Shown in pieces: positions 1 to 64,000 of a DNA stretch of 64,000 bases; positions within the stretch are counted from its first letter, which is position 1, and each line of letters begins with the position of its first letter. Under the pieces are notes generated by a model. The model had not been told where the DNA came from. It worked only from the letters and a program-made list of their open reading frames with translations, and did no database searches. The DNA comes from Xenophilus aerolatus (GTDB lineage: Bacteria > Pseudomonadota > Gammaproteobacteria > Burkholderiales > Burkholderiaceae_C), in the NCBI GenBank assembly GCA_030418545.1, contig QAIB01000012.1:1-64000 (forward strand), written 5' to 3'. The position numbers and the translations under genes are program-made.

Positions 1-7
1 GCGGGGT

Positions 8-42
8 CTCGCTCGAACTCGCTTCGCTCAAACAATCGCGAG
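8..42 (+). repeat. Single-hairpin element with conserved loop, copy 1
   Basis: The arms CTCGC (8-12) and GCGAG (38-42) enclose a loop containing AACTCGCTTCGCTCAAACA. The same 19-base loop text, preceded by gcggggtc, occurs at 37967-38000 with different, self-complementary arms. The block begins at the window edge, so its left limit is unknown. Confidence 0.55.
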
Positions 43-98
43 CCCTGATCCGCCAGCCGCTGCGCTCCTCGGCGCATACAGAGGGGACCCAGGGTCAA

Positions 99-119
99 CA
101 AGGCTGCTGCGCAGCCTTG
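99..119. repeat. Perfect 9-bp hairpin
   Basis: CAAGGCTGC (99-107), a tgc loop and GCAGCCTTG (111-119) form a perfect stem. No clean T-run follows on either strand, so a Rho-independent terminator is not clear. It lies inside the repeat-rich gap. Confidence 0.5.
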
Positions 120-211
120 TCCTTCTTCGGTGTTCTTGCCAGGGCCGAGCGAAGCGATGGCCCGCCCGAAGTCCCTTCTGGATGCGCCTGCGACGTGGCG
201 CTGGCGGGGTG

Positions 212-304
212 GCAGCTGTGCCGCGTGCGGCAACAGCTGCTTCGTGAACTGACTCGCTGCAGCTGTTCGAGCGCAGCGCGAAGCGCGTAGCGAGTTCTGC
301 AGCG
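212..304 (+). repeat. Two-hairpin intergenic element, copy 1
   Basis: Hairpin A (212-240) pairs GCAGCTGT with ACAGCTGC around a GCCG/CGGC extension. After the linker ttcgtgaactgact, hairpin B (255-304, 50 nt) pairs CGCTGCAG (255-262) with CTGCAGCG (297-304). The loop of B holds overlapping gagcg/gcgaag/gcgtagcgag text. Three other copies are at 33438-33529 (reverse), 33707-33793 and 38215-38308. Their arm sequences differ but still pair. Confidence 0.75.
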
Positions 305-380
305 CACCCCGACAGCGTCGCGGCGCAGGTCGCCCGCAGCGAAGCGGAGGGTCGCAGCCAGCAGGGTCGCCTTTTCTTTG

Positions 381-414
381 CCTACTTTCTTTTGGCGAAG
401 CAAAAGAAAGTAGG
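381..414. repeat. Perfect 14-bp inverted repeat, hairpin with GCGAAG loop
   Basis: CCTACTTTCTTTTG (381-394), loop GCGAAG (395-400), CAAAAGAAAGTAGG (401-414): all 14 pairs match. Its AT-rich arms stand out from the GC-rich surroundings. From memory, similar CTACTTTCTTTTG palindromes are common in Comamonadaceae and Xanthomonadaceae genomes. Only one copy is present here. It could act as a bidirectional terminator or a protein-binding site. Confidence 0.75.
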
Positions 415-539
415 TGCGCCGCCGGGCGCACATCCCGGCTCCTGCGTCTCACCCCTGAGCAAGGCCCAAATTCATAAAGAAAAAGTGCCCCAAGCGCCCG
501 CCCGGCAACCACCACCCGCTATGGTTTCAATAGCAAACA

Positions 540-2057
540 CTACTGAAACGCCACCTCCGCAAAACTCCTCAACTTCCGACTGTGCAGTCGCCCCGACCCC
601 TGCGACCGCAACACCTCCACCGCCTTGATCCCGATCCGCAGATGCTGCTCCACCCGCTCCCGGTAGAAGTGGTTCGCCATCCCGGGCAGCTTGATCTCGC
701 CGTGCAGCGGCTTGTCGCTCACGCACAGCAAGGTGCCGTACGGCACGCGGAAGCGGAAGCCGTTGGCGGCGATGGTGGCGCTTTCCATGTCGAGCGCCAC
801 GGCGCGGCTCTGGCTGAAGCGGCGCTGCGGCTCGTTGTTGGGCAGCAGTTCCCAGTTGCGGTTGTCGGTGCTGGCCACGGTGCCGGTGCGCATGATGGTC
901 TTCAACTCGGCGCCCTGGCACTGCGTGACCTCGGCCACCGCCGCCTCCAGCGCCAGCTGGATCTCCGACAGGGCCGGGATCGGCACCCACAGCGGCAGCT
1001 CCTCGTCCAGCACATGGTCCTCGCGCACGTAGGCATGCGCCAGCACGTAGTCGCCCAGCTGCTGCGTGTTGCGCAGGCCCGCGCAGTGGCCCAGCATCAT
1101 CCAGGCATGCGGGCGCAGCACGGCGATGTGGTCGGTGATCGTCTTGGCGTTGGCCGGCCCGACGCCGATGTTGACCATGGTGATGCCGCTGCAGTCGGCC
1201 CGCACCAGGTGGTAGGCCGGCATCTGCGGCAGGCGACCCGGCGGCGTGCCCTGCATGGCATTGAGCGCGGCGGCGAAGCTGCCCATCGCCTCGGGCTGCA
1301 GGTTGTGGCGCCGCGTCACCACGTTGCCGGGCTCGATGAAGGCGATGTATTCGCTCGACTCGTCGGCCATCGCCTCGTGGCCCAGCCGCACGAACTCGTC
1401 GATGTAGAACTGGTAATTCGTGAAAAGCACGAAGTTCTGGTACCAGTCGGGCGCGGTGCCGGTGTAGTGGCGCAGGCGCTGCAGCGAATAGTCCACCCGC
1501 GCGGCCGTGAACAGCGCCAGCGGCTCGGCTTCGCCGGGCTGGGTGCGGTGCGTGCCGTTGGCGATGCCGTCGTCCATGGCGCCGAGGTCGGGCAGGTCGA
1601 ACACGTCGCGCATCAGCGCGCGGCGCTGCGGCGACATGGTGCCTTCGATGTGGTCGTTCTCGGCGAAGGAGAAATGCACCGGGATCGGCTGCGTGCTGGT
1701 GCCCACCTCGAGCTCGATCTGGTGGTTCTCGAGCAGCAGGCGGAACTGGTCGAGGTAGTAGCGCGCGAAGAGGTCCGGCCGCGTGAGCGTGGTCTCGTAG
1801 CGGCCCGGCCCGGCCACGAAGCCGTAGCTCAGCCCCGAATTGGCCGGCGTGGTGTGGCGCGACACCGTGTGCGTGTGCACCCGCACGAAGGGGTAGCAGG
1901 CCCGCACCCGGCCCGGCAGCGTCTCGCCGGCCACGAAGCGCTGCATCGAGTCGCGCAGGTGCGCCAGGCCGCCGTCGTAGATGCGCTGGACCTGCGCGAG
2001 GGCGGCAGCGGCGTCGGTGTAGCGGACGGGGGCGACGAAGGGCGGCATGTAGGGCAT
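540..2057 (-). CDS. amn: AMP nucleosidase
   Basis: Cytoplasmic enzyme that hydrolyses AMP to adenine and ribose 5-phosphate, draining the AMP pool. The product is 505 residues from the ATG at 2057 (MPYMPPF); an in-frame upstream start at 2084 would add nine residues. The N-terminal half is the AMP nucleosidase-specific domain. The C-terminal half is a purine nucleoside phosphorylase fold with MVNIGVGPANAKT, MMLGHCAGLR, a DMESAT motif and the terminal SDKPLHGEIKLPG segment typical of Amn. Length is close to that of E. coli Amn (484). It lies about 50 bp downstream of the glutathione reductase gene on the same strand and could share its transcript. Identity is well supported by continuous family motifs. 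Confidence 0.93.
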   Translation of the reverse strand: MPYMPPFVAPVRYTDAAAALAQVQRIYDGGLAHLRDSMQRFVAGETLPGRVRACYPFVRVHTHTVSRHTTPANSGLSYGFVAGPGRYETTLTRPDLFARYYLDQFRLLLENHQIELEVGTSTQPIPVHFSFAENDHIEGTMSPQRRALMRDVFDLPDLGAMDDGIANGTHRTQPGEAEPLALFTAARVDYSLQRLRHYTGTAPDWYQNFVLFTNYQFYIDEFVRLGHEAMADESSEYIAFIEPGNVVTRRHNLQPEAMGSFAAALNAMQGTPPGRLPQMPAYHLVRADCSGITMVNIGVGPANAKTITDHIAVLRPHAWMMLGHCAGLRNTQQLGDYVLAHAYVREDHVLDEELPLWVPIPALSEIQLALEAAVAEVTQCQGAELKTIMRTGTVASTDNRNWELLPNNEPQRRFSQSRAVALDMESATIAANGFRFRVPYGTLLCVSDKPLHGEIKLPGMANHFYRERVEQHLRIGIKAVEVLRSQGSGRLHSRKLRSFAEVAFQ

Positions 2058-2109
2058 GGCGGCATTGTGCAATGGGCATGCCACCCGCCCGTGACGGCCG
2101 GGCGGCGGC

Positions 2110-3468
2110 TCAGCCCGGCATCGGCTCGCGCATGGTCACGAACTCCTCGGCCGACGTGGGGTGGATGCCGATGGTGCCGTCGAAGTCGGCCTTGGTCGCG
2201 CCCGCACGCATGGCCACGGCAAAGCCCTGCACGATCTCGCCCGCTTCGGCGCCGACCATGTGCAGGCCCACCACGCGGTCGGTCTTGACGTCCACCACCA
2301 GCTTCATGAAGGTGCGTTCGCTTCGCCCCGACAAGGTGTGGCGCAGCGTCTTGAACTCGCTGCAGAAGATGCGGACCTTGCCGAAGCGCGCCCGCGCCGC
2401 GGCCTCGGTATAGCCGCAGGTGCCGACGTTGGGGTGGGTGAAGACCGCCGTCGGCACGTACTCGTAGTCCATGCGGCGGCGCCCTTGCGCGAACAGCCGG
2501 TCGACCACCACCATCGCCTCGGCCAGCGCCACCGGCGTGAGCGGCAGGCGCGTGGACACGTCGCCCACCGCCAGCACCGAGGGCACCGAGCTGCGGTACT
2601 GGTCGTCGACCACGATGGCGCCGCCCTCGTCGAGCGCGACGCCTGCGGCCTCCAGCCCCATGCCGGCGGTGTTGGGCCGCCGGCCGGTGGCGAAGAGCAC
2701 CGTGTCGGCCGCCAGCTGCTGGCCGCGCGAGAGCGTGACCAGCACACCCTCGCCGGTGCGGCGCAGCATCTCGACCTGCACGTTCAGCCGCAGGTCGATG
2801 CCGGTCTTGCCCATCTCCTGCGCGAGGAAGTGGCGCACGTCCTCGTCGAAGGTGTCGAGCACGTGCGCCTTGCGCTGCAGCAGCGTCACTTCGGCCCCCA
2901 GGCCGCGGAAGATGGAGGCGAACTCGCACGCGATGTAGCCGCCGCCCACCACCACCAGGCGGCGCGGGAACTCGGGCAGGTCGAACATGGCGTCCGACAC
3001 CACCCCGTGCTCGCGCCCGCCCACCTCGGGCACGAAGGGCATGCCGCCGGTGGCCACCAGGATGTGCTGCGCCGTGTGGCGCTGGCCGTCGACCTGCACC
3101 GTGTGGCCGTCGACCAGCTCGGCCCAGGACGGGATGAGCCGCACGCCCGCGCCGTCGAGCAGGCCCTGGTAGACGCCGTTGAGCCGGCGGATCTCCTGCG
3201 CGCGCTGCGCCTTCAGGCGTTGCCAGTCGAAGCGCGGCGCCTCGGGCAGCGTCCAGCCGTAGCCGGGCGCTTCGGCAAAGGACTCGGCATAGCCGGCCGC
3301 ATAGCTGTAGAGCTTCTTCGGGATGCAGCCCACGTTGACGCAGGTGCCGCCCAGTTCGGCGCACTCGGCCAGCGCGACGCGGGCGCCGCGCTGGGCCGCC
3401 ATGCGGGCCGCGCGCACGCCGCCGCTGCCGCCGCCGATGACGAAAAGGTCGAAGTCGTACTGAGGCAT
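2110..3468 (-). CDS. gor: Glutathione-disulfide reductase
   Basis: Cytoplasmic FAD flavoenzyme that reduces oxidised glutathione with NADPH. The 452-residue product starts at MPQYDF. It shows the FAD-binding GGGSGGVRAAR near residue 12, the redox-active disulfide Cys43/Cys48 in GGTCVNVGCIPKK, and a second dinucleotide fold at VVVGGGYIACEFA. It also has the ATGRRPNT motif, the VGDVS FAD segment near residue 301 and the C-terminal catalytic HPTSAEE around His436. The open frame extends well upstream without homology, so the ATG at 3468 is preferred. It is divergent from a decayed PEP-synthase-like gene and upstream of amn on the same strand. Other class I pyridine-nucleotide disulfide oxidoreductases are possible, but the CVNVGC motif and length fit Gor best. 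Confidence 0.93.
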   Translation of the reverse strand: MPQYDFDLFVIGGGSGGVRAARMAAQRGARVALAECAELGGTCVNVGCIPKKLYSYAAGYAESFAEAPGYGWTLPEAPRFDWQRLKAQRAQEIRRLNGVYQGLLDGAGVRLIPSWAELVDGHTVQVDGQRHTAQHILVATGGMPFVPEVGGREHGVVSDAMFDLPEFPRRLVVVGGGYIACEFASIFRGLGAEVTLLQRKAHVLDTFDEDVRHFLAQEMGKTGIDLRLNVQVEMLRRTGEGVLVTLSRGQQLAADTVLFATGRRPNTAGMGLEAAGVALDEGGAIVVDDQYRSSVPSVLAVGDVSTRLPLTPVALAEAMVVVDRLFAQGRRRMDYEYVPTAVFTHPNVGTCGYTEAAARARFGKVRIFCSEFKTLRHTLSGRSERTFMKLVVDVKTDRVVGLHMVGAEAGEIVQGFAVAMRAGATKADFDGTIGIHPTSAEEFVTMREPMPG

Positions 3469-3549
3469 GTCCAGGGTCTCCGCGGGTCGGCCCGCCGGCG
3501 CACTGTAGCCGCCCGCGCGCCCGGCCGCGGCGCCGCTACAGTCGCCGCC

Positions 3550-4538
3550 ATGCTGCTCCGCCCTGCCCTTCTCGCCGCCCTGGCCCTGCTGGCATTCGCC
3601 CCCTTGGGCACCTCGGCCCAGCTCGCGCGCAAGCCCTCGTTCTACGATCGGCAGGCCGGTACCGCCGCCGCGCCGCAGGGCACGCCGGGCGTGGGCGAAC
3701 TGCCCGCGCTGGCCAGCCGGGCCGACTTCGACCGGCTGGCGCGCGTCTACGACGCCGGCACGCCGCTGGAACTGCCGCATGCGCTCTTCGTAATCGACCG
3801 CCGCGCCGCGCCGGCGCGCATGCACTTCGTCAACACGCCGCGCTACGCCCTGCACGAACGCTTCGTTCGCGACACCCGCCTGCTGCGCGAGGCCGGCCGC
3901 GCCGCGCTCAACCGCAACTACCGCGCCCCCGACCGGCGCTTCGTCTTCGGCACCCCGGGCTGGCAGGCGGCCGCCAACACCTTCAGCTACGAATTCTGGG
4001 AAGGCGACCGGCTGACGCCCGAGCTGCTCGCGCTGACGCAGCGCACGCTGGCCGCGACCTTCTACGCGCCGGTGCGCTTCAAGGCCAACTCGACGCAGCA
4101 GGAGGCCGTGGCGCAGGCGGCCGGCATCGAGGCGCTGACGCAGGCGGCGCTGATCCAGGACCAGCCCTACCTGCCGATGAACCGCGGCCGGGCCGTCGGG
4201 CGGCTGCGCATCGTCCCGTCGGTCGACGCGGCGCGCGACCTGGCGCCGACCGACATCGTGGTGCTGCGCGAGGTGCCGATCAGCCTGCCGCCGGTCGCGG
4301 GCGTGCTGACCGAGCGGCCCTCGACGGTGCTCTCGCACGTCAACCTGCTGGCCAAGGGCTGGGGCATTCCCAACGCCTACGTGCGCGATGCCGCGCAGGC
4401 CCTGGCGCGCTGGGACGGCCAGTGGGTGCAAAGCGCGCCTTCGGCGGCCGCGACCAGGACATCGAATGGGCGGTGCGGGGCGAACGGCTCGTGATCCTGC
4501 AGGCGCGACCTTTCGTCACCGCGCCGTCCAGGCCCTGA
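3550..4538 (+). pseudogene. Decayed PEP synthase-like gene (swivel domain kept, ATP-grasp domain lost)
   Basis: The open frame from ATG 3550 to the stop at 4494 gives a signal-peptide-like N-terminus and then a conserved region rich in FVNTPRYALHERF, TFSYEFWEGDRLTP and FKANST. It continues into a PEP-utilising mobile domain with LTERPSTVLSHVNLLAKGWG, where the active-site His is expected. After RWDGQWVQ the frame turns to unrelated sequence. From about 4433 the other frame reads KRAFGGRDQDIEWAVRGERL and then VILQARPF, ending at TGA 4536-4538. That is the C-terminal signature of the PPDK nucleotide-binding domain. The coding text between the two is missing, so an internal deletion with frame change is inferred. 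The remnant should not phosphorylate pyruvate. Confidence 0.8.
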
Positions 4539-4555
4539 AAAGCCGAAGTGCGATC

Positions 4556-4589
4556 GGCCTGCGCCGCCCGACGGACGGGCGCCGCGGCC
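4556..4589. terminator. Possible bidirectional terminator between convergent genes
   Basis: GC-rich dyad with core CGCCCG/CGGGCG around acgga and outer GGCC/GGCC arms. It lies in the 75-bp gap between the pseudogene and the convergent dctM gene. No strong T-run follows, so this is a weak call. Confidence 0.3.
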
Positions 4590-4613
4590 GAATTCGTCAC
4601 ATCCGTTACCCAT

Positions 4614-6614
4614 TCATTTGTAGAGCAGCTGCGGTAGCCACAAGCCGATCTGCGGCCAGATGTAGAGCAACACGATCGCGAGGATCTGGATGCCCATGAA
4701 GGGCAGCATGCCCAGGAAGATCTGGTTGAGGGTGACGTGCGGCGGGCTCACGCCCTTGAGGTAGAAGGCCGCCATCGCGACCGGCGGCGAGAGGAAGGCG
4801 GTCTGCAGGTTGAGCGCGACCAGCAGTCCGAAGAAGAGCGGGTCGACGCCGAAGTTGTCCAGCAAAGGGATGAAGATGGGCATGAAGATCACGATGATCT
4901 CGGTCCACTCCAGCGGCCAGCCCAGGAGGAAGATGATGACCTGGCTCAGCAGCAGGAACTGCACCTGGCTCAGGTTCATCGACATCACCCACTCCTCCAC
5001 CAGCTGCTGGCCGCCCAGCAGCGCGAAGGCGGCCGAGAAGATGGCCGAGCCGACGAAGAGCCAGCACACCATGGCCGAGGTCTTGGCCGTGAGGAAGACC
5101 GATTCCTTGAGCACCGCGAGGTTGAGCCGCCGGTACGCCGCCGCCAGCAGCATGCCGCCCAGCGCGCCCATGGCCGCCGCCTCGGTGGGGGTGGCCAGCC
5201 CCAGCACGATGGAGCCCAGCACCGCGAGGATGAGCAGCATCAACGGGAAGAAGGACGCCAGCAGCATCTTGAAGATCTCGAGCCGCGCGAAGCTGGCGAA
5301 CAGGTAGAACAGCACCGTCAGGCAACCCAGCACCGAGAACACCACCCACCACCAGGTGGGGGCGGGGCGCGTGCCTGCTTCCGCCACGGGTGCGGCCTCG
5401 TCCGCTGCGGCCGCCGCAGGCGCCGGGGCGGCGCGCTCGGCCCCAGGCGGCTCGGCCAGGGCGCTGCCGCCCGCAGACGACGCCGGCGGCGGCTGCAGCC
5501 CGCCCTCCTGCGGTGGCTCGGCCAGGCCGCCGTCCTGCGGAGGCTCCTGAAGGCCGCCCTCGGCCGACGGCTCCTGCAACCCGCCGGACCGGGGCGGCTC
5601 CGCGAGGCCACCGCTGCCGTCGGCGGCACTGCCGGCGCGCTCGGCACCGATCTCCTGGATCTCGTAGCGCTCCTGCGCCGGCGCCGTGGTCACCGCGCGC
5701 CAGCTGCCCGCAGCCAGCAGCACGAACACCAGTGCCGGCAGCGCCAGGATGAAACTCTGGCGCGCGATGTAGCCGATCGGCACCTCGGCGTTGCGCCGGC
5801 CCTTCATCAGCCGCAGCAGTGCGTTGGCCTGCGGGCTGTCGGCCAGGCGTTCGGTCAGCGGCGGCAGCGGCACGCGCCGCGCCTCGGCGGACAGGGGCGG
5901 CGCCCACTGCGGCTTGAGCCAGGCGATGAGGATCACGTACAGGATGTAGAGCGTGGCCAGCATCAGCCCTGGGAAGAAGGCGCCCGCATACAGCTGCACC
6001 ACCGAGACGCCGGCCGTCGCGCCGTACACGATCAGCAGCACCGACGGCGGGATCAGGATGCCCAGGCAGCCACCCGCGGTGATGGCGCCGGCGGCCAGCG
6101 GCACGCTGTAGCCGCCGCGCAGCATCGCCGGCAGCGCCAGCAGCCCCATCAGCGTGACCACGGCGCCGACGATGCCGGTGGCGGTCGCGAAGATCGTGCA
6201 GGTGACCAGCGTGGCCACGGCCAGCGCGCCGGGCAAGCGCGCCATCGCCAGGTGCAGGCTGCGGAACAGCGACTCGATGAGATTGGCCCGCTCCACCAGG
6301 TAGCCCATGAAGACGAACAGCGGGATGGCGATGAGCACGTCGTTGGCCATCGTCTTGTAGGCCGACTGCACCATGAGGTCGAGCGTGCGCGTGGTGTCGC
6401 GCTCGTAGGCCAGCCAGGTGAAGAGCATGCCCATGCCCATGAGCGTGAAGGCGGTGGGAAAGCCCAGCATGATCGCCACCACCACCAGCGAGAGCATCAG
6501 GAGGCCCAGGTGCCCGTTGGTGATGGTGTCGGCGCGCAGCAGCACGGTGGCGGCCAGCACCACGATCAGCGCCATGAAGGACAGGCCGAACCAGAGTTCC
6601 TTTCGGATGTTCAT
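4614..6614 (-). CDS. dctM: TRAP transporter large permease (DctM) with an inserted nonapeptide-repeat loop
   Basis: Inner-membrane large subunit of a TRAP transporter, which drives solute uptake with an ion gradient. The 666-residue protein has many hydrophobic helices and DctM-type stretches such as AIPLFVFMGYLVERA, TATGIVGAVVTLMG, GGCLGILIPPSVLLIVYG, LATPTEAAAMGALG and FLSPPVAMAAFYLKG. Residues about 305-420, between a membrane helix ending near 304 and the next starting near 421, are an unusual hydrophilic insertion. It contains five tandem nonapeptides of the GGLQEPPQD type and an Ala/Pro-rich tail, which makes the protein much longer than classic DctM (about 425). The start overlaps the dctQ stop by four bases. 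It probably cotranscribes with dctP and dctQ. The substrate cannot be read from sequence; an organic acid is likely. Confidence 0.9.
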   Translation of the reverse strand: MNIRKELWFGLSFMALIVVLAATVLLRADTITNGHLGLLMLSLVVVAIMLGFPTAFTLMGMGMLFTWLAYERDTTRTLDLMVQSAYKTMANDVLIAIPLFVFMGYLVERANLIESLFRSLHLAMARLPGALAVATLVTCTIFATATGIVGAVVTLMGLLALPAMLRGGYSVPLAAGAITAGGCLGILIPPSVLLIVYGATAGVSVVQLYAGAFFPGLMLATLYILYVILIAWLKPQWAPPLSAEARRVPLPPLTERLADSPQANALLRLMKGRRNAEVPIGYIARQSFILALPALVFVLLAAGSWRAVTTAPAQERYEIQEIGAERAGSAADGSGGLAEPPRSGGLQEPSAEGGLQEPPQDGGLAEPPQEGGLQPPPASSAGGSALAEPPGAERAAPAPAAAAADEAAPVAEAGTRPAPTWWWVVFSVLGCLTVLFYLFASFARLEIFKMLLASFFPLMLLILAVLGSIVLGLATPTEAAAMGALGGMLLAAAYRRLNLAVLKESVFLTAKTSAMVCWLFVGSAIFSAAFALLGGQQLVEEWVMSMNLSQVQFLLLSQVIIFLLGWPLEWTEIIVIFMPIFIPLLDNFGVDPLFFGLLVALNLQTAFLSPPVAMAAFYLKGVSPPHVTLNQIFLGMLPFMGIQILAIVLLYIWPQIGLWLPQLLYK
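5478..5612 (-). repeat. Five tandem nonapeptide-coding repeats inside dctM
   Basis: Residues 335-379 read GGLAEPPRS, GGLQEPSAE, GGLQEPPQD, GGLAEPPQE, GGLQPPPAS: five consecutive 27-bp units. The units differ at silent and coding positions, so this is not a very recent slippage product. The segment lies in an extramembrane loop of the permease. Confidence 0.85.
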
Positions 6615-7234
6615 GGTGCGCGCCTCTCCTGGGCCACGACCACCGCGTCGAGTGCGGCGATGTCGGCGTCCTTCACGTGCACCATCTCCTTGAGCTTGTC
6701 GACGTCGACCTCCTGCACGTCGTCCTCGCGCGAGGGCCAGGCGCCGCGCTGGATGCACTGCACGCAGCGGATGATCTCGACGATGCCCTGCAGCAGCAGC
6801 GTGACGCCGGCCAGCGGGATCACGTACTTGAAGGGGTAGAGCGGCAGCGGGTCGGCCGAGAAGGTGGTTTCGCGGATCGCCAGCGACTCGCCCGCGTAGA
6901 TCCACCCTGCCCACGTCAGCGCGACGATGCCGGGAAGGAAGAACACGATGTAGAGCACGAGGTCGACGATGGCCTGCGTGCGCGGCTGGAAGAAGCCGTA
7001 CAGCACGTCGCCGCGCACGTGGCCGTTCTTGGCGAGCGTGTAGGCCCCGGCGGTCATGAACAGGGTGCCGTAGAGCATGATCTGCGCGTCGAGCACCCAG
7101 GCATGGGGCCGGTTGAGCACGTAGCGCGAGAACACCTCCCAGCTGATCAGCAGCGTGAGCAGCAGGGCGCACCAGGCGAAGGTCTTGCCGATCCAGGTCG
7201 AGAGCCGGTCGACCCCGAGGAGAAAGGACTGCAT
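6611..7234 (-). CDS. dctQ: TRAP transporter small permease (DctQ)
   Basis: Small inner-membrane subunit that partners with DctM in TRAP uptake. The 207-residue product starts at MQSFLLGVDR. Its four hydrophobic segments include FAWCALLLTLLISWEVFSRY, which carries the family-typical EVFSRY turn, then LFMTAGAYTLAKNGHVRGDV, VLYIVFFLPGIVALTW and YVIPLAGVTLLLQGIVEIIRC. The C-terminal 40 residues are charged and longer than in minimal DctQ. An AGGAG sits a few bases before the ATG. The stop overlaps the dctM start as ATGA, indicating translational coupling. The dctP gene is about 110 bp upstream on the same strand. Confidence 0.9.
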   Translation of the reverse strand: MQSFLLGVDRLSTWIGKTFAWCALLLTLLISWEVFSRYVLNRPHAWVLDAQIMLYGTLFMTAGAYTLAKNGHVRGDVLYGFFQPRTQAIVDLVLYIVFFLPGIVALTWAGWIYAGESLAIRETTFSADPLPLYPFKYVIPLAGVTLLLQGIVEIIRCVQCIQRGAWPSREDDVQEVDVDKLKEMVHVKDADIAALDAVVVAQERRAP

Positions 7235-7346
7235 GGCAGGCAGGCCGCACGCGCGGCCGGTGAAGGACACGACCAGGAGGGCCGCACCACGGGCGCGGGC
7301 CCTCCCCCGATCGGCGCTGGGCGCCGCGCCTGAGGGCCTCGGGGCC

Positions 7347-8465
7347 TCAGGTCTTCTTCGCCTGCCGCGAGAAGTAGTGGTTGTAGGCCATCTTGAAGTC
7401 GACCGAGTAGTCGTTCTGCCACTGGCCCGCACGCTCGGCGAAAGCGCGCTGCGAGTCGAGCACTTTCTTGAACATCGGGTTCTCGGCCGACTTCTTGGCG
7501 ATCGTCTTGTCCCAGGACGCGAGCTGCGCGCGCAGGATGGCGTCGGGCGTCTTGTAGAACTTGATGCCGGACTTCTTCAGGTCCTCGTAGTCCTTCGAAT
7601 TGCGGTCGATCGCCTTCCAGCTCATGTCCGCGCTCGAGGCCTCGGTCGCGTACTCGATCACCGCGCGCAGTTCGGCCGGCAGCGCCTTCACCTTCGGGCC
7701 GTTGAACAGCACCTCGAACTGCTCGCCGCTCTGGTGGAAGCTCTGCAGCATGCAGTTCTTGGCCACGTCGGGAAAGCCCAGCACCTTGTCGCTGGAGGCG
7801 TTGTTGAACTCGGCCGCGTCGATCAGGCCGCGGTCCAGCGCAGGCACGATCTCGCCGCCGGGCAGGGGGTTCACGGCCGCGCCCATGTCGGTGAACACGT
7901 CCACCGCCAGGCCCACGGTGCGGAATTTCAGGCCCTTCATGTCGTCGGCCTTGGCGACCGGCTTCTTGAACCAGCCCAGCGGCTGCGTGGGCATGGGCCC
8001 GTAGAGGTACGACACCACGTCGAGGTTGAGGCTCTTGTAGACCTCTTCCAGCAGCGCCTTGCCACCGCCGTACTTGTGCCACGAGAGGATCATGTTGGCG
8101 TCCATGCCGAAGGCCGGACCCGAGCCCCAGAGCGCCAGCGCCGAGTTCTTGCCGTACCAGTACGCGATCACGCCGTGGCCGCCATCGAGCGTGCCCTTGG
8201 CCACCGCGTCGAGCAGCTGGAACGCGGGCACCACCGAGCCGGCCGGCAGCACCTCGATCTTCAGCCGGTTGCCGGCCATGTCGTTGACCTTCTTGGCGAA
8301 GTCCTGCGCGTACTCGTGGAAGATGTCCTTGGCCGGCCAGGTGCTCTGGAAGCGCAGGTTGGTGGTCTGCGCCATGCTGACCATGGGCGCCGACATGGCG
8401 CCGGCGGCCACCGCCGCGCCCTTGAGCAACCCGCGGCGGCGGGTCGAGGTCTTGCTGTCTGTCAT
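7347..8465 (-). CDS. dctP: TRAP transporter periplasmic solute-binding protein (DctP), Tat-type signal
   Basis: Periplasmic receptor that hands solute to the DctQM permease. The 372-residue product starts at MTDSKTSTRRRGLLKG. The twin-arginine-like STRRRGLLKGAAVAAGAMSA signal suggests Tat export, a feature of a subset of TRAP receptors. The mature part has LRFQSTWPAKDIFHEYAQDF, VLPAGSVVPAFQLLDAV, a GLKFRTVG segment near the conserved ligand Arg, and GGEIVPALDRGLIDAAEFNN. These match the TRAP family, including subgroups that bind 2-oxo or mandelate-like acids. The upstream in-frame start at 8528 adds residues with no signal character. It heads a dctP-dctQ-dctM operon. The exact ligand is not deducible. 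Confidence 0.92.
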   Translation of the reverse strand: MTDSKTSTRRRGLLKGAAVAAGAMSAPMVSMAQTTNLRFQSTWPAKDIFHEYAQDFAKKVNDMAGNRLKIEVLPAGSVVPAFQLLDAVAKGTLDGGHGVIAYWYGKNSALALWGSGPAFGMDANMILSWHKYGGGKALLEEVYKSLNLDVVSYLYGPMPTQPLGWFKKPVAKADDMKGLKFRTVGLAVDVFTDMGAAVNPLPGGEIVPALDRGLIDAAEFNNASSDKVLGFPDVAKNCMLQSFHQSGEQFEVLFNGPKVKALPAELRAVIEYATEASSADMSWKAIDRNSKDYEDLKKSGIKFYKTPDAILRAQLASWDKTIAKKSAENPMFKKVLDSQRAFAERAGQWQNDYSVDFKMAYNHYFSRQAKKT

Positions 8466-8529
8466 CCGTCTTGTCTCCGTCTGGTTGGTTGCGTCTTTCT
8501 CTTCCGTGGCCGGCGGGCCGGCGCGCACA

Positions 8530-8560
8530 CTGTTGGGTCGCGCGCGACGCGATCCAACAG
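8530..8560. promoter_or_regulatory. Dyad in the divergent dctP/rhodanese intergenic region
   Basis: CTGTTGGGTCGCG and CGCGATCCAACAG flank a five-base centre, with 12 of 13 pairs complementary. It lies 65 bp upstream of the dctP start and 110 bp upstream of the rhodanese start. It could be an operator or an RNA hairpin. There is no direct evidence for either. Confidence 0.35.
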
Positions 8561-8670
8561 GGTTTTCACTGCCTGGTGAAGAGCACCGCCGCGCGGCGGC
8601 GCGCTACCCTGTGGGTTGCAGCGCAACATCGCGGCAAAGACCGCACGGACTCGAAGGACGAATCGACACC

Positions 8671-9099
8671 ATGAGCCAACCGAACTCCCCCGACGACATC
8701 CGCCCCGCCGAGGGCTACGCCGGCGACGTCACGCCGGAGACCGCCGCCCGCTGGCTCGCCAGCGGCGAGGCGGTGCTGGTCGACGTGCGCACCGACGCCG
8801 AGCGCGAATGGGTCGGTTTCGTGCCCGGCGCCGTGCCGCTGGCCTGGAAGCAGTGGCCGGGCATGGCACTGAACCCGGACTTCGACGCCGGCCTGCGCGC
8901 CGCCGTGCCCGCGGGCGGCAAGGCCGTGCTGCTGTGCCGCAGCGGCGTGCGCTCGGTCGCGGCCGCGAAACGCGCCGCCGAGCTGGGCGTGACGGCCTAC
9001 AACATCCTCGAAGGCTTCGAGGGCGATGCCGACGCCGACGGCCACCGCGGCAACAAGGGCGGCTGGCGCCGGCGCGGGCTGCCGTGGAAACAGAACTGA
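8671..9099 (+). CDS. Single-domain rhodanese-like protein
   Basis: 142-residue cytoplasmic protein with one rhodanese domain, predicted to carry or transfer sulfane sulfur. The N-terminal [20 protein letters not shown] precedes [15 protein letters not shown], the usual rhodanese entry strand. The active-site loop is LLCRSGVRS with Cys89, which should form the persulfide. The C-terminus has the [11 protein letters not shown](...)HRGNKGGWR tail typical of small proteobacterial rhodaneses. It lies 34 bp upstream of coaX on the same strand, so cotranscription is possible although the functions are not obviously linked. The sulfur donor and acceptor are unknown. Confidence 0.9.
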
Positions 9100-9133
9100 G
9101 CGGCGCGCATCGCACCGCCGCTCCACAGGAATA

Positions 9134-9940
9134 ATGCCGCCCATGCAGCCCGCCTTCCTCGCCATCGACATCGGCAACACGCGCCTGAAGTGGGCGCTCT
9201 ACGCCCAGGGCGAACCCGGGGCCGCCGTGCTGGCGCAGGGGGCCGAGTTCCTCGACCACATCGAGCGGCTGAGCGAGGGCCCGTGGGCCGAACTGCCGGC
9301 CACGCCCACCGCCATGCTCGGCTGCGTGGTGGCGGGCGACGCGGTGCGCCGGCGCGCCGAGGAACAGATGGGCGAGGCCTTCGACTTCTCGCCGCGCTGG
9401 GTCGTCTCCAGCGCCGCCGAGGCGGGCATGACCAACGGTTACGACCACCCCACGCGCCTGGGCGCCGACCGCTGGGTCGCGATGATCGGCGCCCGCCACC
9501 GCATGCTGGCCGCGCAGGCCGCCCGGGGCGCGGCGCCGCGCCCGATGGTGGTGGTGATGGTGGGCACGGCCGTGACGGTGGAAGCCATCGACGCCGCAGG
9601 CACCTTCCTGGGCGGGCTGATCCTGCCGGGACACGGCATCATGCTGCGCGCGCTCGAGTCGGGCACCGCGGGCCTGCACGTGCCCACCGGCGAGGTGCGC
9701 GAGTTCCCCACCAACACCAGCGATGCGCTGACCAGCGGTGGCACGTACGCCATCGCCGGCGCCGTCGAGCGCATGGTGCAGCACGTGCGCAAGCACTGCG
9801 GCGCCGAGCCGGCCTGCTACATGACGGGCGGCGCGGGCTGGAAGATGGCGCCATCGATGTCGGTCGAGTTCGAGCTGGTCGAGTCGCTCATCATGGATGG
9901 GCTGCTGGTGATTGCGCAGCAGCGGGCGGTGCCGCGCTGA
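9134..9940 (+). CDS. coaX: Type III pantothenate kinase
   Basis: Catalyses the first step of coenzyme A synthesis, phosphorylating pantothenate with ATP. The 268-residue product shows the ASKHA-fold phosphate-binding start [15 protein letters not shown], the [11 protein letters not shown] motif, [31 protein letters not shown] and [10 protein letters not shown]. All are diagnostic for CoaX rather than CoaA. The start is taken at ATG 9134, where AGGA lies seven bases upstream; [11 protein letters not shown], three codons later, is an alternative. It follows the rhodanese gene closely. Downstream is a 695-bp gap full of inverted repeats. Confidence 0.94.
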
Positions 9941-10030
9941 GCTGGGCTCGGCTGGGCTGGCTTCGGGCCCTTTGCCTTGGCCCTTCATGGGAGTGCGCGG
10001 AGGCTGCGGTCCTGAACCCGGCCGGCGGCG

Positions 10031-10156
10031 CCGGTGTGCGTTCTCCGGCTCAGGCTCGCGCTGACTGGCGTGCGGTGCTGTCGATGTGCTCGCCTGGAAT
10101 CGACGTGCTTTGGGCACTGCACGGCGCCGCGAATGGCGCCTGCGCCCGCACACCGG
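10031..10156 (+). repeat. Terminal-stem element, copy 1
   Basis: The ends CCGGTGTGCG (10031-10040) and CGCACACCGG (10147-10156) are perfectly complementary over 10 bp. The interior has TTCTCCGGCTCAGGCTCGCG and ACTGCACGGCGCCGCGAATG, both of which recur in reverse in copy 2. An inner GGCGCC...GGCGCC dyad is also present. The middle third is poorly conserved between copies. Confidence 0.75.
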
Positions 10157-10277
10157 CACCACCGGCCTGGACCGGGCGGGCGATCGGCCGGCATTGGGCG
10201 GGCGCGTCTGGTCTAGGCAGCTCCTTTCTGCCGCTGCCCCTGTCCCTGGCCCTGGCCCCACCTTGGTCCTCCCCCAC

Positions 10278-10337
10278 CCGTTCGGGCTGAGCTAGTCAAA
10301 GCCCTGCGCAGCGCTTCGACAGGCTCAGCCCGAACGG
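10278..10337. repeat. 15-bp perfect dyad at the axis of the inverted repeat
   Basis: CCGTTCGGGCTGAGC (10278-10292) pairs with GCTCAGCCCGAACGG (10323-10337) across a 30-base loop. From memory, the right half resembles a short sequence common between genes in many Proteobacteria. It sits between the two inverted copies of the terminal-stem element. Confidence 0.75.
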
Positions 10338-10393
10338 TGATGGGGTGCGCAAGAGCAGGGAAGTGCAGCGCAGCGGTTCAGGGCGGTGGTCGT

Positions 10394-10517
10394 GGGCCTG
10401 CGGGCGCAGGCGCCATTCGCGGCGCCGTGCAGTCCCTCAGGCACGTCGATGGACAGCGAGCACACAGCATCCACAACAAGCCGGTCAGCGCGAGCCTGAG
10501 CCGGAGAACGCAGGCCC
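10394..10517 (-). repeat. Terminal-stem element, copy 2 (inverted)
   Basis: The ends GGGCCTGCG (10394-10402) and CGCAGGCCC (10509-10517) are complementary over 9 bp, but the arm sequence differs from copy 1 (CCGGTGTGCG). The reverse complement of the interior matches copy 1 over two blocks of about 25 and 35 bases. Confidence 0.75.
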
Positions 10518-10635
10518 GCGGCCGCCGCCAGCGCCCCAGGCCGTCGTGCCGGCCGATCCACAGCAACGACGGAGCAGGCCCCTTTCGCAGCCGAGACCTA
10601 GCCTAGGGATAGCAAATCCCCGTCAGCCTGCCCCC

Positions 10636-10944
10636 TCAGACCACCGCCTCTCCGAAGCGCTCCCTGAAAGCCTCGCAGAAGGCACTCACCCCGCCGATCG
10701 AGAACGTGAAGCTGCGCCTGCGCGGCGGGCCCGGCTCGTCGCCCAGCTGCAGGTCGGCATCCCAGGCGCCACCCTCCTCCACCGGTCCGCGCGGGCCGGG
10801 AAAACGCGCCGCCCAGTCGAGCACCGCGTCGATCTCGGCCTGCACCGCAGTGGCGCGCTCGGGGGCCACGCTGGCCAGCGCATCGAACAGGCCGGTGTCG
10901 TCATCGCCCTCGCTGTAGTCGAAGACGAGGTAGTCGAGCGTCAT
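10636..10944 (-). CDS. Small protein of unknown function, coupled to the helicase gene
   Basis: 102-residue protein beginning MTLDYLVFDYSEGDDDTGLF. I do not recognise its family. It is acidic at the N-terminus, has a predicted amphipathic helix (AERATAVQAEIDAVLDWAARF, about residues 29-50), and ends in SFTFSIGGVSAFCEAFRERFG, which looks like a strand followed by a helix. There is no signal peptide or membrane segment. Its ATG overlaps the stop codon of the upstream RhlE-like helicase gene as ATGA, so translation is very likely coupled. That makes a real gene likely even without homology. A role with the helicase or in RNA metabolism is only a guess from position. Confidence 0.75.
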   Translation of the reverse strand: MTLDYLVFDYSEGDDDTGLFDALASVAPERATAVQAEIDAVLDWAARFPGPRGPVEEGGAWDADLQLGDEPGPPRRRSFTFSIGGVSAFCEAFRERFGEAVV

Positions 10945-12194
10945 TGCGGGCCCTTCGCCGCGGCCGCGGCCGCGGCGCGCAGCTTGTCCTTCTTGTTCGG
11001 CCGCCGGCCCTTGACCCCGCCTCCGCCCGGCGCCGCCTCGGGCGCCTGCTCCACGGGTTCGAAGCCGGTCACCTGCTCGCGTGGCACGCGCCTGCCCTGG
11101 CGCTTCTCGATGAGGCGGAAATGCGCCTCGGCCGCGGCGGGCACGAAGCTCACGGCCACGCCGCTCGCGCCCGCCCGGCCGGTGCGGCCGATGCGATGAA
11201 CATGGTCGGCCGCGGCGCGCGCCAGGTCGTAGTTCACCACCACCGGCAGCTCGGCGATGTCGATGCCGCGCGCAGCCAGGTCGGTCGCCACCACCACCCG
11301 CACGCGGGCAGCCTTGAAGTCCGCCAGCACCTGCTCGCGCTTGCCCTGGCCCAGCACGCCGTGCAGGGGCTCGGCCGCGATGCCGGCCTTGCGCAGCTTG
11401 TCGGCCACCGTCTCGCAGGCGTGCTTGGTGGCGACGAAGACCAGCGCACGCGGCCAGCCCTCGGTGCTCAGCAGGTGGCGCAGCAGCTGCGTGCGCCGCC
11501 CGGCGTCGACGGCGATGGCGCGCTGCGCGATGTCGGGCGCGTCGGTCGGCAAGGCGGCACCTTCCACGGTGAGCGGCTCGCGCAGCAGCCGGTCGGCCAG
11601 GGCCGCCGTGCCCGCGGGAAAGGTGGCGGACAGCAGCACCATCTGCCGCTGTGCCGGCAGCAGATCGAGCAGCCGCGCCAGTTCGTCGGCGAAGCCCAGG
11701 TCCAGCAGGCGGTCCGCCTCGTCGAGCACCAGCGCCTGCACGGCTGCAAGCCGCAGCGCGTTGTGCTGCACCAGGTCGAGCAGCCGGCCCGGCGTGCCGA
11801 CCACGATGTCGGCGCCGCCGCGCAGCGCCATCAACTGCGGGTTGATCGACACGCCGCCGATGCCGCGCACGATCCTGGGCCGCACGTCCAGTGCCGCGCC
11901 GAAGCGCGCGAAGGCCTCGGCCACCTGCGTGGCGAGTTCGCGCGTGGGCACCACCACCAGGGTGTGCAGCGCGCGGCCATGGCCACCGCGGTGCGGCGAC
12001 TGCGCCCAGCGCTGCAGCAGCGGCAGCACGAAGGCGGCGGTCTTTCCGGAGCCGGTATGGGCCTGCCCGCGCAGGTCGCGGCCTGCCAGGAGCGCGGGAA
12101 TGGCGGCCTGCTGGATCGGGGTGGGCGCGGCATAGCCGTGGTCGGCGGCCGCGCGGGCCAGGGCGGGCACGAGGCCCAGGGAGGCGAAAGGCAT
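10941..12194 (-). CDS. rhlE: DEAD-box ATP-dependent RNA helicase, RhlE-like
   Basis: Cytoplasmic ATP-dependent RNA helicase of 417 residues, probably acting in ribosome assembly or RNA turnover. Motifs in order: Q-motif region YAAPTPIQQAAIPALLAGRD; motif I AHTGSGKT (45-52); Ia PTREL; GG and TPGR; motif II DEAD (158-161) in VLDEADRLLDLGF; motif III SAT (189-191); IV LVFVATK; V ATDLAARGIDI; VI HRIGRTGRAG. The C-terminal tail is short and Lys/Ala-rich (GRRPNKKDKLRAAAAAA), as in small RhlE-type enzymes. The gene overlaps a 102-residue unknown gene by four bases. Assignment to RhlE rather than another DEAD subgroup is by overall pattern. Confidence 0.92.
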   Translation of the reverse strand: MPFASLGLVPALARAAADHGYAAPTPIQQAAIPALLAGRDLRGQAHTGSGKTAAFVLPLLQRWAQSPHRGGHGRALHTLVVVPTRELATQVAEAFARFGAALDVRPRIVRGIGGVSINPQLMALRGGADIVVGTPGRLLDLVQHNALRLAAVQALVLDEADRLLDLGFADELARLLDLLPAQRQMVLLSATFPAGTAALADRLLREPLTVEGAALPTDAPDIAQRAIAVDAGRRTQLLRHLLSTEGWPRALVFVATKHACETVADKLRKAGIAAEPLHGVLGQGKREQVLADFKAARVRVVVATDLAARGIDIAELPVVVNYDLARAAADHVHRIGRTGRAGASGVAVSFVPAAAEAHFRLIEKRQGRRVPREQVTGFEPVEQAPEAAPGGGGVKGRRPNKKDKLRAAAAAAAKGPQ

Positions 12195-12232
12195 CGGCCG
12201 ATTGTCGGCGTGGTGCTGTCGGCCGTTGGGTT

Positions 12233-12293
12233 GCTATCGATTCGATAGCTGCATGCGCAGGACGGGCGGGCGCCGCTGGCCGATTTGCATCGA
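12233..12293 (+). repeat. GCTAT-type 17-nt hairpin repeat, copy 1
   Basis: GCTATCGATTCGATAGC (12233-12249) is a near-perfect palindrome followed by ctgcatgcgcagg and a GC-rich second part ending in ccgatttgcatcgaa. Four copies occur in this window, each with a 17-nt palindrome. This one lies between the helicase start and the ArsR gene end. Confidence 0.7.
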
Positions 12294-12302
12294 AGCCGAC
12301 AT

Positions 12303-13130
12303 TCAGCGCCGCGTGACCGGCGTGCCCTTGCCGAACCGGCCGGCCAGCGTCTTCGCGTCGATCGCCTGCAAGGCCGGCGTGCGGTCGTCGCACCCGCGCT
12401 CGGTGGCGGAGGCCTCGACGCACGGCAGCGCTGCGGCGTCGCCGAACAGCGCGGCGGCCTCGCGCTGCGCGCGTGCGGTCAGGGCCAGCGCCCGGCCATC
12501 AAGGTCCTGCCGCAGCCAGCCGCGGCGCAGGGCGAGTTGCAGCAAGGCCGCGCCCAGCGCGCCGCCCAGGTGCGGGCGGCGCTCACTCCAGTCGAGGCAG
12601 GCGCAGGCGAAGCGCCGACGAGTGCGCCGCGCGGCCTGCACGTCCAGGCCCAGGCCCTCGAGCGCCGCGTTGCCCGCCGCGCTGAGCTCGTAGGCGCCGC
12701 TGGCCAGGCCCGTGAGCCAGCCCTGCGCATGCAGGCGGTCGTGCAGCGCCACGCCCGCAGCGCCCGCGAGGTGGTCGTAGCAGGTGCGCGCGGCGCGCAG
12801 GCGGCTCGGCGTGTTCGGGCGGAAGGGCGCCACCGCCGTTCGGGTGCCGGCCAGCACCAGCAGGCCTTCGAGCGTGGCGGCCACCTCGTCGCCCGCCAGC
12901 GCGAAGTAGCGATGCCGGCCCTGCGCGAACACGCGCACCAGGCCTTCCTCGCGCAGCCGCGACAGGTGGCCGCTCGCGGTGGACGCCGCCACTTGCGCCA
13001 CGGCGGCGAGCTCGGTCGCGGTGCGCGCATGGCCGTCGAGCAGGCTGCACAGCATGCGGGCGCGCGCGGGCTCGGCAATGGCGCCGGCAAGCCGGGCGAG
13101 TTGCAAGTCGGCGGGGTCGGCATCGGGCAT
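12303..13130 (-). CDS. ArsR-family transcriptional regulator
   Basis: 275-residue DNA-binding protein starting MPDADPADLQLARLAGAIAE. The N-terminal winged helix (about residues 10-90) reads PARARMLCSLLDGHARTATELAAVAQVAASTASGHLSRLREEGLVRVF, the ArsR pattern in which the recognition helix is STASGHLSRL. The long C-terminal part (residues 95-275) has no metal-binding CxC motif and resembles that of large ArsR-like regulators seen next to oxidoreductases. It is divergent from a cytochrome P450 gene, with 82 bp between the starts, so control of the P450 is likely. The ligand is unknown. Confidence 0.87.
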   Translation of the reverse strand: MPDADPADLQLARLAGAIAEPARARMLCSLLDGHARTATELAAVAQVAASTASGHLSRLREEGLVRVFAQGRHRYFALAGDEVAATLEGLLVLAGTRTAVAPFRPNTPSRLRAARTCYDHLAGAAGVALHDRLHAQGWLTGLASGAYELSAAGNAALEGLGLDVQAARRTRRRFACACLDWSERRPHLGGALGAALLQLALRRGWLRQDLDGRALALTARAQREAAALFGDAAALPCVEASATERGCDDRTPALQAIDAKTLAGRFGKGTPVTRR

Positions 13131-13212
13131 GCGCCCATCGTAGGCGCGTGCGGCCCGCGACGTTTCGGCGGCGGCCGAAGCATCGCGGGCGCCGGCCGCG
13201 CACAGTGGCCGT

Positions 13213-14376
13213 ATGGATATGGACGCACTGCTTTCCAACGACGGCCTCCTGGACCCGATCGCCGCCGTCACCCACCCCGACCCCTACCCGCACTATGCCC
13301 GCTGGCGCGACGGCCCGGCCCTGGCCCGGGCGCCGCAGCGCCGCCTGTGGGTGGCCACGCGCGCCGAGGTGGTCCGGCGGCTGCTGTCGACCCCGGCGCT
13401 GCGCGTGCGGCCGGTGACCGAACCCGTGCCCGCCGCGCTGCTGGGTCGACCCGCGGGCGAACTCTTCGGCCTGCTGATCCGCATGAACGACGGGCCGGTG
13501 CACGATGCGCACCGCCCGGCGATCGGACAGGCGCTCGCCGGCCTGCCCCTCCCGCAGGTCCGCGCGCAGGCCCTCGCGCTGGCCCGCGCCCAGGCAGGCC
13601 GCGGCTCGCTGGACGATGCCCTGTTCGAGCTGCCGGTGCAGGCGGTCGCGCAAGCCCTGGGCTTCGCCGCCGCCGAGCTGCCGCGGGTGGCTGCCTGGGT
13701 GCGCGAGTTCGTCGCCTGCCTGTCGCCCCTGGCCGGCACGGACGAATTGGACCGGGCCCACCGCGCGGCCGAATCGCTGATGGCAAGCATGACACGCCTG
13801 GTGGCCGATTCGGCGCCGCGCGATGCCTCGCTGCTGCAGGCCGTGCAAGCGGCCGTGGGTGTGCAGGCGCACAGCGCCCGGCCGCTGGTCGCCAACCTCG
13901 TCGGCCTGCTCTCGCAGACCTGCGACGCGACCGCAGGCCTGGTGGGCAACAGCCTCCTCGCCTGGGCACGCCACGGTGCGCCAGCGCCGGACCGCACGCC
14001 CGCCACCTGGATCGAGGAAGTGGCGCGCCACGACGCCGCGGTGCAGAACACCCGTCGCTTCGTGGCCGAGGACACGGTGCTCGAAGGCCAGCCCCTGCGG
14101 GCGGGCGATGCCGTGCTGCTGGTGCTGGCAGCCGCCCAGCGCGATCCGGTGCTGAACCCCGCGCCCGATCGCTTCGACCCCGAGCGCCCGGCGCGGCGCC
14201 TGCTGGGCTTCGGGCACGGGCCGCATGCCTGCCCCGGCCAAGCGCTCGCGACCATGCTCGCCGGCGCTGCGGTGCAGGCGCTGCGCGAGCACGGACTCGA
14301 CCGCGAGGCGGTGGCACGCCACACGGGCCGCTACCGCGCGTCCGTCAATGCCCGCGTTCCGATATGGGAGACCTGA
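13213..14376 (+). CDS. Cytochrome P450 with atypical oxygen-activation motif
   Basis: Soluble haem-thiolate protein of 387 residues. The haem-binding loop is FGHGPHACPGQ with Cys340. The K-helix ExxR is EVAR in WIEEVARHDAAVQNTRRF, and PERPARR fits the meander. The I-helix, normally AGxE/DTT, reads LLSQTCDATAGLVGNSLL here. The position after the acidic residue, usually the conserved Thr, is Ala, and the preceding Ala-Gly pair is Gln-Thr. This suggests a changed proton relay or a non-monooxygenase reaction. No ferredoxin or reductase gene is adjacent. An ArsR gene is divergent upstream. The substrate is unknown. Confidence 0.88.
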   Translation: MDMDALLSNDGLLDPIAAVTHPDPYPHYARWRDGPALARAPQRRLWVATRAEVVRRLLSTPALRVRPVTEPVPAALLGRPAGELFGLLIRMNDGPVHDAHRPAIGQALAGLPLPQVRAQALALARAQAGRGSLDDALFELPVQAVAQALGFAAAELPRVAAWVREFVACLSPLAGTDELDRAHRAAESLMASMTRLVADSAPRDASLLQAVQAAVGVQAHSARPLVANLVGLLSQTCDATAGLVGNSLLAWARHGAPAPDRTPATWIEEVARHDAAVQNTRRFVAEDTVLEGQPLRAGDAVLLVLAAAQRDPVLNPAPDRFDPERPARRLLGFGHGPHACPGQALATMLAGAAVQALREHGLDREAVARHTGRYRASVNARVPIWET

Positions 14377-14403
14377 AAAGGTGCGACCGCAGGCGGGTCA
14401 CGG

Positions 14404-15345
14404 TCAGGGCAGGTAGGGCGAGAGCGTCGCCGGGCCCCAGCGCAGCGGCAGGGCGGCACGTCGACGCAGGGCACCGGTGACCTCGAAGCGCAGCCAGCGC
14501 TCGACGGGCGGCATGCGCGCCATCACGGCGCCCTCGGTTTCGATGTGGCCGCGCACCTGCACGTGCAGCAGGTCGCCGCGGTCGAAGTCGACGAACAGCA
14601 GCCCGGCCGCTGGCTGCAGCAGCAGGTTGCCCAGGGTGTTGAAGAAGCGGTTGCCGTCGAAGTCGGGCACCGCCAGTTCGTTTTCGCCCAGCGAAAGGAC
14701 GAAACCCGGTGCGCCGCCGCGGTGCGACACGTCGACGCCCTCGTCGCGTGCGGTGCCGTGGCCCGCGGCCGGATGCGCGGTGGCGATGAAGAAGGTGTCG
14801 GCGGCGGCAATGAGGCGCAGCGCCTCGGCGTCGAGCCGCGCCAGCCGCTCGGGCGCAGGATGCGCGGCAACCGGTACGGCCACCGGCGTGCGCGTCTGGA
14901 TGTAGCGCGGGCAGTTGCCGAAGCTCTGCTGCACGGCGATGGTGAAGCCCGCCGCGTCCAGCGCCGACACCGTGCCGTTCATGCGGTTGCGGCGGCGCGT
15001 GGGCAGCTCGATGCCGAGCACGCCCAGCGCTGCGCCGGGCGACAGGGCCGCTGCCAGCGGGTCGTCGGCCGCGGGCAGCGCATCGACGCGCAGGGCGTGT
15101 GCATCGGGCGCCTGCACGAAGCCCGGCGCGCCGGCAAGCACGCTGGCCCAGGGTTGCCCTTGCGCATCGACGCTGCCCAACACGAGGAATGGCAACTGCG
15201 CGAAGAAGTCGCGGTGCTGCTGCGGCATGTGGTCGCGGATCACCCGTGTGCCCACCATCGCGAACTGCTCGCGCACGCCGTCCTCGGCCTGCAGCGCGCG
15301 CTCGCCGGCGTGGAAGGCTTCCTGGGGTGCAGCGGTGTGGGTCAT
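14404..15345 (-). CDS. Pyridoxamine 5'-phosphate oxidase-like FMN-binding protein
   Basis: 313-residue protein starting [16 protein letters not shown]. Two split-barrel flavin-binding repeats are recognisable: [30 protein letters not shown] (about residues 50-80) and [13 protein letters not shown] with [24 protein letters not shown] (about 190-260). [22 protein letters not shown] and a VERWLRFEV strand follow. This is the larger subgroup of PNPOx-like proteins often linked to ferredoxin-reductase functions, although no such domain is fused here. It is divergent from a LysR gene (110 bp gap) and convergent with the P450 gene. The reaction is unknown. It is probably not the vitamin B6 enzyme, which is shorter. 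Confidence 0.8.
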
Positions 15346-15455
15346 GGCGGCTCTCGGCTGTGGGGGGTGGCGATGCGTGAATTGTTCTTTGATTCGATCG
15401 ATGGATGAATGGGTCAGCATGCACAACACTGCTCCGCTTTTCGGTTTAATGGCGC

Positions 15456-16349
15456 ATGGACCGACTCAAAGCCATGCACACCTTCGTGCAGATCGCCGAG
15501 CAGGGCAGCCTCACGCGTGCGGCCGACGCCATGGGCAGTTCGCTGCCCGCGGTGGTGCGCTCGCTCGCCGCGCTGGAGGCGCATCTGGGTGCCCGCCTCT
15601 TCCAGCGCACCACGCGGCGCATCGCGCTGACCGACGAAGGACGGCGCTACCTGGCCAGCGCGCGCGAGGTGCTGCTCGCGGCCGATGCGGCCGACCGCGC
15701 GCTGAGCGACGAGGCGCGCGAACTGGCGGGCCATCTCACGGTCACGGCGCCGGTGCTCTTCGGCCACATGTACGTCGCGCCGGCCATCGTGCGCTTCATG
15801 CAGCAGCACCCGCAGATCCGCTGCACCGTGCTGCTGCACGACCGCACCGTCAACCTGCTGGAGGAAGGCATCGACGTGGGCATCCGCATCAGCCCGCTGG
15901 AGGACTCGTCGCTGGTGGCGCAGGGCCTGGGCACGATCCGGCGCGTGGTGGTGGCCAGCCCCGTCTGGCTGCGCGCGCGCGGCGGCCCACCCGCACACCC
16001 GCGCGAGCTGGCGCACGAAGCCGTGGTGCACGGCCGGGTGGACGGCCCCGCGCACTGGACTTTTCACGAGCGCGGCAGGGCCTTCAACGTGCCCGTGACC
16101 AGCCGCCTCGCGTTCAACCACCTCGCACCGGCCATCGAGGCCTGTGCCGCCGGCATGGGCCCGGGCATGTTCTTCTCGTACCAGGTGCAGGGGCATGTCG
16201 CCGACGGGCGGCTGCACACGATGCTGGAGGACTTCGAGCCGCCCCCGCGGCCGGTGAGCGTGATCTACCCGCATGCCCGGCTGCTGCCGGCACGCACGCG
16301 GGCCTTCGTCGACTGGATGCGGCGCGAGTTCGCCGGCCTGCGGCTGTGA
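15456..16349 (+). CDS. LysR-family transcriptional regulator
   Basis: 297-residue DNA-binding regulator. The N-terminal helix-turn-helix is [62 protein letters not shown] in outline (residues 1-62), followed by a LysR effector domain. The class resembles CrgA/AaeR-type LTTRs (TRxxALT and HxxVxxPLxF-like segments). It is divergently arranged with the flavin-binding PNPOx-like gene, its most likely target. The start is placed at ATG 15456 because MDRLKAM is the canonical family N-terminus. The effector is not predictable. Confidence 0.9.
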
Positions 16350-16396
16350 GCCACCGTCCGACGGAGCGGCCCCGGCCGCTTTGCCACAATCGCCGC

Positions 16397-17329
16397 GTGC
16401 AAGCCCCCCTCTTCCAGGCGCGACACCTGCGCAAGCGCTACGGCGACCACACGGTCGTCAACGACCTCTCGTTCGAGATCGCCGCCGGCGAGTGCCTCGG
16501 CGTGATCGGCCCCAACGGTGCAGGCAAGACCACCACCATCCGCATGTGCCTGGGCCTCACCGCGCCGGACGAGGGCGAGATCGAGGCGCTGGGCGGCCTG
16601 CGCATGCCGCGCGATGCGCGCGCCATCAAGGCGCGGCTGGGCGTGGTGTCGCAGTTCGATTCGCTCGACCCCGACTTCACCTGCGCCGAGAACCTGGTCG
16701 TGTACGCGCGCTACTTCGGCCTCGGCGGCCGGGCCTTCGCGCAGCGTGTGCCGAAGCTGCTGGAGTTCGCGGCGCTGTCGCACAAGGCCGACGCCAAGCC
16801 CGGCGAGCTCTCCGGCGGCATGCGCCGGCGCCTGTCGCTGGCACGCGCGCTGGTGAACGACCCCGACCTGCTGATCCTCGACGAGCCCACCACCGGCCTG
16901 GACCCGCAGGCGCGCCACCTGATGTGGGAGCGCCTCCAGACCCTGCTGCAGCAGGGCAAGTCGATCCTGCTGACGACGCACTTCATGGACGAGGCGGAGC
17001 GCCTGTGCTCGCGCCTGCTGGTGATCGACCACGGCCGCAAGATCGCCGAAGGCAAGCCGCGCGAGCTGATCGCGCAGCACCTGGAGCCCGACGTGGTCGA
17101 GGTGTACGGTGCCGGGGCGCTGGCGCTGGCCGACGATGGCGCGCTGCGCGGCCTCGCGGCGCGGGTGGAAGTCAGCGGCGAAACCGTCTTCTTCTACACG
17201 CAGGACGCGCGCCGGCTGCTCGATGCCCTGATGGCCGCACACGGCGGCCTGCGCACCTTCCACCGGCCCGCGAACCTGGAAGACCTCTTTCTCAAGCTCA
17301 CCGGGAGACAGATTCGTGAAGACGGCTGA
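16397..17329 (+). CDS. ABC-2 exporter ATP-binding protein, NodI-type
   Basis: 310-residue cytoplasmic ATPase that starts with GTG ([18 protein letters not shown]). It has Walker [14 protein letters not shown]-loop [11 protein letters not shown], signature [15 protein letters not shown], Walker [15 protein letters not shown] and H-loop [12 protein letters not shown]. The pattern with [10 protein letters not shown] and the C-terminal extension carrying [14 protein letters not shown] matches the NodI/DrrA group. It overlaps the next gene, a NodJ-type permease, by 14 bases. No nodulation genes are nearby, so a lipid, polysaccharide or drug substrate is as likely as a Nod-factor-like one. Confidence 0.9.
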
Positions 17330-18128
17330 CGACGCGCCCTCGGTCTGGCGAGCGCCGCAGCTCTCGGCACGCTGGTGGCCGGTGTTCCTGCGCAACCTGC
17401 TCGTGTGGCGCAAGCTGGCCGTGCCCAGCCTGATCGGCAACATCGCCGAGCCGCTGATCTGGCTGGTCGCCTTCGGCTACGGCATGGGCGCGCTGGTGGG
17501 CAGCGTGCAGGTGAACGGCACTGCCGTTCCCTACATCCTCTTCCTGGCCAGCGGCTCGATCTGCATGAGCGCGATGAACGCGGCCAGCTTCGAGGCCCTG
17601 TATTCGGCCTTCTCGCGCATGCACGTGCAGAAGACCTGGGACGGCATCATGAACGCGCCCGTGGGCCTGGACGACGTGGTCTTCGCCGAGATGCTGTGGG
17701 CGGCCTTCAAGTCGCTGTTCACCGTGACGGCGATCATGGTGGTGATGCTGGCGCTGGGCATCAGCCACAGCCCCAAGCTCGTCGTCGCCTGGTGCGTACT
17801 GGCCGGCTGCGGCCTCGTCTTCTCGAGCATCGCGCTGATCTTCAACGCGCTGGCGAAGAGCTACGACTTCTTCACCTACTACTTCACGCTGTTCATGACG
17901 CCCATGATGTTCCTGTCGGGCGTGTTCTTTCCACTGGAGCAGTTGCCCGGCGTGGTGCAAGCGATCGCGCGCTGGCTGCCGTTGGCCAACGCCGTGGCGC
18001 TGGTGCGCCCGCTGTTCATGGACCAGTGGCCGGCGACGCCCTGGCGGCACCTGGCGGTGCTGGCGATCTATGCGGTGGCGGCGTTCTGGGTCGCCCTGGC
18101 GTTCACGCGCCGGCGCTTCCGCGCATAA
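17316..18128 (+). CDS. ABC-2 exporter permease, NodJ-type
   Basis: 270-residue inner-membrane permease partner of the preceding ATPase, starting with GTG at 17316 inside the end of that gene. Six hydrophobic segments are visible, among them [71 protein letters not shown] and [18 protein letters not shown]. The sequence [18 protein letters not shown] is characteristic of NodJ/DrrB-type ABC-2 permeases. The 14-bp overlap supports coupled synthesis of a two-subunit exporter. The substrate is unknown. Confidence 0.9.
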
Positions 18129-18318
18129 GGCGATCCACGCAAACGCCCATCCCGTGAAATAGTTCCTGCGAAGATCGCACCACAAGTGGTCTTTGGTCTT
18201 CACATCCGCTGCGTTTGCGGACTTTTCGCGTAATTGCCGGATCTGCAACTAGCGTATCGAATTGTGTCCAGCGTGGTGCCGCCGCTTCCGGCCGGCCCGC
18301 TCCAGAAAGGGCGCAGAC

Positions 18319-19116
18319 ATGGACCTCCAGATCGGACAGATCCTCCAACCCAGCTACGGCTGGGGCATGGTGCTCCTCTCTTTCCTCATCGCCTGTGCCG
18401 GCTCGCTCGTGGCGCTGCTGTGCGCACAGCGGATGTTCCGCCGCGACGGCACGCTGGACATCGCCTTGGCGGTCGGCGCGGCGGTGGCGCTGGGCGGCAT
18501 CGGCATCTGGTCGATGCACTTCATCGGCATGGTCGCGTACAGCCTGCCGGTGCGCATCGCCTACGACATCCCGCTCACCGCCATCTCGCTGCTGGCGGCC
18601 ATCGTCATCTCTGGCCTCGCGCTCTACCTCGCGGGCAGCGGGCGGCGGCAGTTCAACAAGGTGGGCTGGCTTGCAGGCAGCGTCCTGGCCGGCCTGGGCG
18701 TGTGCGTGATGCACTACATGGGCATGTTCGCGATGAACATGCGCGCCTCGATGGACTTCGACCCGACCATCGTGGCGCTGTCGGTCGCCATCGCCGTGAC
18801 GGCCGCGGCAGCAGCCCTGTGGCTGGCCTTCAACCTGCGGCGCCTGTCGCACCAGATCGCCGCGGCCGCGGTCATGGGCCTGGCCGTGTGCTCGATGCAC
18901 TACGTCGGCATGGCCGCCGCGACCATGGTGTGCACGGCCGCCGCGCCCGACAACGCCTTCACCATCAGCGGACGCCTGATCGGCCTGGTGGTCTTCGGTG
19001 TAGCGGGCCTGGTGCTCATCGGCATCGGCTGGATCATCTCGGAGCGCAGCATCGACGACGCCGCGCACACGCAGGACGCCCCGTCCACGCGCGGCCCGCG
19101 CACGCGCTGGGCCTGA
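18319..19116 (+). CDS. Free-standing MHYT-domain membrane sensor protein
   Basis: 265-residue integral membrane protein with about seven helices. It repeats the MHYT signature three times: SMHFIGM near residue 71, VMHYMGMFAMNM near residue 132 and SMHYVGMAAATM near residue 194. In the family these Met/His pairs on the outer face are proposed to bind copper and sense a gas such as O2, CO or NO. Unlike many relatives, it has no GGDEF, EAL or kinase domain, only a short hydrophilic tail. The start at MDLQIGQILQP follows AGAAAGGG-like purine-rich sequence. It is transcribed alone between the NodIJ pair and a convergent TetR gene. Confidence 0.87.
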   Translation: MDLQIGQILQPSYGWGMVLLSFLIACAGSLVALLCAQRMFRRDGTLDIALAVGAAVALGGIGIWSMHFIGMVAYSLPVRIAYDIPLTAISLLAAIVISGLALYLAGSGRRQFNKVGWLAGSVLAGLGVCVMHYMGMFAMNMRASMDFDPTIVALSVAIAVTAAAAALWLAFNLRRLSHQIAAAAVMGLAVCSMHYVGMAAATMVCTAAAPDNAFTISGRLIGLVVFGVAGLVLIGIGWIISERSIDDAAHTQDAPSTRGPRTRWA

Positions 19117-19149
19117 GGGCAGGGACCCGGCCCCGCCCGGGTGCCGACG

Positions 19150-19809
19150 TCAGCGTACGCCAGCGCCCGGCGTCGCCACCACCCGCCCGAGGTCGGCATC
19201 CAGCACGTCCTCGGCGAGGTGCTCCAACTGCCTCAGTGACCACTCCAGCACGTCCCGCTCGCTGATCGAGCGTTCGGCGAGCCAGGCCAGCACCAGTTGG
19301 TCGTGGAACCCGATCCATGCGCGAAGGCATGCGCGCACGGCCTTGCTTGGCGCAGGCAGTCCCAGCACCTCGCACAGCCGCGCGATGGCTTCCAGCCGCG
19401 ACGCCTCCCAGATCTCGGCAATCCTGGTGTTGATCGCCACGTTGTGCGAGCGTGCCCGGAAAAGGGCGTCGCCCTCGCGCTGCTTGACCGCCCGCAGGTG
19501 GGCGCGAAGGAACGAGGCCACCTGCTCGCGCGCCGTCCTGCCGCGAAACGAAGCGAGCTGGACTTCGTCCATCCGCTGCGCCGCCACCTTGCTGACCTCG
19601 GCATAGAGGTCCTCCATCGAACCGAAGTGATGAAACAGCAGGCCGTGCGCCACGCCGGCCTCGCGCGCGATCTCGGCAGCCGCGACGTTCAGGAAGCCGC
19701 GGCTGGCGAAGAGCCGCTCGGCAGCCTCCAGGATGCGTTGCTTGCCGGAAGGCGCTTTTTCGGCAGCGTCCTTCCTGCGGCGCTCCGGACGACTGGCGGT
19801 ATCACTCAT
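19150..19809 (-). CDS. TetR/AcrR-family regulator of the adjacent catabolic operon
   Basis: 219-residue DNA-binding protein starting MSDTASRPERRRKD. The N-terminal TetR domain reads QRILEAAERLFASRGFLNVAAAEIAREAGVAHGLLFHHFGSMEDLY (about residues 24-70), with the recognition helix AHGLLFHHFGS. The C-terminal ligand domain is unique to its group. It is divergent from the monooxygenase operon starting at 19937, and a perfect 13-bp dyad lies between them, so it probably represses that operon and itself. The inducer is presumably the operon's substrate or a CoA-free intermediate; this is inferred from position. Confidence 0.9.
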   Translation of the reverse strand: MSDTASRPERRRKDAAEKAPSGKQRILEAAERLFASRGFLNVAAAEIAREAGVAHGLLFHHFGSMEDLYAEVSKVAAQRMDEVQLASFRGRTAREQVASFLRAHLRAVKQREGDALFRARSHNVAINTRIAEIWEASRLEAIARLCEVLGLPAPSKAVRACLRAWIGFHDQLVLAWLAERSISERDVLEWSLRQLEHLAEDVLDADLGRVVATPGAGVR

Positions 19810-19896
19810 GCGCTTGATGATAGGTCGGGCTCCCGGCACGTGCGCCCGAGCGTTCAGGGAAAACCAGCAGTGACCGACCGGCACACCGCCATAAAC

Positions 19897-19909
19897 TGAC
19901 TGACAGTCA
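19897..19909. promoter_or_regulatory. Probable TetR operator (perfect dyad)
   Basis: TGACTG-A-CAGTCA is a perfect 13-bp palindrome in the 127-bp gap between the divergent TetR and monooxygenase genes. A degenerate half-site, ATCAGTCAT, follows at about 19914-19922. TetR-family proteins commonly bind dyads of this TGACTGNCAGTCA form. Confidence 0.65.
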
Positions 19910-19936
19910 ATCAATCAGTCATCGGCGATCGCATCC

Positions 19937-21688
19937 ATGCCAACACTTCCTGCAGCCGACGAAGCCACGGTTCATGACGTCCTGATCGTGGGTGGCGGCC
20001 CCTGCGGGCTGGCGGCGGCCATCGCGCTCGGTCGCTGCGGCGTGCGCACCCTGCTGGTCGAGAAGCACGCGTCGACCAGCTTCCATCCGCGCGGCCATGT
20101 GGTGAGTGCGCGCACGATGGAGATCTTCAGGGCCTGGGGCGTGGAAGATGCAGTGCGGGCGCGCGGCATACCGCAGGACCGCAACCAGGGCGTGATCTTC
20201 GTGCGCTCGGTCGCGGGCGAGACCATCGGTGAGATCCGCACCTACGCGGACCGCCAGCGCAACCGCCTGGCGGAGACCCACGGTCCCAGCGCGAAGACGT
20301 CTTGCCCGCAGGACGTGCTCGAGCCCGTGCTGCGGCGCGCGGCCGAAGACCACACCTGCGTCGACCTCATGTTCGGCACCCGGCTGCTGGACCTCGAACA
20401 GGACCACGGCTGGGTCAACGCGAGGATCCTGGGGCCCGATGGCCTGTCACGCACCGTGCGGGCGCGCTACGCGATCGCCGCCGACGGTGCCCGCGGCGAG
20501 CTTCGGGAGAAGCTCGGCATTCCGCTCGAAGGCGACCAGGGGCTCGGCAATCAGATCGGCATCTACTTCGAGGCCGACCTCTGGCCTTGGGTGGAGAGGC
20601 GCCCGAACCTGCTCTGGTGGATCTACAACCGCCAGACCGTGGGCGTGATGATTGCCCTGGATGGCCGCCGCAGGTGGACCTACAACTTCGGCTACGACGC
20701 ATCTCGCGATGCCCCCGAGCAGTTCACGTCCGAGCGCTGCGAGCGCATCGTGCGCGCAGCGGTCGGTGCAGACGATCTGTCGCTGCGCATCCGCGACGTG
20801 CGGGCATGGCGAATGCAGGCACGCATTGCGCGCCGCCTGCGCAGCGGCCGCGTGTTTCTCGCGGGCGACGCGGCCCATCCGCTGCCGCCGACGGGCGGCC
20901 AGGGCATGAACACGGCCGTGGGCGATGTGCACAACCTGTGCTGGAAGCTGGCGCTGGTGCTGCAGGGTCGCGCGGAGGAGGCGATCCTGGATTCGTACGA
21001 GACCGAGCGCCTCCCCGTCATCCGCTTCAACGTCGAGCAGAGCGTGCGCAATGCCCGTCGCATGGAAAGCGCAGGCCTGGGCGGGATCATGAAGACGCAT
21101 GAGGACTTCCGCGAGGAGGACATCGCCCGCATGCGCGACGCCATCCCGGGCCAGCGCGAGCATTTCGACTATCACGGCCAGACCTTCGGCTACACCTATC
21201 GCTCGCCGCTGGTGCTGGACGAAGGCGGAACCGCCGGGGCGCCGGAGGTCAACACCTATGTGGCGTCGGCAGCGCCGGGCGGCCGCGCGCCGCACTGCTG
21301 GCTGCAGCGGGGCAAGGGGGGCATCACCGTGTCGACCGTCGACCTGTTCAAGGATCAGGTCTTCACGCTGCTGGCTGGCCGGCGCGGACAGCGCTGGATG
21401 GCGGCATTCATGAAGGCTGCCGTGCAGGCAGGACTGGCTGCGCAGGCCTTCGCCGTCGGGCCGCAGGGCGACCTGATCGATCACGGCGGAGCGTTCCACG
21501 ACCTCTATGAAATCGGTGCGGAAGGGGCAGTCCTCGTGCGTCCCGACGGCCATGTGGCGTGGCGTGCCCGCGATGCAGGCCAGGACGCGGCCGAAACCAT
21601 GCGGCAGGTGCTGGACGCGCTCACCGGCCGGGCGATTGCACCGGAACGCCGAACCGAGCCACTCGCCGTCGAAGAGGAGTCCTCATGA
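19937..21688 (+). CDS. FAD-dependent aromatic monooxygenase (phenol hydroxylase/TfdB/MhpA-like)
   Basis: 583-residue flavoprotein predicted to hydroxylate an aromatic ring with NAD(P)H and O2. It has the FAD GxGxxG motif VGGGPCGLAAAIALGRCG (about residues 18-36), the DG motif YAIAADGARGELREKLGI, and the GD motif VFLAGDAAHPLPPTGGQGMNTAVGDVHNLCWKLA. The C-terminal region from about residue 420 is the thioredoxin-like dimerisation domain of large group A hydroxylases. It is the first gene of an operon controlled by the divergent TetR gene. The next gene, a VOC enzyme, overlaps its stop by four bases. With a downstream FAH-type hydrolase this suggests hydroxylation, ring opening and hydrolysis. 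The actual substrate is unknown. Confidence 0.9.
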   Translation: MPTLPAADEATVHDVLIVGGGPCGLAAAIALGRCGVRTLLVEKHASTSFHPRGHVVSARTMEIFRAWGVEDAVRARGIPQDRNQGVIFVRSVAGETIGEIRTYADRQRNRLAETHGPSAKTSCPQDVLEPVLRRAAEDHTCVDLMFGTRLLDLEQDHGWVNARILGPDGLSRTVRARYAIAADGARGELREKLGIPLEGDQGLGNQIGIYFEADLWPWVERRPNLLWWIYNRQTVGVMIALDGRRRWTYNFGYDASRDAPEQFTSERCERIVRAAVGADDLSLRIRDVRAWRMQARIARRLRSGRVFLAGDAAHPLPPTGGQGMNTAVGDVHNLCWKLALVLQGRAEEAILDSYETERLPVIRFNVEQSVRNARRMESAGLGGIMKTHEDFREEDIARMRDAIPGQREHFDYHGQTFGYTYRSPLVLDEGGTAGAPEVNTYVASAAPGGRAPHCWLQRGKGGITVSTVDLFKDQVFTLLAGRRGQRWMAAFMKAAVQAGLAAQAFAVGPQGDLIDHGGAFHDLYEIGAEGAVLVRPDGHVAWRARDAGQDAAETMRQVLDALTGRAIAPERRTEPLAVEEESS

Positions 21689-22239
21689 GTCAAACCACGA
21701 ACACGCCTGCCCTGGCGCCCAGCCGCCTTGCGCACATCGCCTTGCGGACCAATCGCCTCACGGAGCTTGTCGACTGGTACTGCAAGGTGCTCGGGGCACA
21801 CGTCGCTCATGCGTCCGACAAGGTGGCGTTCCTGACCTATGACGACGAGCACCACCGAATCGCGCTGATCGGCCTGGAGGACTACCCGCCGCGGGACGAC
21901 ATGGTCCGGGCCGGCCACTACCACACGGCCTTCGCCTACGACTCGCTGGCCGACCTGCTCGGGACCTATCAACGCCTGCTCGGCCTGGGCATCGTGCCTT
22001 ACCGCTCCATCAACCACGGGCCTACCGTGTCCTTCTACTACGCCGACCCCGAAGGCAACCAGATCGAGCTCCAGGTCGACAGCTTTCCCGATCCGCAGGC
22101 CACCAACGCATGGATGGGCAGCGAGGCCTTCCGCCGCAACCCGATCGGCATCGAGTTCGACCCGGAGGACATGGTGAAGAGGCTGCAGGCCGGCGTGCCG
22201 GAGGCCGAACTGCTGCGCCGCCCCGACTCGATGGCCTGA
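21685..22239 (+). CDS. VOC-fold metalloenzyme, probable extradiol ring-cleavage dioxygenase
   Basis: 184-residue cytoplasmic protein of the vicinal oxygen chelate superfamily. The metal-ligand triad typical of type I extradiol dioxygenases is recognisable: His in RLAHIALRT near residue 17, His in AGHYHTAFAY near residue 79, and Glu in GNQIELQVDSF near residue 130. DDEHHRIALIGLE and FYYADPEGNQ are strand features of the fold. It is short, being a single pair of beta-alpha modules. ATGA overlap with the monooxygenase gene indicates coupling. Placement between a ring hydroxylase and an FAH hydrolase supports a dioxygenase; a glyoxalase-type isomerase is the alternative. Confidence 0.82.
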   Translation: MSQTTNTPALAPSRLAHIALRTNRLTELVDWYCKVLGAHVAHASDKVAFLTYDDEHHRIALIGLEDYPPRDDMVRAGHYHTAFAYDSLADLLGTYQRLLGLGIVPYRSINHGPTVSFYYADPEGNQIELQVDSFPDPQATNAWMGSEAFRRNPIGIEFDPEDMVKRLQAGVPEAELLRRPDSMA

Positions 22240-22264
22240 ACCGGCCGAATACAAGGAGACACGC

Positions 22265-23269
22265 ATGTCGAACCCCATTGCCAGGCGCCTCTTGGTCGGC
22301 GCCATGCTGGCTGCGGCCGCGCTGACTGCAGGGGCCCAGCCCGCGAAGGTCCGCTTGGTCCTGCCGGCCGTATCGATCCTGTTCGCGCCGGTGTACATCG
22401 CCCAGGATGCGGGCTACTTCATGGAAGCCGGCGTGGAGACGGACGTGAGCCAGCTCGCCGGCCCTGCGGCGCTGAACGCCCTGATCGGCGGCAGCGCCGA
22501 CCTCACCAGCATCGCAGGGCTGCTGCAGCTGCGGGCGGCACAGCGCGGCCAGAAGACCCTGGCCATCGCCGGCCTTCAGGAGAATGCAACGACCGAGGTC
22601 GTGCTGTCGGCGGAGGCGGCACAGCGCGTGGCCGCGGCGCGCACCCCCGTGGAGCGGGCCCGCGCGCTCAAGGGTCTGACACTCGCCGTGGACGCCGCGA
22701 ACGGCCTGCCCCACGCCTTCCTGCGCTATGTGGCGCGCCAGGCCGGCATCGACGCGGACCGGGACATCCGGCTGGTCTTCGTCGCACCGCCCGGGATGGA
22801 TGCCGCGCTCCAGAAGAAGGAGGTGGACGGCTTCGTCTTCTCGAGCCCCTTCACGCTCGAGGCGGTCCGCCGCGGCGCCCAGTTGTGGATCAGCGGTCCG
22901 CGCGGCGACTTCCCGGACCTGAACCCCACGACCTACAACGTGCTGGTCGCGCGCGACGGGTACTGCACGAATGCCGCGGCCACCTGCAGGAAGCTGGTGG
23001 CGGCGCTGGACCGCAGCCTGGCACTCATCGCGGCCGAGCCCCAGAAGGCATTCGCCCTTCTGGCCAGGCGCTTCGACAAGATGGATCCCGAGCTGTTGAA
23101 GCAGGCCTTCGAGAGCTTCCAGCGCAACACACCCGCGCGCTCCATGCCGATGGGCAAGGCCTTCGAGCACACGGTGGCGACCATGTTCGGCCCGCAGGAC
23201 GACAAGGCCGCGCTGACGGCGCTTGCCAGAACGCTCTACACCGACGAATTCGTCGGTGCCTCCAGGTAG
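22265..23269 (+). CDS. ABC transporter substrate-binding protein, NMT1/SsuA-like
   Basis: 334-residue periplasmic receptor with a Sec signal (MSNPIARRLLVGAMLAAAAL, cleavage after GAQ-like). The mature part begins VRLVLPAVSILFAPVYIAQDAGYF, followed by LNALIGGSADLTSIAG, the pattern of the NMT1/TauA/SsuA family that binds sulfonates, nitrate, thiamine precursors or aromatic acids. A strong AAGGAG lies upstream of the ATG. Its position behind a hydroxylase and a VOC enzyme suggests it binds the aromatic substrate of the operon. This is inference; no ligand residue is diagnostic. Confidence 0.9.
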   Translation: MSNPIARRLLVGAMLAAAALTAGAQPAKVRLVLPAVSILFAPVYIAQDAGYFMEAGVETDVSQLAGPAALNALIGGSADLTSIAGLLQLRAAQRGQKTLAIAGLQENATTEVVLSAEAAQRVAAARTPVERARALKGLTLAVDAANGLPHAFLRYVARQAGIDADRDIRLVFVAPPGMDAALQKKEVDGFVFSSPFTLEAVRRGAQLWISGPRGDFPDLNPTTYNVLVARDGYCTNAAATCRKLVAALDRSLALIAAEPQKAFALLARRFDKMDPELLKQAFESFQRNTPARSMPMGKAFEHTVATMFGPQDDKAALTALARTLYTDEFVGASR

Positions 23270-23284
23270 CAGGGCGCCGCAGCC

Positions 23285-24061
23285 ATGGTGCATCGATCCT
23301 GGATCGACCGGCTGCTGTTGGGCGCCGCATTGCTGGGCGCGTGGGAAGCCGCGTCCCGGCTGCTCGGCGCCTACTGGATCAGCTCGCCATTGCTGGTCGC
23401 GCAGCGGATGGGCTCCATGCTCGAGAACGGCGAGCTCTGGTTCCACGGCCGTTTCACGCTCGCCGAGGCCTTCGGCGGCTTCGTGCTCGGCGCCGTGCCG
23501 GGCTGCGTCCTGGCCATGGCGTTGCGGCGCCATCCCTTCCTCCGCGAAGCCGTGCTCGGCGTCGCGGGCATCGGCTACGGCATTCCCAAGACGGCGCTGG
23601 TGCCGCTGTTCATCCTGTGGCTGGGCGTGGGGCCGGGCGCCAAGGTGGCGCTGGTGGCCACCGCCATCTTCTTCATCGTCTTCTACAGCACGCTGGATGG
23701 GGTTCGGGCGGTCGATGCCAGGCTGCTGCGCACGGTGCGGGTCTTCGGCGCCACGGAGCTGCAGCTGCTGCGACACGTCGTCTGGCCGGCGGTCGTGCCC
23801 TACCTCTTCGGCGGACTGCGTGTGGCGGTGCCCTACGCGATCGCGGGCGCCATCGTCGGCGAGATCATCTCGTCCAACCGGGGCCTCGGCTATCTGGCCC
23901 AGTACGGCGCGTCGGACTTCGACACCACGCTGGTCTTCGTCGCGCTGGTCACGGTGATGTGCATCGTGCTGGCCCTGAGTGCAGTCCTGGCAAGCCTGCA
24001 GGCGCGGTGGCTGCGGTGGCAGAGCGGGCAGCCCACCGGCTCGCGCCCCCTGGGAGCCTGA
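23285..24061 (+). CDS. ABC transporter permease, SsuC/TauC-like (first of two)
   Basis: 258-residue inner-membrane permease with about six helices. It has the EAA-loop region FGATELQLLRHVVWPAVVPYLFGGLRVAVPYAIAGAIVGE near residues 155-195 and an IGYGIPKTALVPLFILWLGVG segment typical of the NMT1-linked BPD permeases. It starts 15 bp after the binding-protein gene. A second, different permease is encoded at 24892 and only one ATPase, so the importer is probably a heterodimeric channel. Confidence 0.92.
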   Translation: MVHRSWIDRLLLGAALLGAWEAASRLLGAYWISSPLLVAQRMGSMLENGELWFHGRFTLAEAFGGFVLGAVPGCVLAMALRRHPFLREAVLGVAGIGYGIPKTALVPLFILWLGVGPGAKVALVATAIFFIVFYSTLDGVRAVDARLLRTVRVFGATELQLLRHVVWPAVVPYLFGGLRVAVPYAIAGAIVGEIISSNRGLGYLAQYGASDFDTTLVFVALVTVMCIVLALSAVLASLQARWLRWQSGQPTGSRPLGA

Positions 24062-24064
24062 GCC

Positions 24065-24895
24065 GTGAAACCTGAAGTACACGCCGTCGCACCCTCCGTG
24101 GCCCTGCTGCAGTTGCAGAAACTCGGGGTCTGCTACGACCAAGGCCAGCTTGCGACCGCGCGCTGGATCCTGCGCGACGTCGATCTGACAGTACACGACG
24201 GCGAGTTCGTGACCATCATGGGCTCGTCCGGCGCCGGCAAGTCGACGCTGCTGAACGTGGTGGCCCAGACCCTGGCACCCTCGGCCGGCCGCATCGTCTT
24301 CGGTGGTCACACGGTCGGCGGCGAGGGCATGCCGCTCCAACCCGGCAGCGGACGGCGGATCGGCTACGTCACGCAGGACGACAACCTGCTGCCGTGGCGC
24401 ACGGTGTGGGACAACGTCATGTTTCCGCTGACCCTGGCCGGCAAACCGAGCGCATCGGACGTGGAGCGCGCACAACGGCTGGTCGAGCAGGTGGGCCTGA
24501 CGCAATGGACCGGGCACTACCCGCACCAGCTGTCGGGCGGCATGCGCAAGCGCGCCTCGCTGGCGCGCACGCTGGCCTACGACCCGCCCGTGGTACTGAT
24601 GGACGAGCCCTTCGGCGCACTCGATGCGGAAACGCGTGCGCAACTGCAGGCGGACCTCCTGGCCCTGTGGGCGTCGGAGCGCAAGACCATCCTCTTCGTC
24701 ACGCACGACATCAACGAAGCCATCGCGCTGGGCGACCGGGTGGTGGTGCTCTGCGGATCGCCGGGTCGCGTCGCGCTCGAACGGCATCTGGACATCCCGC
24801 GGCCGCGCGACCCCGAAACGATCTTCAAGGCGCCCAGCTTCGCCGGGCACTACGACGCCATCCGCGCCTGCCTGCGAAGCGGAGGCCAACCGTGA
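24065..24895 (+). CDS. ABC transporter ATP-binding protein, SsuB/TauB-like
   Basis: 276-residue cytoplasmic ATPase that starts with GTG three bases after the upstream permease. It has Walker A GSSGAGKST, Q-loop VTQDDNLLPWRTVWDN, signature LSGGMRKRASLARTLA, Walker B VVLMDEPFGALDAETR, and H-loop VTHDINEAIALGDRVVVL. The LLPWRTVWDNV and DINEA motifs are typical of the nitrate/sulfonate/taurine subfamily. It powers the importer made of the two flanking permeases. Its stop overlaps the GTG of the second permease. Confidence 0.93.
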   Translation: MKPEVHAVAPSVALLQLQKLGVCYDQGQLATARWILRDVDLTVHDGEFVTIMGSSGAGKSTLLNVVAQTLAPSAGRIVFGGHTVGGEGMPLQPGSGRRIGYVTQDDNLLPWRTVWDNVMFPLTLAGKPSASDVERAQRLVEQVGLTQWTGHYPHQLSGGMRKRASLARTLAYDPPVVLMDEPFGALDAETRAQLQADLLALWASERKTILFVTHDINEAIALGDRVVVLCGSPGRVALERHLDIPRPRDPETIFKAPSFAGHYDAIRACLRSGGQP

Positions 24896-25653
24896 GCAGG
24901 CGCCGAGCTCTGCTGGCGCAGTCGCTGGGCCTGGCCGCTGTCGCGCTGGCATGGCAGCTGGCCAGCCGGTGGCTGGACCCGTACTGGGTGCCGGGCATCG
25001 GGCAGGTGGCCGGTCGACTGTGGAGCGAGGCGAAGACCGGACGCCTGCTGGCCGACATGGGGGCCACCACGGCCCTGCTGGTGGCCGGCACGGTGCCGGG
25101 CCTGCTCGCGGGCAGCGGCCTGGCCGTCCTGCTGCGCCTCTCGCCACGGATCGATGCGATGGCGCAACCCTTCGTCACGGCCCTGATGAGCATCCCGAAG
25201 CTCGGCCTGGTGCCCCTGCTCGTCCTGTGGTTCGGCACCGGCTGGACGCCCAAGCTGCTGCTGGTCGCGCTGACGGTGCTGTTCATCGTCTTCTCGCTCG
25301 CCTACGCAGGCCTGGCGACGGTCGACACGCGCCTGCTGATGGCCGCGCGGGTATTCGGTGCCGGGCGGGCCCAGCTGACCCGGCACATCGTCGTGCCCAG
25401 CGTGCTGCCCTTCGTCTTCACCGGGCTGCAGGTGGCGCTGCCCTGGGCCTTGAGCGCGGCACTGGTGGGCGAATACCTGGCGGCCAAGGCCGGCATCGGG
25501 CACGGCATCGAGGAGGCGCGGCAGCTCGGCGACTCGGTCGGCGTGTACCGGGGCATCGTGCTGGCGACCGTGCTGGTGCTGCTGGCCAGCGCCGTGCTGA
25601 CAGCGGTGCGCCGCCTGACTCTGCCCATCCATCCTTCAGGAGAAGAAGCATGA
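24892..25653 (+). CDS. ABC transporter permease, SsuC/TauC-like (second of two)
   Basis: 253-residue inner-membrane permease, starting with GTG at 24892 that overlaps the ATPase stop (GTGA). It shows LMSIPKLGLVPLLVLWFGTGWTPKLLLVALTVLF and the EAA loop FGAGRAQLTRHIVVPSVLPFVFTGLQVALPWALSAALVGEYLA. It is clearly related to, but distinct from, the permease at 23285, with low identity by eye outside the motifs. Two permeases with one ATPase imply a heteromeric transporter. The stop overlaps the FAH gene start as ATGA. Confidence 0.91.
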   Translation: MSRRRALLAQSLGLAAVALAWQLASRWLDPYWVPGIGQVAGRLWSEAKTGRLLADMGATTALLVAGTVPGLLAGSGLAVLLRLSPRIDAMAQPFVTALMSIPKLGLVPLLVLWFGTGWTPKLLLVALTVLFIVFSLAYAGLATVDTRLLMAARVFGAGRAQLTRHIVVPSVLPFVFTGLQVALPWALSAALVGEYLAAKAGIGHGIEEARQLGDSVGVYRGIVLATVLVLLASAVLTAVRRLTLPIHPSGEEA

Positions 25654-26438
25654 AGATCTGCAAGTTCCTGCACCAAGGGCGCCCGCGCTTCGGCGTGCTC
25701 GAGGACGCACGGACCGTACGGGCCCTGCGGGGGTCGCCGTTCGAGGGGGACATGACGCCCGGCGACGAGCGCTGGCCGCTCGACAGCCTGGCGCTCATGG
25801 TGCCGTCGGTGGAACGGCCGCGCATCTTCGGCATCGGCTTGAACTACCGTGCCCACATCCTCGAGACGGGGCGGTCCCTGCCGCAGATCCCGTCCGTGTT
25901 CATGAAGCCTGACACCAGCCTGCTGGCGCCCGGCGGGCGCATCGTCTTTCCGCGCGAAAGCACGGTGGTCCACTACGAGGCGGAACTCGTCGCGGTGATC
26001 GGCCGCCGTGCCCGGCATGTCCCACGCGAGCACGCGCTCGACCATGTGCTGGGCTACACCTGCGGCAACGACGTCAGCGAGCGCACGATCCAGCGCCAGG
26101 AAATGGCCATGGGCCTGATGACGGTGGGCAAGGCTTTCGACAGCTTCGCACCGGTAGGCCCCTTCATCGAGACCGCCGTCGACCCGTCGGCGCTGCGGCT
26201 GCGCGGCCGGCTCAATGGCGAGGTGGTCCAGGACTGCGACACCTCGGACCTGCTCTTCGGCGTGGACGCCCTGGTGGCCTACCTGAGCCAGGCCATCACC
26301 CTGCTGCCCGGCGACCTGATCATGACGGGCACGCCGGGCGGCGTGGGCCCGCTGCGGCCCGGCGACGTCTTCGAGGTGGAGATCGATGGCGTCGGCACGC
26401 TCACCAACGCCGTGGTCGCCGAGGAGGCATGCGCATGA
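25650..26438 (+). CDS. Fumarylacetoacetate hydrolase-family protein
   Basis: 262-residue cytoplasmic metal-dependent hydrolase, isomerase or decarboxylase. The N-terminal MKICKFLHQGRPRFGVLEDA leads into the FAH core: IFGIGLNYRAH, PSVFMKPDTSLLAPGG, the metal-binding VVHYEAELVAVIGR (two Glu), GYTCGNDVSERTIQR, GKAFDSFAPVGPFI and PGDLIMTGTPGGVG. Such enzymes act late in meta-type ring-cleavage pathways on acylpyruvates or oxo-dienoates. It is coupled by ATGA to the upstream permease and to the downstream NTF2-like gene. The function fits a lower-pathway hydrolase for the ring-cleavage product. Confidence 0.92.
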   Translation: MKICKFLHQGRPRFGVLEDARTVRALRGSPFEGDMTPGDERWPLDSLALMVPSVERPRIFGIGLNYRAHILETGRSLPQIPSVFMKPDTSLLAPGGRIVFPRESTVVHYEAELVAVIGRRARHVPREHALDHVLGYTCGNDVSERTIQRQEMAMGLMTVGKAFDSFAPVGPFIETAVDPSALRLRGRLNGEVVQDCDTSDLLFGVDALVAYLSQAITLLPGDLIMTGTPGGVGPLRPGDVFEVEIDGVGTLTNAVVAEEACA

Positions 26439-26824
26439 AGCACACCGCGGACGGCCAGGCGTCGAAGGTGCTCGCGGCCGACGAGGCGCGGTACCAGGCG
26501 CTGTACGCGCAGGACACCGCCACGCTCGAGCACATGCTGGCGCCGGACTATGTCCACACCCATGCGAACGGCAAGACGGACGACAGGGCGACGTTCCTCT
26601 CGACCATCTCGGCAGGCCGCTACCGCTTCGTCGAGGCTGTCCGCACGGACCAGCGCGTTCGCGCCGTGGGTCCGGCGATCGTCCTGAGCGGGACGACGCG
26701 GACCACCCTCGACGTCGGCGGCGAGACGAAGGTGATGCGCAATGCCTTCGTCACCGTCTGGGTCGAATCGGATGCGACGCTGCAGTTGCTCCACTGGCAG
26801 GCCACGGCTTTGCCGGCAGCATGA
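26435..26824 (+). CDS. NTF2-like (DUF4440/SnoaL-type) small protein
   Basis: 129-residue protein of the cystatin-like NTF2 fold. ADEARYQALYAQDTATLEHMLAPDYVHTHANGKTDDRATFLSTI (about residues 14-58) is the usual helical entry and first strands. Alternating strands LSGTTRTTLDVGG and NAFVTVWVESDATLQLLHWQATAL follow. There is no signal peptide. Members include isomerases, hydratases and pocket-only binding proteins; a catalytic His-Asp pair could involve His/Asp residues of the DYVHTH turn. Start MKHTADG overlaps the FAH stop (ATGA). It could act on an unstable ring-cleavage intermediate. Confidence 0.85.
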   Translation: MKHTADGQASKVLAADEARYQALYAQDTATLEHMLAPDYVHTHANGKTDDRATFLSTISAGRYRFVEAVRTDQRVRAVGPAIVLSGTTRTTLDVGGETKVMRNAFVTVWVESDATLQLLHWQATALPAA

Positions 26825-26864
26825 ACCGCGCGTCGTCCAGCACATGCACGAGACGGAGGTGAAC

Positions 26865-27845
26865 ATGACAAGGAGCGACGGCCGGCGGGCGCTTTTGCTG
26901 TCGGCGGCCCTGTGCGCGTGGACCCTGCCCCTCCTCGCGGCGGCGCAGGGACGCTTTCCTTCCCGGCCTGTCAACCTGGTGCTTCCCGCGGCGGCGGGCA
27001 CGGGGGTCGACATCGTCGCCCGCATCGGCGCCCAGCGGCTGTCGGAGGTGCTGGGCCAGCCCGTCGTCGTGGAGAACGTCGTCGGCGCCAGCGGGGTCAT
27101 CGGCGTGCAGCGGGCGGCGCGCGCCAAGCCCGACGGATACACGCTGCTTTTCACCTTCAACCAGACGATGACGATGAATCCGCATGTCGTCGCCAACCTG
27201 AGCTACGACCCGCTGAAGGACTTCGCGCCGGTCTCGCGCTTCGCCGCGTCGCCATTCGTCTGGATGGTCAACACGCAGGTGCCGGTCACGACCTTTCCGG
27301 AATTCGTCGCCTACGCCAAGGCCCACCCCGGAAAGCTGGCCATGGGCGTCACGGGCTTCGCGTCCGCGGCCTACCTGGGCTCGCAGCTGCTGGCCTTGCA
27401 GACCGGGGCCGAAACGCTGGCCGTCAACTACGCCAGCAACTTCAGCGCGGACCTGCAGTCGAACGTGGTGCAGGTGTCCATGAGCCCGGCCGCCCAGGTG
27501 CCCTCGCTGGTGGCTAGCGGCAAGGTCCGGCCCCTGGCGCAGACGGGGGCGCAGCGCGCGGCCTCCCTGCCCGATCTGCCGACGGTCGGCGAGACCGTCC
27601 CAGGCTATGTGATCGATGCGTGGTACGGGGTCTGGGCGCCGGCAGGAACGCCTCGGGACGTGCTCGACAGCCTCACCAGGGCCTGGCAGAAGGTGGCCGA
27701 CACGCCCGAGGTCAGGAGCCGTCTGGCGGCGGTGTCGGCCGTGCCGGTGGGCAGCACGGCGCAGGCCCTGGACGAACTCACACGCTCGGAGTCCAGGCTG
27801 TGGGGCGACGTGGTGAAAGCACGGAAGATCGTGCCCGTGCAATAG
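26865..27845 (+). CDS. Bug-family TTT solute receptor (orphan) at the end of the catabolic operon
   Basis: 326-residue periplasmic binding protein of the Bug/TctC family with the signal MTRSDGRRALLLSAALCAWT. The mature part starts GRFPSRPVNLVLPAAAGTGVDIVARI, the family hallmark where PFPPGG normally stands; here the loop is LPAAAGTG. Other family text includes LGQPVVVENVVGASGVIG, AKPDGYTLL, NPHVVANLSYDPLKDF, LPDLPTVGETVPGY and WYGVWAPAGTPRDVLD. GGAGGT precedes the ATG. No tctAB lies next to it, so it may work with another TTT permease or as a sensor. A second Bug gene at 29906 pairs with tctBA. Confidence 0.92.
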   Translation: MTRSDGRRALLLSAALCAWTLPLLAAAQGRFPSRPVNLVLPAAAGTGVDIVARIGAQRLSEVLGQPVVVENVVGASGVIGVQRAARAKPDGYTLLFTFNQTMTMNPHVVANLSYDPLKDFAPVSRFAASPFVWMVNTQVPVTTFPEFVAYAKAHPGKLAMGVTGFASAAYLGSQLLALQTGAETLAVNYASNFSADLQSNVVQVSMSPAAQVPSLVASGKVRPLAQTGAQRAASLPDLPTVGETVPGYVIDAWYGVWAPAGTPRDVLDSLTRAWQKVADTPEVRSRLAAVSAVPVGSTAQALDELTRSESRLWGDVVKARKIVPVQ

Positions 27846-27887
27846 CGCGAGCAGCGTCTCCAGGCCGCCGCAGGCCCCAACCGTCGC

Positions 27888-29093
27888 TCAGTCGACCCGG
27901 CGCGGCTTCACCCGCGACGCCGCCTCCTTGGCATGGCGTCGTGCAGTCTCCACGTCGTCGGCGTGTGCCAGCGCCACGCCCATGCGGCGCTTGACGAAGC
28001 TCTCGGGCTTGCCGAACAGGCGCAGGTCGGTGCCGGGCACGGCCAGCGCCTCGTCCACCCCGTCGAACACGATGCCGAGCGCGTCCGCGCCGCCATAGAT
28101 CACGGCGCTGGCGCCCGCGCTCTTGAGCGTCGTGTCCACCGGCAGGCCGAGGATGGCGCGTGCATGCAGCTCGAATTCGCTCTGCCACTGGGTGGCGAGC
28201 GTCACCAGGCCGGTGTCGTGCGGGCGCGGGCTCACCTCGCTGAACCACACCTGCTCGCCCTTGACGAAGAGCTCGACGCCGAAGAGGCCCTGGCCGCCGA
28301 GGTCGGCCGTCACCTTGCGCGCGATGTCCTGCGCCTTCTCCAGCGCCGCCGGGTGCATGGGGTGCGGCTGCCAGCTCTCGACATAGTCGCCGCTGACCTG
28401 GATGTGGCCCACGGGCTGGCAGAACTGGGTCTGGATGCTGCCATCCGCGGCCCGGGCACGCACGGTGAGCAGCGTGATCTCGTAGTCAAAGTCGATGAAG
28501 CCCTCGACGATCACGCGGCCATGGCTCACGCGGCCGCCGGCCATGGCGTAGTCCCAGGACTTCTTCACGTCGGCCGGGCCGTCGATCTTGCTCTGGCCCT
28601 TGCCGGAGCTGCTCATCACCGGCTTGACGATGCAGGGGTAGCCGATGCCTGCATCGATCGCGGCCTGCAACTCGTCCAGCGAATCGCAGAACTTGTAGGG
28701 GCTGGTCGGCAGGCCCAGCGTCTCGGCCGCCAGGCGGCGAATGCCTTCGCGGTCCATGGTCAGGCGCGCGGCGCGCGCGGTGGGGATGACGCGCACCACG
28801 CCGGCCGCCTCCAGTTCCTCGAGCAGGGGCGTGGCGATGGCCTCGATCTCGGGCACCACCAGGTCCGGCTTCTCGGCTTCGATCAAAGCCCTGAGCTGCG
28901 CCGGATCGCTCATGGTGATGGTGCGCGCATGGTGCGCCACCTGCTGGCCGGGTGCGTTCTCGTAGCGGTCGACAGCGATGGTTTCCACGCCCAGGCGCTG
29001 CAGCGCGATCAGCACCTCCTTGCCGAGCTCGCCGGAGCCCAGGAGCATCACACGGGTGGCGTTGGGAGACAGGGGGGTGCCGAGGCGGGTCAT
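27888..29093 (-). CDS. purT: Formate-dependent phosphoribosylglycinamide formyltransferase
   Basis: Cytoplasmic purine-synthesis enzyme that forms formyl-GAR from GAR, formate and ATP. The 401-residue product from ATG 29093 ([19 protein letters not shown]) is an ATP-grasp protein of standard PurT length (about 392 in E. coli). It shows [112 protein letters not shown] and [14 protein letters not shown]. It stands alone, convergent with the orphan Bug gene. Confidence 0.96.
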
Positions 29094-29254
29094 GGTGGCG
29101 GGCTCGCTGCGTGGAAAAAGAAGGGGGCGGGTGAGGGACGAAAGGCCGATGGTAGCCATGCGCCGGGCGCGTCGAGGGCCGCGGCCGCCTTGGGTACAGT
29201 GCGGCGGTGCACCCCCTTCCACCACGGCCGGCATGTTCCGGTCTGCAACAACGC

Positions 29255-29653
29255 ATGCGCGCCACTGCGGCCGTGCTGGCGGCCTTGCTGGTCACGGGAT
29301 GCGACGGACCCGTCGCCGAGCCCCCGAACGAGGCCTTCGTCGCGGTGCGCGACGCCGCGCCGGAGCACGTGTTCCGGGGCACGCTGGCGGGCCGGCCGGT
29401 GCACCTGGTGGCGCACGACTGCGAGGTGTTCCTCGTCCGCGCCGTGCGCGGCACGCAGGTCGACTGGGAGCGCGTGCTGGCGCCGGACCCCTACCCCTTT
29501 TTCACCAGTTGCGCTCGCCAGTCGCTCGTCGCCGACGCGGACGGCGGCGTGACGGCGACGCTCGGCCGCATGGCCTTCGGCGCCGGCGGCTGCTGTGCCA
29601 CGGGCGGCAGCTGGCGTTCGCGCGATGGCGCGACCTGGACGAAGACACGATGA
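29255..29653 (+). CDS. Small predicted lipoprotein of unknown function
   Basis: 132-residue product starting [18 protein letters not shown]. The lipobox LVTG-Cys17 predicts a lipid-anchored envelope protein. The rest has an [25 protein letters not shown] beta-rich stretch and a Cys-containing tail [13 protein letters not shown], which resembles small uncharacterised lipoproteins of Burkholderiales. The start at 29255 is preferred to 29207 because only it gives a compact signal peptide. The next gene, a DUF3820 protein, overlaps its stop by four bases. No function is recognised. Confidence 0.75.
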
Positions 29654-29874
29654 ACCCCGACGACCTGCAACGCCTGGTGACCCTGCCGATGCCCTTCGGC
29701 AAGCACAAGGGCACCGTCATCGCCGACCTGCCGGGCAACTACCTGGCGTGGTTCGCGCGCGAAGGCTTTCCGAAAGGCGAGATCGGCCGCCTGCTGGCGC
29801 TGATGCTGGAGATCGACCACAACGGGCTCAAGCCGCTGCTGGCGCCGCTGCGCCACGGCGGGCCGCCGCGCTGA
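29650..29874 (+). CDS. DUF3820-family small protein
   Basis: 74-residue protein with the DUF3820 signature MPFGKHKGTVIADLPGNYLAWFAREGFPKGEIGRLLALMLEIDHNGL, covering almost the whole length. Family members are described as putative quorum-sensing-regulated virulence-factor-like proteins. The fold and the FGKHKG motif resemble exonuclease-associated modules. ATG overlaps the stop of the upstream lipoprotein gene (ATGA), so the two are coupled. Its biochemical role is unknown. Confidence 0.88.
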   Translation: MNPDDLQRLVTLPMPFGKHKGTVIADLPGNYLAWFAREGFPKGEIGRLLALMLEIDHNGLKPLLAPLRHGGPPR

Positions 29875-29905
29875 GCGGCATGCCGGCCATGGCCGCTGCG
29901 GTCGC

Positions 29906-30904
29906 TCACTCGATGGTGGCACCCGAGGCCTGCACGATGCCCTTCCACTTCTGGTAGTCGGTCTTGAGCAGCGTGCCGAACTGCTCGGGCGTCATGGCCT
30001 GGTACTCGGCGCCCTGCTCGTGGATGGCGGCCTGCACGTCGGGGCGGGCCAGCAGCTTGTTCACCTCGGCGTTCAGCTTCGCAACCACATCCTTGGGCGT
30101 GCCCGCGGGCGCGAAGAGGCCGTACCAGGTGCTGACGTCGAAGTCCTTGCCGTAGCCCAGCTCGGCCACGGTGGGGATGTCGGGCATCGAGCTGCTGCGC
30201 TTCGCCGAGGTCACGGCCAGCGGCCGCAGCTTGCCCGACTTGAGCTGGCCGATGGCCGAGGGCAGCGAGGACACCATCAGGTCCACGTTGCCGGCCAGCA
30301 CGTCCATCATGGCCGCATTGCTGCCCTTGTAGGGCACGTGGCGGATCTTGATGTTGGCGGCGCTCTTGAAGATCTCGCCGGCCAGGTGGATGGTGGTGCC
30401 GTTGCCCGGCGAGCCGAAGGTCACGGCATCGGGCTGGGCGCGCGCCGCGTCGACCACGTCCTTGAGCGTCTTGAACTTCGACTCGGCGCGGGTGACGATG
30501 ACCACCGGCGTGTAAGCCACATGGGCCACTGCCGTGAGGTCCTTGACCGGGTCGTAGCTCAGGTTCTTGTACAGCCAGGGCGCGACGACCATGTTGTCCT
30601 TCTGGCCCATCACGATGTCGTAACCGGTGGGCTGCGCACGCGCCGCCTCGGCGATGCCGATGGTGCCGCCGGCACCGCCGCGGTTGTCGGGCACGACGGT
30701 CCAGTGGCTGACCTCGGTCAGCTTCGTCGCGATCAGGCGCGACAGGATGTCGGTGCCGCCGCCCGGGGGGAAGGGAACGATCAGCCGGATCGGCTTAGCG
30801 GGCCAGGCGGCCTGCGCCAGCACGGGGCCGGCCGTGGCGGCCAGGGCCAGGCCGCCGCCGCTGGCGGCGAGGCGGGCGAGGAGGGAGCGTCGGGTGATGG
30901 TCAT
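29906..30904 (-). CDS. Bug-family TTT solute receptor (TctC-like), divergent from tctBA
   Basis: 332-residue periplasmic binding protein with signal MTITRRSLLARLAASGGGLALAATAGPVLAQ in outline, which may use Tat because of the RR motif. The mature N-terminus has WPAKPIRLIVPFPPGGGTDILSRL, the classic Bug carboxylate-binding loop. Further marks are VPDNRGGAGGTIG, AARAQPTGYDIVMG, PWLYKNLSYDPVKDLTAV, IRHVPYKGSNAAMMDVLAGNVDLM and DVSTWYGLFAPAGTPKDVVAKL. It is divergent from tctB-tctA (starts at 31231 and 31736), with which it should form a complete tripartite tricarboxylate-type importer. The ligand is unknown. Confidence 0.93.
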   Translation of the reverse strand: MTITRRSLLARLAASGGGLALAATAGPVLAQAAWPAKPIRLIVPFPPGGGTDILSRLIATKLTEVSHWTVVPDNRGGAGGTIGIAEAARAQPTGYDIVMGQKDNMVVAPWLYKNLSYDPVKDLTAVAHVAYTPVVIVTRAESKFKTLKDVVDAARAQPDAVTFGSPGNGTTIHLAGEIFKSAANIKIRHVPYKGSNAAMMDVLAGNVDLMVSSLPSAIGQLKSGKLRPLAVTSAKRSSSMPDIPTVAELGYGKDFDVSTWYGLFAPAGTPKDVVAKLNAEVNKLLARPDVQAAIHEQGAEYQAMTPEQFGTLLKTDYQKWKGIVQASGATIE

Positions 30905-31067
30905 GGGAGGAATCCGTTTGTCTCGTGGTCGGGTTGGCGAGCGCCGCGCGTGCACGCGCGCGAGGGCCGGAGTGTGCCGCAGCAGCGCGGGTCGGGCCGG
31001 TGCCGCTTCGCGATGACCCTGCTGCCGCGCGCCGATGGGCGCACGCGTCAGGCGGGCCGGGCTTCGT

Positions 31068-31137
31068 TGCTATGAATTCGATAGCTGAATGCCCAAGCGA
31101 GGCGGCAGCCTGCGCCCGATTTTGCCGATGTCTTTCG
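31068..31137 (+). repeat. GCTAT-type 17-nt hairpin repeat, copy 2
   Basis: GCTATGAATTCGATAGC (31068-31084) pairs GCTAT with ATAGC, followed by tgaatgccc, a GC-rich second part and gattttgccgatgtctttcgaa. It occupies the 326-bp divergent gap between the Bug gene (start 30904) and tctB (start 31231). The rest of that gap shows only a purine-rich ribosome site (gaggtggag) before tctB and no other obvious signal. Confidence 0.65.
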
Positions 31138-31230
31138 AAGGGCTCTACGCATTAGTCCGTAGCGACCGGTCAGCCGGGCGTCAGGCGCCGGCGACGACGC
31201 TCGTCAGTTCCTAGTCAGAGGTGGAGACAT

Positions 31231-31719
31231 ATGGCAATCAAGAGCCAGGCAGACTTTTTTTCAGGTGCGATGTTCGTCATCGTGGGTGGCGTGTTCGCCA
31301 TCGGCGCGACCAACTACAACGTCGGCGACGGTGCCCGCATGGGCCCGGGCTACTTCCCGTTGATGCTGGGCATCCTGCTGGCCCTGCTCGGGGCGGCCAT
31401 CATCTTCCAGTCGCTGGTGGTAGAGACGACCGACGGCGGCAGGATCGGCCGCTGGGCCTGGAAGCCCCTGGCCTTCGTGCTCGGGGCCAACCTGGCCTTC
31501 GGCGTGCTGCTCGGGGGGCTGCCCAGCATCGGGCTGCCGGCGATGGGGCTGATCATCGCGATCTTCGCGCTGACCTTCATCGCCAGCCTGGCGGGCACCC
31601 AGTTCCGCTTCAAGGACACGCTGATCCTGGCCATCGTGCTGGCCGCGGGCAGCTACGTCGCCTTCATCCTGGCGCTCAAGCTCCAGATCCAGGTCTGGCC
31701 GACCTTCATTTCGGGTTGA
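31231..31719 (+). CDS. tctB: Tripartite tricarboxylate transporter small membrane subunit TctB
   Basis: 162-residue inner-membrane protein with four hydrophobic helices: AMFVIVGGVFAIGATN, LMLGILLALLGAAIIFQSL, GLPAMGLIIAIFALTFIASLAG and TLILAIVLAAGSYVAFILAL. The ARMGPGYFPLMLGILLALLG motif is diagnostic of TctB. GAGGTGGAG lies eight bases upstream of the ATG. tctA begins 16 bp after its stop. With the divergent Bug receptor it makes a full TTT system. Confidence 0.93.
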   Translation: MAIKSQADFFSGAMFVIVGGVFAIGATNYNVGDGARMGPGYFPLMLGILLALLGAAIIFQSLVVETTDGGRIGRWAWKPLAFVLGANLAFGVLLGGLPSIGLPAMGLIIAIFALTFIASLAGTQFRFKDTLILAIVLAAGSYVAFILALKLQIQVWPTFISG

Positions 31720-31735
31720 GCGAGGACGAGCGACC

Positions 31736-33253
31736 ATGGACTTCAATCTTTTCGCCAACCTGGCCACGGGCTTCGGCGTCGCGGTCACCTGGACCAACCT
31801 GCTGTACTGCCTGATCGGCTGCATCCTGGGCACGCTGATCGGCGTGCTGCCGGGCATCGGCCCCGTCGCGACCATCGCGATGCTGCTGCCCGCGACCTAC
31901 GCGTTGCCGCCGGTGTCGGCGCTGATCATGCTGGCCGGCATCTACTACGGCGCGCAGTACGGTGGGTCGACCACCGCCATCCTGGTCAACCTGCCGGGCG
32001 AGTCGTCCTCGGTGGTGACGTGCATCGACGGCTACCAGATGGCGCGGCAGGGGCGAGCGGGTCCGGCGCTCGCGGCGGCCGGCCTCGGTTCTTTCTTCGC
32101 CGGCTGCGTGGGCACCATCATCCTGGCCGCCTTCGCGCCGCCGCTCACCGAACTGGCCTTCAAGTTCGGCCCGGCCGAGTACTTCAGCCTGATGGTGCTG
32201 GGCCTGATCGGCGCGGTGGTGCTGGCCTCGGGTTCGCTGCTCAAGGCGATCGCGATGGTGGTGCTGGGCCTGCTGCTCGGCCTGGTGGGCACCGACGTGA
32301 ACTCGGGGGTGGCGCGTTTCTCCTTCGATATCCCCGAACTGACCGACGGCATCGGCTTCATCGTGATCTCGATGGGCGTCTTCGGCTACGGCGAGATCAT
32401 CGGCAACCTGTCGCAGCCGGACGAGGACCGCGAGGTCTTCACCAGCAAGGTGACGGGCCTGTGGCCCACCGGCGACGACTTCAAGAAGATGGCGCCGGCC
32501 GTGCTGCGCGGCACGACGCTGGGCTCGGCCCTGGGCATCCTGCCCGGCGGCGGTGCGCTGCTGGCCTCCTTCGCGTCCTACGCGCTGGAGAAGAAGCTCA
32601 AGATGAGCCCGAACGAAGTCGCCTTCGGCCGCGGCAACATCCGCGGTGTGGCGGGCCCCGAGTCGGCCAACAACGCCGGCGCCCAGACCTCCTTCATCCC
32701 GCTGCTGACGCTGGGCATCCCGCCCAACCCGGTGATGGCGCTGATGGTCGGTGCGATGACCATCCACAACATCCAGCCCGGCCCGCAGGTGATGACCAGC
32801 AACCCCGAGCTGTTCTGGGGCCTGATCGCCTCGATGTGGCTGGGCAACCTGATGCTGATCGTGCTGAACCTGCCGCTGATCGGCATGTGGATCAAGCTGC
32901 TGAAGGTGCCTTACCGCCTGCTGTTCCCGGCCATCGTGCTGTTCTGCGCGATCGGCGTGTACTCGACCAACAACAACACCTTTGACGTGTGGATGGTCGC
33001 GATCTTCGGCTTCATCGGCTACGTGTTCATCAAGCTGCGGGTGGAACCGGCGCCGCTGCTGCTGGGCTTCATCCTGGGGCCGATGATGGAAGAGAACCTG
33101 CGCCGCGCCCTGCTGCTCTCGCGCGGCAGCTGGAGCGTGCTGGTCACGCGGCCGATCTCGGCCGGCCTGCTGGTCGCTGCGCTGGCGCTGCTGGTGATCG
33201 TGCTGCTGCCGTCGGTGAAGTCCAAGCGCGAAGAGGCTTTCGTCGAAGAGTGA
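31736..33253 (+). CDS. tctA: Tripartite tricarboxylate transporter large permease TctA
   Basis: 505-residue polytopic inner-membrane permease, close to the family standard. It has the two TctA signature loops: IGVLPGIGPVATIAMLLPATY with YYGAQYGGSTTAILVNLPGESSSVVTCIDGY near residues 40-100, and ILPGGGALLASFASYALEKK with GVAGPESANNAGAQTSFIPLLTLGIPPNPVMALM near residues 265-345. Many helices follow, ending at LLVAALALLVIVLLP. It forms the translocation channel with TctB and receives solute from the divergent Bug receptor. The following 690 bp is gene-free. Confidence 0.95.
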   Translation: MDFNLFANLATGFGVAVTWTNLLYCLIGCILGTLIGVLPGIGPVATIAMLLPATYALPPVSALIMLAGIYYGAQYGGSTTAILVNLPGESSSVVTCIDGYQMARQGRAGPALAAAGLGSFFAGCVGTIILAAFAPPLTELAFKFGPAEYFSLMVLGLIGAVVLASGSLLKAIAMVVLGLLLGLVGTDVNSGVARFSFDIPELTDGIGFIVISMGVFGYGEIIGNLSQPDEDREVFTSKVTGLWPTGDDFKKMAPAVLRGTTLGSALGILPGGGALLASFASYALEKKLKMSPNEVAFGRGNIRGVAGPESANNAGAQTSFIPLLTLGIPPNPVMALMVGAMTIHNIQPGPQVMTSNPELFWGLIASMWLGNLMLIVLNLPLIGMWIKLLKVPYRLLFPAIVLFCAIGVYSTNNNTFDVWMVAIFGFIGYVFIKLRVEPAPLLLGFILGPMMEENLRRALLLSRGSWSVLVTRPISAGLLVAALALLVIVLLPSVKSKREEAFVEE

Positions 33254-33437
33254 CGTTGGGGGCCCTGGGGCCCGCCTGTTCGTCGCGTGGGGCCCGTCTG
33301 GGGCCCTTTTCTTTGTCTTGCGCGTTCGGGGTCGCTGCTGGGGCGATGGGCCGGCCCTGGTGCCGGTGAGGGCGCGCCGGCGCTTCGGTGGGGTGGTCGG
33401 CTTCGCCGACTGCCCTGCGGTGCTCGCGCGAACGGGC

Positions 33438-33529
33438 CGCGGCAGAACTCGCTTCGTTCACTGCGTTCACTGCGCTCGGACAGCTGCCGCGAGTCAGATC
33501 ACGAAGCGGGCCTGTCCTTCGGCAGGCCC
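33438..33529 (-). repeat. Two-hairpin intergenic element, copy 2 (inverted)
   Basis: Read on the minus strand, hairpin A (33508-33529) pairs GGGCCTG with CAGGCCC around CCGAAGGA. Hairpin B (33438-33491) pairs CGCGGCAG with CTGCCGCG. Its loop has the variant gagcgcagtgaacgcagtga text. The order and spacing match the other copies. Confidence 0.75.
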
Positions 33530-33706
33530 GCAGCCCGCCCGCGCTGCGCTCCTCGGCACCCCACAGGCGCGCCGACACGCCCTCACCGGCACCAGGGCCT
33601 GCGTTAGGGGTTGTTCTCCACCACGGCTGCTTCCACGCGTCGGCGCCGGGCCGAGGGTGCGAGGGCGATTTCGGGGCCGGCGAGGCGCGCAGGGCGGGCG
33701 GGCTGC

Positions 33707-33793
33707 AGGCCTGCCGAAGGACAGGCCTGCTCGTAAACTGACTCGCGGCAGCTGTTTGAGCGTAGCGCGAAGCGCGTAGCGAGTTCTGCCGCG
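33707..33793 (+). repeat. Two-hairpin intergenic element, copy 3
   Basis: Hairpin A (33707-33728) pairs AGGCCTG with CAGGCCT around CCGAAGGA. The linker gctcgtaaactgact leads to hairpin B (33744-33793, 50 nt), where CGCGGCAG pairs with CTGCCGCG. It is the mirror partner of copy 2, and they share the arms of hairpin B. Confidence 0.75.
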
Positions 33794-33946
33794 GCCCGCC
33801 TGCCCGAGCACCGCAGCGGAGCCGGCCCGCTGGGCCGGCCGGCCCCGTATGAGCCCGCGCGCCCTGGGCCCGGCGCCGGCGCGCGCCCCAGCCGATACCA
33901 ACACGGCGGACGATCCAATGCCCGCCTCAAACCAGCCGCGCCGGCC

Positions 33947-35113
33947 TCACTGCGCCACGTAGTCCGACACCACCTTCCACTTCCCATCCACGATCTGCGA
34001 CAGCCGCGACGCGTTGTTGCCCAGCCGCTGGCTTGCGGTGAAGGTCATCTTGGGCGAGCCGAACATGTCGGGCGGGAAGGTGCTGGCGTCCATGACCTTG
34101 ATGAAGGAGTCGGTGCTCAGGTTGGCACCGGCCTTCTGCGCCACCTGCGCGAAGGTGTCGATGATCATGTAGCCGTAGACCGAGAACACCGTCGGGTCCT
34201 CGTTGAACTTGGTCTTGTACTTGTTGGCCCAGAAGCGGATCTTCGGATCGGCCTCGTCGGTGTAGGGGTTCTGCACCGTCATGGTGGCGTACATGCCATC
34301 CATGGCCTTGCCGCCGAGCTTGTGGATGAGGTCGGTGTAGGCCGCGCTGGAACCGAGGAAGGTCGGGTTGAAGCCCGTCTTGCGCGACTCGCCGATGGTG
34401 CCGATGGTCTCGCGGATGATGGTGCCCAGCACCACCAGGTCGCAGCCGGCCGCCTTCATCTTCGCGACCTGCGAGCTGAAGTCGGTCGCGCCGCGCTTGA
34501 ACGAGGTCTTCTCCGCGAGCTCCATGCCCACCGTTTTCAGGCCCGCCTCGGCGCCGCGCTGCACCTCGAGCCCGAACTCGTCGTCCTGGTAGATGGTGCA
34601 GACCTTCTTGGCGCCCTTGTCCTTCACCATCTTGGGCAGCGCCATGCGGATCTGGTCGTAGTAGGTGGCCGCGAACGAGTACTTGAGCCGGTTCAGCGGC
34701 TCGTACATCTCCCGCGCTGCGGTGATCGGCAGGAAGTTGATGACGTTCTTGTCGAACTGCACCGGCATCGCCGCCATGTTCTGCGCCGTACCGATGTGGC
34801 CGGCCATGATGAAGATCTTGTCCTGGTTGACCAGCTTCTGCGCCGCCAGCACGGCCTTCTTCGGGTCGTAGCCCGAATCCTCCACGTACAGCTTGAGCTT
34901 GCGGCCGTTGATGCCGCCCTGCTCGTTGATCTCGTCCACGCGCAGCTGCATGCCGTTGCGCGACTGCTTGCCGAAGCCCGCGAGCGGGCCCGACAGGTCC
35001 TGGATGGTGCCGATGCGGATCTCGTCCTTGCTCACGCCCTGCTGGGCGTGCGCGAAGGAGGCCCCCAGCGCCAGGACGGCGATGGCCAGGGTGGCGGGGC
35101 GGAAGGTCTTCAT
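33947..35113 (-). CDS. livK: Branched-chain amino-acid-type ABC substrate-binding protein
   Basis: 388-residue periplasmic type I binding protein with signal MKTFRPATLAIAVLALGASF and cleavage near AHAQ. The mature part has EIRIGTIQDLSGPLAGFGKQ, GMQLRVDEINEQGGINGRKLKLYVEDSGYDPKKAV, VINFLPITAAREMYEPL, VCTIYQDDEFGLEVQRG and TSFKRGATDFSSQVAKMKAAGCDLVVLG, all Leu/Ile/Val-family marks. GGAGAC lies ahead of the ATG. It is the last gene of a livH-M-G-F-acs-livK operon. Because a CoA ligase sits in the operon, an aromatic or fatty acid is as likely a ligand as an amino acid. Confidence 0.92.
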   Translation of the reverse strand: MKTFRPATLAIAVLALGASFAHAQQGVSKDEIRIGTIQDLSGPLAGFGKQSRNGMQLRVDEINEQGGINGRKLKLYVEDSGYDPKKAVLAAQKLVNQDKIFIMAGHIGTAQNMAAMPVQFDKNVINFLPITAAREMYEPLNRLKYSFAATYYDQIRMALPKMVKDKGAKKVCTIYQDDEFGLEVQRGAEAGLKTVGMELAEKTSFKRGATDFSSQVAKMKAAGCDLVVLGTIIRETIGTIGESRKTGFNPTFLGSSAAYTDLIHKLGGKAMDGMYATMTVQNPYTDEADPKIRFWANKYKTKFNEDPTVFSVYGYMIIDTFAQVAQKAGANLSTDSFIKVMDASTFPPDMFGSPKMTFTASQRLGNNASRLSQIVDGKWKVVSDYVAQ

Positions 35114-35144
35114 GGTGGCTGTCTCCTGTCGTTGATGGGAACCG

Positions 35145-37034
35145 CTAGGCGCGATACATGGCTTCGATCTGCGGCGCGTACTTGGCCTGCACCAGCTTGC
35201 GCTTGAGCTTCATCGTCGGCGTGAGCTCCTCGTCCTCGGCCGACAGCTGCGTGTCGAGCAAGAAGAACTTCTTGATCTGCTCGACCCGCGCGAACTTCGC
35301 GTTCACCCGATCGATCTCGCCCTGGATCAGGTCCTGCACCTCCTGCGCGCGCGTGAGGCTGGCGTAGTTGCTGAAGGGCACGTCGTGGTCCTGCGCAAAC
35401 TTCTCCACGTTCTCCTGGTCGATCATGATGATCACCGTCAGGTAGGGCTTCGCATCGCCGATGACCACCGCATCGGTCACGTAGGGGCTGAACTTGAGTT
35501 CGTTCTCCCACTCGCTCGGCGTGATGTTCTTGCCGCCCGCCGTGATGATGATGTCCTTCATTCGGTCGGTGATGCGGAAATACCCGTCCTCCTCCATCTG
35601 CCCGACGTCGCCCGTGTGCAGCCAGCCCTCGGCGTCGATGGTCTCCGCCGTCTTTTCGGGCTGGTTGAGGTAGCCCATGAAGACGTTGGGGCCGCGCACC
35701 AGGATCTCGCCCGTGGCGGGATCGATGCGCACCTCGTTGTAGCCCGCGGCGGGCCCGATCGAACCCGGCTTGATGCGCGCCGCCGGCACGCCGGTGGACG
35801 CGCCGCAGCTCTCGGTCATGCCCCACACCTCCAGCATGGGCACGCCCAGCGAGAGGTACCACTTGACCAGCTCGGGCGAGATCGGCGCCGCCCCCGTGAC
35901 GAGAAAGCGCGCGCGGTGGATGCCGATGAGCTTGCGCACGTTGTCCAGCACCAGCCAGCGCGCGAGCCGGAAGCGGAGCTTCAGCCCGGCGTCGACCGCT
36001 TCGCCCGCCAGCACCTTGTCGGCGATCTGCCGGCCCACGCCGATGGCCCAGGCGTAGGCGGCCTGCTGCACGCTGCTGGCCTCCTTCAGCGCGATCATCA
36101 CGCCGGAGTAGAACTTCTCCCACACCCGCGGCACGGCGGTGAAGACGGTCGGCGCAATCTCCCGCACGTTCTCGGGCACCGTCTCGGGGTTCTCGACGAA
36201 GTTGAGCACCGAGCCCGTGTACATCGCGAAGTACTCGCCGCCCATGCGCTCGGCCACGTGGCACAGGGGCAGGAAGCACATGCGCTCGTCGCGCTCGTCC
36301 TGCGCCACCAGCGTGTTGTAGCCCCGCATGGTGTAGACCAGTCCATGGTGCGAGTGCATCGCGCCCTTGGGCTTGCCGGTGGTGCCCGAGGTGTAGATCA
36401 GGATGGCCAGGTCCTCCGGCCGGCAGCCGGCGACGCGCTCGCGCACGGCTTGCGGATGCGACTGCAGGTGCTCGCGGCCGAGGGCGCGCAGGGCATCCAG
36501 GCTGATGACGCCCGGGTCGTCGAGCTCACGCAGGCCCTCCATGTCGAACACGACGATCTTGCGCAGCAGCGGCAGGCGATCGCGCACCTCCAGCGCCTTG
36601 TCGAGCTGCTCGTCGTCTTCCACGAAAAGCAGTGTGGTGCGCGAGTCCTCGCACAGGTAGTGCACCTGCGAGGCCGCATCGGTCGGGTAGATGCCGTTGG
36701 CCACGCCGTTGCAGCTGAGCACCGCGAGGTCGCACAGCACCCATTCGACGACGGTGTTCGACAGGATGGAGGCACATTCGCCGCGCGCGAAGCCCAGCAC
36801 CAGCAGGCCGGCGGCGATCTCCCGCACCGCTTCGGCCGTCTGGCGCCAGCTCCAGCTGCGCCAGATGCCCAGTTCCTTCTGGCGCATCCACACGGCGTCG
36901 CCGCGCAGATCCACGGCGTTCCAGAACACGGCGGGAATGGTGTCGCCCGGCACGGCGATGTCGGTGCGCGGCTGCAGGTGGCCAAGGTCCCAGAGCCCGG
37001 CCGGTGCGCGGAGGGAGGAAGGGGCTGCGCTCAT
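35145..37034 (-). CDS. AMP-dependent synthetase (long-chain acyl-CoA ligase-like)
   Basis: 629-residue adenylate-forming enzyme that would activate a carboxylic acid to its CoA thioester at the expense of ATP. The P-loop is ILIYTSGTTGKPKGAMHSHHG near residue 211. VWGMTESCGAST near residue 401 carries the ATP-contacting motif, GWLHTGDVGQMEEDGYFRITDRMKDII near residue 472 holds the hinge region, and GGKNITPSEWE precedes the catalytic C-terminal lobe. It resembles the FAA1-type long-chain ligases often found inside liv operons. The stop of livF overlaps its start by four bases, and livK follows by 31 bp. The substrate is presumably what the transporter brings in. Confidence 0.92.
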   Translation of the reverse strand: MSAAPSSLRAPAGLWDLGHLQPRTDIAVPGDTIPAVFWNAVDLRGDAVWMRQKELGIWRSWSWRQTAEAVREIAAGLLVLGFARGECASILSNTVVEWVLCDLAVLSCNGVANGIYPTDAASQVHYLCEDSRTTLLFVEDDEQLDKALEVRDRLPLLRKIVVFDMEGLRELDDPGVISLDALRALGREHLQSHPQAVRERVAGCRPEDLAILIYTSGTTGKPKGAMHSHHGLVYTMRGYNTLVAQDERDERMCFLPLCHVAERMGGEYFAMYTGSVLNFVENPETVPENVREIAPTVFTAVPRVWEKFYSGVMIALKEASSVQQAAYAWAIGVGRQIADKVLAGEAVDAGLKLRFRLARWLVLDNVRKLIGIHRARFLVTGAAPISPELVKWYLSLGVPMLEVWGMTESCGASTGVPAARIKPGSIGPAAGYNEVRIDPATGEILVRGPNVFMGYLNQPEKTAETIDAEGWLHTGDVGQMEEDGYFRITDRMKDIIITAGGKNITPSEWENELKFSPYVTDAVVIGDAKPYLTVIIMIDQENVEKFAQDHDVPFSNYASLTRAQEVQDLIQGEIDRVNAKFARVEQIKKFFLLDTQLSAEDEELTPTMKLKRKLVQAKYAPQIEAMYRA

Positions 37035-37804
37035 CGCCAGGTCTTCTTTTTCTTCCAGCGGCGTTCGCCGCGCACACCGTCGTCCTGCAGGCCGAGGTAG
37101 AACTCCTTGATGTCGTCCTTCTCGCGCAGGCGCTCGCAGCTGTCTTCCATGACGATGCGCCCGTTCTCGAGCACGTAGCCGTAATCGGCCGCATTGAGGG
37201 CCATGTTGGCGTTCTGTTCCACCAGCAGGATGGTGGTGCCGCGCTCGCGGTTGATGCGCACGACGATCTCGAAGATCTCCTTGGTGAGCTTGGGCGAGAG
37301 GCCCAGCGAGGGCTCGTCGAGCAGGATGAGCTGCGGCGCGGCCATGATGGCGCGCGAGATGGCCAGCATCTGCTGCTGTCCGCCCGAGAGCAGGCCCGCG
37401 TCCTGCGCGGCGCGCTCGCGCAGGATGGGGAAGTAGCCGAACACGGTCTCGATGTCACATGCGACGCCGTCGCGGTCGCGGCGCGTGTAGGCGCCCATGA
37501 GCAGGTTGTCCTTCACCGACAGCAGCGGGAACACCTCGCGCCCCTCGGGCACGTGCGACAGGCCCTGCTGCACGATGAAGGCCGGGTCCTTGGCGGTGAT
37601 GTCCTGGCCCTTGAAGTGGATCGACCCCTTGCGCGGGTCGATGATGCCGGAGATGGTCTTGAGGATCGTCGTCTTGCCCGCGCCGTTGCTGCCCAGCACG
37701 GTGGCGATCTCCCCCTGACGCACCTTCAGGCTCACGCCGCGGATCGCCTTGATGGGGCCGTAGGCGCTCTCGACGTTGAGGAGTTGGAGGACTTCGGTGG
37801 TCAT
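37031..37804 (-). CDS. livF: Branched-chain amino-acid-type ABC ATP-binding protein LivF
   Basis: 257-residue cytoplasmic ATPase with Walker A GSNGAGKTTILKT, Q-loop VPEGREVFPLLSVKDN, signature LLSGGQQQMLAISRAI, Walker B LILLDEPSLGLSPKL and H-loop VEQNANMALNAADYGYVLENGRI. The VPEGR and VEQN motifs distinguish LivF from LivG. The C-terminal SCERLREKDDIKEFYLGL is the LivF tail. The stop overlaps the CoA ligase start by four bases. Upstream of its ATG lies a 619-bp repeat-rich gap before livG, which is unusual because livG and livF are normally adjacent. Confidence 0.94.
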   Translation of the reverse strand: MTTEVLQLLNVESAYGPIKAIRGVSLKVRQGEIATVLGSNGAGKTTILKTISGIIDPRKGSIHFKGQDITAKDPAFIVQQGLSHVPEGREVFPLLSVKDNLLMGAYTRRDRDGVACDIETVFGYFPILRERAAQDAGLLSGGQQQMLAISRAIMAAPQLILLDEPSLGLSPKLTKEIFEIVVRINRERGTTILLVEQNANMALNAADYGYVLENGRIVMEDSCERLREKDDIKEFYLGLQDDGVRGERRWKKKKTWR

Positions 37805-37974
37805 GCTTGGGCGCCTTCCGACAAGTCGCCCGACGGGTGCGCCAGCGCTGGGAGGCCGGACGATGGGGAGTCGGCATGCGACCGGGCGCGCCGATGGCGA
37901 GGGGCAGGCGCCGGCTCGCTCAGACGCCGCGGGTCGCTGCGCGACTCCCCTGCGCTGCTCGCGACAGGCGGGGT

Positions 37975-38007
37975 CCGCGCAAACTCGCTTCGCTCAAACA
38001 TGCGCGG
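37975..38007 (+). repeat. Single-hairpin element with conserved loop, copy 2
   Basis: CCGCGCA (37975-37981) pairs perfectly with TGCGCGG (38001-38007), enclosing aactcgcttcgctcaaaca (37982-38000), the loop also seen at 16-34. Flanks gcggggtc before and ccct after are shared with copy 1, while the arms differ. Confidence 0.65.
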
Positions 38008-38214
38008 CCCTCTTCCCGCCTGCCGCTGCGCTGCTCGGCCGCGCCGATTCGCGATCCGGCGCCCGCCCCTCGCCATCGTGGAAGCCGGGTGCCGCATCCC
38101 CTCGCTTTCACGCCGTGCATTCCGAGGACGTGGTTCGACCGCAGGCGGAGCCCGGTGCGCGGTGCGGGCTGGGCACGCCCCTGTGCGTCGCCGAGAAGCG
38201 CAGGGCGGGGCGAG

Positions 38215-38308
38215 GCACGCCTGCCGAAGGACAGGCGTGCTTCGTGCACTGACTCGTCGCAGCTGTCTGAGCGGAGTGAACGCAGTGAACGCAGCGAGTT
38301 CTGCGACG
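38215..38308 (+). repeat. Two-hairpin intergenic element, copy 4
   Basis: Hairpin A (38215-38240) pairs GCACGCCTG with CAGGCGTGC around CCGAAGGA. The linker ttcgtgcactgact leads to hairpin B (38255-38308), where CGTCGCAG pairs with CTGCGACG. The loop carries gagcggagtgaacgcagtga text like copy 2. Confidence 0.75.
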
Positions 38309-38423
38309 CGAGCCCCGCCCGAGCATCGCAGGGAAGCCCCCGAAGGGGGCCGACGCACCGGGGCGAGCCCAGCCCGCACCGCGTACCGGGCGGTCCTTCC
38401 GACGTTCGGCGGCAAGCCCGTTC

Positions 38424-39236
38424 TCATGCCACCCTCCGCAAACTGCTCACGTCCTCGATCGTCCCCAGGTACGCCTCGACCACCTTCGGGTCCGACTGCA
38501 CCTCGCGCGACGATCCCATCGCCAGCACCTCGCCCTGGTTCATCGCCAGCACCCGATCCGACACCTTGGACACCAGCGTCATGTCGTGCTCCACCATCAG
38601 CACCGAAATGCCCAGCTCGTGCTGGATGTCCTGGATCCAGAAGGCCATGTCGGCCGTCTCCTCCACGTTCAGGCCCGACGACGGCTCGTCCAGCAACAGC
38701 AGCTTGGGCTCGGTACACAGCGCCCGAGCCAGCTCCACCACCTTGCGCACGCCATACGGCAAGCCTGCCACCAGCGAGTCGCGGTGGTGCTGCAGGTCCA
38801 ACAAATCGATCACCTGCTCCGCCTTCTCGCGCGCGGCGATCTCGGCACGCCGCGTGGCGGCGGTGAAGAACAGTTCGCTGAAGAAGCCCGTCGCACGGTG
38901 CGTGTGGCGACCGATCAGCAGGTTGTGCAGCACCGTCGCGTGCTCGAACAGCTCGATGTTCTGGAAGGTGCGTGCGATGCCCAGCGCGGCGATGGCGTGC
39001 GGCGGCTGATCGGTGAGCCGCAGCGGCGCCTCCCCGCCATGCCAGGTGATCTGCCCCGTGGTCGGCTGGTAGATGCGGCTGATCAGGTTGAACACCGTCG
39101 TCTTGCCCGCGCCGTTGGGCCCGATCAGCGTGAACACCTCGCCGCGCCGCACGTCGAAGCTCACCTTGTTCACGGCCAGCACCCCCCCGAAGCGCACGCT
39201 CAGGTCCTGGGCCGAGAGGAGCACGTCGTGGTTCAT
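38424..39236 (-). CDS. livG: Branched-chain amino-acid-type ABC ATP-binding protein LivG
   Basis: 270-residue cytoplasmic ATPase starting [18 protein letters not shown]. It has Walker [14 protein letters not shown]-loop [17 protein letters not shown], signature-like [16 protein letters not shown], where LSGG is replaced by LPYG as in LivG proteins, Walker [13 protein letters not shown] and H-loop [21 protein letters not shown]. The ATG at 39236 is chosen because upstream frame extension runs through an intergenic palindrome. It is separated from livM by 151 bp and from livF by 619 bp, both filled with repeats. Confidence 0.93.
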
Positions 39237-39253
39237 GAGACGTCCTGGTGCGG

Positions 39254-39386
39254 GAGCGGGCAGCCGTACGCGATAAGCGCAAAAGTCGCGCGAAGAGCGC
39301 GAAAGAAATACCGACTGGATACTTTTTTCGCGTTCTTTCGCGACCTTCGCGAAACCTTCGCGCCGTTCGCGTACGGATGTCCGCTT
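39254..39386. repeat. Long imperfect palindrome between livM and livG
   Basis: The left half (agcgggcagccgtacgcg onward, 39254-39307) is an imperfect reverse complement of the right half (39318-39386, ending gcgtacggatgtccgctttt). Both arms contain several CGCGAA/TTCGCG units. A similar palindrome with the same gtacggatgtcc end lies between livH and livM. As RNA it would fold into a long hairpin inside the operon transcript. Confidence 0.7.
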
Positions 39387-39387
39387 T

Positions 39388-40464
39388 TCATCTGAGCCGA
39401 TCCGACTTGGTGAACGACTTCTGCCGCTTGAACATGCCCCGGCGGTAGAACGGAAACAGCTGCAGGTAGGTGCGGACCTTGAGCCAGCGGCCGTACAACC
39501 CCATCGGCTCGAAGAGGACAAAAGCGATCAGCACCAGCCCGTACACCAGCCCCTGCAGCCCCGGCGCCTGGCCGATGGCGGCGGGCAGGAAGTCCTTGCT
39601 CATGGCGATCAGCTGCGGCATCGAGATCAGGAAGATCGCGCCGAGGAACACGCCGTGCACCGAGCCGAGGCCGCCGATCACCACCAGCAGCAGCAGGTCG
39701 ATCGACTGCAGGATGCTGAACTGGTCGGGCGAGAGAAAGCTGATCTTGTGCGCATACAGCGCGCCGCCGAGGCCCGCCAGCGCCGCCGAGATCGCGAACG
39801 ACAGCGTCTTGTAGCGCGCCAGGTGGATGCCCATGCTCTGCGCCGAGATCTCCGAATCGCGAATGGCGACGAAGGCGCGGCCTGTGGGCGCACGCAGCAG
39901 GTTGAGCACGCCCAGCGTGCACAGCACCGTCGTGACCAGGCACACGAAGTAGAAGGCCTCGCCGCTGCCGAAGTCCAGCCCGAAGAGCCTGGGCGACTTC
40001 ACGTGCAGCCCGGCATTGCCGCCGGTGACGCTCTCCCAGCGCGCGAACACCTCTTCCACGATGAAGCCGAAGGCCAGCGTGGCGATGCCCAGGTAGATGC
40101 CCTTGACGCGCAGCGCCGGCATGGCGACCACCACGCCCACCGCCGCCGACAGCAGGGCCGCCGCCACCATCGCCACCGGAAAGGGAACGCCCAGGTTGGT
40201 CAACACCCCCTGCGCGTAGGCGCCCGTGCCCAGGAAGGCCGCATGGCCGATGGAGAACTGGCCCGTGAAGCCCGCCAGCAGCATCAGCCCCAGGCCGACC
40301 ACCGAGTAGATCAGCACGAAGTTCAGCTGCGCGAGCCAGTACTCGTCGAGCAGCCAGGGCGCGGCCAGCAGCACCACGCCGAGCATCGCGTACCAGAAGC
40401 GGTGGCCACCGTGCTTGGCGAGCGCGATGTCCTGCGCGTAGCTGGTCTTGAAGATGTAGCGCAT
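39388..40464 (-). CDS. livM: Branched-chain amino-acid-type ABC permease LivM
   Basis: 358-residue inner-membrane permease starting MRYIFKTSYAQDIAL. Hydrophobic segments include WYAMLGVVLLAAPWLL, LNFVLIYSVVGLGLMLLAGFTGQFSIGHAAFLGTGAYAQGVL and FLISMPQLIAMS. The motifs GLNLLAGFTGQFSIGHAAF-like and GRAFVAIRDSEISAQSMGIHLARYKTLSFAISAALAGLGGALYA are family signatures, as is LLLVVIGGLGSVHGVFLGA. It is second in the operon after livH, separated from it by about 150 bp of palindromic DNA. With LivH it forms the channel. Confidence 0.94.
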   Translation of the reverse strand: MRYIFKTSYAQDIALAKHGGHRFWYAMLGVVLLAAPWLLDEYWLAQLNFVLIYSVVGLGLMLLAGFTGQFSIGHAAFLGTGAYAQGVLTNLGVPFPVAMVAAALLSAAVGVVVAMPALRVKGIYLGIATLAFGFIVEEVFARWESVTGGNAGLHVKSPRLFGLDFGSGEAFYFVCLVTTVLCTLGVLNLLRAPTGRAFVAIRDSEISAQSMGIHLARYKTLSFAISAALAGLGGALYAHKISFLSPDQFSILQSIDLLLLVVIGGLGSVHGVFLGAIFLISMPQLIAMSKDFLPAAIGQAPGLQGLVYGLVLIAFVLFEPMGLYGRWLKVRTYLQLFPFYRRGMFKRQKSFTKSDRLR

Positions 40465-40476
40465 GGAAGTCGGTCA

Positions 40477-40611
40477 GAAAAGCGGACTGCCGAACGCGAA
40501 GGACGCAGAAGTTGCGAGAAGGTCGCGAAAAAGACGAAGAGCTTTTCGAATGAACTCTTTCGCGCTTTTCGCGTGACTTTCGCGTCCTTCGCGTACGGAT
40601 GTCCTTCGCAT
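40477..40611. repeat. Long imperfect palindrome between livH and livM
   Basis: The left half (agaaaagcggactgccgaac onward) mirrors the right half ending gcgtccttcgcgtacggatgtcc. Both arms are studded with CGCGAA/TTCGCG units. The centre is near gagcttttcgaatgaactct. It is a second copy of the palindrome at 39254-39386, with diverged arms. Confidence 0.7.
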
Positions 40612-40613
40612 GC

Positions 40614-41489
40614 TCACACCTTCTTGCGCAGCTTCTCGCCGAACAGCCCGTTCGGCTTGAGCATCAGCATCGCCAGCACCACGATGTAGGGCGCCGTGTC
40701 CTTGAAGCCATCGGGCAGGTAGAAGCCGGCGAAGGACTCCACCACGCCGATCACCAGCCCGCCGACGATGGCGCCCGGCAGGCTGCCGAAGCCGCCGACC
40801 ACGGCGGCCGGGAAGGCCTTGAGCCCGATGAGCCCCATGTTGGCGTGCACGAAGGTGATCGGCGCCAGCAGCATGCCGGCCACCGTCGCCACCGCGGCGG
40901 CCAGTCCCCACACCAGCCCGTTGAGCCGCTTGACCGGAATGCCCATGTAGTAGGCCGCCAGCTGGTTCTGCGAGCTGGCCTGCATCGCGATGCCCAGCTT
41001 GCTGTAGCGGAACATCGCGAACAGCAGCACGCACAGCACCGCGGTGGCGCCGATCACCACGGCCTGCTCGACATTCACCACCAGGCCGCCGAGCTTCCAG
41101 ACCTGGTCCTTGTAGGGCACGGGCAGCGTGTGCGTCTCGGTGCCGATGCCGGGCACCATGGTGATCAGCCCGCGCAGCACATAGCCGATGCCGATGGTGA
41201 GCATCACGATCGAGAACTGCGGCTGTCCGAGGATGGGCCGGATCACCGCCAGCTCGACCAGCATGCCGAAGGCCGCCATCGCCACCACCGCCAGGATCGC
41301 CGCCAGCCAGAAGGGCAGGCCGAAGAGCGTCATGCCCGCGAAGGCCGTGAAGGCGCCCAGCATCATCAGGTCGCCCTGCGCGAAGCTCACCGTCTCGGTG
41401 GCCTTGTAGATCAGCACGAAGCCCAGCGCGATCAGGCCGTAGATGCAGCCTTGCGCGATGCCCGAGAGGAGGAGCTGGAGGACTTGCAC
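40614..41489 (-). CDS. livH: Branched-chain amino-acid-type ABC permease LivH
   Basis: 291-residue inner-membrane permease that starts with GTG (VQVLQLLLSGIAQGCIYGLI). Signatures: ALGFVLIYKATETVSFAQGDLMMLGAF near the N-terminus, YSKLGIAMQASSQNQLAAYYMGIPVKRLNGLVWGLAAAVATVAGMLLAP in the middle, and GLKAFPAAVVGGFGSLPGAIVGGLVIGVVE near residue 225. It is the first gene of the liv operon. An AraC-type regulator lies upstream on the same strand, 73 bp away, with a GCTAT repeat between. GGAG-type purines precede the GTG weakly, so the exact start is moderately sure. Confidence 0.93.
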   Translation of the reverse strand: MQVLQLLLSGIAQGCIYGLIALGFVLIYKATETVSFAQGDLMMLGAFTAFAGMTLFGLPFWLAAILAVVAMAAFGMLVELAVIRPILGQPQFSIVMLTIGIGYVLRGLITMVPGIGTETHTLPVPYKDQVWKLGGLVVNVEQAVVIGATAVLCVLLFAMFRYSKLGIAMQASSQNQLAAYYMGIPVKRLNGLVWGLAAAVATVAGMLLAPITFVHANMGLIGLKAFPAAVVGGFGSLPGAIVGGLVIGVVESFAGFYLPDGFKDTAPYIVVLAMLMLKPNGLFGEKLRKKV

Positions 41490-41512
41490 GGCAGCCGGCC
41501 CTCCACTCAGGA

Positions 41513-41578
41513 TTTCAAGCCAAATCGGCCTGCAGCGCCCGTGGGCCGGGCGCAGACAGCTATCAATTGCATAGCACC
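41513..41578 (-). repeat. GCTAT-type 17-nt hairpin repeat, copy 3, overlapping the AraC stop codon
   Basis: On the minus strand GCTATGCAATTGATAGC (41575-41559) is followed by tgtctgcgcccgg, a GC-rich part and ccgatttggcttgaaa. The TGA stop of the AraC gene (41563-41565) lies inside the palindrome, so the repeat encodes the last residues (VLCN) and the stop. This suggests that insertion or retention of the repeat set the end of the protein. Confidence 0.7.
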
Positions 41579-42375
41579 CCACCCGCCGCGTCGTGCAGCG
41601 CGAGGCGCCGCGAGCCGGCCACGATGTCGCTGGGCCGAAGGCCGTAGATCTGCCGGATCGAGTGGCTGAAGTGGGTGGAGTCGGGGTACCCCGCGTCGAG
41701 GGCGATGTCGGTGAGGCTGGCCGACTCGCGCACGTAGCGCAGCAGGCTGCGCGCACGCTTCCAGGCGCGGAAGGCCCGGTAGGTCATGCCGGTCTGCGCC
41801 TTGAACAGATGCAGGAAGCGCGAGAAGGACAGGTGCACGTCCTCGGCGCACTGCTCGGCCGAGCGGGCCGCGGCCGGATCGGCGTTCACGCGCTCGACGA
41901 TGTGGCGGATGCGGGCGTCCAGGGGCCGCGGCGCCAGCGCCTGGCCGAAGAACAGGTGGTCGAAATCGATGCCGTCGAAGCACTCGCGGCCCGACGCATG
42001 CAGCAGGTGCGCATGGGCCGCGCGCACGCGGCGCACGAAGCGCGCATCGTCCACCGGTCCGCAGTGGCGCAGCACGGCGGGCAGCACGTCGGGCTCGGCC
42101 GAGTCGGCCTCGACCAGCAGGTTGAGGATCAGCGGCTCGGCGCTCTCCACCCGGTGCGGCACCTGCGGCGGCACGACGAACAGCTCGCCCGACTGCCACG
42201 CGCCCCCGCCGATGCGGATGCGGTTGGGCAGGCCCCGCGGCGACACGTAGATGCCGTAGCCGCCGAAGTTGCGCTCGCTCGCCGCGCCCAGCAGCCCGGC
42301 GTAGAACACACGCGTCGGCGTCAGCCACATCAGGCGCTCGCCGCCATCGGCGTGCACCACCCTGGTCGTCTGCAT
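41563..42375 (-). CDS. AraC-family transcriptional regulator
   Basis: 270-residue regulator from ATG 42375 (MQTTRVVHADGGERLMW). The N-terminal part has a cupin-like effector region with IYVSPRGLPNRIRIG and GELFVVPPQVPHRVES. The C-terminal double helix-turn-helix (about residues 165-265) includes EDVHLSFSRFLHLFKAQTGMTYRAFRAWKRARSLLRYVRE and SLTDIALDAGYPDSTHFSHSIRQIYGLRPSDIV, the second being the AraC signature. It is located upstream of livH on the same strand and could activate the liv operon or the esterase. The last residues and the stop lie in an intergenic repeat. Confidence 0.9.
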   Translation of the reverse strand: MQTTRVVHADGGERLMWLTPTRVFYAGLLGAASERNFGGYGIYVSPRGLPNRIRIGGGAWQSGELFVVPPQVPHRVESAEPLILNLLVEADSAEPDVLPAVLRHCGPVDDARFVRRVRAAHAHLLHASGRECFDGIDFDHLFFGQALAPRPLDARIRHIVERVNADPAAARSAEQCAEDVHLSFSRFLHLFKAQTGMTYRAFRAWKRARSLLRYVRESASLTDIALDAGYPDSTHFSHSIRQIYGLRPSDIVAGSRRLALHDAAGGVLCN

Positions 42376-42628
42376 GCTGCTCGGTCTCCTTGGCTTCTTC
42401 TCAAGACACTCAAGACATTCGGCCCACCGCACCCCGCGCCGTCACGCCCGCGCAGTCCGGCGGATCGTATCGACGGGCCTCGCGGCGTGGGGCGTCGGCG
42501 CGCCGGTGCTTTCCCTAGGATCGGCCGGGCCGCCGGCTTCGGGGGCGCCGCGATTGTTCAAGCGCAGGCTTTGCACGGCGTCGTCGAAATGGACGATTTT
42601 TTGGCGGGCCCGCGACGCCGCATGCGCC

Positions 42629-43594
42629 TCAGCCTCGCGCCGGTGCCGCCAGTGCACGGCGCAGTTCGGCGGCACACAGCGCCACCGCCGTGTGCGCCTC
42701 GTCGAGCACGCGGCCCATGGTGATGAAGCCGTGGATCTGGCGCTCGAAGCAGACATAACTCACCCGCGTGCCGTCGGCACTGAGCGCGCGCGCATAGTCC
42801 AGCCCTTCGTCCCGCAACGGATCGTAGCCGGCCGTGATCACCAGTGCGGGCGGCAGGCCGGCGTGGCTCGCGGCCAGCAGCGGCGAGGCGCGCCAGTCCA
42901 GGTCGTGCCTGGCGTCGTCGATGTAATGGTCGTGGAAGTAGGTGATGGTGTCGGCCGTCAGCACGTAGCCCTGGCCGTTGCTGGTGTGCGAGGCGTGGCC
43001 GCGCCGCATGTCGGTGCCGGGGTAGATGAGCAGCTGGAAGGCGATGGGCAAGGGGCCCCGGCCGTCGGCGTCGTCGCGCGCGGCGATCGACACCACGGCC
43101 GCCAGGTTGCCGCCTGCGCTGTCGCCGCCCACCGCCAGTCGCGCCGGGTCGATGCGCAGGTCCTTCGCCTGCGACGCGACCCAGCGTGTGGCTGCCAGCA
43201 CGTCGTTCACGGCGCCGGGAAAGCGCACCTCGGGGCCCATGCGGTAGTCGACCGCCACCACGGCGCAGCCGGCGGCGTTGCACAACTCGCGGCACAGCAC
43301 GTCGTGCGTGTCCAGGTCGCCGATGACCCAGCCGCCGCCGTGGTAGTACACCAGCACGGGCAGCACGGCGTCGGGCGCGGTGCCGAGCGGGCGGTAGGCG
43401 CGCAGCGGGATGTCGCCCAGCGGCCCCGGCGCGCGCAGCTCGCGCACCTCGCCGACCTCGGGCGCATCGGGCTGCGTGAAGCCCCGCCGCTCGCGGTAGA
43501 AGGCGCGGGCCTCGACGGGCGCAAGCGTGTGGGTGGGCGGCAGGCCGCGCGATTCGATGAGGTCGATCAGGGCTCGGGCTTGGGGGTGCAGCAT
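42629..43594 (-). CDS. Alpha/beta hydrolase, hormone-sensitive-lipase (Aes) family esterase
   Basis: 321-residue cytoplasmic esterase. The oxyanion-hole motif YYHGGGW is at residues 83-89. The nucleophile elbow GGDSAGG places the catalytic Ser at 159. The acid is Asp258 in YDPLRDEG and the base His288 in QIHGF. These define the HSL/bacterial family IV carboxylesterases, which favour short-chain esters. No signal peptide is present. It is monocistronic and lies upstream of the AraC gene with a gap of 253 bp, in which I see no clear signal. The natural substrate is unknown. Confidence 0.93.
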   Translation of the reverse strand: MLHPQARALIDLIESRGLPPTHTLAPVEARAFYRERRGFTQPDAPEVGEVRELRAPGPLGDIPLRAYRPLGTAPDAVLPVLVYYHGGGWVIGDLDTHDVLCRELCNAAGCAVVAVDYRMGPEVRFPGAVNDVLAATRWVASQAKDLRIDPARLAVGGDSAGGNLAAVVSIAARDDADGRGPLPIAFQLLIYPGTDMRRGHASHTSNGQGYVLTADTITYFHDHYIDDARHDLDWRASPLLAASHAGLPPALVITAGYDPLRDEGLDYARALSADGTRVSYVCFERQIHGFITMGRVLDEAHTAVALCAAELRRALAAPARG

Positions 43595-43737
43595 GGCGTT
43601 GCGTCAAGGGTTGGGCAGGGCCGGCATCTTGCGCCGGCTGCACCGCCGCGGTGGGTGCGGGCGTGCCGGGCGCTGCAGCTTACGCAGCGCCCACCGCAGC
43701 CGCTTGCGCCAACTGGCTGCCCGGCGACCGGGCCGTC

Positions 43738-43800
43738 GCTATGTTTTCCATAGCTGCCGGCGCAGGCGGACCGGGCGCTGCCTGCCGATTCGATTCGGGG
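43738..43800 (+). repeat. GCTAT-type 17-nt hairpin repeat, copy 4
   Basis: GCTATGTTTTCCATAGC (43738-43754) pairs GCTAT with ATAGC and is followed by tgccggcgcaggcggaccgg, gcgctgcctgccgattcg and attcgggg. It sits in the 287-bp divergent gap between the esterase and the beta-propeller lipoprotein gene. No other feature is visible in the gap. Confidence 0.7.
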
Positions 43801-43881
43801 ATTTGTCCCCTGTGTGACTGCGTGGCAGGCGATCGCTGCAAAGACTGCGCGTGCATACCCACAACACCGGAGACAGTCCTC

Positions 43882-45543
43882 ATGCCCCTCTCGATTCGCC
43901 GCCGCACGGCCGCGTTCGCGCTTGCCGTTCCTGCCCTCTTCGCCGCACTCGCCGGCTGCAGCACGGCGCCGCCGTCGCGGCCCGCCGCCTGGTCCGCGCC
44001 CGAGGCCCTGGTGCAGCCGTCCGCCTTCGCCGGCGTGCACGGCCTGGCGGTGGACCGACAAGGTCGCCTGCTGGCGGGCTCGGTCGTCGGCAACAGCATG
44101 TGGGAGGTCGACCGCCGCACCGGCCAGGCGCGCGTGTTCATCCCCGCCCCCGAGGGTCAGGCCGACGACATCGCCGTGGGCCCGCGCGGCGAGCTGGCCT
44201 GGACCAACTACCTCATGGGCATGCTGCGCTACCGCGACAGCGACACGGCACCGATGCGCGTGCTGGCCAAGGACCTGCCCGGCCTGAACTCGGTGGACTT
44301 CGATCGCCGCAACGGCAAGCTCTACGCCTCGCAGGTCTTCCTGGGCGACGCGCTGTGGGAGATCGACCGCAACGGCCAGCAGCCGCCGCGGCTGATCAAG
44401 AAGGACATGGGCGGCTTCAACGGCTTCGAGGTCGGCCCCGACGGCTGGCTGTACGGGCCGCTCTGGTTCAAGGGCCAGGTGGTGAAGATCAACCCGGCCA
44501 ACGGCGACATGACGGTGATCGCCGGCGGCTTCCAGATCCCCGCGGCCGCCAACCTCGACGGCAAGGGCAACCTCTGGGTGGTCGACACCCGCACGGGCGA
44601 GCTGGTGCGCGTGGACCTCGCCACGGGCCGCAAGACCGTCGCCAAGCAGCTCACGCCCTCGCTGGACAACCTCGCGATCGCGCCCGACGGCACGATCTAC
44701 GTGTCGAACATGGCCAACAACGCCGTCGACGCCTTCAATCCCGCCACCGGCGAGCTGCGGCGCCTCACCGGCGGCGCCGTTGCCGTGCCGGCGGGCATGA
44801 AGGCCGAAGGCGACAGGCTCTGGGTGGCCGACGTCTTCGGGTTTCGCGAGGTCGACCTGAAGAACGGCGCGGTGAGCGACATCTTCCGCATGCAGCGCGA
44901 GCCGGAGCTGGAGTACCCCTTCGCGGTCGGGCTGTCGAAGACCCGCTTCGCGCTCTCGTCGTGGTTCACCGGCACGGTGCAGCTGGTGGACCGTGCCACG
45001 CGCAAGACCACCGCGGTGATCCACGGCCTGAAGGCGCCCTACGACGCCATTCCGCTGGAGGACGGCAGCGTGCTCGTGGCCGAGATCGGCACCGGCAGCA
45101 TCACCCGCGCCAGTGGCGACAAGTACGCCACCCGGCAGGTGCTGGCCAGCGGCATCCAGGGGCCGGTGCAGATGGTGCTGGGCGCCGACGGCGCCGTGTA
45201 CGTCACCGAGGCGGCCGGCCGGCTGCTGCGCGTGCCGCTGGCGGGGGCCGCGGGGGGTGCACCGGTGGCCGTGGCGCAGGGCCTGGCGATGCCCGAGGGC
45301 CTGGCGCAGACGCCCTGGGGCAGCTTCATCGTGGCGGAGTCGGCGGCCCGGCGGCTGGTGGAGATCGACCCCGCCGACGGCAGCAAGCGCACCGTGGCCG
45401 AGAACCTGCCCATCGGCCTGGCCGCAGGCCCCGGCTTGCCGCCGCCCTACGTGCCCACCGGCGTGGCCGTCGGGGCCGACGGCAGCGTGTACGTGTCGGC
45501 CGACCTGAACAACGCGATCTACCGCATCCGGCCCGCGCGCTGA
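43882..45543 (+). CDS. Predicted lipoprotein with NHL/SMP-30-type beta-propeller
   Basis: 553-residue envelope protein starting MPLSIRRRTAAFALAVPALF. The lipobox LAAL-AGC places the lipidated Cys near residue 25. The rest is a row of propeller blades of the HGLAVDRQGRLLAGSVVGNSMWEVD type: FNGFEVGPDGWLYGPLWFKGQVVKIN, NLDGKGNLWVVDTRTGELVRVD, NLAIAPDGTIYVSNMANNAVDAFN, MVLGADGAVYVTEAAGRLLRVP and VGADGSVYVSADLNNAIYRI. This fits SMP-30/gluconolactonase/NHL folds. Metal-site residues of a lactonase cannot be confirmed by eye, so hydrolytic activity is uncertain. It is transcribed alone. Confidence 0.85.
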   Translation: MPLSIRRRTAAFALAVPALFAALAGCSTAPPSRPAAWSAPEALVQPSAFAGVHGLAVDRQGRLLAGSVVGNSMWEVDRRTGQARVFIPAPEGQADDIAVGPRGELAWTNYLMGMLRYRDSDTAPMRVLAKDLPGLNSVDFDRRNGKLYASQVFLGDALWEIDRNGQQPPRLIKKDMGGFNGFEVGPDGWLYGPLWFKGQVVKINPANGDMTVIAGGFQIPAAANLDGKGNLWVVDTRTGELVRVDLATGRKTVAKQLTPSLDNLAIAPDGTIYVSNMANNAVDAFNPATGELRRLTGGAVAVPAGMKAEGDRLWVADVFGFREVDLKNGAVSDIFRMQREPELEYPFAVGLSKTRFALSSWFTGTVQLVDRATRKTTAVIHGLKAPYDAIPLEDGSVLVAEIGTGSITRASGDKYATRQVLASGIQGPVQMVLGADGAVYVTEAAGRLLRVPLAGAAGGAPVAVAQGLAMPEGLAQTPWGSFIVAESAARRLVEIDPADGSKRTVAENLPIGLAAGPGLPPPYVPTGVAVGADGSVYVSADLNNAIYRIRPAR

Positions 45544-45629
45544 ATTGTTGACCTGGCGACGGTCCGCTGCGAGGCGGGCCGTTAGCATCGCTCCATCGCA
45601 GCATTTCCACTGTTCGAAGGAGCATTTCA

Positions 45630-46478
45630 ATGGACATCCAGACCGTCGGCATCATCGGCGCCGGCACCATGGGCAACGGCATCGCGCAGGCCTGCGCCGT
45701 CTCGGGCATCCGCGTGGTGATGGTCGACATCGCGCAGGCGGCCGTCGACAAGGGCATCGCCACCATCTCGGGCAGCCTCGACCGCCTGATCAAGAAGGAG
45801 AAGCTCACCGAGGCCCAGAAGGCCGATGCGCTGAAGCTGATCCAGGGCTCGACGAACTACGAGGACCTGAAGGCCGCGCAGCTCGTCATCGAGGCCGCGA
45901 CCGAGAACCACGGCCTGAAGACCAGGATCCTGCAGCAGGTCGATGCGATGCTGGCGCCCGAGGTGATCATCGCGTCGAACACCTCGTCGATCTCCATCAC
46001 GCAACTGGCCGCCGACACCAAGCGCCCCGACCGCTTCATCGGCATGCACTTCTTCAACCCGGTGCCGATGATGGCGCTGGTGGAGCTGATCCGCGGATAC
46101 CTCACCAGCGACTCCACGCACGATGCCGTGAAGGCGCTGGCGCTCAAGCTGGGCAAGTCGCCCATCACGGTGAAGAACGCGCCGGGCTTCGTGGTCAACC
46201 GCATCCTGGTGCCGATGATCAACGAGGCCTTCTTCGTGCTGGCCGAGGGCCTGGCCACGGCCGAGGACATCGACGCCGGCATGAAGCTGGGCTGCAACCA
46301 GCCGATCGGCCCGCTGGCGCTGGCCGACATGATCGGGCTGGACGTCTGCCTGGCGGTGATGGAGGTGTACCTGGAGGAATTCGGCGACTCCAAGTACCGC
46401 CCCTGCCCGCTGCTCAAGGAGATGGTGGCCGCCGGCCAGCTCGGCCGCAAGACCGGCCGGGGCGTGTACACCTACTGA
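45630..46478 (+). CDS. 3-hydroxyacyl-CoA (3-hydroxybutyryl-CoA) dehydrogenase
   Basis: 282-residue NAD(P)-dependent cytoplasmic enzyme that oxidises 3-hydroxyacyl-CoA or reduces acetoacetyl-CoA. It has the Rossmann motif GIIGAGTMGNGIAQACAVSG at the N-terminus, the catalytic His in GMHFFNPVPMMALVELI, and KSPITVKNAPGFVVNRILVPMINEA. The C-terminal dimer domain has GCNQPIGPLALADMIGLDVCLAVME. It matches HbdA/PaaH single-domain enzymes in length. AAGGAG lies nine bases upstream of the ATG. It is convergent with a crotonase gene. Confidence 0.95.
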   Translation: MDIQTVGIIGAGTMGNGIAQACAVSGIRVVMVDIAQAAVDKGIATISGSLDRLIKKEKLTEAQKADALKLIQGSTNYEDLKAAQLVIEAATENHGLKTRILQQVDAMLAPEVIIASNTSSISITQLAADTKRPDRFIGMHFFNPVPMMALVELIRGYLTSDSTHDAVKALALKLGKSPITVKNAPGFVVNRILVPMINEAFFVLAEGLATAEDIDAGMKLGCNQPIGPLALADMIGLDVCLAVMEVYLEEFGDSKYRPCPLLKEMVAAGQLGRKTGRGVYTY

Positions 46479-46502
46479 CCGGCCCTGCGGGAGGCGGCAC
46501 GC

Positions 46503-47228
46503 TCAGCGGCTGCCTTCCCCCGCCGCATTCGCGGTGCCGGCGAGCGCCGCATGCGCGGCGTTTTCGCGCGCGATGGCGGCATCGAAGTTCGCCAGCCCGA
46601 CCTCGTGGAAGACGCGCTTGAACTGGCGCGCGACCTCCGGCGCCAGCGCCGCCAGCTGCCGCGCCATCTGCATCGATGCGTCGTCCAGCTCCTCGGGCGG
46701 CACCACGCGCCAGACCAGCCCCCAGGCCCGCGCCTCCTCGGCGCCGAAGGCCTCGCCCAGCATCACCAGGGCCTTCGCGCGCGCCACACCTGCACAGGCG
46801 GCCAGCGTGGCGCTGAGTCCGCCGGTCACGAACACGCCAAGCGAGGCCTCGGGCAGCCGGAAGCGCGCATTGCTCGCCGCGATGACGATGTCGGCGTCGA
46901 GCATCCACTCCAGCCCGGCCCCCAGCGTCCAGCCATGGACGGCGAAGAGCACCGGCTTGTCCAGGTGCACCAGGGCGGACGCCACCGCCTGCACCAGTTC
47001 CAGGTCGCGGTCGGTGGGCGGCGCGCCCACGTCCCGGCCGGCGCAGAAGGCCCGCCCCTCGCCGCGCACCCGCACGGCCCGCACCGCGTCGTCGCGCCCG
47101 GCCGCTTCGATCGCCGCCAGCAGCGCCTCGGCCAGCGGGTTATCGATGGCGTTGAGCTTGTGGGGGCGGTGCAGCGTGATCGTCATCACGCCGCCTTCCA
47201 CGGCGGTCAGCAGCGGGGCTTCGGTCAT
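46503..47228 (-). CDS. Enoyl-CoA hydratase/isomerase (crotonase) family protein
   Basis: 241-residue crotonase starting MTEAPLLTAVEGGVMTITLH. Fold marks: HRPHKLNAIDNPLAEALLAAIEAAG, the oxyanion-hole segment RAFCAGRDVGAPP, and VHGWTLGAGLEWMLDADIVIAASNARFRLPEASLGVF. Both usual acidic positions are present, in GLEW and in RLPEASLG. The C-terminal helix FKRVFHEVGLANFDAAIARE closes the trimer. The start at 47228 is preferred to one 21 codons upstream. It is convergent with the hydroxyacyl-CoA dehydrogenase gene, giving two beta-oxidation-type enzymes side by side. Confidence 0.9.
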   Translation of the reverse strand: MTEAPLLTAVEGGVMTITLHRPHKLNAIDNPLAEALLAAIEAAGRDDAVRAVRVRGEGRAFCAGRDVGAPPTDRDLELVQAVASALVHLDKPVLFAVHGWTLGAGLEWMLDADIVIAASNARFRLPEASLGVFVTGGLSATLAACAGVARAKALVMLGEAFGAEEARAWGLVWRVVPPEELDDASMQMARQLAALAPEVARQFKRVFHEVGLANFDAAIARENAAHAALAGTANAAGEGSR

Positions 47229-47337
47229 CCGGGCATTGTGACGAGCCGGCACCGGCGCGGCCCGCGCTGCGCCGGGCACCATCGACGGCACAGCCCATGG
47301 TTACACTTTGAATCAATACATCGAGGAGAAGTGCGTG

Positions 47338-48054
47338 ATGGGACTTCGTTGGTGCGCATGGGGCGCGGTGCTGGGCGTCCTGCTGCTGGCGGGCGGATGT
47401 GCGTCCGTCACGCATGGCACGACCCAGACGGTGAAGGTGGACGCCGTGACGGCCGCGGGCGAGCCGGTGGCCGACGCCGAATGCCAGCTCACCAACGACA
47501 AGGGCAGCGCCCTCACGCGCTCGGGGCAGGCCACGGTGGTCCGGCGCTCGGGCGGCAACCTGATGATCCAGTGCACGGCCGAGGGCCAGGCGCCGGCCGG
47601 CGGCCAGGCGACCTCGCGCGTCAACGCAGGGATGGTCGGCAACATCGTGGTGGGCGGCCTCATCGGCGCGGCCATCGATTCGGGCACCGGCGCGGGCTAC
47701 AACTACCCGACCTGGATGCGCCTCGTGTTCGGCGAAATGCGCGACTACGACCGCAACCGGCAGGTGGGCGACGAGGTGGTGGTCGGCCTGAAGACCGGCG
47801 ACACCCGCCGCGCTGCGCTCGCCGCCGCGCCGGCGCCCGAGCCCGCCGGTGTACCTCCCGCCGCACCCGCAGCGCCCACCGCCGCCATCGCGGTCGCGGC
47901 AGCGGCGCCGGTCGCCCCGGTCGCCGCCGTGCCGGCGCCGGTGCAGCCCACCCCGGCCGCCGCGGCGCCCACGCTGGCCGCTCCCACGCCGGCCAGCCCC
48001 TTTGCCACGACGCGCATCGAAGACCTGCGCCAGCTGCTGCCGGTGAACCGATGA
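47338..48054 (+). CDS. Predicted lipoprotein with Ala/Pro-rich tail
   Basis: 238-residue envelope lipoprotein starting MGLRWCAWGAVLGVLLLAGG and carrying the lipobox LAGG-Cys21. The first two thirds contain SVTHGTTQTVKVDAVTAAGEPVADAECQL, a PEGA-like or carboxypeptidase-regulatory-like beta pattern, and a glycine-rich hydrophobic stretch MVGNIVVGGLIGAAIDSGTGAGY. From about residue 165 the sequence is an Ala/Pro-rich, probably flexible tail that could cross the periplasm or peptidoglycan. Its stop overlaps the start of the degenerate protease-like gene as ATGA, so the two products probably work together. The function is unknown. Confidence 0.8.
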   Translation: MGLRWCAWGAVLGVLLLAGGCASVTHGTTQTVKVDAVTAAGEPVADAECQLTNDKGSALTRSGQATVVRRSGGNLMIQCTAEGQAPAGGQATSRVNAGMVGNIVVGGLIGAAIDSGTGAGYNYPTWMRLVFGEMRDYDRNRQVGDEVVVGLKTGDTRRAALAAAPAPEPAGVPPAAPAAPTAAIAVAAAAPVAPVAAVPAPVQPTPAAAAPTLAAPTPASPFATTRIEDLRQLLPVNR

Positions 48055-49337
48055 GCACGATCGCCCTTCGCGCCGCCGCGCTGCTGGCCGCCGCGCTCCC
48101 CCTCGTCCACGTGGCGGCGCAGCCGGCCGCGACCGGCGCCACGCTGCAGCCCGACGCGCTCTTCGCGCGGGTGTCGCCCAACGTCTGGGTGCTGCAGACC
48201 ACCGACGCGCAGGGCCAGCCGCTCGGCACCGGCACGGCCGTCGCGACCAGCCGCGGCACCGCGGTGACCAGCTGCCATCTGCTGGCGCAGGCGCAGTCCG
48301 TGAGCCTGCGGCGCGACAACGTCAGCTACGGCGCCTCGCTGGAGTGGCCCGACGTCGAGCGTGGCCTGTGCCAGCTGCGCGTCGCGAACCTGCCGGCCGA
48401 GGCCCTGGTGATGCGCGAACTCGACGGCCTGGCGGTGGGCTCGACGCTGTACGTCATCGGCGCGCCGCGGGGCCGTGAACTCACGCTCGGCACCAACCTG
48501 CTGGCGGGCATCCGGCGTACGGCCGAAGGCGCCGTCGAATCGCTCCAGCTGGCAGCGCCGGCCGAGGCGGGCCTCGATGGCGCAGCCGTCTTCGACGCAC
48601 AAGGACGGCTGGCGGGCCTGCTGGGGGCTTCGGCGGCTGCAGGTGCGACGCCCACGCCCACCTTGGCGATGCCGGCGGCATGGCTGGCGCAGCTGCCCGA
48701 GCGCGGACGCAGCGCGCTCGCCGGCCTCGCCGCGGCGCCGGCCACGGCACCCGCGTTGAACCGGCCCTTCGCTGGCGCGCGCGTGCTGCGGCCCAGCGTG
48801 ATCGAGTACGAACTGCAGGACCGCCTGACCGGCGCGCGCCGCAAGGTCGTCTATCGCTCCGACGGGCCGTCGGGCGACCTGCTGAGCTTCAACGGCGGCA
48901 GCTGGATCGAGAAGCCCGGCGGCGAGGTGGTCAGCGTGACCAGCTCGGCCGCCGGCGAGTTCGACCTGGTGATGCCGCCCGGCGGCTGGGTGCCGCGCAA
49001 CCCGGCGCAGCAGCTGTCGTGGTACACGAAGTACACCGCCAGCCGCGGCGGCGCGGCGCGCATCGGCATGGAGCTCAACGCGGCCGTGAAGGGCCACGCC
49101 CGGCTGAGCGTCGGCGGGCGGGAGATCGACACGGTCCGCATCGAGTACGAGGGCTATACCGACCGCATCGCCAGCACCCTCGGCAGCGGCGGGTCGCAGG
49201 CGGGTCGCTACCGCGCCGAGGTCTGGTACGCGCCCGAGCTGGGCCGCCCGGTCCGCTTCGAGATGATGACCCGTGGCGGGACCAGCGGCGGCGCCTTCGT
49301 GATCAGCGAGACGCTCGAGCTCGTGAGCATCCGCTAG
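48051..49337 (+). CDS. Secreted trypsin-fold protein with a degenerate catalytic triad
   Basis: 428-residue exported protein with signal MSTIALRAAALLAAALPLVH. Residues about 30-200 look like a trypsin/DegP-like fold. GTGTAVATSRGTAVTSCHLL carries the His at residue 76 and YVIGAPRGRELTLGTNLLAGIRR is typical beta-barrel text. However, the usual Asp-Leu is Gly-Leu in VERGLCQLRV, and the Ser of GNSGGP is replaced in AGLDGAAVFDAQGRLAGLLG, where Asp176 stands. Two of three catalytic residues are therefore missing. Residues 250-428 form a second domain rich in strands (VIEYELQDRLTGARRKVVY, VRIEYEGYTDRIAS). It is translationally coupled to the lipoprotein upstream. A binding or scaffold role is more likely than proteolysis. 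Confidence 0.75.
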   Translation: MSTIALRAAALLAAALPLVHVAAQPAATGATLQPDALFARVSPNVWVLQTTDAQGQPLGTGTAVATSRGTAVTSCHLLAQAQSVSLRRDNVSYGASLEWPDVERGLCQLRVANLPAEALVMRELDGLAVGSTLYVIGAPRGRELTLGTNLLAGIRRTAEGAVESLQLAAPAEAGLDGAAVFDAQGRLAGLLGASAAAGATPTPTLAMPAAWLAQLPERGRSALAGLAAAPATAPALNRPFAGARVLRPSVIEYELQDRLTGARRKVVYRSDGPSGDLLSFNGGSWIEKPGGEVVSVTSSAAGEFDLVMPPGGWVPRNPAQQLSWYTKYTASRGGAARIGMELNAAVKGHARLSVGGREIDTVRIEYEGYTDRIASTLGSGGSQAGRYRAEVWYAPELGRPVRFEMMTRGGTSGGAFVISETLELVSIR

Positions 49338-50461
49338 GCCGCGGCGGCGTGCTGCGCCGCATAGGCCCGGAACTGCGCATTGCGCCGGTCCAGCGCGTCC
49401 TGCGTGGGCGGCACCATGATCGGCGCGCCCTCGTGGGCGAAGGCCTGGCACTGCGCCACGTAGGGGCGCAGCTGCGCGTGGTAGTCGGGCGATGCGGCGT
49501 CCATGTCGCCACCGTGCGCGGTCCACGTGCTCGCCAGCAGTTCGGCCGACACCATGGCCAGCGTGGTGCCCATGCCCGAGAGCAGAGCCGCGCAATGTCC
49601 CGCATCGCCGATCACCGCGACCCTTCCGCGCGTCCAGCTCGGCATGTGGGTCTGGCTCACCGAATCGAAGTAGAAGCCGCGCGCCGCGGGGTCGGCGAAG
49701 GCCGCACGCAGGGCGGGCACCTGCCAGGCATCGACGCGCGACAGGAACTGCGCGATCAACCGCCGTTGCGCGTCGAGGTCGCGCCAGTCGTAGTCGATCG
49801 GCGGGCTGGCCGCGAGCATCATGGCCTGCGGGCCGTCGCCCGCATTGCGCACCGCGATCGTGAGGCCCGGCACGTTGAGCATCGCACGCTGCCAGTCGCG
49901 CTCGGCGGGCAGGTCGACCAGTGCGACGTAGTGGCCGAAGTGCCGCACATAGTCCTTCTCCGGGCCGAAGGCGAGCCTGCGCACGTTGGAATGCAGGCCG
50001 TCGGCGCCCACCACCAGGTCGTAGCGACCGCGCCCGCCATCGCTGAACGCGACCTCCACGCCCCCGGGCCCGTCGACCAGCGACGCGATCGACAGCTTGA
50101 AGCGGAATTCGACGCCCTCGGGAATGGCTTCGCGCAGGATGCGGTTGAGCCGGTCGCGGGTGATCTCGACGTCCTCGTCGGTCTCGTTGGCGAACCAGCG
50201 CAGGTCGAGCGTGGCGACCTGCTGCCCGTGGCCGTCGAGCACGGGGGCGGGTTCGATGAGGCTCACCTTCTGCGCCTCGATGGCGCCGAGGATGCCCATG
50301 CGCTGCGCCGTGCCCAGCGCCCTGCCGCGCACGTCGATGGGTGCGCCGCCAGGTCGCAGGCCCTCGGCGCGCTCGACCACGCACACGCGATGGCCCAGCC
50401 GTGCGAACCAGTACGCGGCCGAGAGGCCCGCCATGCTGGCGCCGGAAACGAGAACGTCCAT
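49334..50461 (-). CDS. FAD-dependent monooxygenase, group A flavoprotein hydroxylase
   Basis: 375-residue cytoplasmic flavoprotein that would hydroxylate an aromatic compound with NAD(P)H. The N-terminal FAD motif is VLVSGASMAGLSAAYWFARLGHRV, the DG motif is YDLVVGADGLHSNVRRLAF (about residue 155), and the GD motif is VAVIGDAGHCAALLSGMGTTLAMVSAELLA (about residue 285). It is of the short PHBH/UbiH length. It is the last gene of an operon with an NMT1-type ABC importer, an alpha/beta hydrolase, a VOC protein and a GAF protein. Its stop and that of the convergent protease-like gene share the four bases CTAG. Confidence 0.9.
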   Translation of the reverse strand: MDVLVSGASMAGLSAAYWFARLGHRVCVVERAEGLRPGGAPIDVRGRALGTAQRMGILGAIEAQKVSLIEPAPVLDGHGQQVATLDLRWFANETDEDVEITRDRLNRILREAIPEGVEFRFKLSIASLVDGPGGVEVAFSDGGRGRYDLVVGADGLHSNVRRLAFGPEKDYVRHFGHYVALVDLPAERDWQRAMLNVPGLTIAVRNAGDGPQAMMLAASPPIDYDWRDLDAQRRLIAQFLSRVDAWQVPALRAAFADPAARGFYFDSVSQTHMPSWTRGRVAVIGDAGHCAALLSGMGTTLAMVSAELLASTWTAHGGDMDAASPDYHAQLRPYVAQCQAFAHEGAPIMVPPTQDALDRRNAQFRAYAAQHAAAA

Positions 50462-50480
50462 GGGGAGGCTCCTCGGGTGA

Positions 50481-51578
50481 CTAGAGCTTGAACGAGCGGG
50501 CCATGTCGATCACCGCTTTCTTGTCGAAGGCGTTGATGTCGTCGATGAGCTCGTTGGTGAACAGGCGGTTGGGGTCGCCCAGCTCGGCGGCCAGCTTCGG
50601 GTTCTTGCTGCTCTCGGCTGCCAGCTCGATGTTGGCCTTCCACTCGGCGAGCGACGAGGCGCCCATGCGCTGGTCCGGGTCGTCGGGGCGGCGCATCCAG
50701 CTGTTCTTGCGGTCCTTGAGGATGAAGTTCAGCTCCTTGCGCGCCTCTTCCAGGCTGCGGCCCTTGGGCTTGCTCTCGGGGTACACGGCCCAGTGCAGGT
50801 CGATCGCCGCGTCGAGGTTGGCGTTCGAGAAGATGGTCGACTTGGCGATGCCCTGGAACAGCGCCACCACGGCCTTCCGGTCCTCCTTGAGCAGCTTGCG
50901 CGGCACGCACAGCCAGCCCGAGCCCAGCTGGGCGAATTTCGGGGTCAGCGGCACGTATCGCAGCGGGGTGCCGACCAGCTCGATACGTGCGGTGGCGGTG
51001 TCGAAAGCCACCATCGCGTCCACGCGGTCGCCGTCGATCGCGGCACCGGCCGGCGCGCCGTCGCCGATGGCGATGTATTCGCATCGGTCGTCCTTCAGGC
51101 CCAGCTCGGCCAGCATGGCCTTGAGCACGACCACGCCAGCATCGCCCTGGCTGCGCACGCCGATGCGCTTGCCGGCCAGGTCGGCCACCGATTGGATCGG
51201 GCTGGAGGGCTTGACCACCACGGTGTTCGCGTTGCCGGGCAGCCATTTGTAGACGCTCACCAGATCGAGCGACGGGTCCTTCGCCATGGCAGGCAGCAGG
51301 ATGCCCGGCACCGCCGGCCCGAATTCGACGTGCCCGGCGCGCAGGCTCTGCAGGGCCTGGGTCATGCTGGACATGTTGACGTACTCCGGATCGACGCCGT
51401 TCGGCTTGTAGAAGTTCAGCCGCGGATGCTGCCCCGCGGTGACGAAGCTCTGCTGCGGGTCGTTGACGGCGGCGGTGTTCGCCAGCCTCATCAGCCGCAC
51501 GTTCTGCGCCAAGGCCGGCAGGCCGGCGCCCAGGCCGAGGGCGCCCAGGCCCAGACCGAAATCACGACGATTCAACAT
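50481..51578 (-). CDS. ABC transporter substrate-binding protein, NMT1-like
   Basis: 365-residue periplasmic receptor with a Tat-like start MLNRRDFGLGLGALGLGAGL (RRDF). The mature part has YVNMSSMTQALQSLRAGHVEFGPAVPG, LVSVYKWLPGNANTVVVKPSSPIQSVADLAGKRIGVRSQGDAG and GAPAGAAIDGDRVDAMVAFDT, typical of NMT1/SsuA-type receptors. It lies downstream of the permease and ATPase genes of the same importer. The ligand is probably the substrate of the neighbouring hydroxylase. It differs in sequence from the receptor at 22265. Confidence 0.9.
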   Translation of the reverse strand: MLNRRDFGLGLGALGLGAGLPALAQNVRLMRLANTAAVNDPQQSFVTAGQHPRLNFYKPNGVDPEYVNMSSMTQALQSLRAGHVEFGPAVPGILLPAMAKDPSLDLVSVYKWLPGNANTVVVKPSSPIQSVADLAGKRIGVRSQGDAGVVVLKAMLAELGLKDDRCEYIAIGDGAPAGAAIDGDRVDAMVAFDTATARIELVGTPLRYVPLTPKFAQLGSGWLCVPRKLLKEDRKAVVALFQGIAKSTIFSNANLDAAIDLHWAVYPESKPKGRSLEEARKELNFILKDRKNSWMRRPDDPDQRMGASSLAEWKANIELAAESSKNPKLAAELGDPNRLFTNELIDDINAFDKKAVIDMARSFKL

Positions 51579-51618
51579 GGCTCACTCCTTCACGAATGGA
51601 AAGCGGGGGGTGCGGCGG

Positions 51619-52524
51619 TCACACGCTGACCGTGCGCTGGGAGGTGTCGGCGGGCATCCAGTGCAGCACGCGGCGCTGGATGCGGCGCAGCACGTCGGTC
51701 ATCACGATGCCGATGACCGACAGCACCACGCACACCGCGAAGCTGCCGCCGGTGTCCGCCTGGGCTTCCATCTGCAGGATGAGCACGCCCAGCCCGGCCT
51801 GCGCGCCGACGAATTCGCCAACCACCGCCCCCACCACGCTGAAGGCGGCCGCCATGTTGAGCCCCGCGAAGATGTAGGGCAGCGCGCTGGGGAACTTGGC
51901 CTTGCGGAAGATCTGCCAGCGCGTGGCCGACAGGGAGCGCAGCAGGTCGATGCGGTCGGCGTCCACGGCCTTGAAGCCGGCGATGCTGGTCACCAGCACC
52001 GGGAAGAAGGTGAGCAGGCAGATGATCATCACCTTGGAGCCGATGCCGAAGCCCAGCCACACCACGATGATCGGCGCGATGGCCACCTTGGGCACGCTCT
52101 GCAGTGCCGCCACGTAGGGCTCCAGCAGGGCCTCCACCCTCGGCATCTGCGACACCACGATGCCGATGGCCAGGCCCACGCCGCTGCCGATGAGAAAGCC
52201 CAGCAGGATCTCGGCCACGGTCACGCCGCCGTGGTACCAGAAGCCGTCCTTCGCCATCGGGCCGGTGGCCAGGCCGCGCCAGAGTGCAACGGCGATGTCG
52301 CTGACCGGCGGCATCAGGTTCGCGGACACCTTGAACAGGCGCACGGCGCCTTCCCACGCGCCCAGCAGCACGACGAGCAGCAACAGCGACTGCACCCGCG
52401 TCGAGGCGAAAGGGTTGGCGCGGCGCCGGGGCCGGGTGGCGGGGCGCGGGACGGCGGCGGTGGCGTCGGCGGGCGCGGCGGCCTCGGGGACGGAAGCGTT
52501 GTTGGCGAGCATGGCGGTGGTCAT
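51619..52524 (-). CDS. ABC transporter permease, SsuC/TauC-like
   Basis: 301-residue inner-membrane permease. The N-terminal 50 residues are Ala-rich and polar, and then about six helices follow, beginning VQSLLLLVVLLGAWEGAVRL. The conserved stretch ALQSVPKVAIAPIIVVWLGFGIGSKVMII and the EAA-like loop LSATRWQIFRKAKFPSALPYIFAGLNMAAAFSVVGAVVGEFVGA assign it to the BPD family linked to NMT1 receptors. It is flanked by the ATPase and receptor genes of the same importer. One permease only is present here, unlike the importer at 23285-25653. Confidence 0.92.
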   Translation of the reverse strand: MTTAMLANNASVPEAAAPADATAAVPRPATRPRRRANPFASTRVQSLLLLVVLLGAWEGAVRLFKVSANLMPPVSDIAVALWRGLATGPMAKDGFWYHGGVTVAEILLGFLIGSGVGLAIGIVVSQMPRVEALLEPYVAALQSVPKVAIAPIIVVWLGFGIGSKVMIICLLTFFPVLVTSIAGFKAVDADRIDLLRSLSATRWQIFRKAKFPSALPYIFAGLNMAAAFSVVGAVVGEFVGAQAGLGVLILQMEAQADTGGSFAVCVVLSVIGIVMTDVLRRIQRRVLHWMPADTSQRTVSV

Positions 52525-52535
52525 GGAAGCCCCAG

Positions 52536-53332
<797 letters not shown>

Positions 53333-53336
<4 letters not shown>

Positions 53337-54124
53337 GGCTTGGCTCCTTCGGGACGGAGGAATCGGAGGATGTGCTGCGCCAGCACCTGCGGCGCCTGCA
53401 GTGCGGTGACATGGCCGACGCCGGGCAGCAGCACCGCATCGGAACTGCGGATGCGGCCGGCCATCGACAGGGTGACGCTCGGCGGCACCACGCGGTCGAG
53501 TTCCCCGGCCAGCACCAGCGTGGGCGCGACGATGTCGGCGACGCCGCGCTCGAGCGTGGTGCGCACCGTCTCGCCGCGCCGCAGCGAGCGTGCCGAGGCC
53601 GGCCGCGCGCCGGCGAAGAGGCGCCTCAGTTCGGGCCGCGTGCGCAGGAAGTCCTCGGGAAAGAACCAGGTCGCCAGTTCCTCGGCCGTGGCCGGCAACC
53701 CCGCACGCAGTTCGGCCAGGTGGCGCGCGTCCGGGCACAGCTCCTCGTAGGGCCGCGGCAATGGCCAGGTGCTGCCGAGCACGAGTTGGTCGACCGCACG
53801 CGGATGCAGCAAGGCCAGCGCCTGCGCCACACGGCCGCCGAAGGACGAGCCGAACACGTGGGCACGCCGGAAGCCCAGGGCCAGGATGAGCTGCTGCGCG
53901 TCGCGGGCCAGATCGGCGAGGGTGGAGGGACGCTCCGGTGCCTCGGTCTCGCCGCAATCGCGCTGGTCGTAGGCGATCACGGTGAAGTGGGGCGCGAGCA
54001 GCGGCACCAGCGCGGCGAACATCTGCCGCGAGGCCTCGGCCCCGTGCATCAGGAGCAGCGGATCGCCCTGGCCCTCGATGTCGAAGGCGACCCGCACCTC
54101 GCCGGCCTGCACGAAGCGCGTCAT
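53333..54124 (-). CDS. Alpha/beta hydrolase of the second catabolic module
   Basis: 263-residue cytoplasmic hydrolase starting MTRFVQAGEVRVAFDIEGQG. The fold marks are PLLLMHGAEASRQMF (oxyanion region), VIAYDQRDCGETEAPE, the nucleophile elbow VFGSSFGGRVAQ, acid Asp in LAGELDRVVP, and base His in GVGHVTALQAP. It resembles meta-cleavage (C-C bond) hydrolases and lactonases such as MhpC/CatD relatives. Its start overlaps the VOC gene stop, and its stop overlaps the ATPase start, so all three are coupled. The substrate is unknown; a ring-cleavage product or an enol-lactone is plausible. Confidence 0.9.
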
Positions 54125-54528
54125 GCCGCGACTCCCTCTTCCTGGTCCATCCAGAAAGTCATCTCGATGCGCAGGCCGCGCGGGTCGTGCAGGAAGAGCT
54201 GGTGGATCGCCCAGCCGGGGATCGGCGCCTCGGTGAAGGCGATGCCCGATGCGCGCAGATGGGTGCGCATCTCCTCGAGGCCGTGCGCGCGGAACGAGAT
54301 GTGGTCGACATGGCCGGTCGGCGGCTCCACCGGCATGTCGGCGCCCGCGAGGTGGGCGTAGAGGTGCACGATGGGCTGCCCGTCGGCGTACAGCCACGCA
54401 CCCGGCCCCGGGATGTCCGGTCGCGCCCCGACGGTCAGCCGCATCACGCGGGTATAGAAGTCGAGCAGCGGCGGCAGCTCCCCGGGGGTGCAGCGGATGG
54501 TGAAGTGATGCAGTGCGTGGACGGGCAT
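54121..54528 (-). CDS. VOC-fold (glyoxalase/dioxygenase superfamily) protein
   Basis: 135-residue protein starting MPVHALHHFTIRCTPGELP. His in ALHHFTIRC, His in VDHISFRA (near residue 76) and Glu in GLRIEMTF (near residue 122) supply plausible metal ligands. The spacing PLLDFYTRVMRLTVG, GAWLYADGQPIVHLY and LFLHDPRGLRIEMT is the usual beta-alpha-beta-beta-beta pattern. It is a single short pair of modules like the VOC gene at 21685. Translational overlap (ATGA) with the hydrolase gene suggests consecutive reactions. A ring-cleavage dioxygenase or an isomerase is possible. Confidence 0.83.
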   Translation of the reverse strand: MPVHALHHFTIRCTPGELPPLLDFYTRVMRLTVGARPDIPGPGAWLYADGQPIVHLYAHLAGADMPVEPPTGHVDHISFRAHGLEEMRTHLRASGIAFTEAPIPGWAIHQLFLHDPRGLRIEMTFWMDQEEGVAA

Positions 54529-54556
54529 GGCGCGGCTCCTCTCGTACCTGCCGCGC

Positions 54557-55129
54557 TCAGGCGGCGGCACCGGCGTCTGCCGGCTCGGTGGCGTCGAAGC
54601 GATAGCTCAGGCCGGGCGCGACCGGCACCCACCGCGCCGCCGCCAGCGCCAGCAGCCGGAACGCCAAGACCTGTTCCGGCTGCCACCGCGCGGCCGTGCC
54701 GAAGACGTTGAAGGTCGCGTAGCACAGCGGCCCCTGCATCAGCGGCACGTTGACCACGCTGCGCAGGCCGAAGGCGCGCATCTGGTCGAAATCGTCGAAG
54801 TACTTGGCCAGCGTCGCCTCGCCCTCGCCGATGAAGGGGCGGCCTTCGACGAACAGGCGCTGCGTCCAGCGCGTCAGGGTCTTGCGCTTGGCGCCGTTGA
54901 CCGGAAATGTGCCGGCGGCCGACGAATAGAAGCGGCGCAGCAGCACCTGGCCCGGCGCGTCGTCGACGCACGTCACGTTCTGCTGGATGCTGAAGATGCC
55001 GCCGCCGGCGATCCGGGCGCGGCGGGCGTCGATCTGCGACAGCGCCTGCGCCGCGTCGGCGGCACCCGCCAGCGTGTCGAGGAACTCTGCCGTGACAGGG
55101 GAGCGTGCGCTCGGTTCTTGGGTGTCCAT
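54557..55129 (-). CDS. GAF-domain protein heading the second catabolic operon
   Basis: 190-residue cytoplasmic protein starting MDTQEPSARSPVTAEFLDTL. Most of its length is a GAF-like fold: VLLRRFYSSAAGTFPVNGAKRKTLTRW, RPFIGEGEATLAKYFDDFDQMRAFGLRSVVNVPLM and LCYATFNVFGTAARW. There is no DNA-binding, kinase or cyclase domain. Family members in this arrangement accompany aromatic degradation genes. It may bind the substrate or a small ligand, and could modulate regulation or act as a storage protein. It is first in the operon and divergent from a LysR gene. Confidence 0.75.
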   Translation of the reverse strand: MDTQEPSARSPVTAEFLDTLAGAADAAQALSQIDARRARIAGGGIFSIQQNVTCVDDAPGQVLLRRFYSSAAGTFPVNGAKRKTLTRWTQRLFVEGRPFIGEGEATLAKYFDDFDQMRAFGLRSVVNVPLMQGPLCYATFNVFGTAARWQPEQVLAFRLLALAAARWVPVAPGLSYRFDATEPADAGAAA

Positions 55130-55197
55130 GCAAAAAGTCTAGGACCGTCGATTCACCAAAATGAAATAATTTCTGATGGACCGATAACTGGAGAGTT
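55130..55197. promoter_or_regulatory. Divergent promoter region of the second catabolic module
   Basis: 68 bp between the GAF-protein start and the LysR start. It contains an AT-rich core (ccaaaatgaaataatttc, about 55158-55175) in a GC-rich neighbourhood, suitable for promoter elements on both strands, and a LysR T-N11-A-like stretch is possible. No precise box can be assigned. Confidence 0.5.
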
Positions 55198-56175
55198 ATG
55201 GGCATGCCGAACGCGAAAGATCCCGCCAGCGAGCTGCAGCACGCACTGCTGTCACGCTTGAAGCTGCGGCAGCTGGCGCTGCTGCAGACCATCGACCGCC
55301 ACCGCTCGCTGGGCCGCGTCGCGGCCGAGATGCATCTGAGCCAGCCCGCGATCACGAAGGCGCTGCACGAGGTGGAAGACATCTTCGGCAGCACCCTGTT
55401 CACGCGCAGCAGTCGCGGGCTGTTGCCCACGCCGGCCGGCGATGCGGTGCTCGACTATGCGCGCCGGTGGCTTGCGGAACTGGAGGCCACGACGCGGGTG
55501 CTGACCTCGATCGAGGCGGGCCGCAGCGGCCGCCTGCGGCTGGGCCTGACGCAGCAGGTGCCGCAGCAGCTGATGTCGGCCGCGCTCACCCACCTGCTCG
55601 ACCGCTCGCCGCGCATCTCGGTGATGGTGCGCGAAGGCACGACGGACGAGCTGGTGGCGAACCTGCTGGCGCGCGAGATCGACTGCGCCATCGGCCGCTC
55701 CTACGATGGCGACGCGAGCGGGCTGGTGCAGCAGGCGATCTACGAGCAGGAGCCTTGCCTGATCGTCGGCGCGCGCAACGTGAAGCGCCTGTCGCGCGGC
55801 CCGCTGGACTGGGCCCGGCTCGCACAGCTCGACTGGATCCTGCCGCCGCCCAACACGCCGATGCGCCGGACCTACAACGCGGTCTTCGTCGGCGCGGGCG
55901 TGCAGCCGCCGATGCCCATCCTGGAGACCACCTCGCTGCGCGGCATCGAGATGGTGCTGCGCCAGGAGCCCAATGCCATCACGATCTTCGCCCGCGACGT
56001 CATGGAGGAAATGGAACGCGCCAGCGGCTGGGCCGCCCTGCCCTACCGGCTCAACTGGAACCTGCCGCCGGTCAGCTTCTTCACGCTCAAGGAACTCGAT
56101 GGCCACCCGACGGTGCGGGCCTTGCGCGAGGTGGTGGTCGCCACCGCCCGCCGCATGAAGCACCGGCCCGCCTGA
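55198..56175 (+). CDS. LysR-family transcriptional regulator, GbpR-like
   Basis: 325-residue regulator. The helix-turn-helix LKLRQLALLQTIDRHRSLGRVAAEMHLSQPAITKALHEVEDIFGSTLFTRSSRGLLPT lies at about residues 21-78, with a 20-residue N-terminal extension. The C-terminal effector domain has GTTDELVANLLAREIDCAIGRSYDG and ILETTSLRGIEMVLRQEPNAITIFARDVME. The group resembles GbpR/CbbR-like regulators of sugar and aromatic metabolism genes. It is divergent from the GAF-VOC-hydrolase-ABC-monooxygenase operon and is its likely activator. The effector is unknown. Confidence 0.9.
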   Translation: MGMPNAKDPASELQHALLSRLKLRQLALLQTIDRHRSLGRVAAEMHLSQPAITKALHEVEDIFGSTLFTRSSRGLLPTPAGDAVLDYARRWLAELEATTRVLTSIEAGRSGRLRLGLTQQVPQQLMSAALTHLLDRSPRISVMVREGTTDELVANLLAREIDCAIGRSYDGDASGLVQQAIYEQEPCLIVGARNVKRLSRGPLDWARLAQLDWILPPPNTPMRRTYNAVFVGAGVQPPMPILETTSLRGIEMVLRQEPNAITIFARDVMEEMERASGWAALPYRLNWNLPPVSFFTLKELDGHPTVRALREVVVATARRMKHRPA

Positions 56176-56253
56176 CGGCCGCCCGGTCGTCCTCTACGCG
56201 ACTGGCCGCCGCGCCGCGTTCCACTATGGTTCGGGCCAGGAGACTCGACACCC

Positions 56254-57075
56254 ATGGACATCCAGACCCCCACCCCACCGGCCGAAGGCTGCATCAGCAC
56301 CGAGGTGCGCGGCCACGTGCTGCTCATCGGCATCAACCGCCCGGCCAAGCGCAACGGCTGGACGCCGGCCATGTTCCGTCAGCTGGCCGAGGCGTACACC
56401 CGGCTGGACGACGACGACGCCTTGCGCGTGGGCGTGCTGCACGCCTTCGGCGACCATTTCACCGCCGGGTTGGACCTGCCGGTGATCTCCGAGTTCATGA
56501 AGGCCGGCGGCGTGGCCATCCCGGCCGACGGCACGCTGGTGGAGCCGCACAACATGGGCCAGCCGGGCTACCGCCGCCGCACCAAGCCGATGGTGGCGGC
56601 CGTGCAGGGCATCTGCTTCACGGTGGGCATCGAGCTCATGCTGGCGGCCGACATCACGGTGGCGGCCGACAACTGCCGCTTCTCGCAGCTGGAAGTGGCG
56701 CGCAACATCATGGCCTCGGGCGGCGCCACACTGCGCATGGCCGAGCGCGCCGGCATGGGCAATGCGATGCTGCACCTGCTCACCGCGGACGAGTTCGACA
56801 GCGCCGAGGCCTATCGCCTGAACTTCGTGCAGAAGGTGGTGCCGGCCGGCCAGCAGCTCGACGCCGCCTTCGCGATCGCCGAGCGCATTGCGGCCCAGGC
56901 GCCGCTTGCCGTGGTGGCCACGCGCCTGAACGTCGTCAAGGCGATCGAGCAGGGGCCGGTGGCCGCGACGGAGGACTTCGAGCCGGTCAAGCAGAAGCTG
57001 ATCTTCAGCGAGGATGCGGCCGAGGGCGTGCGCGCCTTCATCGAGAAGCGGCCGCCGCGCTTCACCGGTCGCTGA
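56254..57075 (+). CDS. Enoyl-CoA hydratase/isomerase (crotonase) family protein
   Basis: 273-residue crotonase starting MDIQTPTPPAEGCISTEVRG. Marks are INRPAKRNGWTPAMFRQLAEAY, the oxyanion segment AFGDHFTAGLDLPVIS and GICFTVGIELMLAADITVAADNCRFSQLEVARNIMASGG. The first acidic position is conserved (IELM). At the second, SQLEV stands where the usual PE motif lies, so activity may differ from a standard hydratase. An EKRPPRFTGR tail is typical. It lies 78 bp after the LysR gene on the same strand, which leaves open cotranscription with it. Confidence 0.9.
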   Translation: MDIQTPTPPAEGCISTEVRGHVLLIGINRPAKRNGWTPAMFRQLAEAYTRLDDDDALRVGVLHAFGDHFTAGLDLPVISEFMKAGGVAIPADGTLVEPHNMGQPGYRRRTKPMVAAVQGICFTVGIELMLAADITVAADNCRFSQLEVARNIMASGGATLRMAERAGMGNAMLHLLTADEFDSAEAYRLNFVQKVVPAGQQLDAAFAIAERIAAQAPLAVVATRLNVVKAIEQGPVAATEDFEPVKQKLIFSEDAAEGVRAFIEKRPPRFTGR

Positions 57076-57165
57076 GCGCCGGGCGTCCGCGCCAGGCACG
57101 GCCCGCTCCCGCGCCCCGGCGGCCGGCCGTCGGGGGCGCCTTCACAATCATCAGGAATCGCTCCC

Positions 57166-58500
57166 ATGCCCGCCTTTCGTCTCGCGGCCACCGCGGTGGC
57201 CGCGCTCTGCGCCGCTTTCATGAACACCACCACCGCCCAGTCCTCCGGCGTCACGCCGGCGCCGCTGCCCGACCCTGCCGCCACCTCGGTCCAGGCACTG
57301 GGCTGGATGCAGGGCTTCCCGCCGCCGCCGGACAGGCTCATCACCTTCGACGACCCGCGCGGCAACGTGTACCCGCGCACGCGCTGGACCTTCTCGCACA
57401 TCCGCGAGCTGGTGCCCACCGCCAACGTGTGGCGCGGCCCCGGCGCCGCGCAGGCCCTGCCCGCGGCCGCCACGCCGGTCGATCCCCGGCAGGTGCGCTT
57501 CAAGGCGCTCGGCAGCGGCGAGGACCTGGACTTCGAGCAGATGCTCGCACGCACCTACACCGACGGCATCCTCGTGCTGCACCGCGGGCAGGTGGTGCTC
57601 GAACGCTATGCCGGCGCGCTGACGCCGCAGCGGCCTCACCTCGCGATGTCGGTCACCAAGTCCTTCGTCGGCACGCTGGCGGCCATCCTCGTGGCCGAAG
57701 GCCAGCTCGACCCCGCCGCGCCCGTGACGCGCTACCTGCCCGAGATGGCCGGCACCGCCTATGGCGACGCCACGGTGCGCCAGGTGATGGACATGACCAT
57801 CGGCGTGAAGTACTCGGAGGACTATGCCAATCCCAAGGCCGAGGTCTGGGACTACGCCCGCGCCGGGGGCATGCTGCCGCAGGGCCCCGACTACGCGGGC
57901 CCGAAGACCTTCTACGACTTCCTCAAGACCCTGCAGAAGGACGGCGCGCATGGCGATGCCTTCGCCTACAAGACGGTCAACGCCGAGGTGCTGGCGTGGA
58001 TCCTGCGCCGCGCCAGCAACCAGTCCCTGGCCGAACTGCTGAGCCAGAAGATCTGGCAGCGCATCGGTGCCGAGCAGGATGCGTACTTCATGGTCGACCG
58101 CGTGGGCACCGAATCCGGCGGCGGCGGGCTCAACACCACGCTGCGCGACCTGGCGCGCTTCGGCGAGGCCATGCGCAACGGCGGCCGCGTGAACGGGCAG
58201 CAGGCGATCCCGGCGGCGGCCGTGGCCGAGATCGCGCGCGGCGGCGAGCGCGCCGCCTTCGCCAAGGCGGGCTACGCGCTGCTGCCCGGCTGGTCGTACA
58301 AGGACATGTGGTGGGTCACGCACAACGACCATGGCGCCTACATGGCGCGCGGCATCCATGGCCAGAGCATCTACATCGACCCGAAGGCCGAGACGGTGAT
58401 CGTGCGCTACGCCGCGCACCCGATCGCCGCGAACGCCGGCAATGACCCGCTCACGCTGCCGGCCTTTCACGCCATGGCCAGCGCATTGATGGCACGCTGA
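57166..58500 (+). CDS. Exported serine hydrolase, NylB/class C beta-lactamase-like
   Basis: 444-residue protein with a signal peptide (MPAFRLAATAVAALCAAFMN). The penicillin-recognising fold carries SVTK (Ser162 and Lys165) and a Tyr in AFAYKTVNAEVLAWILRRAS (Tyr268). The Ser-x-x-Lys/Tyr triad is that of class C beta-lactamases, DD-peptidases and esterases. GGGGLNTTLRDLARFGEAMRNGG and the DMWWVTHNDHGAYMARGIHGQSIYID end resemble 6-aminohexanoate-dimer hydrolase (NylB) relatives. It probably works in the periplasm on an ester, amide or lactone. Antibiotic resistance cannot be inferred. Confidence 0.87.
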   Translation: MPAFRLAATAVAALCAAFMNTTTAQSSGVTPAPLPDPAATSVQALGWMQGFPPPPDRLITFDDPRGNVYPRTRWTFSHIRELVPTANVWRGPGAAQALPAAATPVDPRQVRFKALGSGEDLDFEQMLARTYTDGILVLHRGQVVLERYAGALTPQRPHLAMSVTKSFVGTLAAILVAEGQLDPAAPVTRYLPEMAGTAYGDATVRQVMDMTIGVKYSEDYANPKAEVWDYARAGGMLPQGPDYAGPKTFYDFLKTLQKDGAHGDAFAYKTVNAEVLAWILRRASNQSLAELLSQKIWQRIGAEQDAYFMVDRVGTESGGGGLNTTLRDLARFGEAMRNGGRVNGQQAIPAAAVAEIARGGERAAFAKAGYALLPGWSYKDMWWVTHNDHGAYMARGIHGQSIYIDPKAETVIVRYAAHPIAANAGNDPLTLPAFHAMASALMAR

Positions 58501-58574
58501 GCACCGTGGACCGGCGCGGGCCGGCTCGTCTCCAGCCCGTCGGTCGTTACGAACGCTTTCAAGCGCACAGGTCA

Positions 58575-58609
58575 ATTAGATTGCGCACAATTTAATTGCT
58601 CGATAGAAT
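58575..58609 (+). promoter_or_regulatory. OhrR operator overlapping the ohrR promoter
   Basis: ATTAGATTGCGCACAATTTAAT (58575-58596) is a near-palindrome of the ATTG(N4)CAAT type bound by OhrR/MarR proteins. It overlaps a promoter with -35 TTGCGC (58581-58586), a 17-bp spacer and -10 TAGAAT (58604-58609). The transcription start would fall close to 58616-58617, at or next to the ohrR ATG, so the message may be leaderless. Binding would block RNA polymerase. Confidence 0.65.
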
Positions 58610-58616
58610 TTAGCCC

Positions 58617-59072
58617 ATGCACTCCACTCCGGACACCGCCGAACTGCTCAAGCTGGACAACCAGCTGTGCTTCGCGGTGTATTCCGCATCGCTGGCCATG
58701 ACCCGGCTCTACAAGCCGCAGCTGGACAAGCTGGGCCTCACCTACCCGCAGTACCTCGTCATGCTGGCGCTGTGGGAGGAAGACGGGCTCATGGTCTCGG
58801 CCCTGGGCGAGCGCCTCTCGCTCGACTCGGGCACGCTCACCCCGCTGCTCAAGCGGCTGGAGGCCAACGGCCTGGTGGCCCGGGTGCGCGACGTGGCCGA
58901 CGAGCGCTGCGTCCACATCACGCTGACGGCCGCGGGCCGCCGGCTCAAGGGCCGTGCAGCCGGCGTGCCGGCCTGCCTGCTCGCCGCCAGCGAATGCTCC
59001 ATCGACGAGCTGGTGACGCTGACGCGCCAGCTCCAGTCGCTGCGCGACCGGGTGCGCGCGGCAGCGGCCTGA
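58617..59072 (+). CDS. ohrR: Organic hydroperoxide-sensing MarR-family repressor OhrR
   Basis: 151-residue winged-helix repressor. Cys18 in KLDNQLCFAVYSAS is the peroxide-sensing residue of OhrR, and two Tyr (YS in FAVYS and YKPQLDKLGLTYPQY) fit the sensing network. The DNA-binding part is VSALGERLSLDSGTLTPLLKRLEANGLVARVRDVADERCVHITLT (about residues 60-105). A second group of Cys near residue 120-127 (PACLLAASECS) could supply the resolving thiol. The gene lies 53 bp upstream of ohr. A palindrome at 58575-58596 is the probable operator for autorepression. Confidence 0.95.
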   Translation: MHSTPDTAELLKLDNQLCFAVYSASLAMTRLYKPQLDKLGLTYPQYLVMLALWEEDGLMVSALGERLSLDSGTLTPLLKRLEANGLVARVRDVADERCVHITLTAAGRRLKGRAAGVPACLLAASECSIDELVTLTRQLQSLRDRVRAAAA

Positions 59073-59125
59073 CCTCATTTCTCCCCGCCAACCGGCATCT
59101 CTCAACCACCACCGAAGGAACGACC

Positions 59126-59554
59126 ATGACCACGCAACTCGACAAGGTTCTCTACACCGCCGAAGCCCACACCACGGGCGGCCGCGACGGCGGCGCCGGC
59201 AAGTCCAGCGACAGCGCGCTCGACGTCAAGCTCAACCCGCCCGGCTCGGGCAAGGCCGGCACCAATCCGGAACAGCTCTTCGCCGTCGGCTACTCGGCCT
59301 GCTTCATCGGCGCCATGAAGGCCGTCGCACCCAAGGTCGGCGTGAAGGTGCCGGAAGACGTGGCCGTCGACGCCAAGGTCTCCCTCGGCCCGACCAACGG
59401 TGGCGCCGCCTACGGCATCGCCGTCGTGCTGAACATCACGCTGCCCGGCCTGGACGCCGACGCCAAGAAGAAGCTGGTCGACACCGCCCACCAGGTGTGC
59501 CCGTACTCGAACGCGACGCGCGGCAACATCCCGGTCGAGCTCGTCATCGCCTGA
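59126..59554 (+). CDS. ohr: Organic hydroperoxide resistance peroxiredoxin-like protein Ohr
   Basis: 142-residue cytoplasmic thiol peroxidase that reduces organic hydroperoxides to alcohols. Peroxidatic Cys59 in FAVGYSACFIGAM and resolving Cys125 in AHQVCPYSNATRGN are both present. The N-terminal DKVLYTAEAHTTGGRDG holds the Arg that activates the catalytic Cys. AAGGAA precedes the ATG by seven bases. It is downstream of ohrR and probably derepressed by organic peroxides. A GC hairpin nine bases after the stop may terminate the message. Confidence 0.96.
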   Translation: MTTQLDKVLYTAEAHTTGGRDGGAGKSSDSALDVKLNPPGSGKAGTNPEQLFAVGYSACFIGAMKAVAPKVGVKVPEDVAVDAKVSLGPTNGGAAYGIAVVLNITLPGLDADAKKKLVDTAHQVCPYSNATRGNIPVELVIA

Positions 59555-59562
59555 CCGGCATC

Positions 59563-59578
59563 GGCCCCGGGCGGGGCC
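59563..59578 (+). terminator. Possible terminator hairpin after ohr
   Basis: GGCCCC-gggc-GGGGCC is a perfect 6-bp GC stem nine bases after the ohr stop, followed by gtccttcc rather than a T-run. The convergent LysR gene ends at 59611, so this may limit read-through. Confidence 0.4.
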
Positions 59579-59610
59579 GTCCTTCCAGGCCGCACCTGCG
59601 TGCAGGCCTC

Positions 59611-60504
59611 TCAATGCCCCGGCGGCAACGCGCGGGGCATTTCTTCGAGCAGCCTTTCGACCAGCAGGCTGCGCGGCGCCGAACGCCAGACGCCGTAGGC
59701 CTCGGACTGTGCGACGGCCTCCTGCAGCGGGCGGAAGACCGCCCCCTTGAGCGCGCTGCGCTTCAGCGCCTCGGGCACCAGCGCCACGCCCATGTCCTGC
59801 GAGACCAGCGACACCACGGCCAGCCAGTGCCGCACCTCGTGGCGCACCTCGGGCTGGTAGCCGGCGCCGCCGCAGATCGACAGGATGCGCTCGTGGTAGT
59901 CGGGCGACGCCGAACGCGCGAACAGGATGAAGGGCTGCTCCTGCAGATCGGCGAGCGCCACCACGCGCCGCCGCGCGAGCGCGTGGCGCGCAGGCAGGCA
60001 ACACACGAAGGGCTCGGTGAGCAGCAGCCGCTGCTGCAGGCCCTGCGGCATGCGGTGCGTGTGGACGAAGCCCAGGTCCAGCCGGTCGTGCAGCAACTCC
60101 GCCATCTGCTCGGCCGAGTTCATCTCGGTGAGCGAAATGCGCACCCCCGCGTGGCGGCGGCGAAAGGCGCGCAGCGCCTGCGGCAGCCCGCGGTAGAGCA
60201 TGGCGCCCACGAAGCCGATGCGCAGGTGCCCGGCCGAGCCCGACGCGACGTCCCGGGCCTCGCGCACGATCTCCTCGCTGCGATGCAGCAGCTGGCGCGC
60301 CGACTCGCGCAGCGTCGCCCCCGCGGCCGTGAGCCGCACCTCCTTGCTGTTGCGCTCGAACAGGCGCGCGCCGATCGACTCCTCCAGTTGCCGGATGGCC
60401 ACCGAGAGCGGCGGCTGCGAGATCGCCAGGCGCTGCGCGGCGCGCCCGAAGTGCAGTTCGTCGGCCAGCACCGAGAAGTAGCGCAGGTGGCGCAATTCCA
60501 TCAT
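59611..60504 (-). CDS. LysR-family transcriptional regulator
   Basis: 297-residue regulator starting MMELRHLRYFSVLADELHFG (a second ATG one codon later is also possible). The helix-turn-helix RAAQRLAISQPPLSVAIRQLEESIGARLFERNSKEVRLTAAG spans about residues 19-60. The effector domain has LRIGFVGAMLYRGLPQALRAFRRRHAGVRISLTEMNSAEQMAELLHDRLDLGF, with similarity to CatM/BenM-type LTTRs. It is divergent from the AidB-like dehydrogenase, Bug and CaiB genes and is their probable regulator. The 86 bp between starts includes a possible AT-rich box at about 60520-60545. Confidence 0.9.
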   Translation of the reverse strand: MMELRHLRYFSVLADELHFGRAAQRLAISQPPLSVAIRQLEESIGARLFERNSKEVRLTAAGATLRESARQLLHRSEEIVREARDVASGSAGHLRIGFVGAMLYRGLPQALRAFRRRHAGVRISLTEMNSAEQMAELLHDRLDLGFVHTHRMPQGLQQRLLLTEPFVCCLPARHALARRRVVALADLQEQPFILFARSASPDYHERILSICGGAGYQPEVRHEVRHWLAVVSLVSQDMGVALVPEALKRSALKGAVFRPLQEAVAQSEAYGVWRSAPRSLLVERLLEEMPRALPPGH

Positions 60505-60590
60505 TCGAATCACCTATCGAAGAAGACCCAAACGATATTGGACACGGATCGATGCGATTCGAACAATGGTGCGAACACGAAACACCCGCC

Positions 60591-62291
60591 ATGACCGAAT
60601 CGACTGCGGTGACACACCCCATCCCGGACCGCCACGGCCAGAACCTCTACACCGCCGACGCCGAACTGCAGCGCCTGTTGCAGCTGTACCTGGCGGACGA
60701 TCTGCGCCGCCACATGGCGCCGCACTTCGAGCGGCTCGGCGGGCTGGCCGGCGGCCTGCTCGACGAGCTGGCGGGCATCGCCGACCACCACCCGCCTGAG
60801 CTCGAGAGCCGCACCCGCACGGGGCTCGACGTGCAGCGCATCGTCAAGCACCCGGCCTATGTGGAGATGGAGCGCCTCGCGCTGTCCGAGTTCGCGATGG
60901 GTTCGATCTCGCACCGCGACGAGACCTTCGGCTGGCGCGGCAAGATGCCGCCGGCCGTCAAGTACGTGCTGTTCTACCTCTTCGTGCAGGCCGAGTTCGG
61001 CCTGTGCTGCCCGGTCTCGATGACCGACTCGCTCACCCGCACGCTCAAGAAGTTCGGCGACCCGGCGCTGGTGGCGCGCTACCTGCCGCGGCTGGTGTCG
61101 CTGGATTTCGACGAGCTCGCCCAGGGGGCGATGTTCATGACCGAGCAGGCTGCCGGCTCCGACATCGCGGCCACCACCACGCTCGCACGCCGCGGCACCG
61201 GCGACCACTGGCTGCTCACGGGCGACAAGTGGTTCTGTTCCAACCCCGACGCCGACTTCGCGATGGTGCTGGCGCGCGTCGAGGGCGGCCCGCCGGGGCT
61301 CAAGGGCGTGTCGCTGTTCCTGCTGCCGCGGCGGCTCGACGATGGCAGCCTCAACCACTACCGCATCGTGCACCTGAAGGACAAGATGGGCACGCGCTCC
61401 ATGGCCAGCGGCGAGATCCGGCTCGAGGGCGCGGTGGCGTACCTCGTCGGCGAGCAGGGCCGCGGCTTCGTCCAGATGGCCGACATGGTGAACAACTCGC
61501 GCCTGTCGAACGGCGTGCGTGCGGCCGGCCTCATGCGCCGCGCGGTGGCCGAGGCCGAATACATCGCCGCCGAACGCCTAGCCTTCGGCAAGCGGCTGAT
61601 CGACATGCCGCTGATGCAGCGCCAGCTCGACAAGCTGCGCGTGCCGGCCGAGCAGGCCCGCACGATGGTGTTCCAGACCGCACGGGCGCTGCAGCGCGCC
61701 GATGCGGGCGAAGACGGCGCCTACGCCCTGCTGCGCATCCTCACGCCACTTATCAAGTTCCGCGCCTGCCGCGACGCGCGCAAGGTGACCGGCGACGCGA
61801 TGGAAGTGCGGGGCGGCTGCGGCTACATCGAGGAATGGAGCGACCCGCGCCTGGTGCGCGACGCGCACCTCGGCTCGATCTGGGAAGGCACCAGCAACAT
61901 CGTGGCGCTGGACGTGGTCCGTGCCATCCAGCGCGAAGGCTCGCTGCCGGTGCTGCGCGCCCACCTCGAAGCCCTGCTCGCCGACCCGGCCGTCACCGCG
62001 GTGCCGGCGGCCTTCGCCCGGGCGCTGCGCGAGACCTTCGATCGCGCCGCCGCGCTGGCCGAGACCGCCGCGCAAGCAGGCGGTGAGGTGCTGGCCCGCC
62101 AGGCCGCCTCGGCCCTGTACCACTGCACCAGCGCCGCCGCCATGGCCTGGGAGGCCGCGCGCACCGACTCGGCCGATCGCATGCGCTGGGCCCAGCTGGC
62201 GCTGCTGCACCGCGCGCTGCCGCGCGACCCGCTGAGCCCCGACGTGCTGCCGGCCGCATGGCAGGACGCACCGGCGGCCGTCGCCGCCTGA
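60591..62291 (+). CDS. Acyl-CoA dehydrogenase family protein, AidB-like
   Basis: 566-residue flavoenzyme starting MTESTAVTHPIPDRHGQN. It has the AidB-type N-terminal domain, with YTADAELQRLLQLYLADDLR and IVKHPAYVEMERLALSEFAMG. The acyl-CoA dehydrogenase core includes FGLCCPVSMTDSLTRTLKK, MTEQAAGSDIAATTT, GTRSMASGEIRLEGA and SRLSNGVRAAGLMRRA, with the FAD-contacting RLAFGKRLIDMPLMQRQL and GGCGYIEEWSDPRLVRDAHLGSIWEGTSNI. The residue acting as catalytic base cannot be fixed by eye. It is upstream of a Bug receptor and a CoA transferase, suggesting CoA-thioester catabolism rather than the DNA-damage role of E. coli AidB. Confidence 0.88.
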   Translation: MTESTAVTHPIPDRHGQNLYTADAELQRLLQLYLADDLRRHMAPHFERLGGLAGGLLDELAGIADHHPPELESRTRTGLDVQRIVKHPAYVEMERLALSEFAMGSISHRDETFGWRGKMPPAVKYVLFYLFVQAEFGLCCPVSMTDSLTRTLKKFGDPALVARYLPRLVSLDFDELAQGAMFMTEQAAGSDIAATTTLARRGTGDHWLLTGDKWFCSNPDADFAMVLARVEGGPPGLKGVSLFLLPRRLDDGSLNHYRIVHLKDKMGTRSMASGEIRLEGAVAYLVGEQGRGFVQMADMVNNSRLSNGVRAAGLMRRAVAEAEYIAAERLAFGKRLIDMPLMQRQLDKLRVPAEQARTMVFQTARALQRADAGEDGAYALLRILTPLIKFRACRDARKVTGDAMEVRGGCGYIEEWSDPRLVRDAHLGSIWEGTSNIVALDVVRAIQREGSLPVLRAHLEALLADPAVTAVPAAFARALRETFDRAAALAETAAQAGGEVLARQAASALYHCTSAAAMAWEAARTDSADRMRWAQLALLHRALPRDPLSPDVLPAAWQDAPAAVAA

Positions 62292-62351
62292 GCGCTTCGC
62301 GCCGCGCGGGCCGCGGCAGCCCCGATCACAACGAACCCAAGGAGACACACC

Positions 62352-63356
62352 ATGCACACCCCCCTCTTCTCGCTCTCGCGCCGCGCGCTCGTGGCGGCCG
62401 GCACCGCACTGCTGGCGTCGGCAACCTGCGTGTCCGCCGCCTTCGCCGCCGATGCCTTTCCGTCCAAGCCGGTCATGCTGGTCGTGCCCTTCCCGCCCGG
62501 CGGCCCCACGGACGCCATGGCGCGCACCCTGGCCGCCGAGATGACGACGCGCCTGGGCCAGCCCATGGTGGTGGAGAACCGCGCCGGCGCGGGCGGCAAC
62601 ATCGGCGCCGACTACGTCGCGCGTGCCGAGGCCGACGGCCACACGCTGCTCTTCGGCACCTCGGGGCCCCTGGCCATCAACAGCAGCCTCTACAGCAAGA
62701 TCACCTACGACCCCGGCAAGAGCTTCGCGCCGGTGATCCAGGTGGGTCACCTGCCCAACATCCTGGTGGTGAACCCCTCGCTGCCGGTGAAGAACGTGAA
62801 GGAACTGGTCGCCTACGCCAAGGCCAACCCGGGCAAGCTGAGCTACGCCTCCTCGGGCAACGGCGCGTCCTCGCACCTCGCGGGCGTGCTGTTCAATTCG
62901 GTGGCGGGCACCGACATCCAGCATGTGCCCTACAAGGGCACGGGCCCCGCGCTCAACGACCTGCTCGGCGGGCAGGTGGGCATGACCTTCACCGACATCC
63001 TCACCGCGCTGCCCTACGTCAAGGCCGGCAAGCTGCGCGCGCTGGGCGTGGCCACCGCCACGCGCTCGCAGGCCTTGCCCGACGTGCCCACCATCGCCGA
63101 GCAGGGCTACAAGGGCTACGACGTGAGCGTGTTCTTCGGCATCGTCGCGCCCGCGGGCATGCCGGCCGACCGCATCGCGAAGCTGAACGGTGCCTTCGTC
63201 GAGGTGCTGGCCTCGCCCAAGGTGAAGGCCCTGTTCGCCGCCCAGGGCCTGGAACCCGCACCCGACAGCTCGCCGGCACAGCTGGCGCGCTTCATCACTT
63301 CGGAAACGGCCAAATGGAAGGGCGTGGTCGCGCAATCCGGTGCCCGGCTGGACTGA
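62352..63356 (+). CDS. Bug-family TTT solute receptor
   Basis: 334-residue periplasmic binding protein. The signal is MHTPLFSLSRRALVAAGTAL, ending near AFAAD. The mature part has FPSKPVMLVVPFPPGGPTDAMARTL, the classic carboxylate-binding Bug loop, LGQPMVVENRAGAGGNIG, EADGHTLLFGTSG, GTDIQHVPYKGTGPALNDLLGGQVGMTFTDI and LPDVPTIAEQGYKGYDVS. AAGGAG precedes the ATG. It sits between an AidB-like dehydrogenase and a CoA transferase. No tctAB is adjacent, so it probably shares a TTT permease elsewhere or senses the substrate. Confidence 0.93.
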   Translation: MHTPLFSLSRRALVAAGTALLASATCVSAAFAADAFPSKPVMLVVPFPPGGPTDAMARTLAAEMTTRLGQPMVVENRAGAGGNIGADYVARAEADGHTLLFGTSGPLAINSSLYSKITYDPGKSFAPVIQVGHLPNILVVNPSLPVKNVKELVAYAKANPGKLSYASSGNGASSHLAGVLFNSVAGTDIQHVPYKGTGPALNDLLGGQVGMTFTDILTALPYVKAGKLRALGVATATRSQALPDVPTIAEQGYKGYDVSVFFGIVAPAGMPADRIAKLNGAFVEVLASPKVKALFAAQGLEPAPDSSPAQLARFITSETAKWKGVVAQSGARLD

Positions 63357-63396
63357 GCACGCCGCGCCCGCCTATCGATCCCGCCGGCCTCCCGCC

Positions 63397-64000
63397 ATGA
63401 CCTCTTCCATGCCTTCCCCCAGCGCCGGCGCACTCGCCGGCATCCGCGTGCTCGACCTGTCGCGCATCCTGGGCGGCCCCTACTGCGGGCAGATCCTCGG
63501 CGACCACGGTGCCGACGTGCTCAAGGTCGAGCCGCCCGGGGGTGACGACACCCGCACCTGGGGACCGCCCTTCCGCGACGGCGTGGCCTCGTACTACCAC
63601 GGCCTGAACCGCAACAAGCGCATCCAGCACCTGGACCTGACGCTGCCGGCCGACCGCGAGACGCTGCTCGCCCGGGTCGCCGAGGCCGACGTGCTGATCG
63701 AGAACTTCAAGGCCGGCACCATGGAGCGCTGGGGCATCGGCCACGACACGCTCTCGCAGCGCTTCCCGCGGCTGGTGTGGTGCCGCGTGTCGGGCTTCGG
63801 CAGCGACGGCCCGCTGGGCGCCCTGCCCGGCTACGACGCCGCGGTGCAGGCGATGACCGGCATCATGAGCATCAACGGCGAGGCCGAGGGCGGCCCGTTG
63901 CGGGTGGGACTGCCGGTGGTGGACATGGTGACGGGCCTCAACGCCGTGATCGGCGTGCTGCTCGCGCTGCAGGAGCGGCAGCGCAGCGGCCGCGGCCAGC
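63397..64000 (+). CDS. CaiB/BaiF (family III) CoA transferase, truncated by the window end
   Basis: At least 201 codons are open to the window edge, starting MTSSMPSPSAGALAGIRVLD. Family III marks are GIRVLDLSRILGGPYCGQILGDHGADVLKVEPPGGDDTRTWGPPF, NRNKRIQHLDL, VLIENFKAGTMERWGIG, VWCRVSGFGSDGPLGALPGYDAAVQAMTGIMS and GLPVVDMVTGL. The catalytic Asp is expected near the GYDAAVQAM region. Such enzymes move CoA between acids, here probably to activate the substrate imported and oxidised by the neighbouring genes. It lies 41 bp downstream of the Bug gene. The C-terminal half is outside the window. Confidence 0.9.
   Translation, partial: MTSSMPSPSAGALAGIRVLDLSRILGGPYCGQILGDHGADVLKVEPPGGDDTRTWGPPFRDGVASYYHGLNRNKRIQHLDLTLPADRETLLARVAEADVLIENFKAGTMERWGIGHDTLSQRFPRLVWCRVSGFGSDGPLGALPGYDAAVQAMTGIMSINGEAEGGPLRVGLPVVDMVTGLNAVIGVLLALQERQRSGRGQ

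Follow-up and report, generated by a model that had tools for sequence, protein, structure and literature searches.

Paired large foldback repeats with covarying stems in intergenic DNA of Burkholderiales, candidates for a REPIN-like mobile element

Genomes of the Burkholderiales carry an intergenic repeat whose unit is larger than the two-hairpin plan proposed for it in a first-pass annotation: each hairpin copy is the core of a foldback half of about 250 nt, and two such halves stand head-to-head, facing outward, in a unit of roughly 500-800 nt. Each half is ordered as long outer arms, a third hairpin, a three-way junction, hairpin A, a linker (CTGACTCG) and hairpin B. We establish here the architecture of this repeat, the covariation of its stems, its strand-specific folding, its many dispersed copies, its presence or absence at gene junctions and its near absence from divergent gaps. 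It may well be a non-autonomous mobile intergenic repeat of the REPIN/BIME kind with far larger folded ends.

The window, the whole 64,000-nucleotide stretch that was analysed, holds three pairs (A, B and C), and pair A is cut by the contig start. Their parts, with scores from covariance model R1, are as follows.

about 1..90, minus strand: shortened half of pair A, incomplete at the contig start, recognised by eye, with a hairpin-B-like part at about 10-42; 10-73 matches 37976-38039, part of the shortened half of pair C, at 80% (repeat D9)
181..413, plus strand: variant "c1-type" half of pair A (copy 212-304); model core 193-328, 82.1 bits
33349..33602, minus strand: type II half of pair B (its core is copy 33438-33529); model core 33415-33549, 161.7 bits, E 9.1e-28; outer arms located
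33603..33632, no strand: unconserved centre of pair B, about 30 nt, faced by the 5' ends of both halves
33633..33889, plus strand: type I half of pair B (its core is copy 33707-33793); model core 33687-33816, 151.7 bits; arms located
37891..38078, minus strand: shortened half of pair C, which has lost hairpin A, absent from the first-pass annotation; model core 37950-38031, 34.5 bits; arm ends located; orthologues in L128 and L131
38147..38391, plus strand: half of pair C (its core is copy 38215-38308); model core 38198-38331, 148.1 bits; arms located

The four copies described earlier are all present, at the places and with the arms given for them, and the loop common to three of them is indeed CCGAAGGA. 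The linker actgact, reported for all four, holds for three; copy 33438-33529 has ATCTGACT in place of ACTGACT and for this reason is not among the three window matches to the pattern ACTGACTCGN{0,6}GCAGCTGT (mean 0 over 100 shuffles). What had been missed is that the copies are inner cores of giant nested stems and halves of head-to-head pairs; the strand asymmetry and the variable occupancy of junctions between species described below were not anticipated either. The c1-type half has a different hairpin A and an additional outer hairpin at 382-413, with relatives on C6, C2 and C32 of the same genome, and the arms of the half at 38147..38391 co-change against X. aerolatus.

A covariance-model search of the genome and its relatives, as the annotation had proposed, found the core in 140 of 299 host-family genomes and, as single cores, in two other families of Burkholderiales. 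The host genome gave 21 model matches at E<=1, eight of them weak (E>1e-3). R1 was built on four copies from one genome, which biases its E-values and reach towards that lineage; since few candidates per genome were scored, copy numbers from the survey are lower bounds. From the 93 matches of the first set we set aside the five weakest (E 0.41-0.87), and we excluded the match at 2368 in L134 (E 0.19) from the half set. Eight of 61 stretches without the downstream part were dropped (L019, L025, L031, L035, L042, L044, L057 and L066), while L020, also without it, was retained; L039 and L051, from the window's own species, were also left out, and 51 stretches remain. Set A5 comprises 57 of the 93 second-set matches, near copies and variant types having been excluded by hand.

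All 42 neighbouring match pairs less than 900 nt apart in the first set run reverse-then-forward (that at 2228-2483 in L134 is doubtful), and the second set adds 39 head-to-head pairs, chosen by eye among the matches. The exceptions in orientation are G165, with two "-" matches and then a "+", and f20, whose matches look solitary with 11 candidates scored per genome. A type I half is joined to a type II half in 30 of the 42 pairs and two halves of one type (I+I or II+II) in none; the other 12 are incompletely classed. Centres between halves are unconserved, vary in length and in relatives hold other, unrelated repeats; among the 42 pairs we saw no centre-borne gene of the kind an autonomous copy would carry, the longest centre measuring 463 nt between cores. 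When 14 apparently single halves were viewed by eye, eight had a partner that had collapsed and lost its inner core, two a shortened partner (L164 and L162) and three no clear partner (L159, L166 and L174); the last (L167) ends at the contig end.

The first-pass annotation held that both arms change together with pairing maintained, and covariation in the larger set supports this. Among 56 distinct cores aligned without structure, 89.7% of cells pair and 26 of 28 pairs change on both sides; for 92 distinct cores in a structure-fitted alignment the values are 97.9% and 27 of 28. Double-change cells number 323 against 100 after shuffling in the alignment not fitted to structure. In the statistical test of covariation that the annotation had called for (56 cores, structure-free), the score was 0.515 against 0.175 for shuffled alignments and was reached in 0 of 500 shuffles, and sliding the partner gave at most 0.158 (56 cores). 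Because the letters vary from gap to gap and the folded shape is constant, the fold itself seems to be kept.

Orthologous copies give a more mixed record. Across all ordered comparisons, 3,727 paired cells changed, 2,077 of them broken and 696 double Watson-Crick, against 3,303, 2,176 and 128 in the slid control, counts that rest on single-sequence folds, which include false pairs. In the arms, broken single changes outnumber those to G·U at every divergence (22:19, 165:109 and 253:106). Both results run against our reading. At livG/livF, the window genome's copy differs from that of X. aerolatus by 19 double Watson-Crick changes, 12 single changes (nine broken, three G·U) and four broken doubles. 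The annotation had offered two causes for joint change, selection for structure and arm-to-arm templated conversion. Double changes make up only 2 of 43 changed arm cells across the 16 closest orthologue comparisons, and selection on the fold thus fits better than one-step arm conversion, which we disfavour.

Arm mismatches on the outward strand comprise 59 distinct G·U against 11 A·C, with 17 against 1 in halves antisense to neighbouring genes; the bias is weaker in the second set (60 to 25). GNA triloops outnumber TNC by 26:3 and 27:10 distinct contexts (L092 and L099 excluded), against 30:24 among 498 control contexts, and GNA predominates in perfect triloop hairpins. According to passages of PMC4686876, DNA mini-hairpins that combine a GNA or GNNA loop with two or more G-C pairs are extraordinarily stable. 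Together, the excess of G·U over A·C and that of GNA over TNC place the fold of each half on its outward strand, a conclusion compatible with either DNA or RNA as the folded molecule.

The gaps that hold elements are tandem or convergent and almost never divergent: divergent gaps account for 1 of 42 pairs in the first set and for none of the 34 second-set pairs whose flanks are both known; among element-free gaps of at least 100 nt, 23 of 51 are divergent. Without two host-genus loci, L092 (same place as L135) and L099, the second set has 15 convergent, 17 tandem and no divergent gaps. Halves at one locus in related species are non-independent, and in L123 the right-hand gene call overlaps the element. 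At individual junctions, tssK and tssL are separated by 748-823 bases with an element in G000, G008 and G013, with an element also in G060 and G012 (partial view), and overlap at ATGA in G005 and G004. The same filled and overlapping states occur at mdtB/mdtC, where G004 has an element of a different type, and a third junction is filled in G011 and G007 and, as partly seen, in G010, with the element absent from seven genomes with the same neighbours. We infer insertion from this pattern, which could also reflect loss. NTGA stands on both sides of filled junctions; divergence blurs any duplication, and no exact target duplication was readable there. Elements remain at the same loci across species, and conserved positions adjoin putative catabolic and transport genes (hpa, mmsA, livG/livF). 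A host function would explain such retention too, any such role being putative.

Under the mobile-repeat reading, the unit would consist of two outward-facing foldback modules, each recognised by way of its outward strand in folded, single-stranded form. Such recognition would explain the retention of the fold and of a few conserved loops as stem letters drift through paired changes. Copies would multiply within lineages and insert at the ends of genes and at junctions between genes that leave both reading frames intact; they would then long persist, and their hairpins may also shape mRNA ends. The folded strand would be single-stranded DNA handled by a transposase probably encoded elsewhere. 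PF01797 is found in 46 of 60 genomes, and a single-copy Y1/RAYT-like gene in 13 of 14 host-genus genomes and in element-free genomes too. Four RAYT-like loci of ~5 kb each (G000, G011, G009 and G008) had no core, tail or CGAGCAYCGCAG motif, and each had one loose type I pattern match, GGGCGACGT. With no adjoining element at these loci and the gene also in element-free genomes, we rejected a RAYT link; carriage by plasmid or phage was likewise set aside, no record matching one half at E 1e-5.

Small mobile-like intergenic repeats such as ERIC, NEMIS/Correia and RU elements, several of them palindromic, span 100-200 nt, have conserved sequence and are not known to be paired modules with covarying arms. 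They are named in PMC3110155 and PMC2759123. REPINs are described in part of PMC3116915 as inverted REP doublets, non-autonomous mobile DNA with a "clover" fold, and passages of PMC3733652 give REPs as palindromes of 20-40 bp, many of which carry a GTAG or CGTC tag, and place them mainly in unidirectional and convergent gaps. As so described, the present element resembles REPINs and BIMEs in its inverted, strand-specific palindrome pairs (42 of 42, and the 39 second-set pairs), its intergenic place in unidirectional or convergent gaps, its spacer, less conserved than the ends, and its multicopy, probably non-autonomous state; its copy number and empty and filled junctions suggest mobility. It differs in its ends of ~250 nt, with three or more helices and a three-way junction, in stems that vary freely in sequence, and in that REPs adjoin RAYT genes, whereas no RAYT is adjacent at four loci here. 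As for classical MITE features, no autonomous copy was seen, and NTGA flanks the filled junctions with the blurring noted above. Covarying helices around conserved loops are likewise found in the large structured RNA families of Rfam, yet the 64,000 bases gave 0 Rfam matches at the gathering threshold, and the only match in pair B was a weak one to CRISPR-DR20 (16 bits, E 2.3). The earlier statement that no described family has this plan thus stands for Rfam and the searched literature, with the Betaproteobacterial repeat element BRE (PMC3110155) set apart by description only.

Identity with BRE, or kinship to it, seems improbable. In the passages describing it, BRE is GC-rich, mostly intergenic and found in Bordetella and Comamonadaceae; it shows signs of mobility, and one copy is transcribed (PMC3110155). 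As described there it is ~90 bp (~75-91 bp), often in direct tandem arrays, whereas the halves here are ~250 nt and usually in inverted pairs, and L296, which belongs to another family of the order, has no direct repeats of at least 30 nt. We are somewhat more open, though doubtful, towards a bidirectional RNA-level boundary element at 3' ends and within operons, in which read-through from either side would meet the first half antisense and the second sense, the sense fold stopping, trimming or stabilising the RNA end. The outward-strand G·U bias, the scarcity in divergent gaps, the conserved positions by putative catabolic and transport genes and the further hairpin that finishes c1-type halves all speak for this. 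However, the bias is no weaker (17:1) in tandem-upstream halves, which only antisense transcripts would carry in the sense orientation; neither scanned window element contains a terminator-like site by pattern, the only one lying at 33289-33307, before pair B; GNA prevails among perfect triloops, with typical RNA tetraloops such as C(TTCG)G absent from the 30 commonest loops; and species of the same genus do without the element at the same junctions. The mobile repeat could perhaps act as an RNA boundary as well.

Two structured noncoding RNAs transcribed divergently from promoters in the centre would account for both outward strands folding, but we consider them very improbable: centres are unconserved, as short as about 30 nt (33603-33632) and hold unrelated repeats, and no promoter-like site was found by pattern in the two window stretches scanned. 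A further alternative is that the repeats are old palindromes whose arms stay complementary chiefly through templated (hairpin) correction, with no selection on the fold. It could explain why arm blocks differ between orthologues with pairing retained, as in the 19 double Watson-Crick changes at livG/livF. This too is hardly likely, as double changes rise from 2 of 43 at low divergence to 14-15% at higher divergence, as expected for step-by-step change; correction would also erase asymmetric internal motifs, yet these are conserved across genera, and it leaves the strand asymmetry unexplained.

Most known palindromic repeats of bacteria are short, and sequence plays a part in their recognition. 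It is possible, although we think it rather unlikely, that the present element represents a new class of Burkholderiales mobile DNA whose identity is its fold and not its sequence: two large multi-helix single-strand structures, one per strand, recognised by a putative enzyme, with stems drifting by paired changes and insertion targeting gene 3' ends and overlapping stop/start codons. The three-way-junction fold is kept across the host family, with single cores in two other Burkholderiales families, and most stem letters differ. In DNA commonly regarded as spacer, this records selection on a folded strand with unusual clarity; it also gives direct tests of which strand folds, which molecule folds, what moves the element and what follows when overlapping genes (tssK/tssL and mdtB/mdtC) are separated by such an insert.

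Wider folding shows that hairpins A and B and the linker, which the first-pass annotation described as a two-hairpin plan, are present, as the inner part of a far larger foldback. All four copies it claimed have the positions, arms and loops it gave them, and a pattern spanning the linker and the beginning of hairpin B has three matches in the window against a shuffled mean of 0. Around copies 2, 3 and 4, folding reveals additional outer arms, paired over most of their length and differing in sequence from copy to copy. These copies also have a third hairpin on their 3' side (GCCCCCGAAGGGGGC in copy 4) and are surrounded by a conserved asymmetric motif, 5' GCGCAG opposite 3' CGAGCAYCGCAG. One half of the element is thus ~250 nt long. 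The positions below are those of the copies as first described, followed by the plan of a full half:

33438-33529, reverse strand: copy 2
33707-33793: copy 3
38215-38308: copy 4
Order of parts in a half: outer arms, third hairpin, asymmetric motif, inner stem, hairpin A, linker, hairpin B

A covariance model of the core (R1), built from four full cores of the host genome, has 21 matches in that genome at E<=1, of which 13 reach E<=1e-3, and neighbouring matches are head-to-head. All 42 neighbouring matches less than 900 nt apart in a first set (41 sources) run reverse-then-forward, and a second set adds 39 further pairs, chosen by eye. Exceptions to this order are a doubtful first-set pair (L134) and a genome (G165) with two reverse matches ahead of the forward one; in one family (f20) matches appear solitary, with few candidates scored there. 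In the host genus, type I halves (GGGCGATTT.../...GAGCCC) are joined with type II halves (CCTGTG.../...CACYGAAGC) in 30 of 42 pairs and no pair is scored as same-type, 12 pairs being incompletely classed by the type patterns. By eye, 10 of 14 "single" matches examined have a collapsed or shortened partner, in which the outer stem is kept and the inner core lost or reduced. Pair centres show no conservation and have other repeats inside; those of four loci (L121, L143, L146, L148) are entered by TTCGACAGGCTCAGCCCGAACGG-type palindromes, CCCTCTCCC hairpins and short tandem runs. Six host-genome contigs (C1, C3, C22, C32, C46, C6) end inside or beside elements, and the assembly breaks there may stem from near-identical copies.

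The proposed covariance-model search of the genome and its relatives finds the core in the host genome, its family and two other families. Matches occur in 25 of 60 relatives (host genus 14/14, rest of the family 11/22, other families 0/24), family-wide in 140 of 299 genomes, from 69 of 141 genera, and order-wide in 12 of 300 genomes, five of the 12 from the two other families. By eye, four loci of these two families share the core, with arms that differ greatly; one of the four, L296, has 33-nt arms that are 94% complementary. The exact pattern occurs in 61 named stretches, by their titles mostly Comamonadaceae or other Burkholderiales, with the downstream part at most 60 nt away in 52. Two of the window's pattern matches, 4,511 bases apart, recur at the same spacing in Xenophilus sp. 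E41 (L051).

Covariation on these larger sets bears out the claim that pairing is maintained across copies, with double changes far above shuffled values in two core alignments. In A4 (92 distinct rows), which was fitted to the model and hence leans towards its structure, 97.9% of cells are paired, and 27 of 28 pairs have double changes (643 cells versus 168.9 shuffled). In A5 (56 distinct rows), aligned without structure and with pairs defined from window copy 2 alone, 89.7% of cells are paired, the inner stem being the worst-paired helix (79.5%), and 26 of 28 pairs have double changes (323 cells versus 100.3 shuffled). None of 500 shuffles attained any of the five observed A5 values. Its covariation score of 0.515 compares with 0.175 for shuffled alignments and no more than 0.158 for slid partners; kinship among sequences can beat such shuffles even without structure, a caveat that the slid control meets in part. 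Across orthologous loci, double Watson-Crick changes make up 18.7% of changed cells (3.9% slid) and 55.7% are broken (65.9% slid), as judged from a single-sequence fold. Where no more than 10% of arm cells differ (the 16 closest pairs compared), the changes are 22 broken, 19 G·U and two double; above 25% divergence, double changes account for 81 of 534 changed cells. Single changes thus come early and double ones later, which speaks for stepwise compensation.

Forbidding G-U pairs and counting isolated stem mismatches treats both strands alike. On the outward strand, on which each half reads away from the pair centre, the mismatches of 106 halves comprise 174 G·T, 54 A·C and 314 of other kinds. 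G·U exceeds A·C by 59 to 11 in the arms (distinct contexts, at least two flanking pairs each side), 38 to 14 in the inner part, 17 to 1 in arms of tandem-upstream halves, which are antisense to neighbouring genes, and 60 to 25 in the second set (78 halves, 4 of the host genus). Perfect stems with three-base loops show GNA over its complement TNC by 26 to 3 and 27 to 10 (distinct contexts, two sets), versus 30 to 24 among 498 contexts of an element-free control. The mismatch bias and GNA excess therefore identify the outward strand of both halves as the folded strand, whatever the direction of neighbouring genes. From the weaker RNA counterpart of the GNA mini-hairpin, we infer that this strand may lean to single-stranded DNA over RNA. 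Passages of PMC4686876 describe GNA loops closed by G-C pairs as extraordinarily stable DNA mini-hairpins.

By our gene calls, the 42 first-set pairs occupy 28 tandem, 13 convergent and one divergent gap, and the 34 second-set pairs with both sides known occupy 17 tandem, 17 convergent and no divergent gaps (five more have one side unknown); the 51 gaps of 100 nt or more that lack an element in first-set loci comprise 23 tandem, 5 convergent and 23 divergent. Of the 28 halves that adjoin a downstream start in tandem gaps, 19 are type I, 2 are type II and 7 are unclassed, though they come from few independent loci. Many pairs are orthologous, with the same protein neighbours across species at hpaD/hpaF, mmsA/acyl-CoA dehydrogenase, livG/livF, tctA/Liv binding protein and other gaps. 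These names, and tssK/tssL and mdtB/mdtC, are tentative and come from reading protein sequences. An intrinsic-terminator-like hairpin with a T tail (33289-33307) directly follows the TctA-like gene ahead of pair B (copies 2 and 3), and the element is therefore not this gene's first terminator. The window also holds a 49-nt repeat (39334-39382 and 40556-40604; 84% identical) in successive gaps of one Liv-like transport cluster, ending CGCGTACGGATGTCC, and a 57-nt repeat with a GCTAT...ATAGC palindrome (12230-12286, 31066-31122, 43735-43791; the latter two 74-75% identical to the first).

Some junctions are filled in certain genomes and empty in others. tssK and tssL overlap at ATGA in G005 and G004, both frames open; 748-823 bases with the element, TCATGA at each edge, separate them in the host (G000), G008 and G013, and the element is also present in G060 and G012 (partial view). 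mdtB and mdtC overlap at GTGA in G005 and G001 and at ATGA in G003; the host (L270) and G013 have the element, and G004 (L277) a different element type, at this junction, which may be a hot spot or a site where one type replaced the other. A third junction, judged by eye and motif, is filled in G011, in G007 (one half collapsed) and, in partial view, in G010; the same neighbours adjoin without an element in G000, G060, G002, G012, G008, G013 and G005. G006 retains a remnant there, and G009, G001, G004 and G003 have other neighbours. No exact target duplication is readable between filled and empty junctions, and the pattern may reflect insertion or, alternatively, loss.

That no described family has this plan holds for Rfam, which gave no match at threshold, and for the titles and abstracts searched, in which no description of it was found, most subscription journals being outside that scope. 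Among named repeats from these bacteria, the nearest is the Betaproteobacterial repeat element, described in PMC3110155 as shorter and often tandem; the comparison is by description, not sequence. Passages of PMC2267715, the abstract and outline of PMC8266576 and a term search of PMC12306157 gave nothing on these genera.

Several features together make the elements look most like REPINs/BIMEs (inverted REP doublets): modules paired in inverted orientation, folds specific to one strand, a high copy number, subfamilies tied to particular loci, scarcity between divergent genes, and presence or absence at junctions. The chief alternative, which could hold alongside a REPIN-like reading, is that the elements act as RNA at the ends of transcripts. 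In the host, the RAYT-like Y1 gene is single-copy and lies in L180 (G000:C32:151500-156500); judged by its sequence, a gene shortly downstream resembles gltB. About 5 kb around the RAYT-like gene here and in three other genomes contains no core, tail or CGAGCAYCGCAG motif. According to PMC3116915, a RAYT transposase probably mobilises REPIN doublets. No RAYT adjoins the present element in these four loci, and its modules are several times larger. Given these two differences, the element would work like a REPIN without being classed as one.
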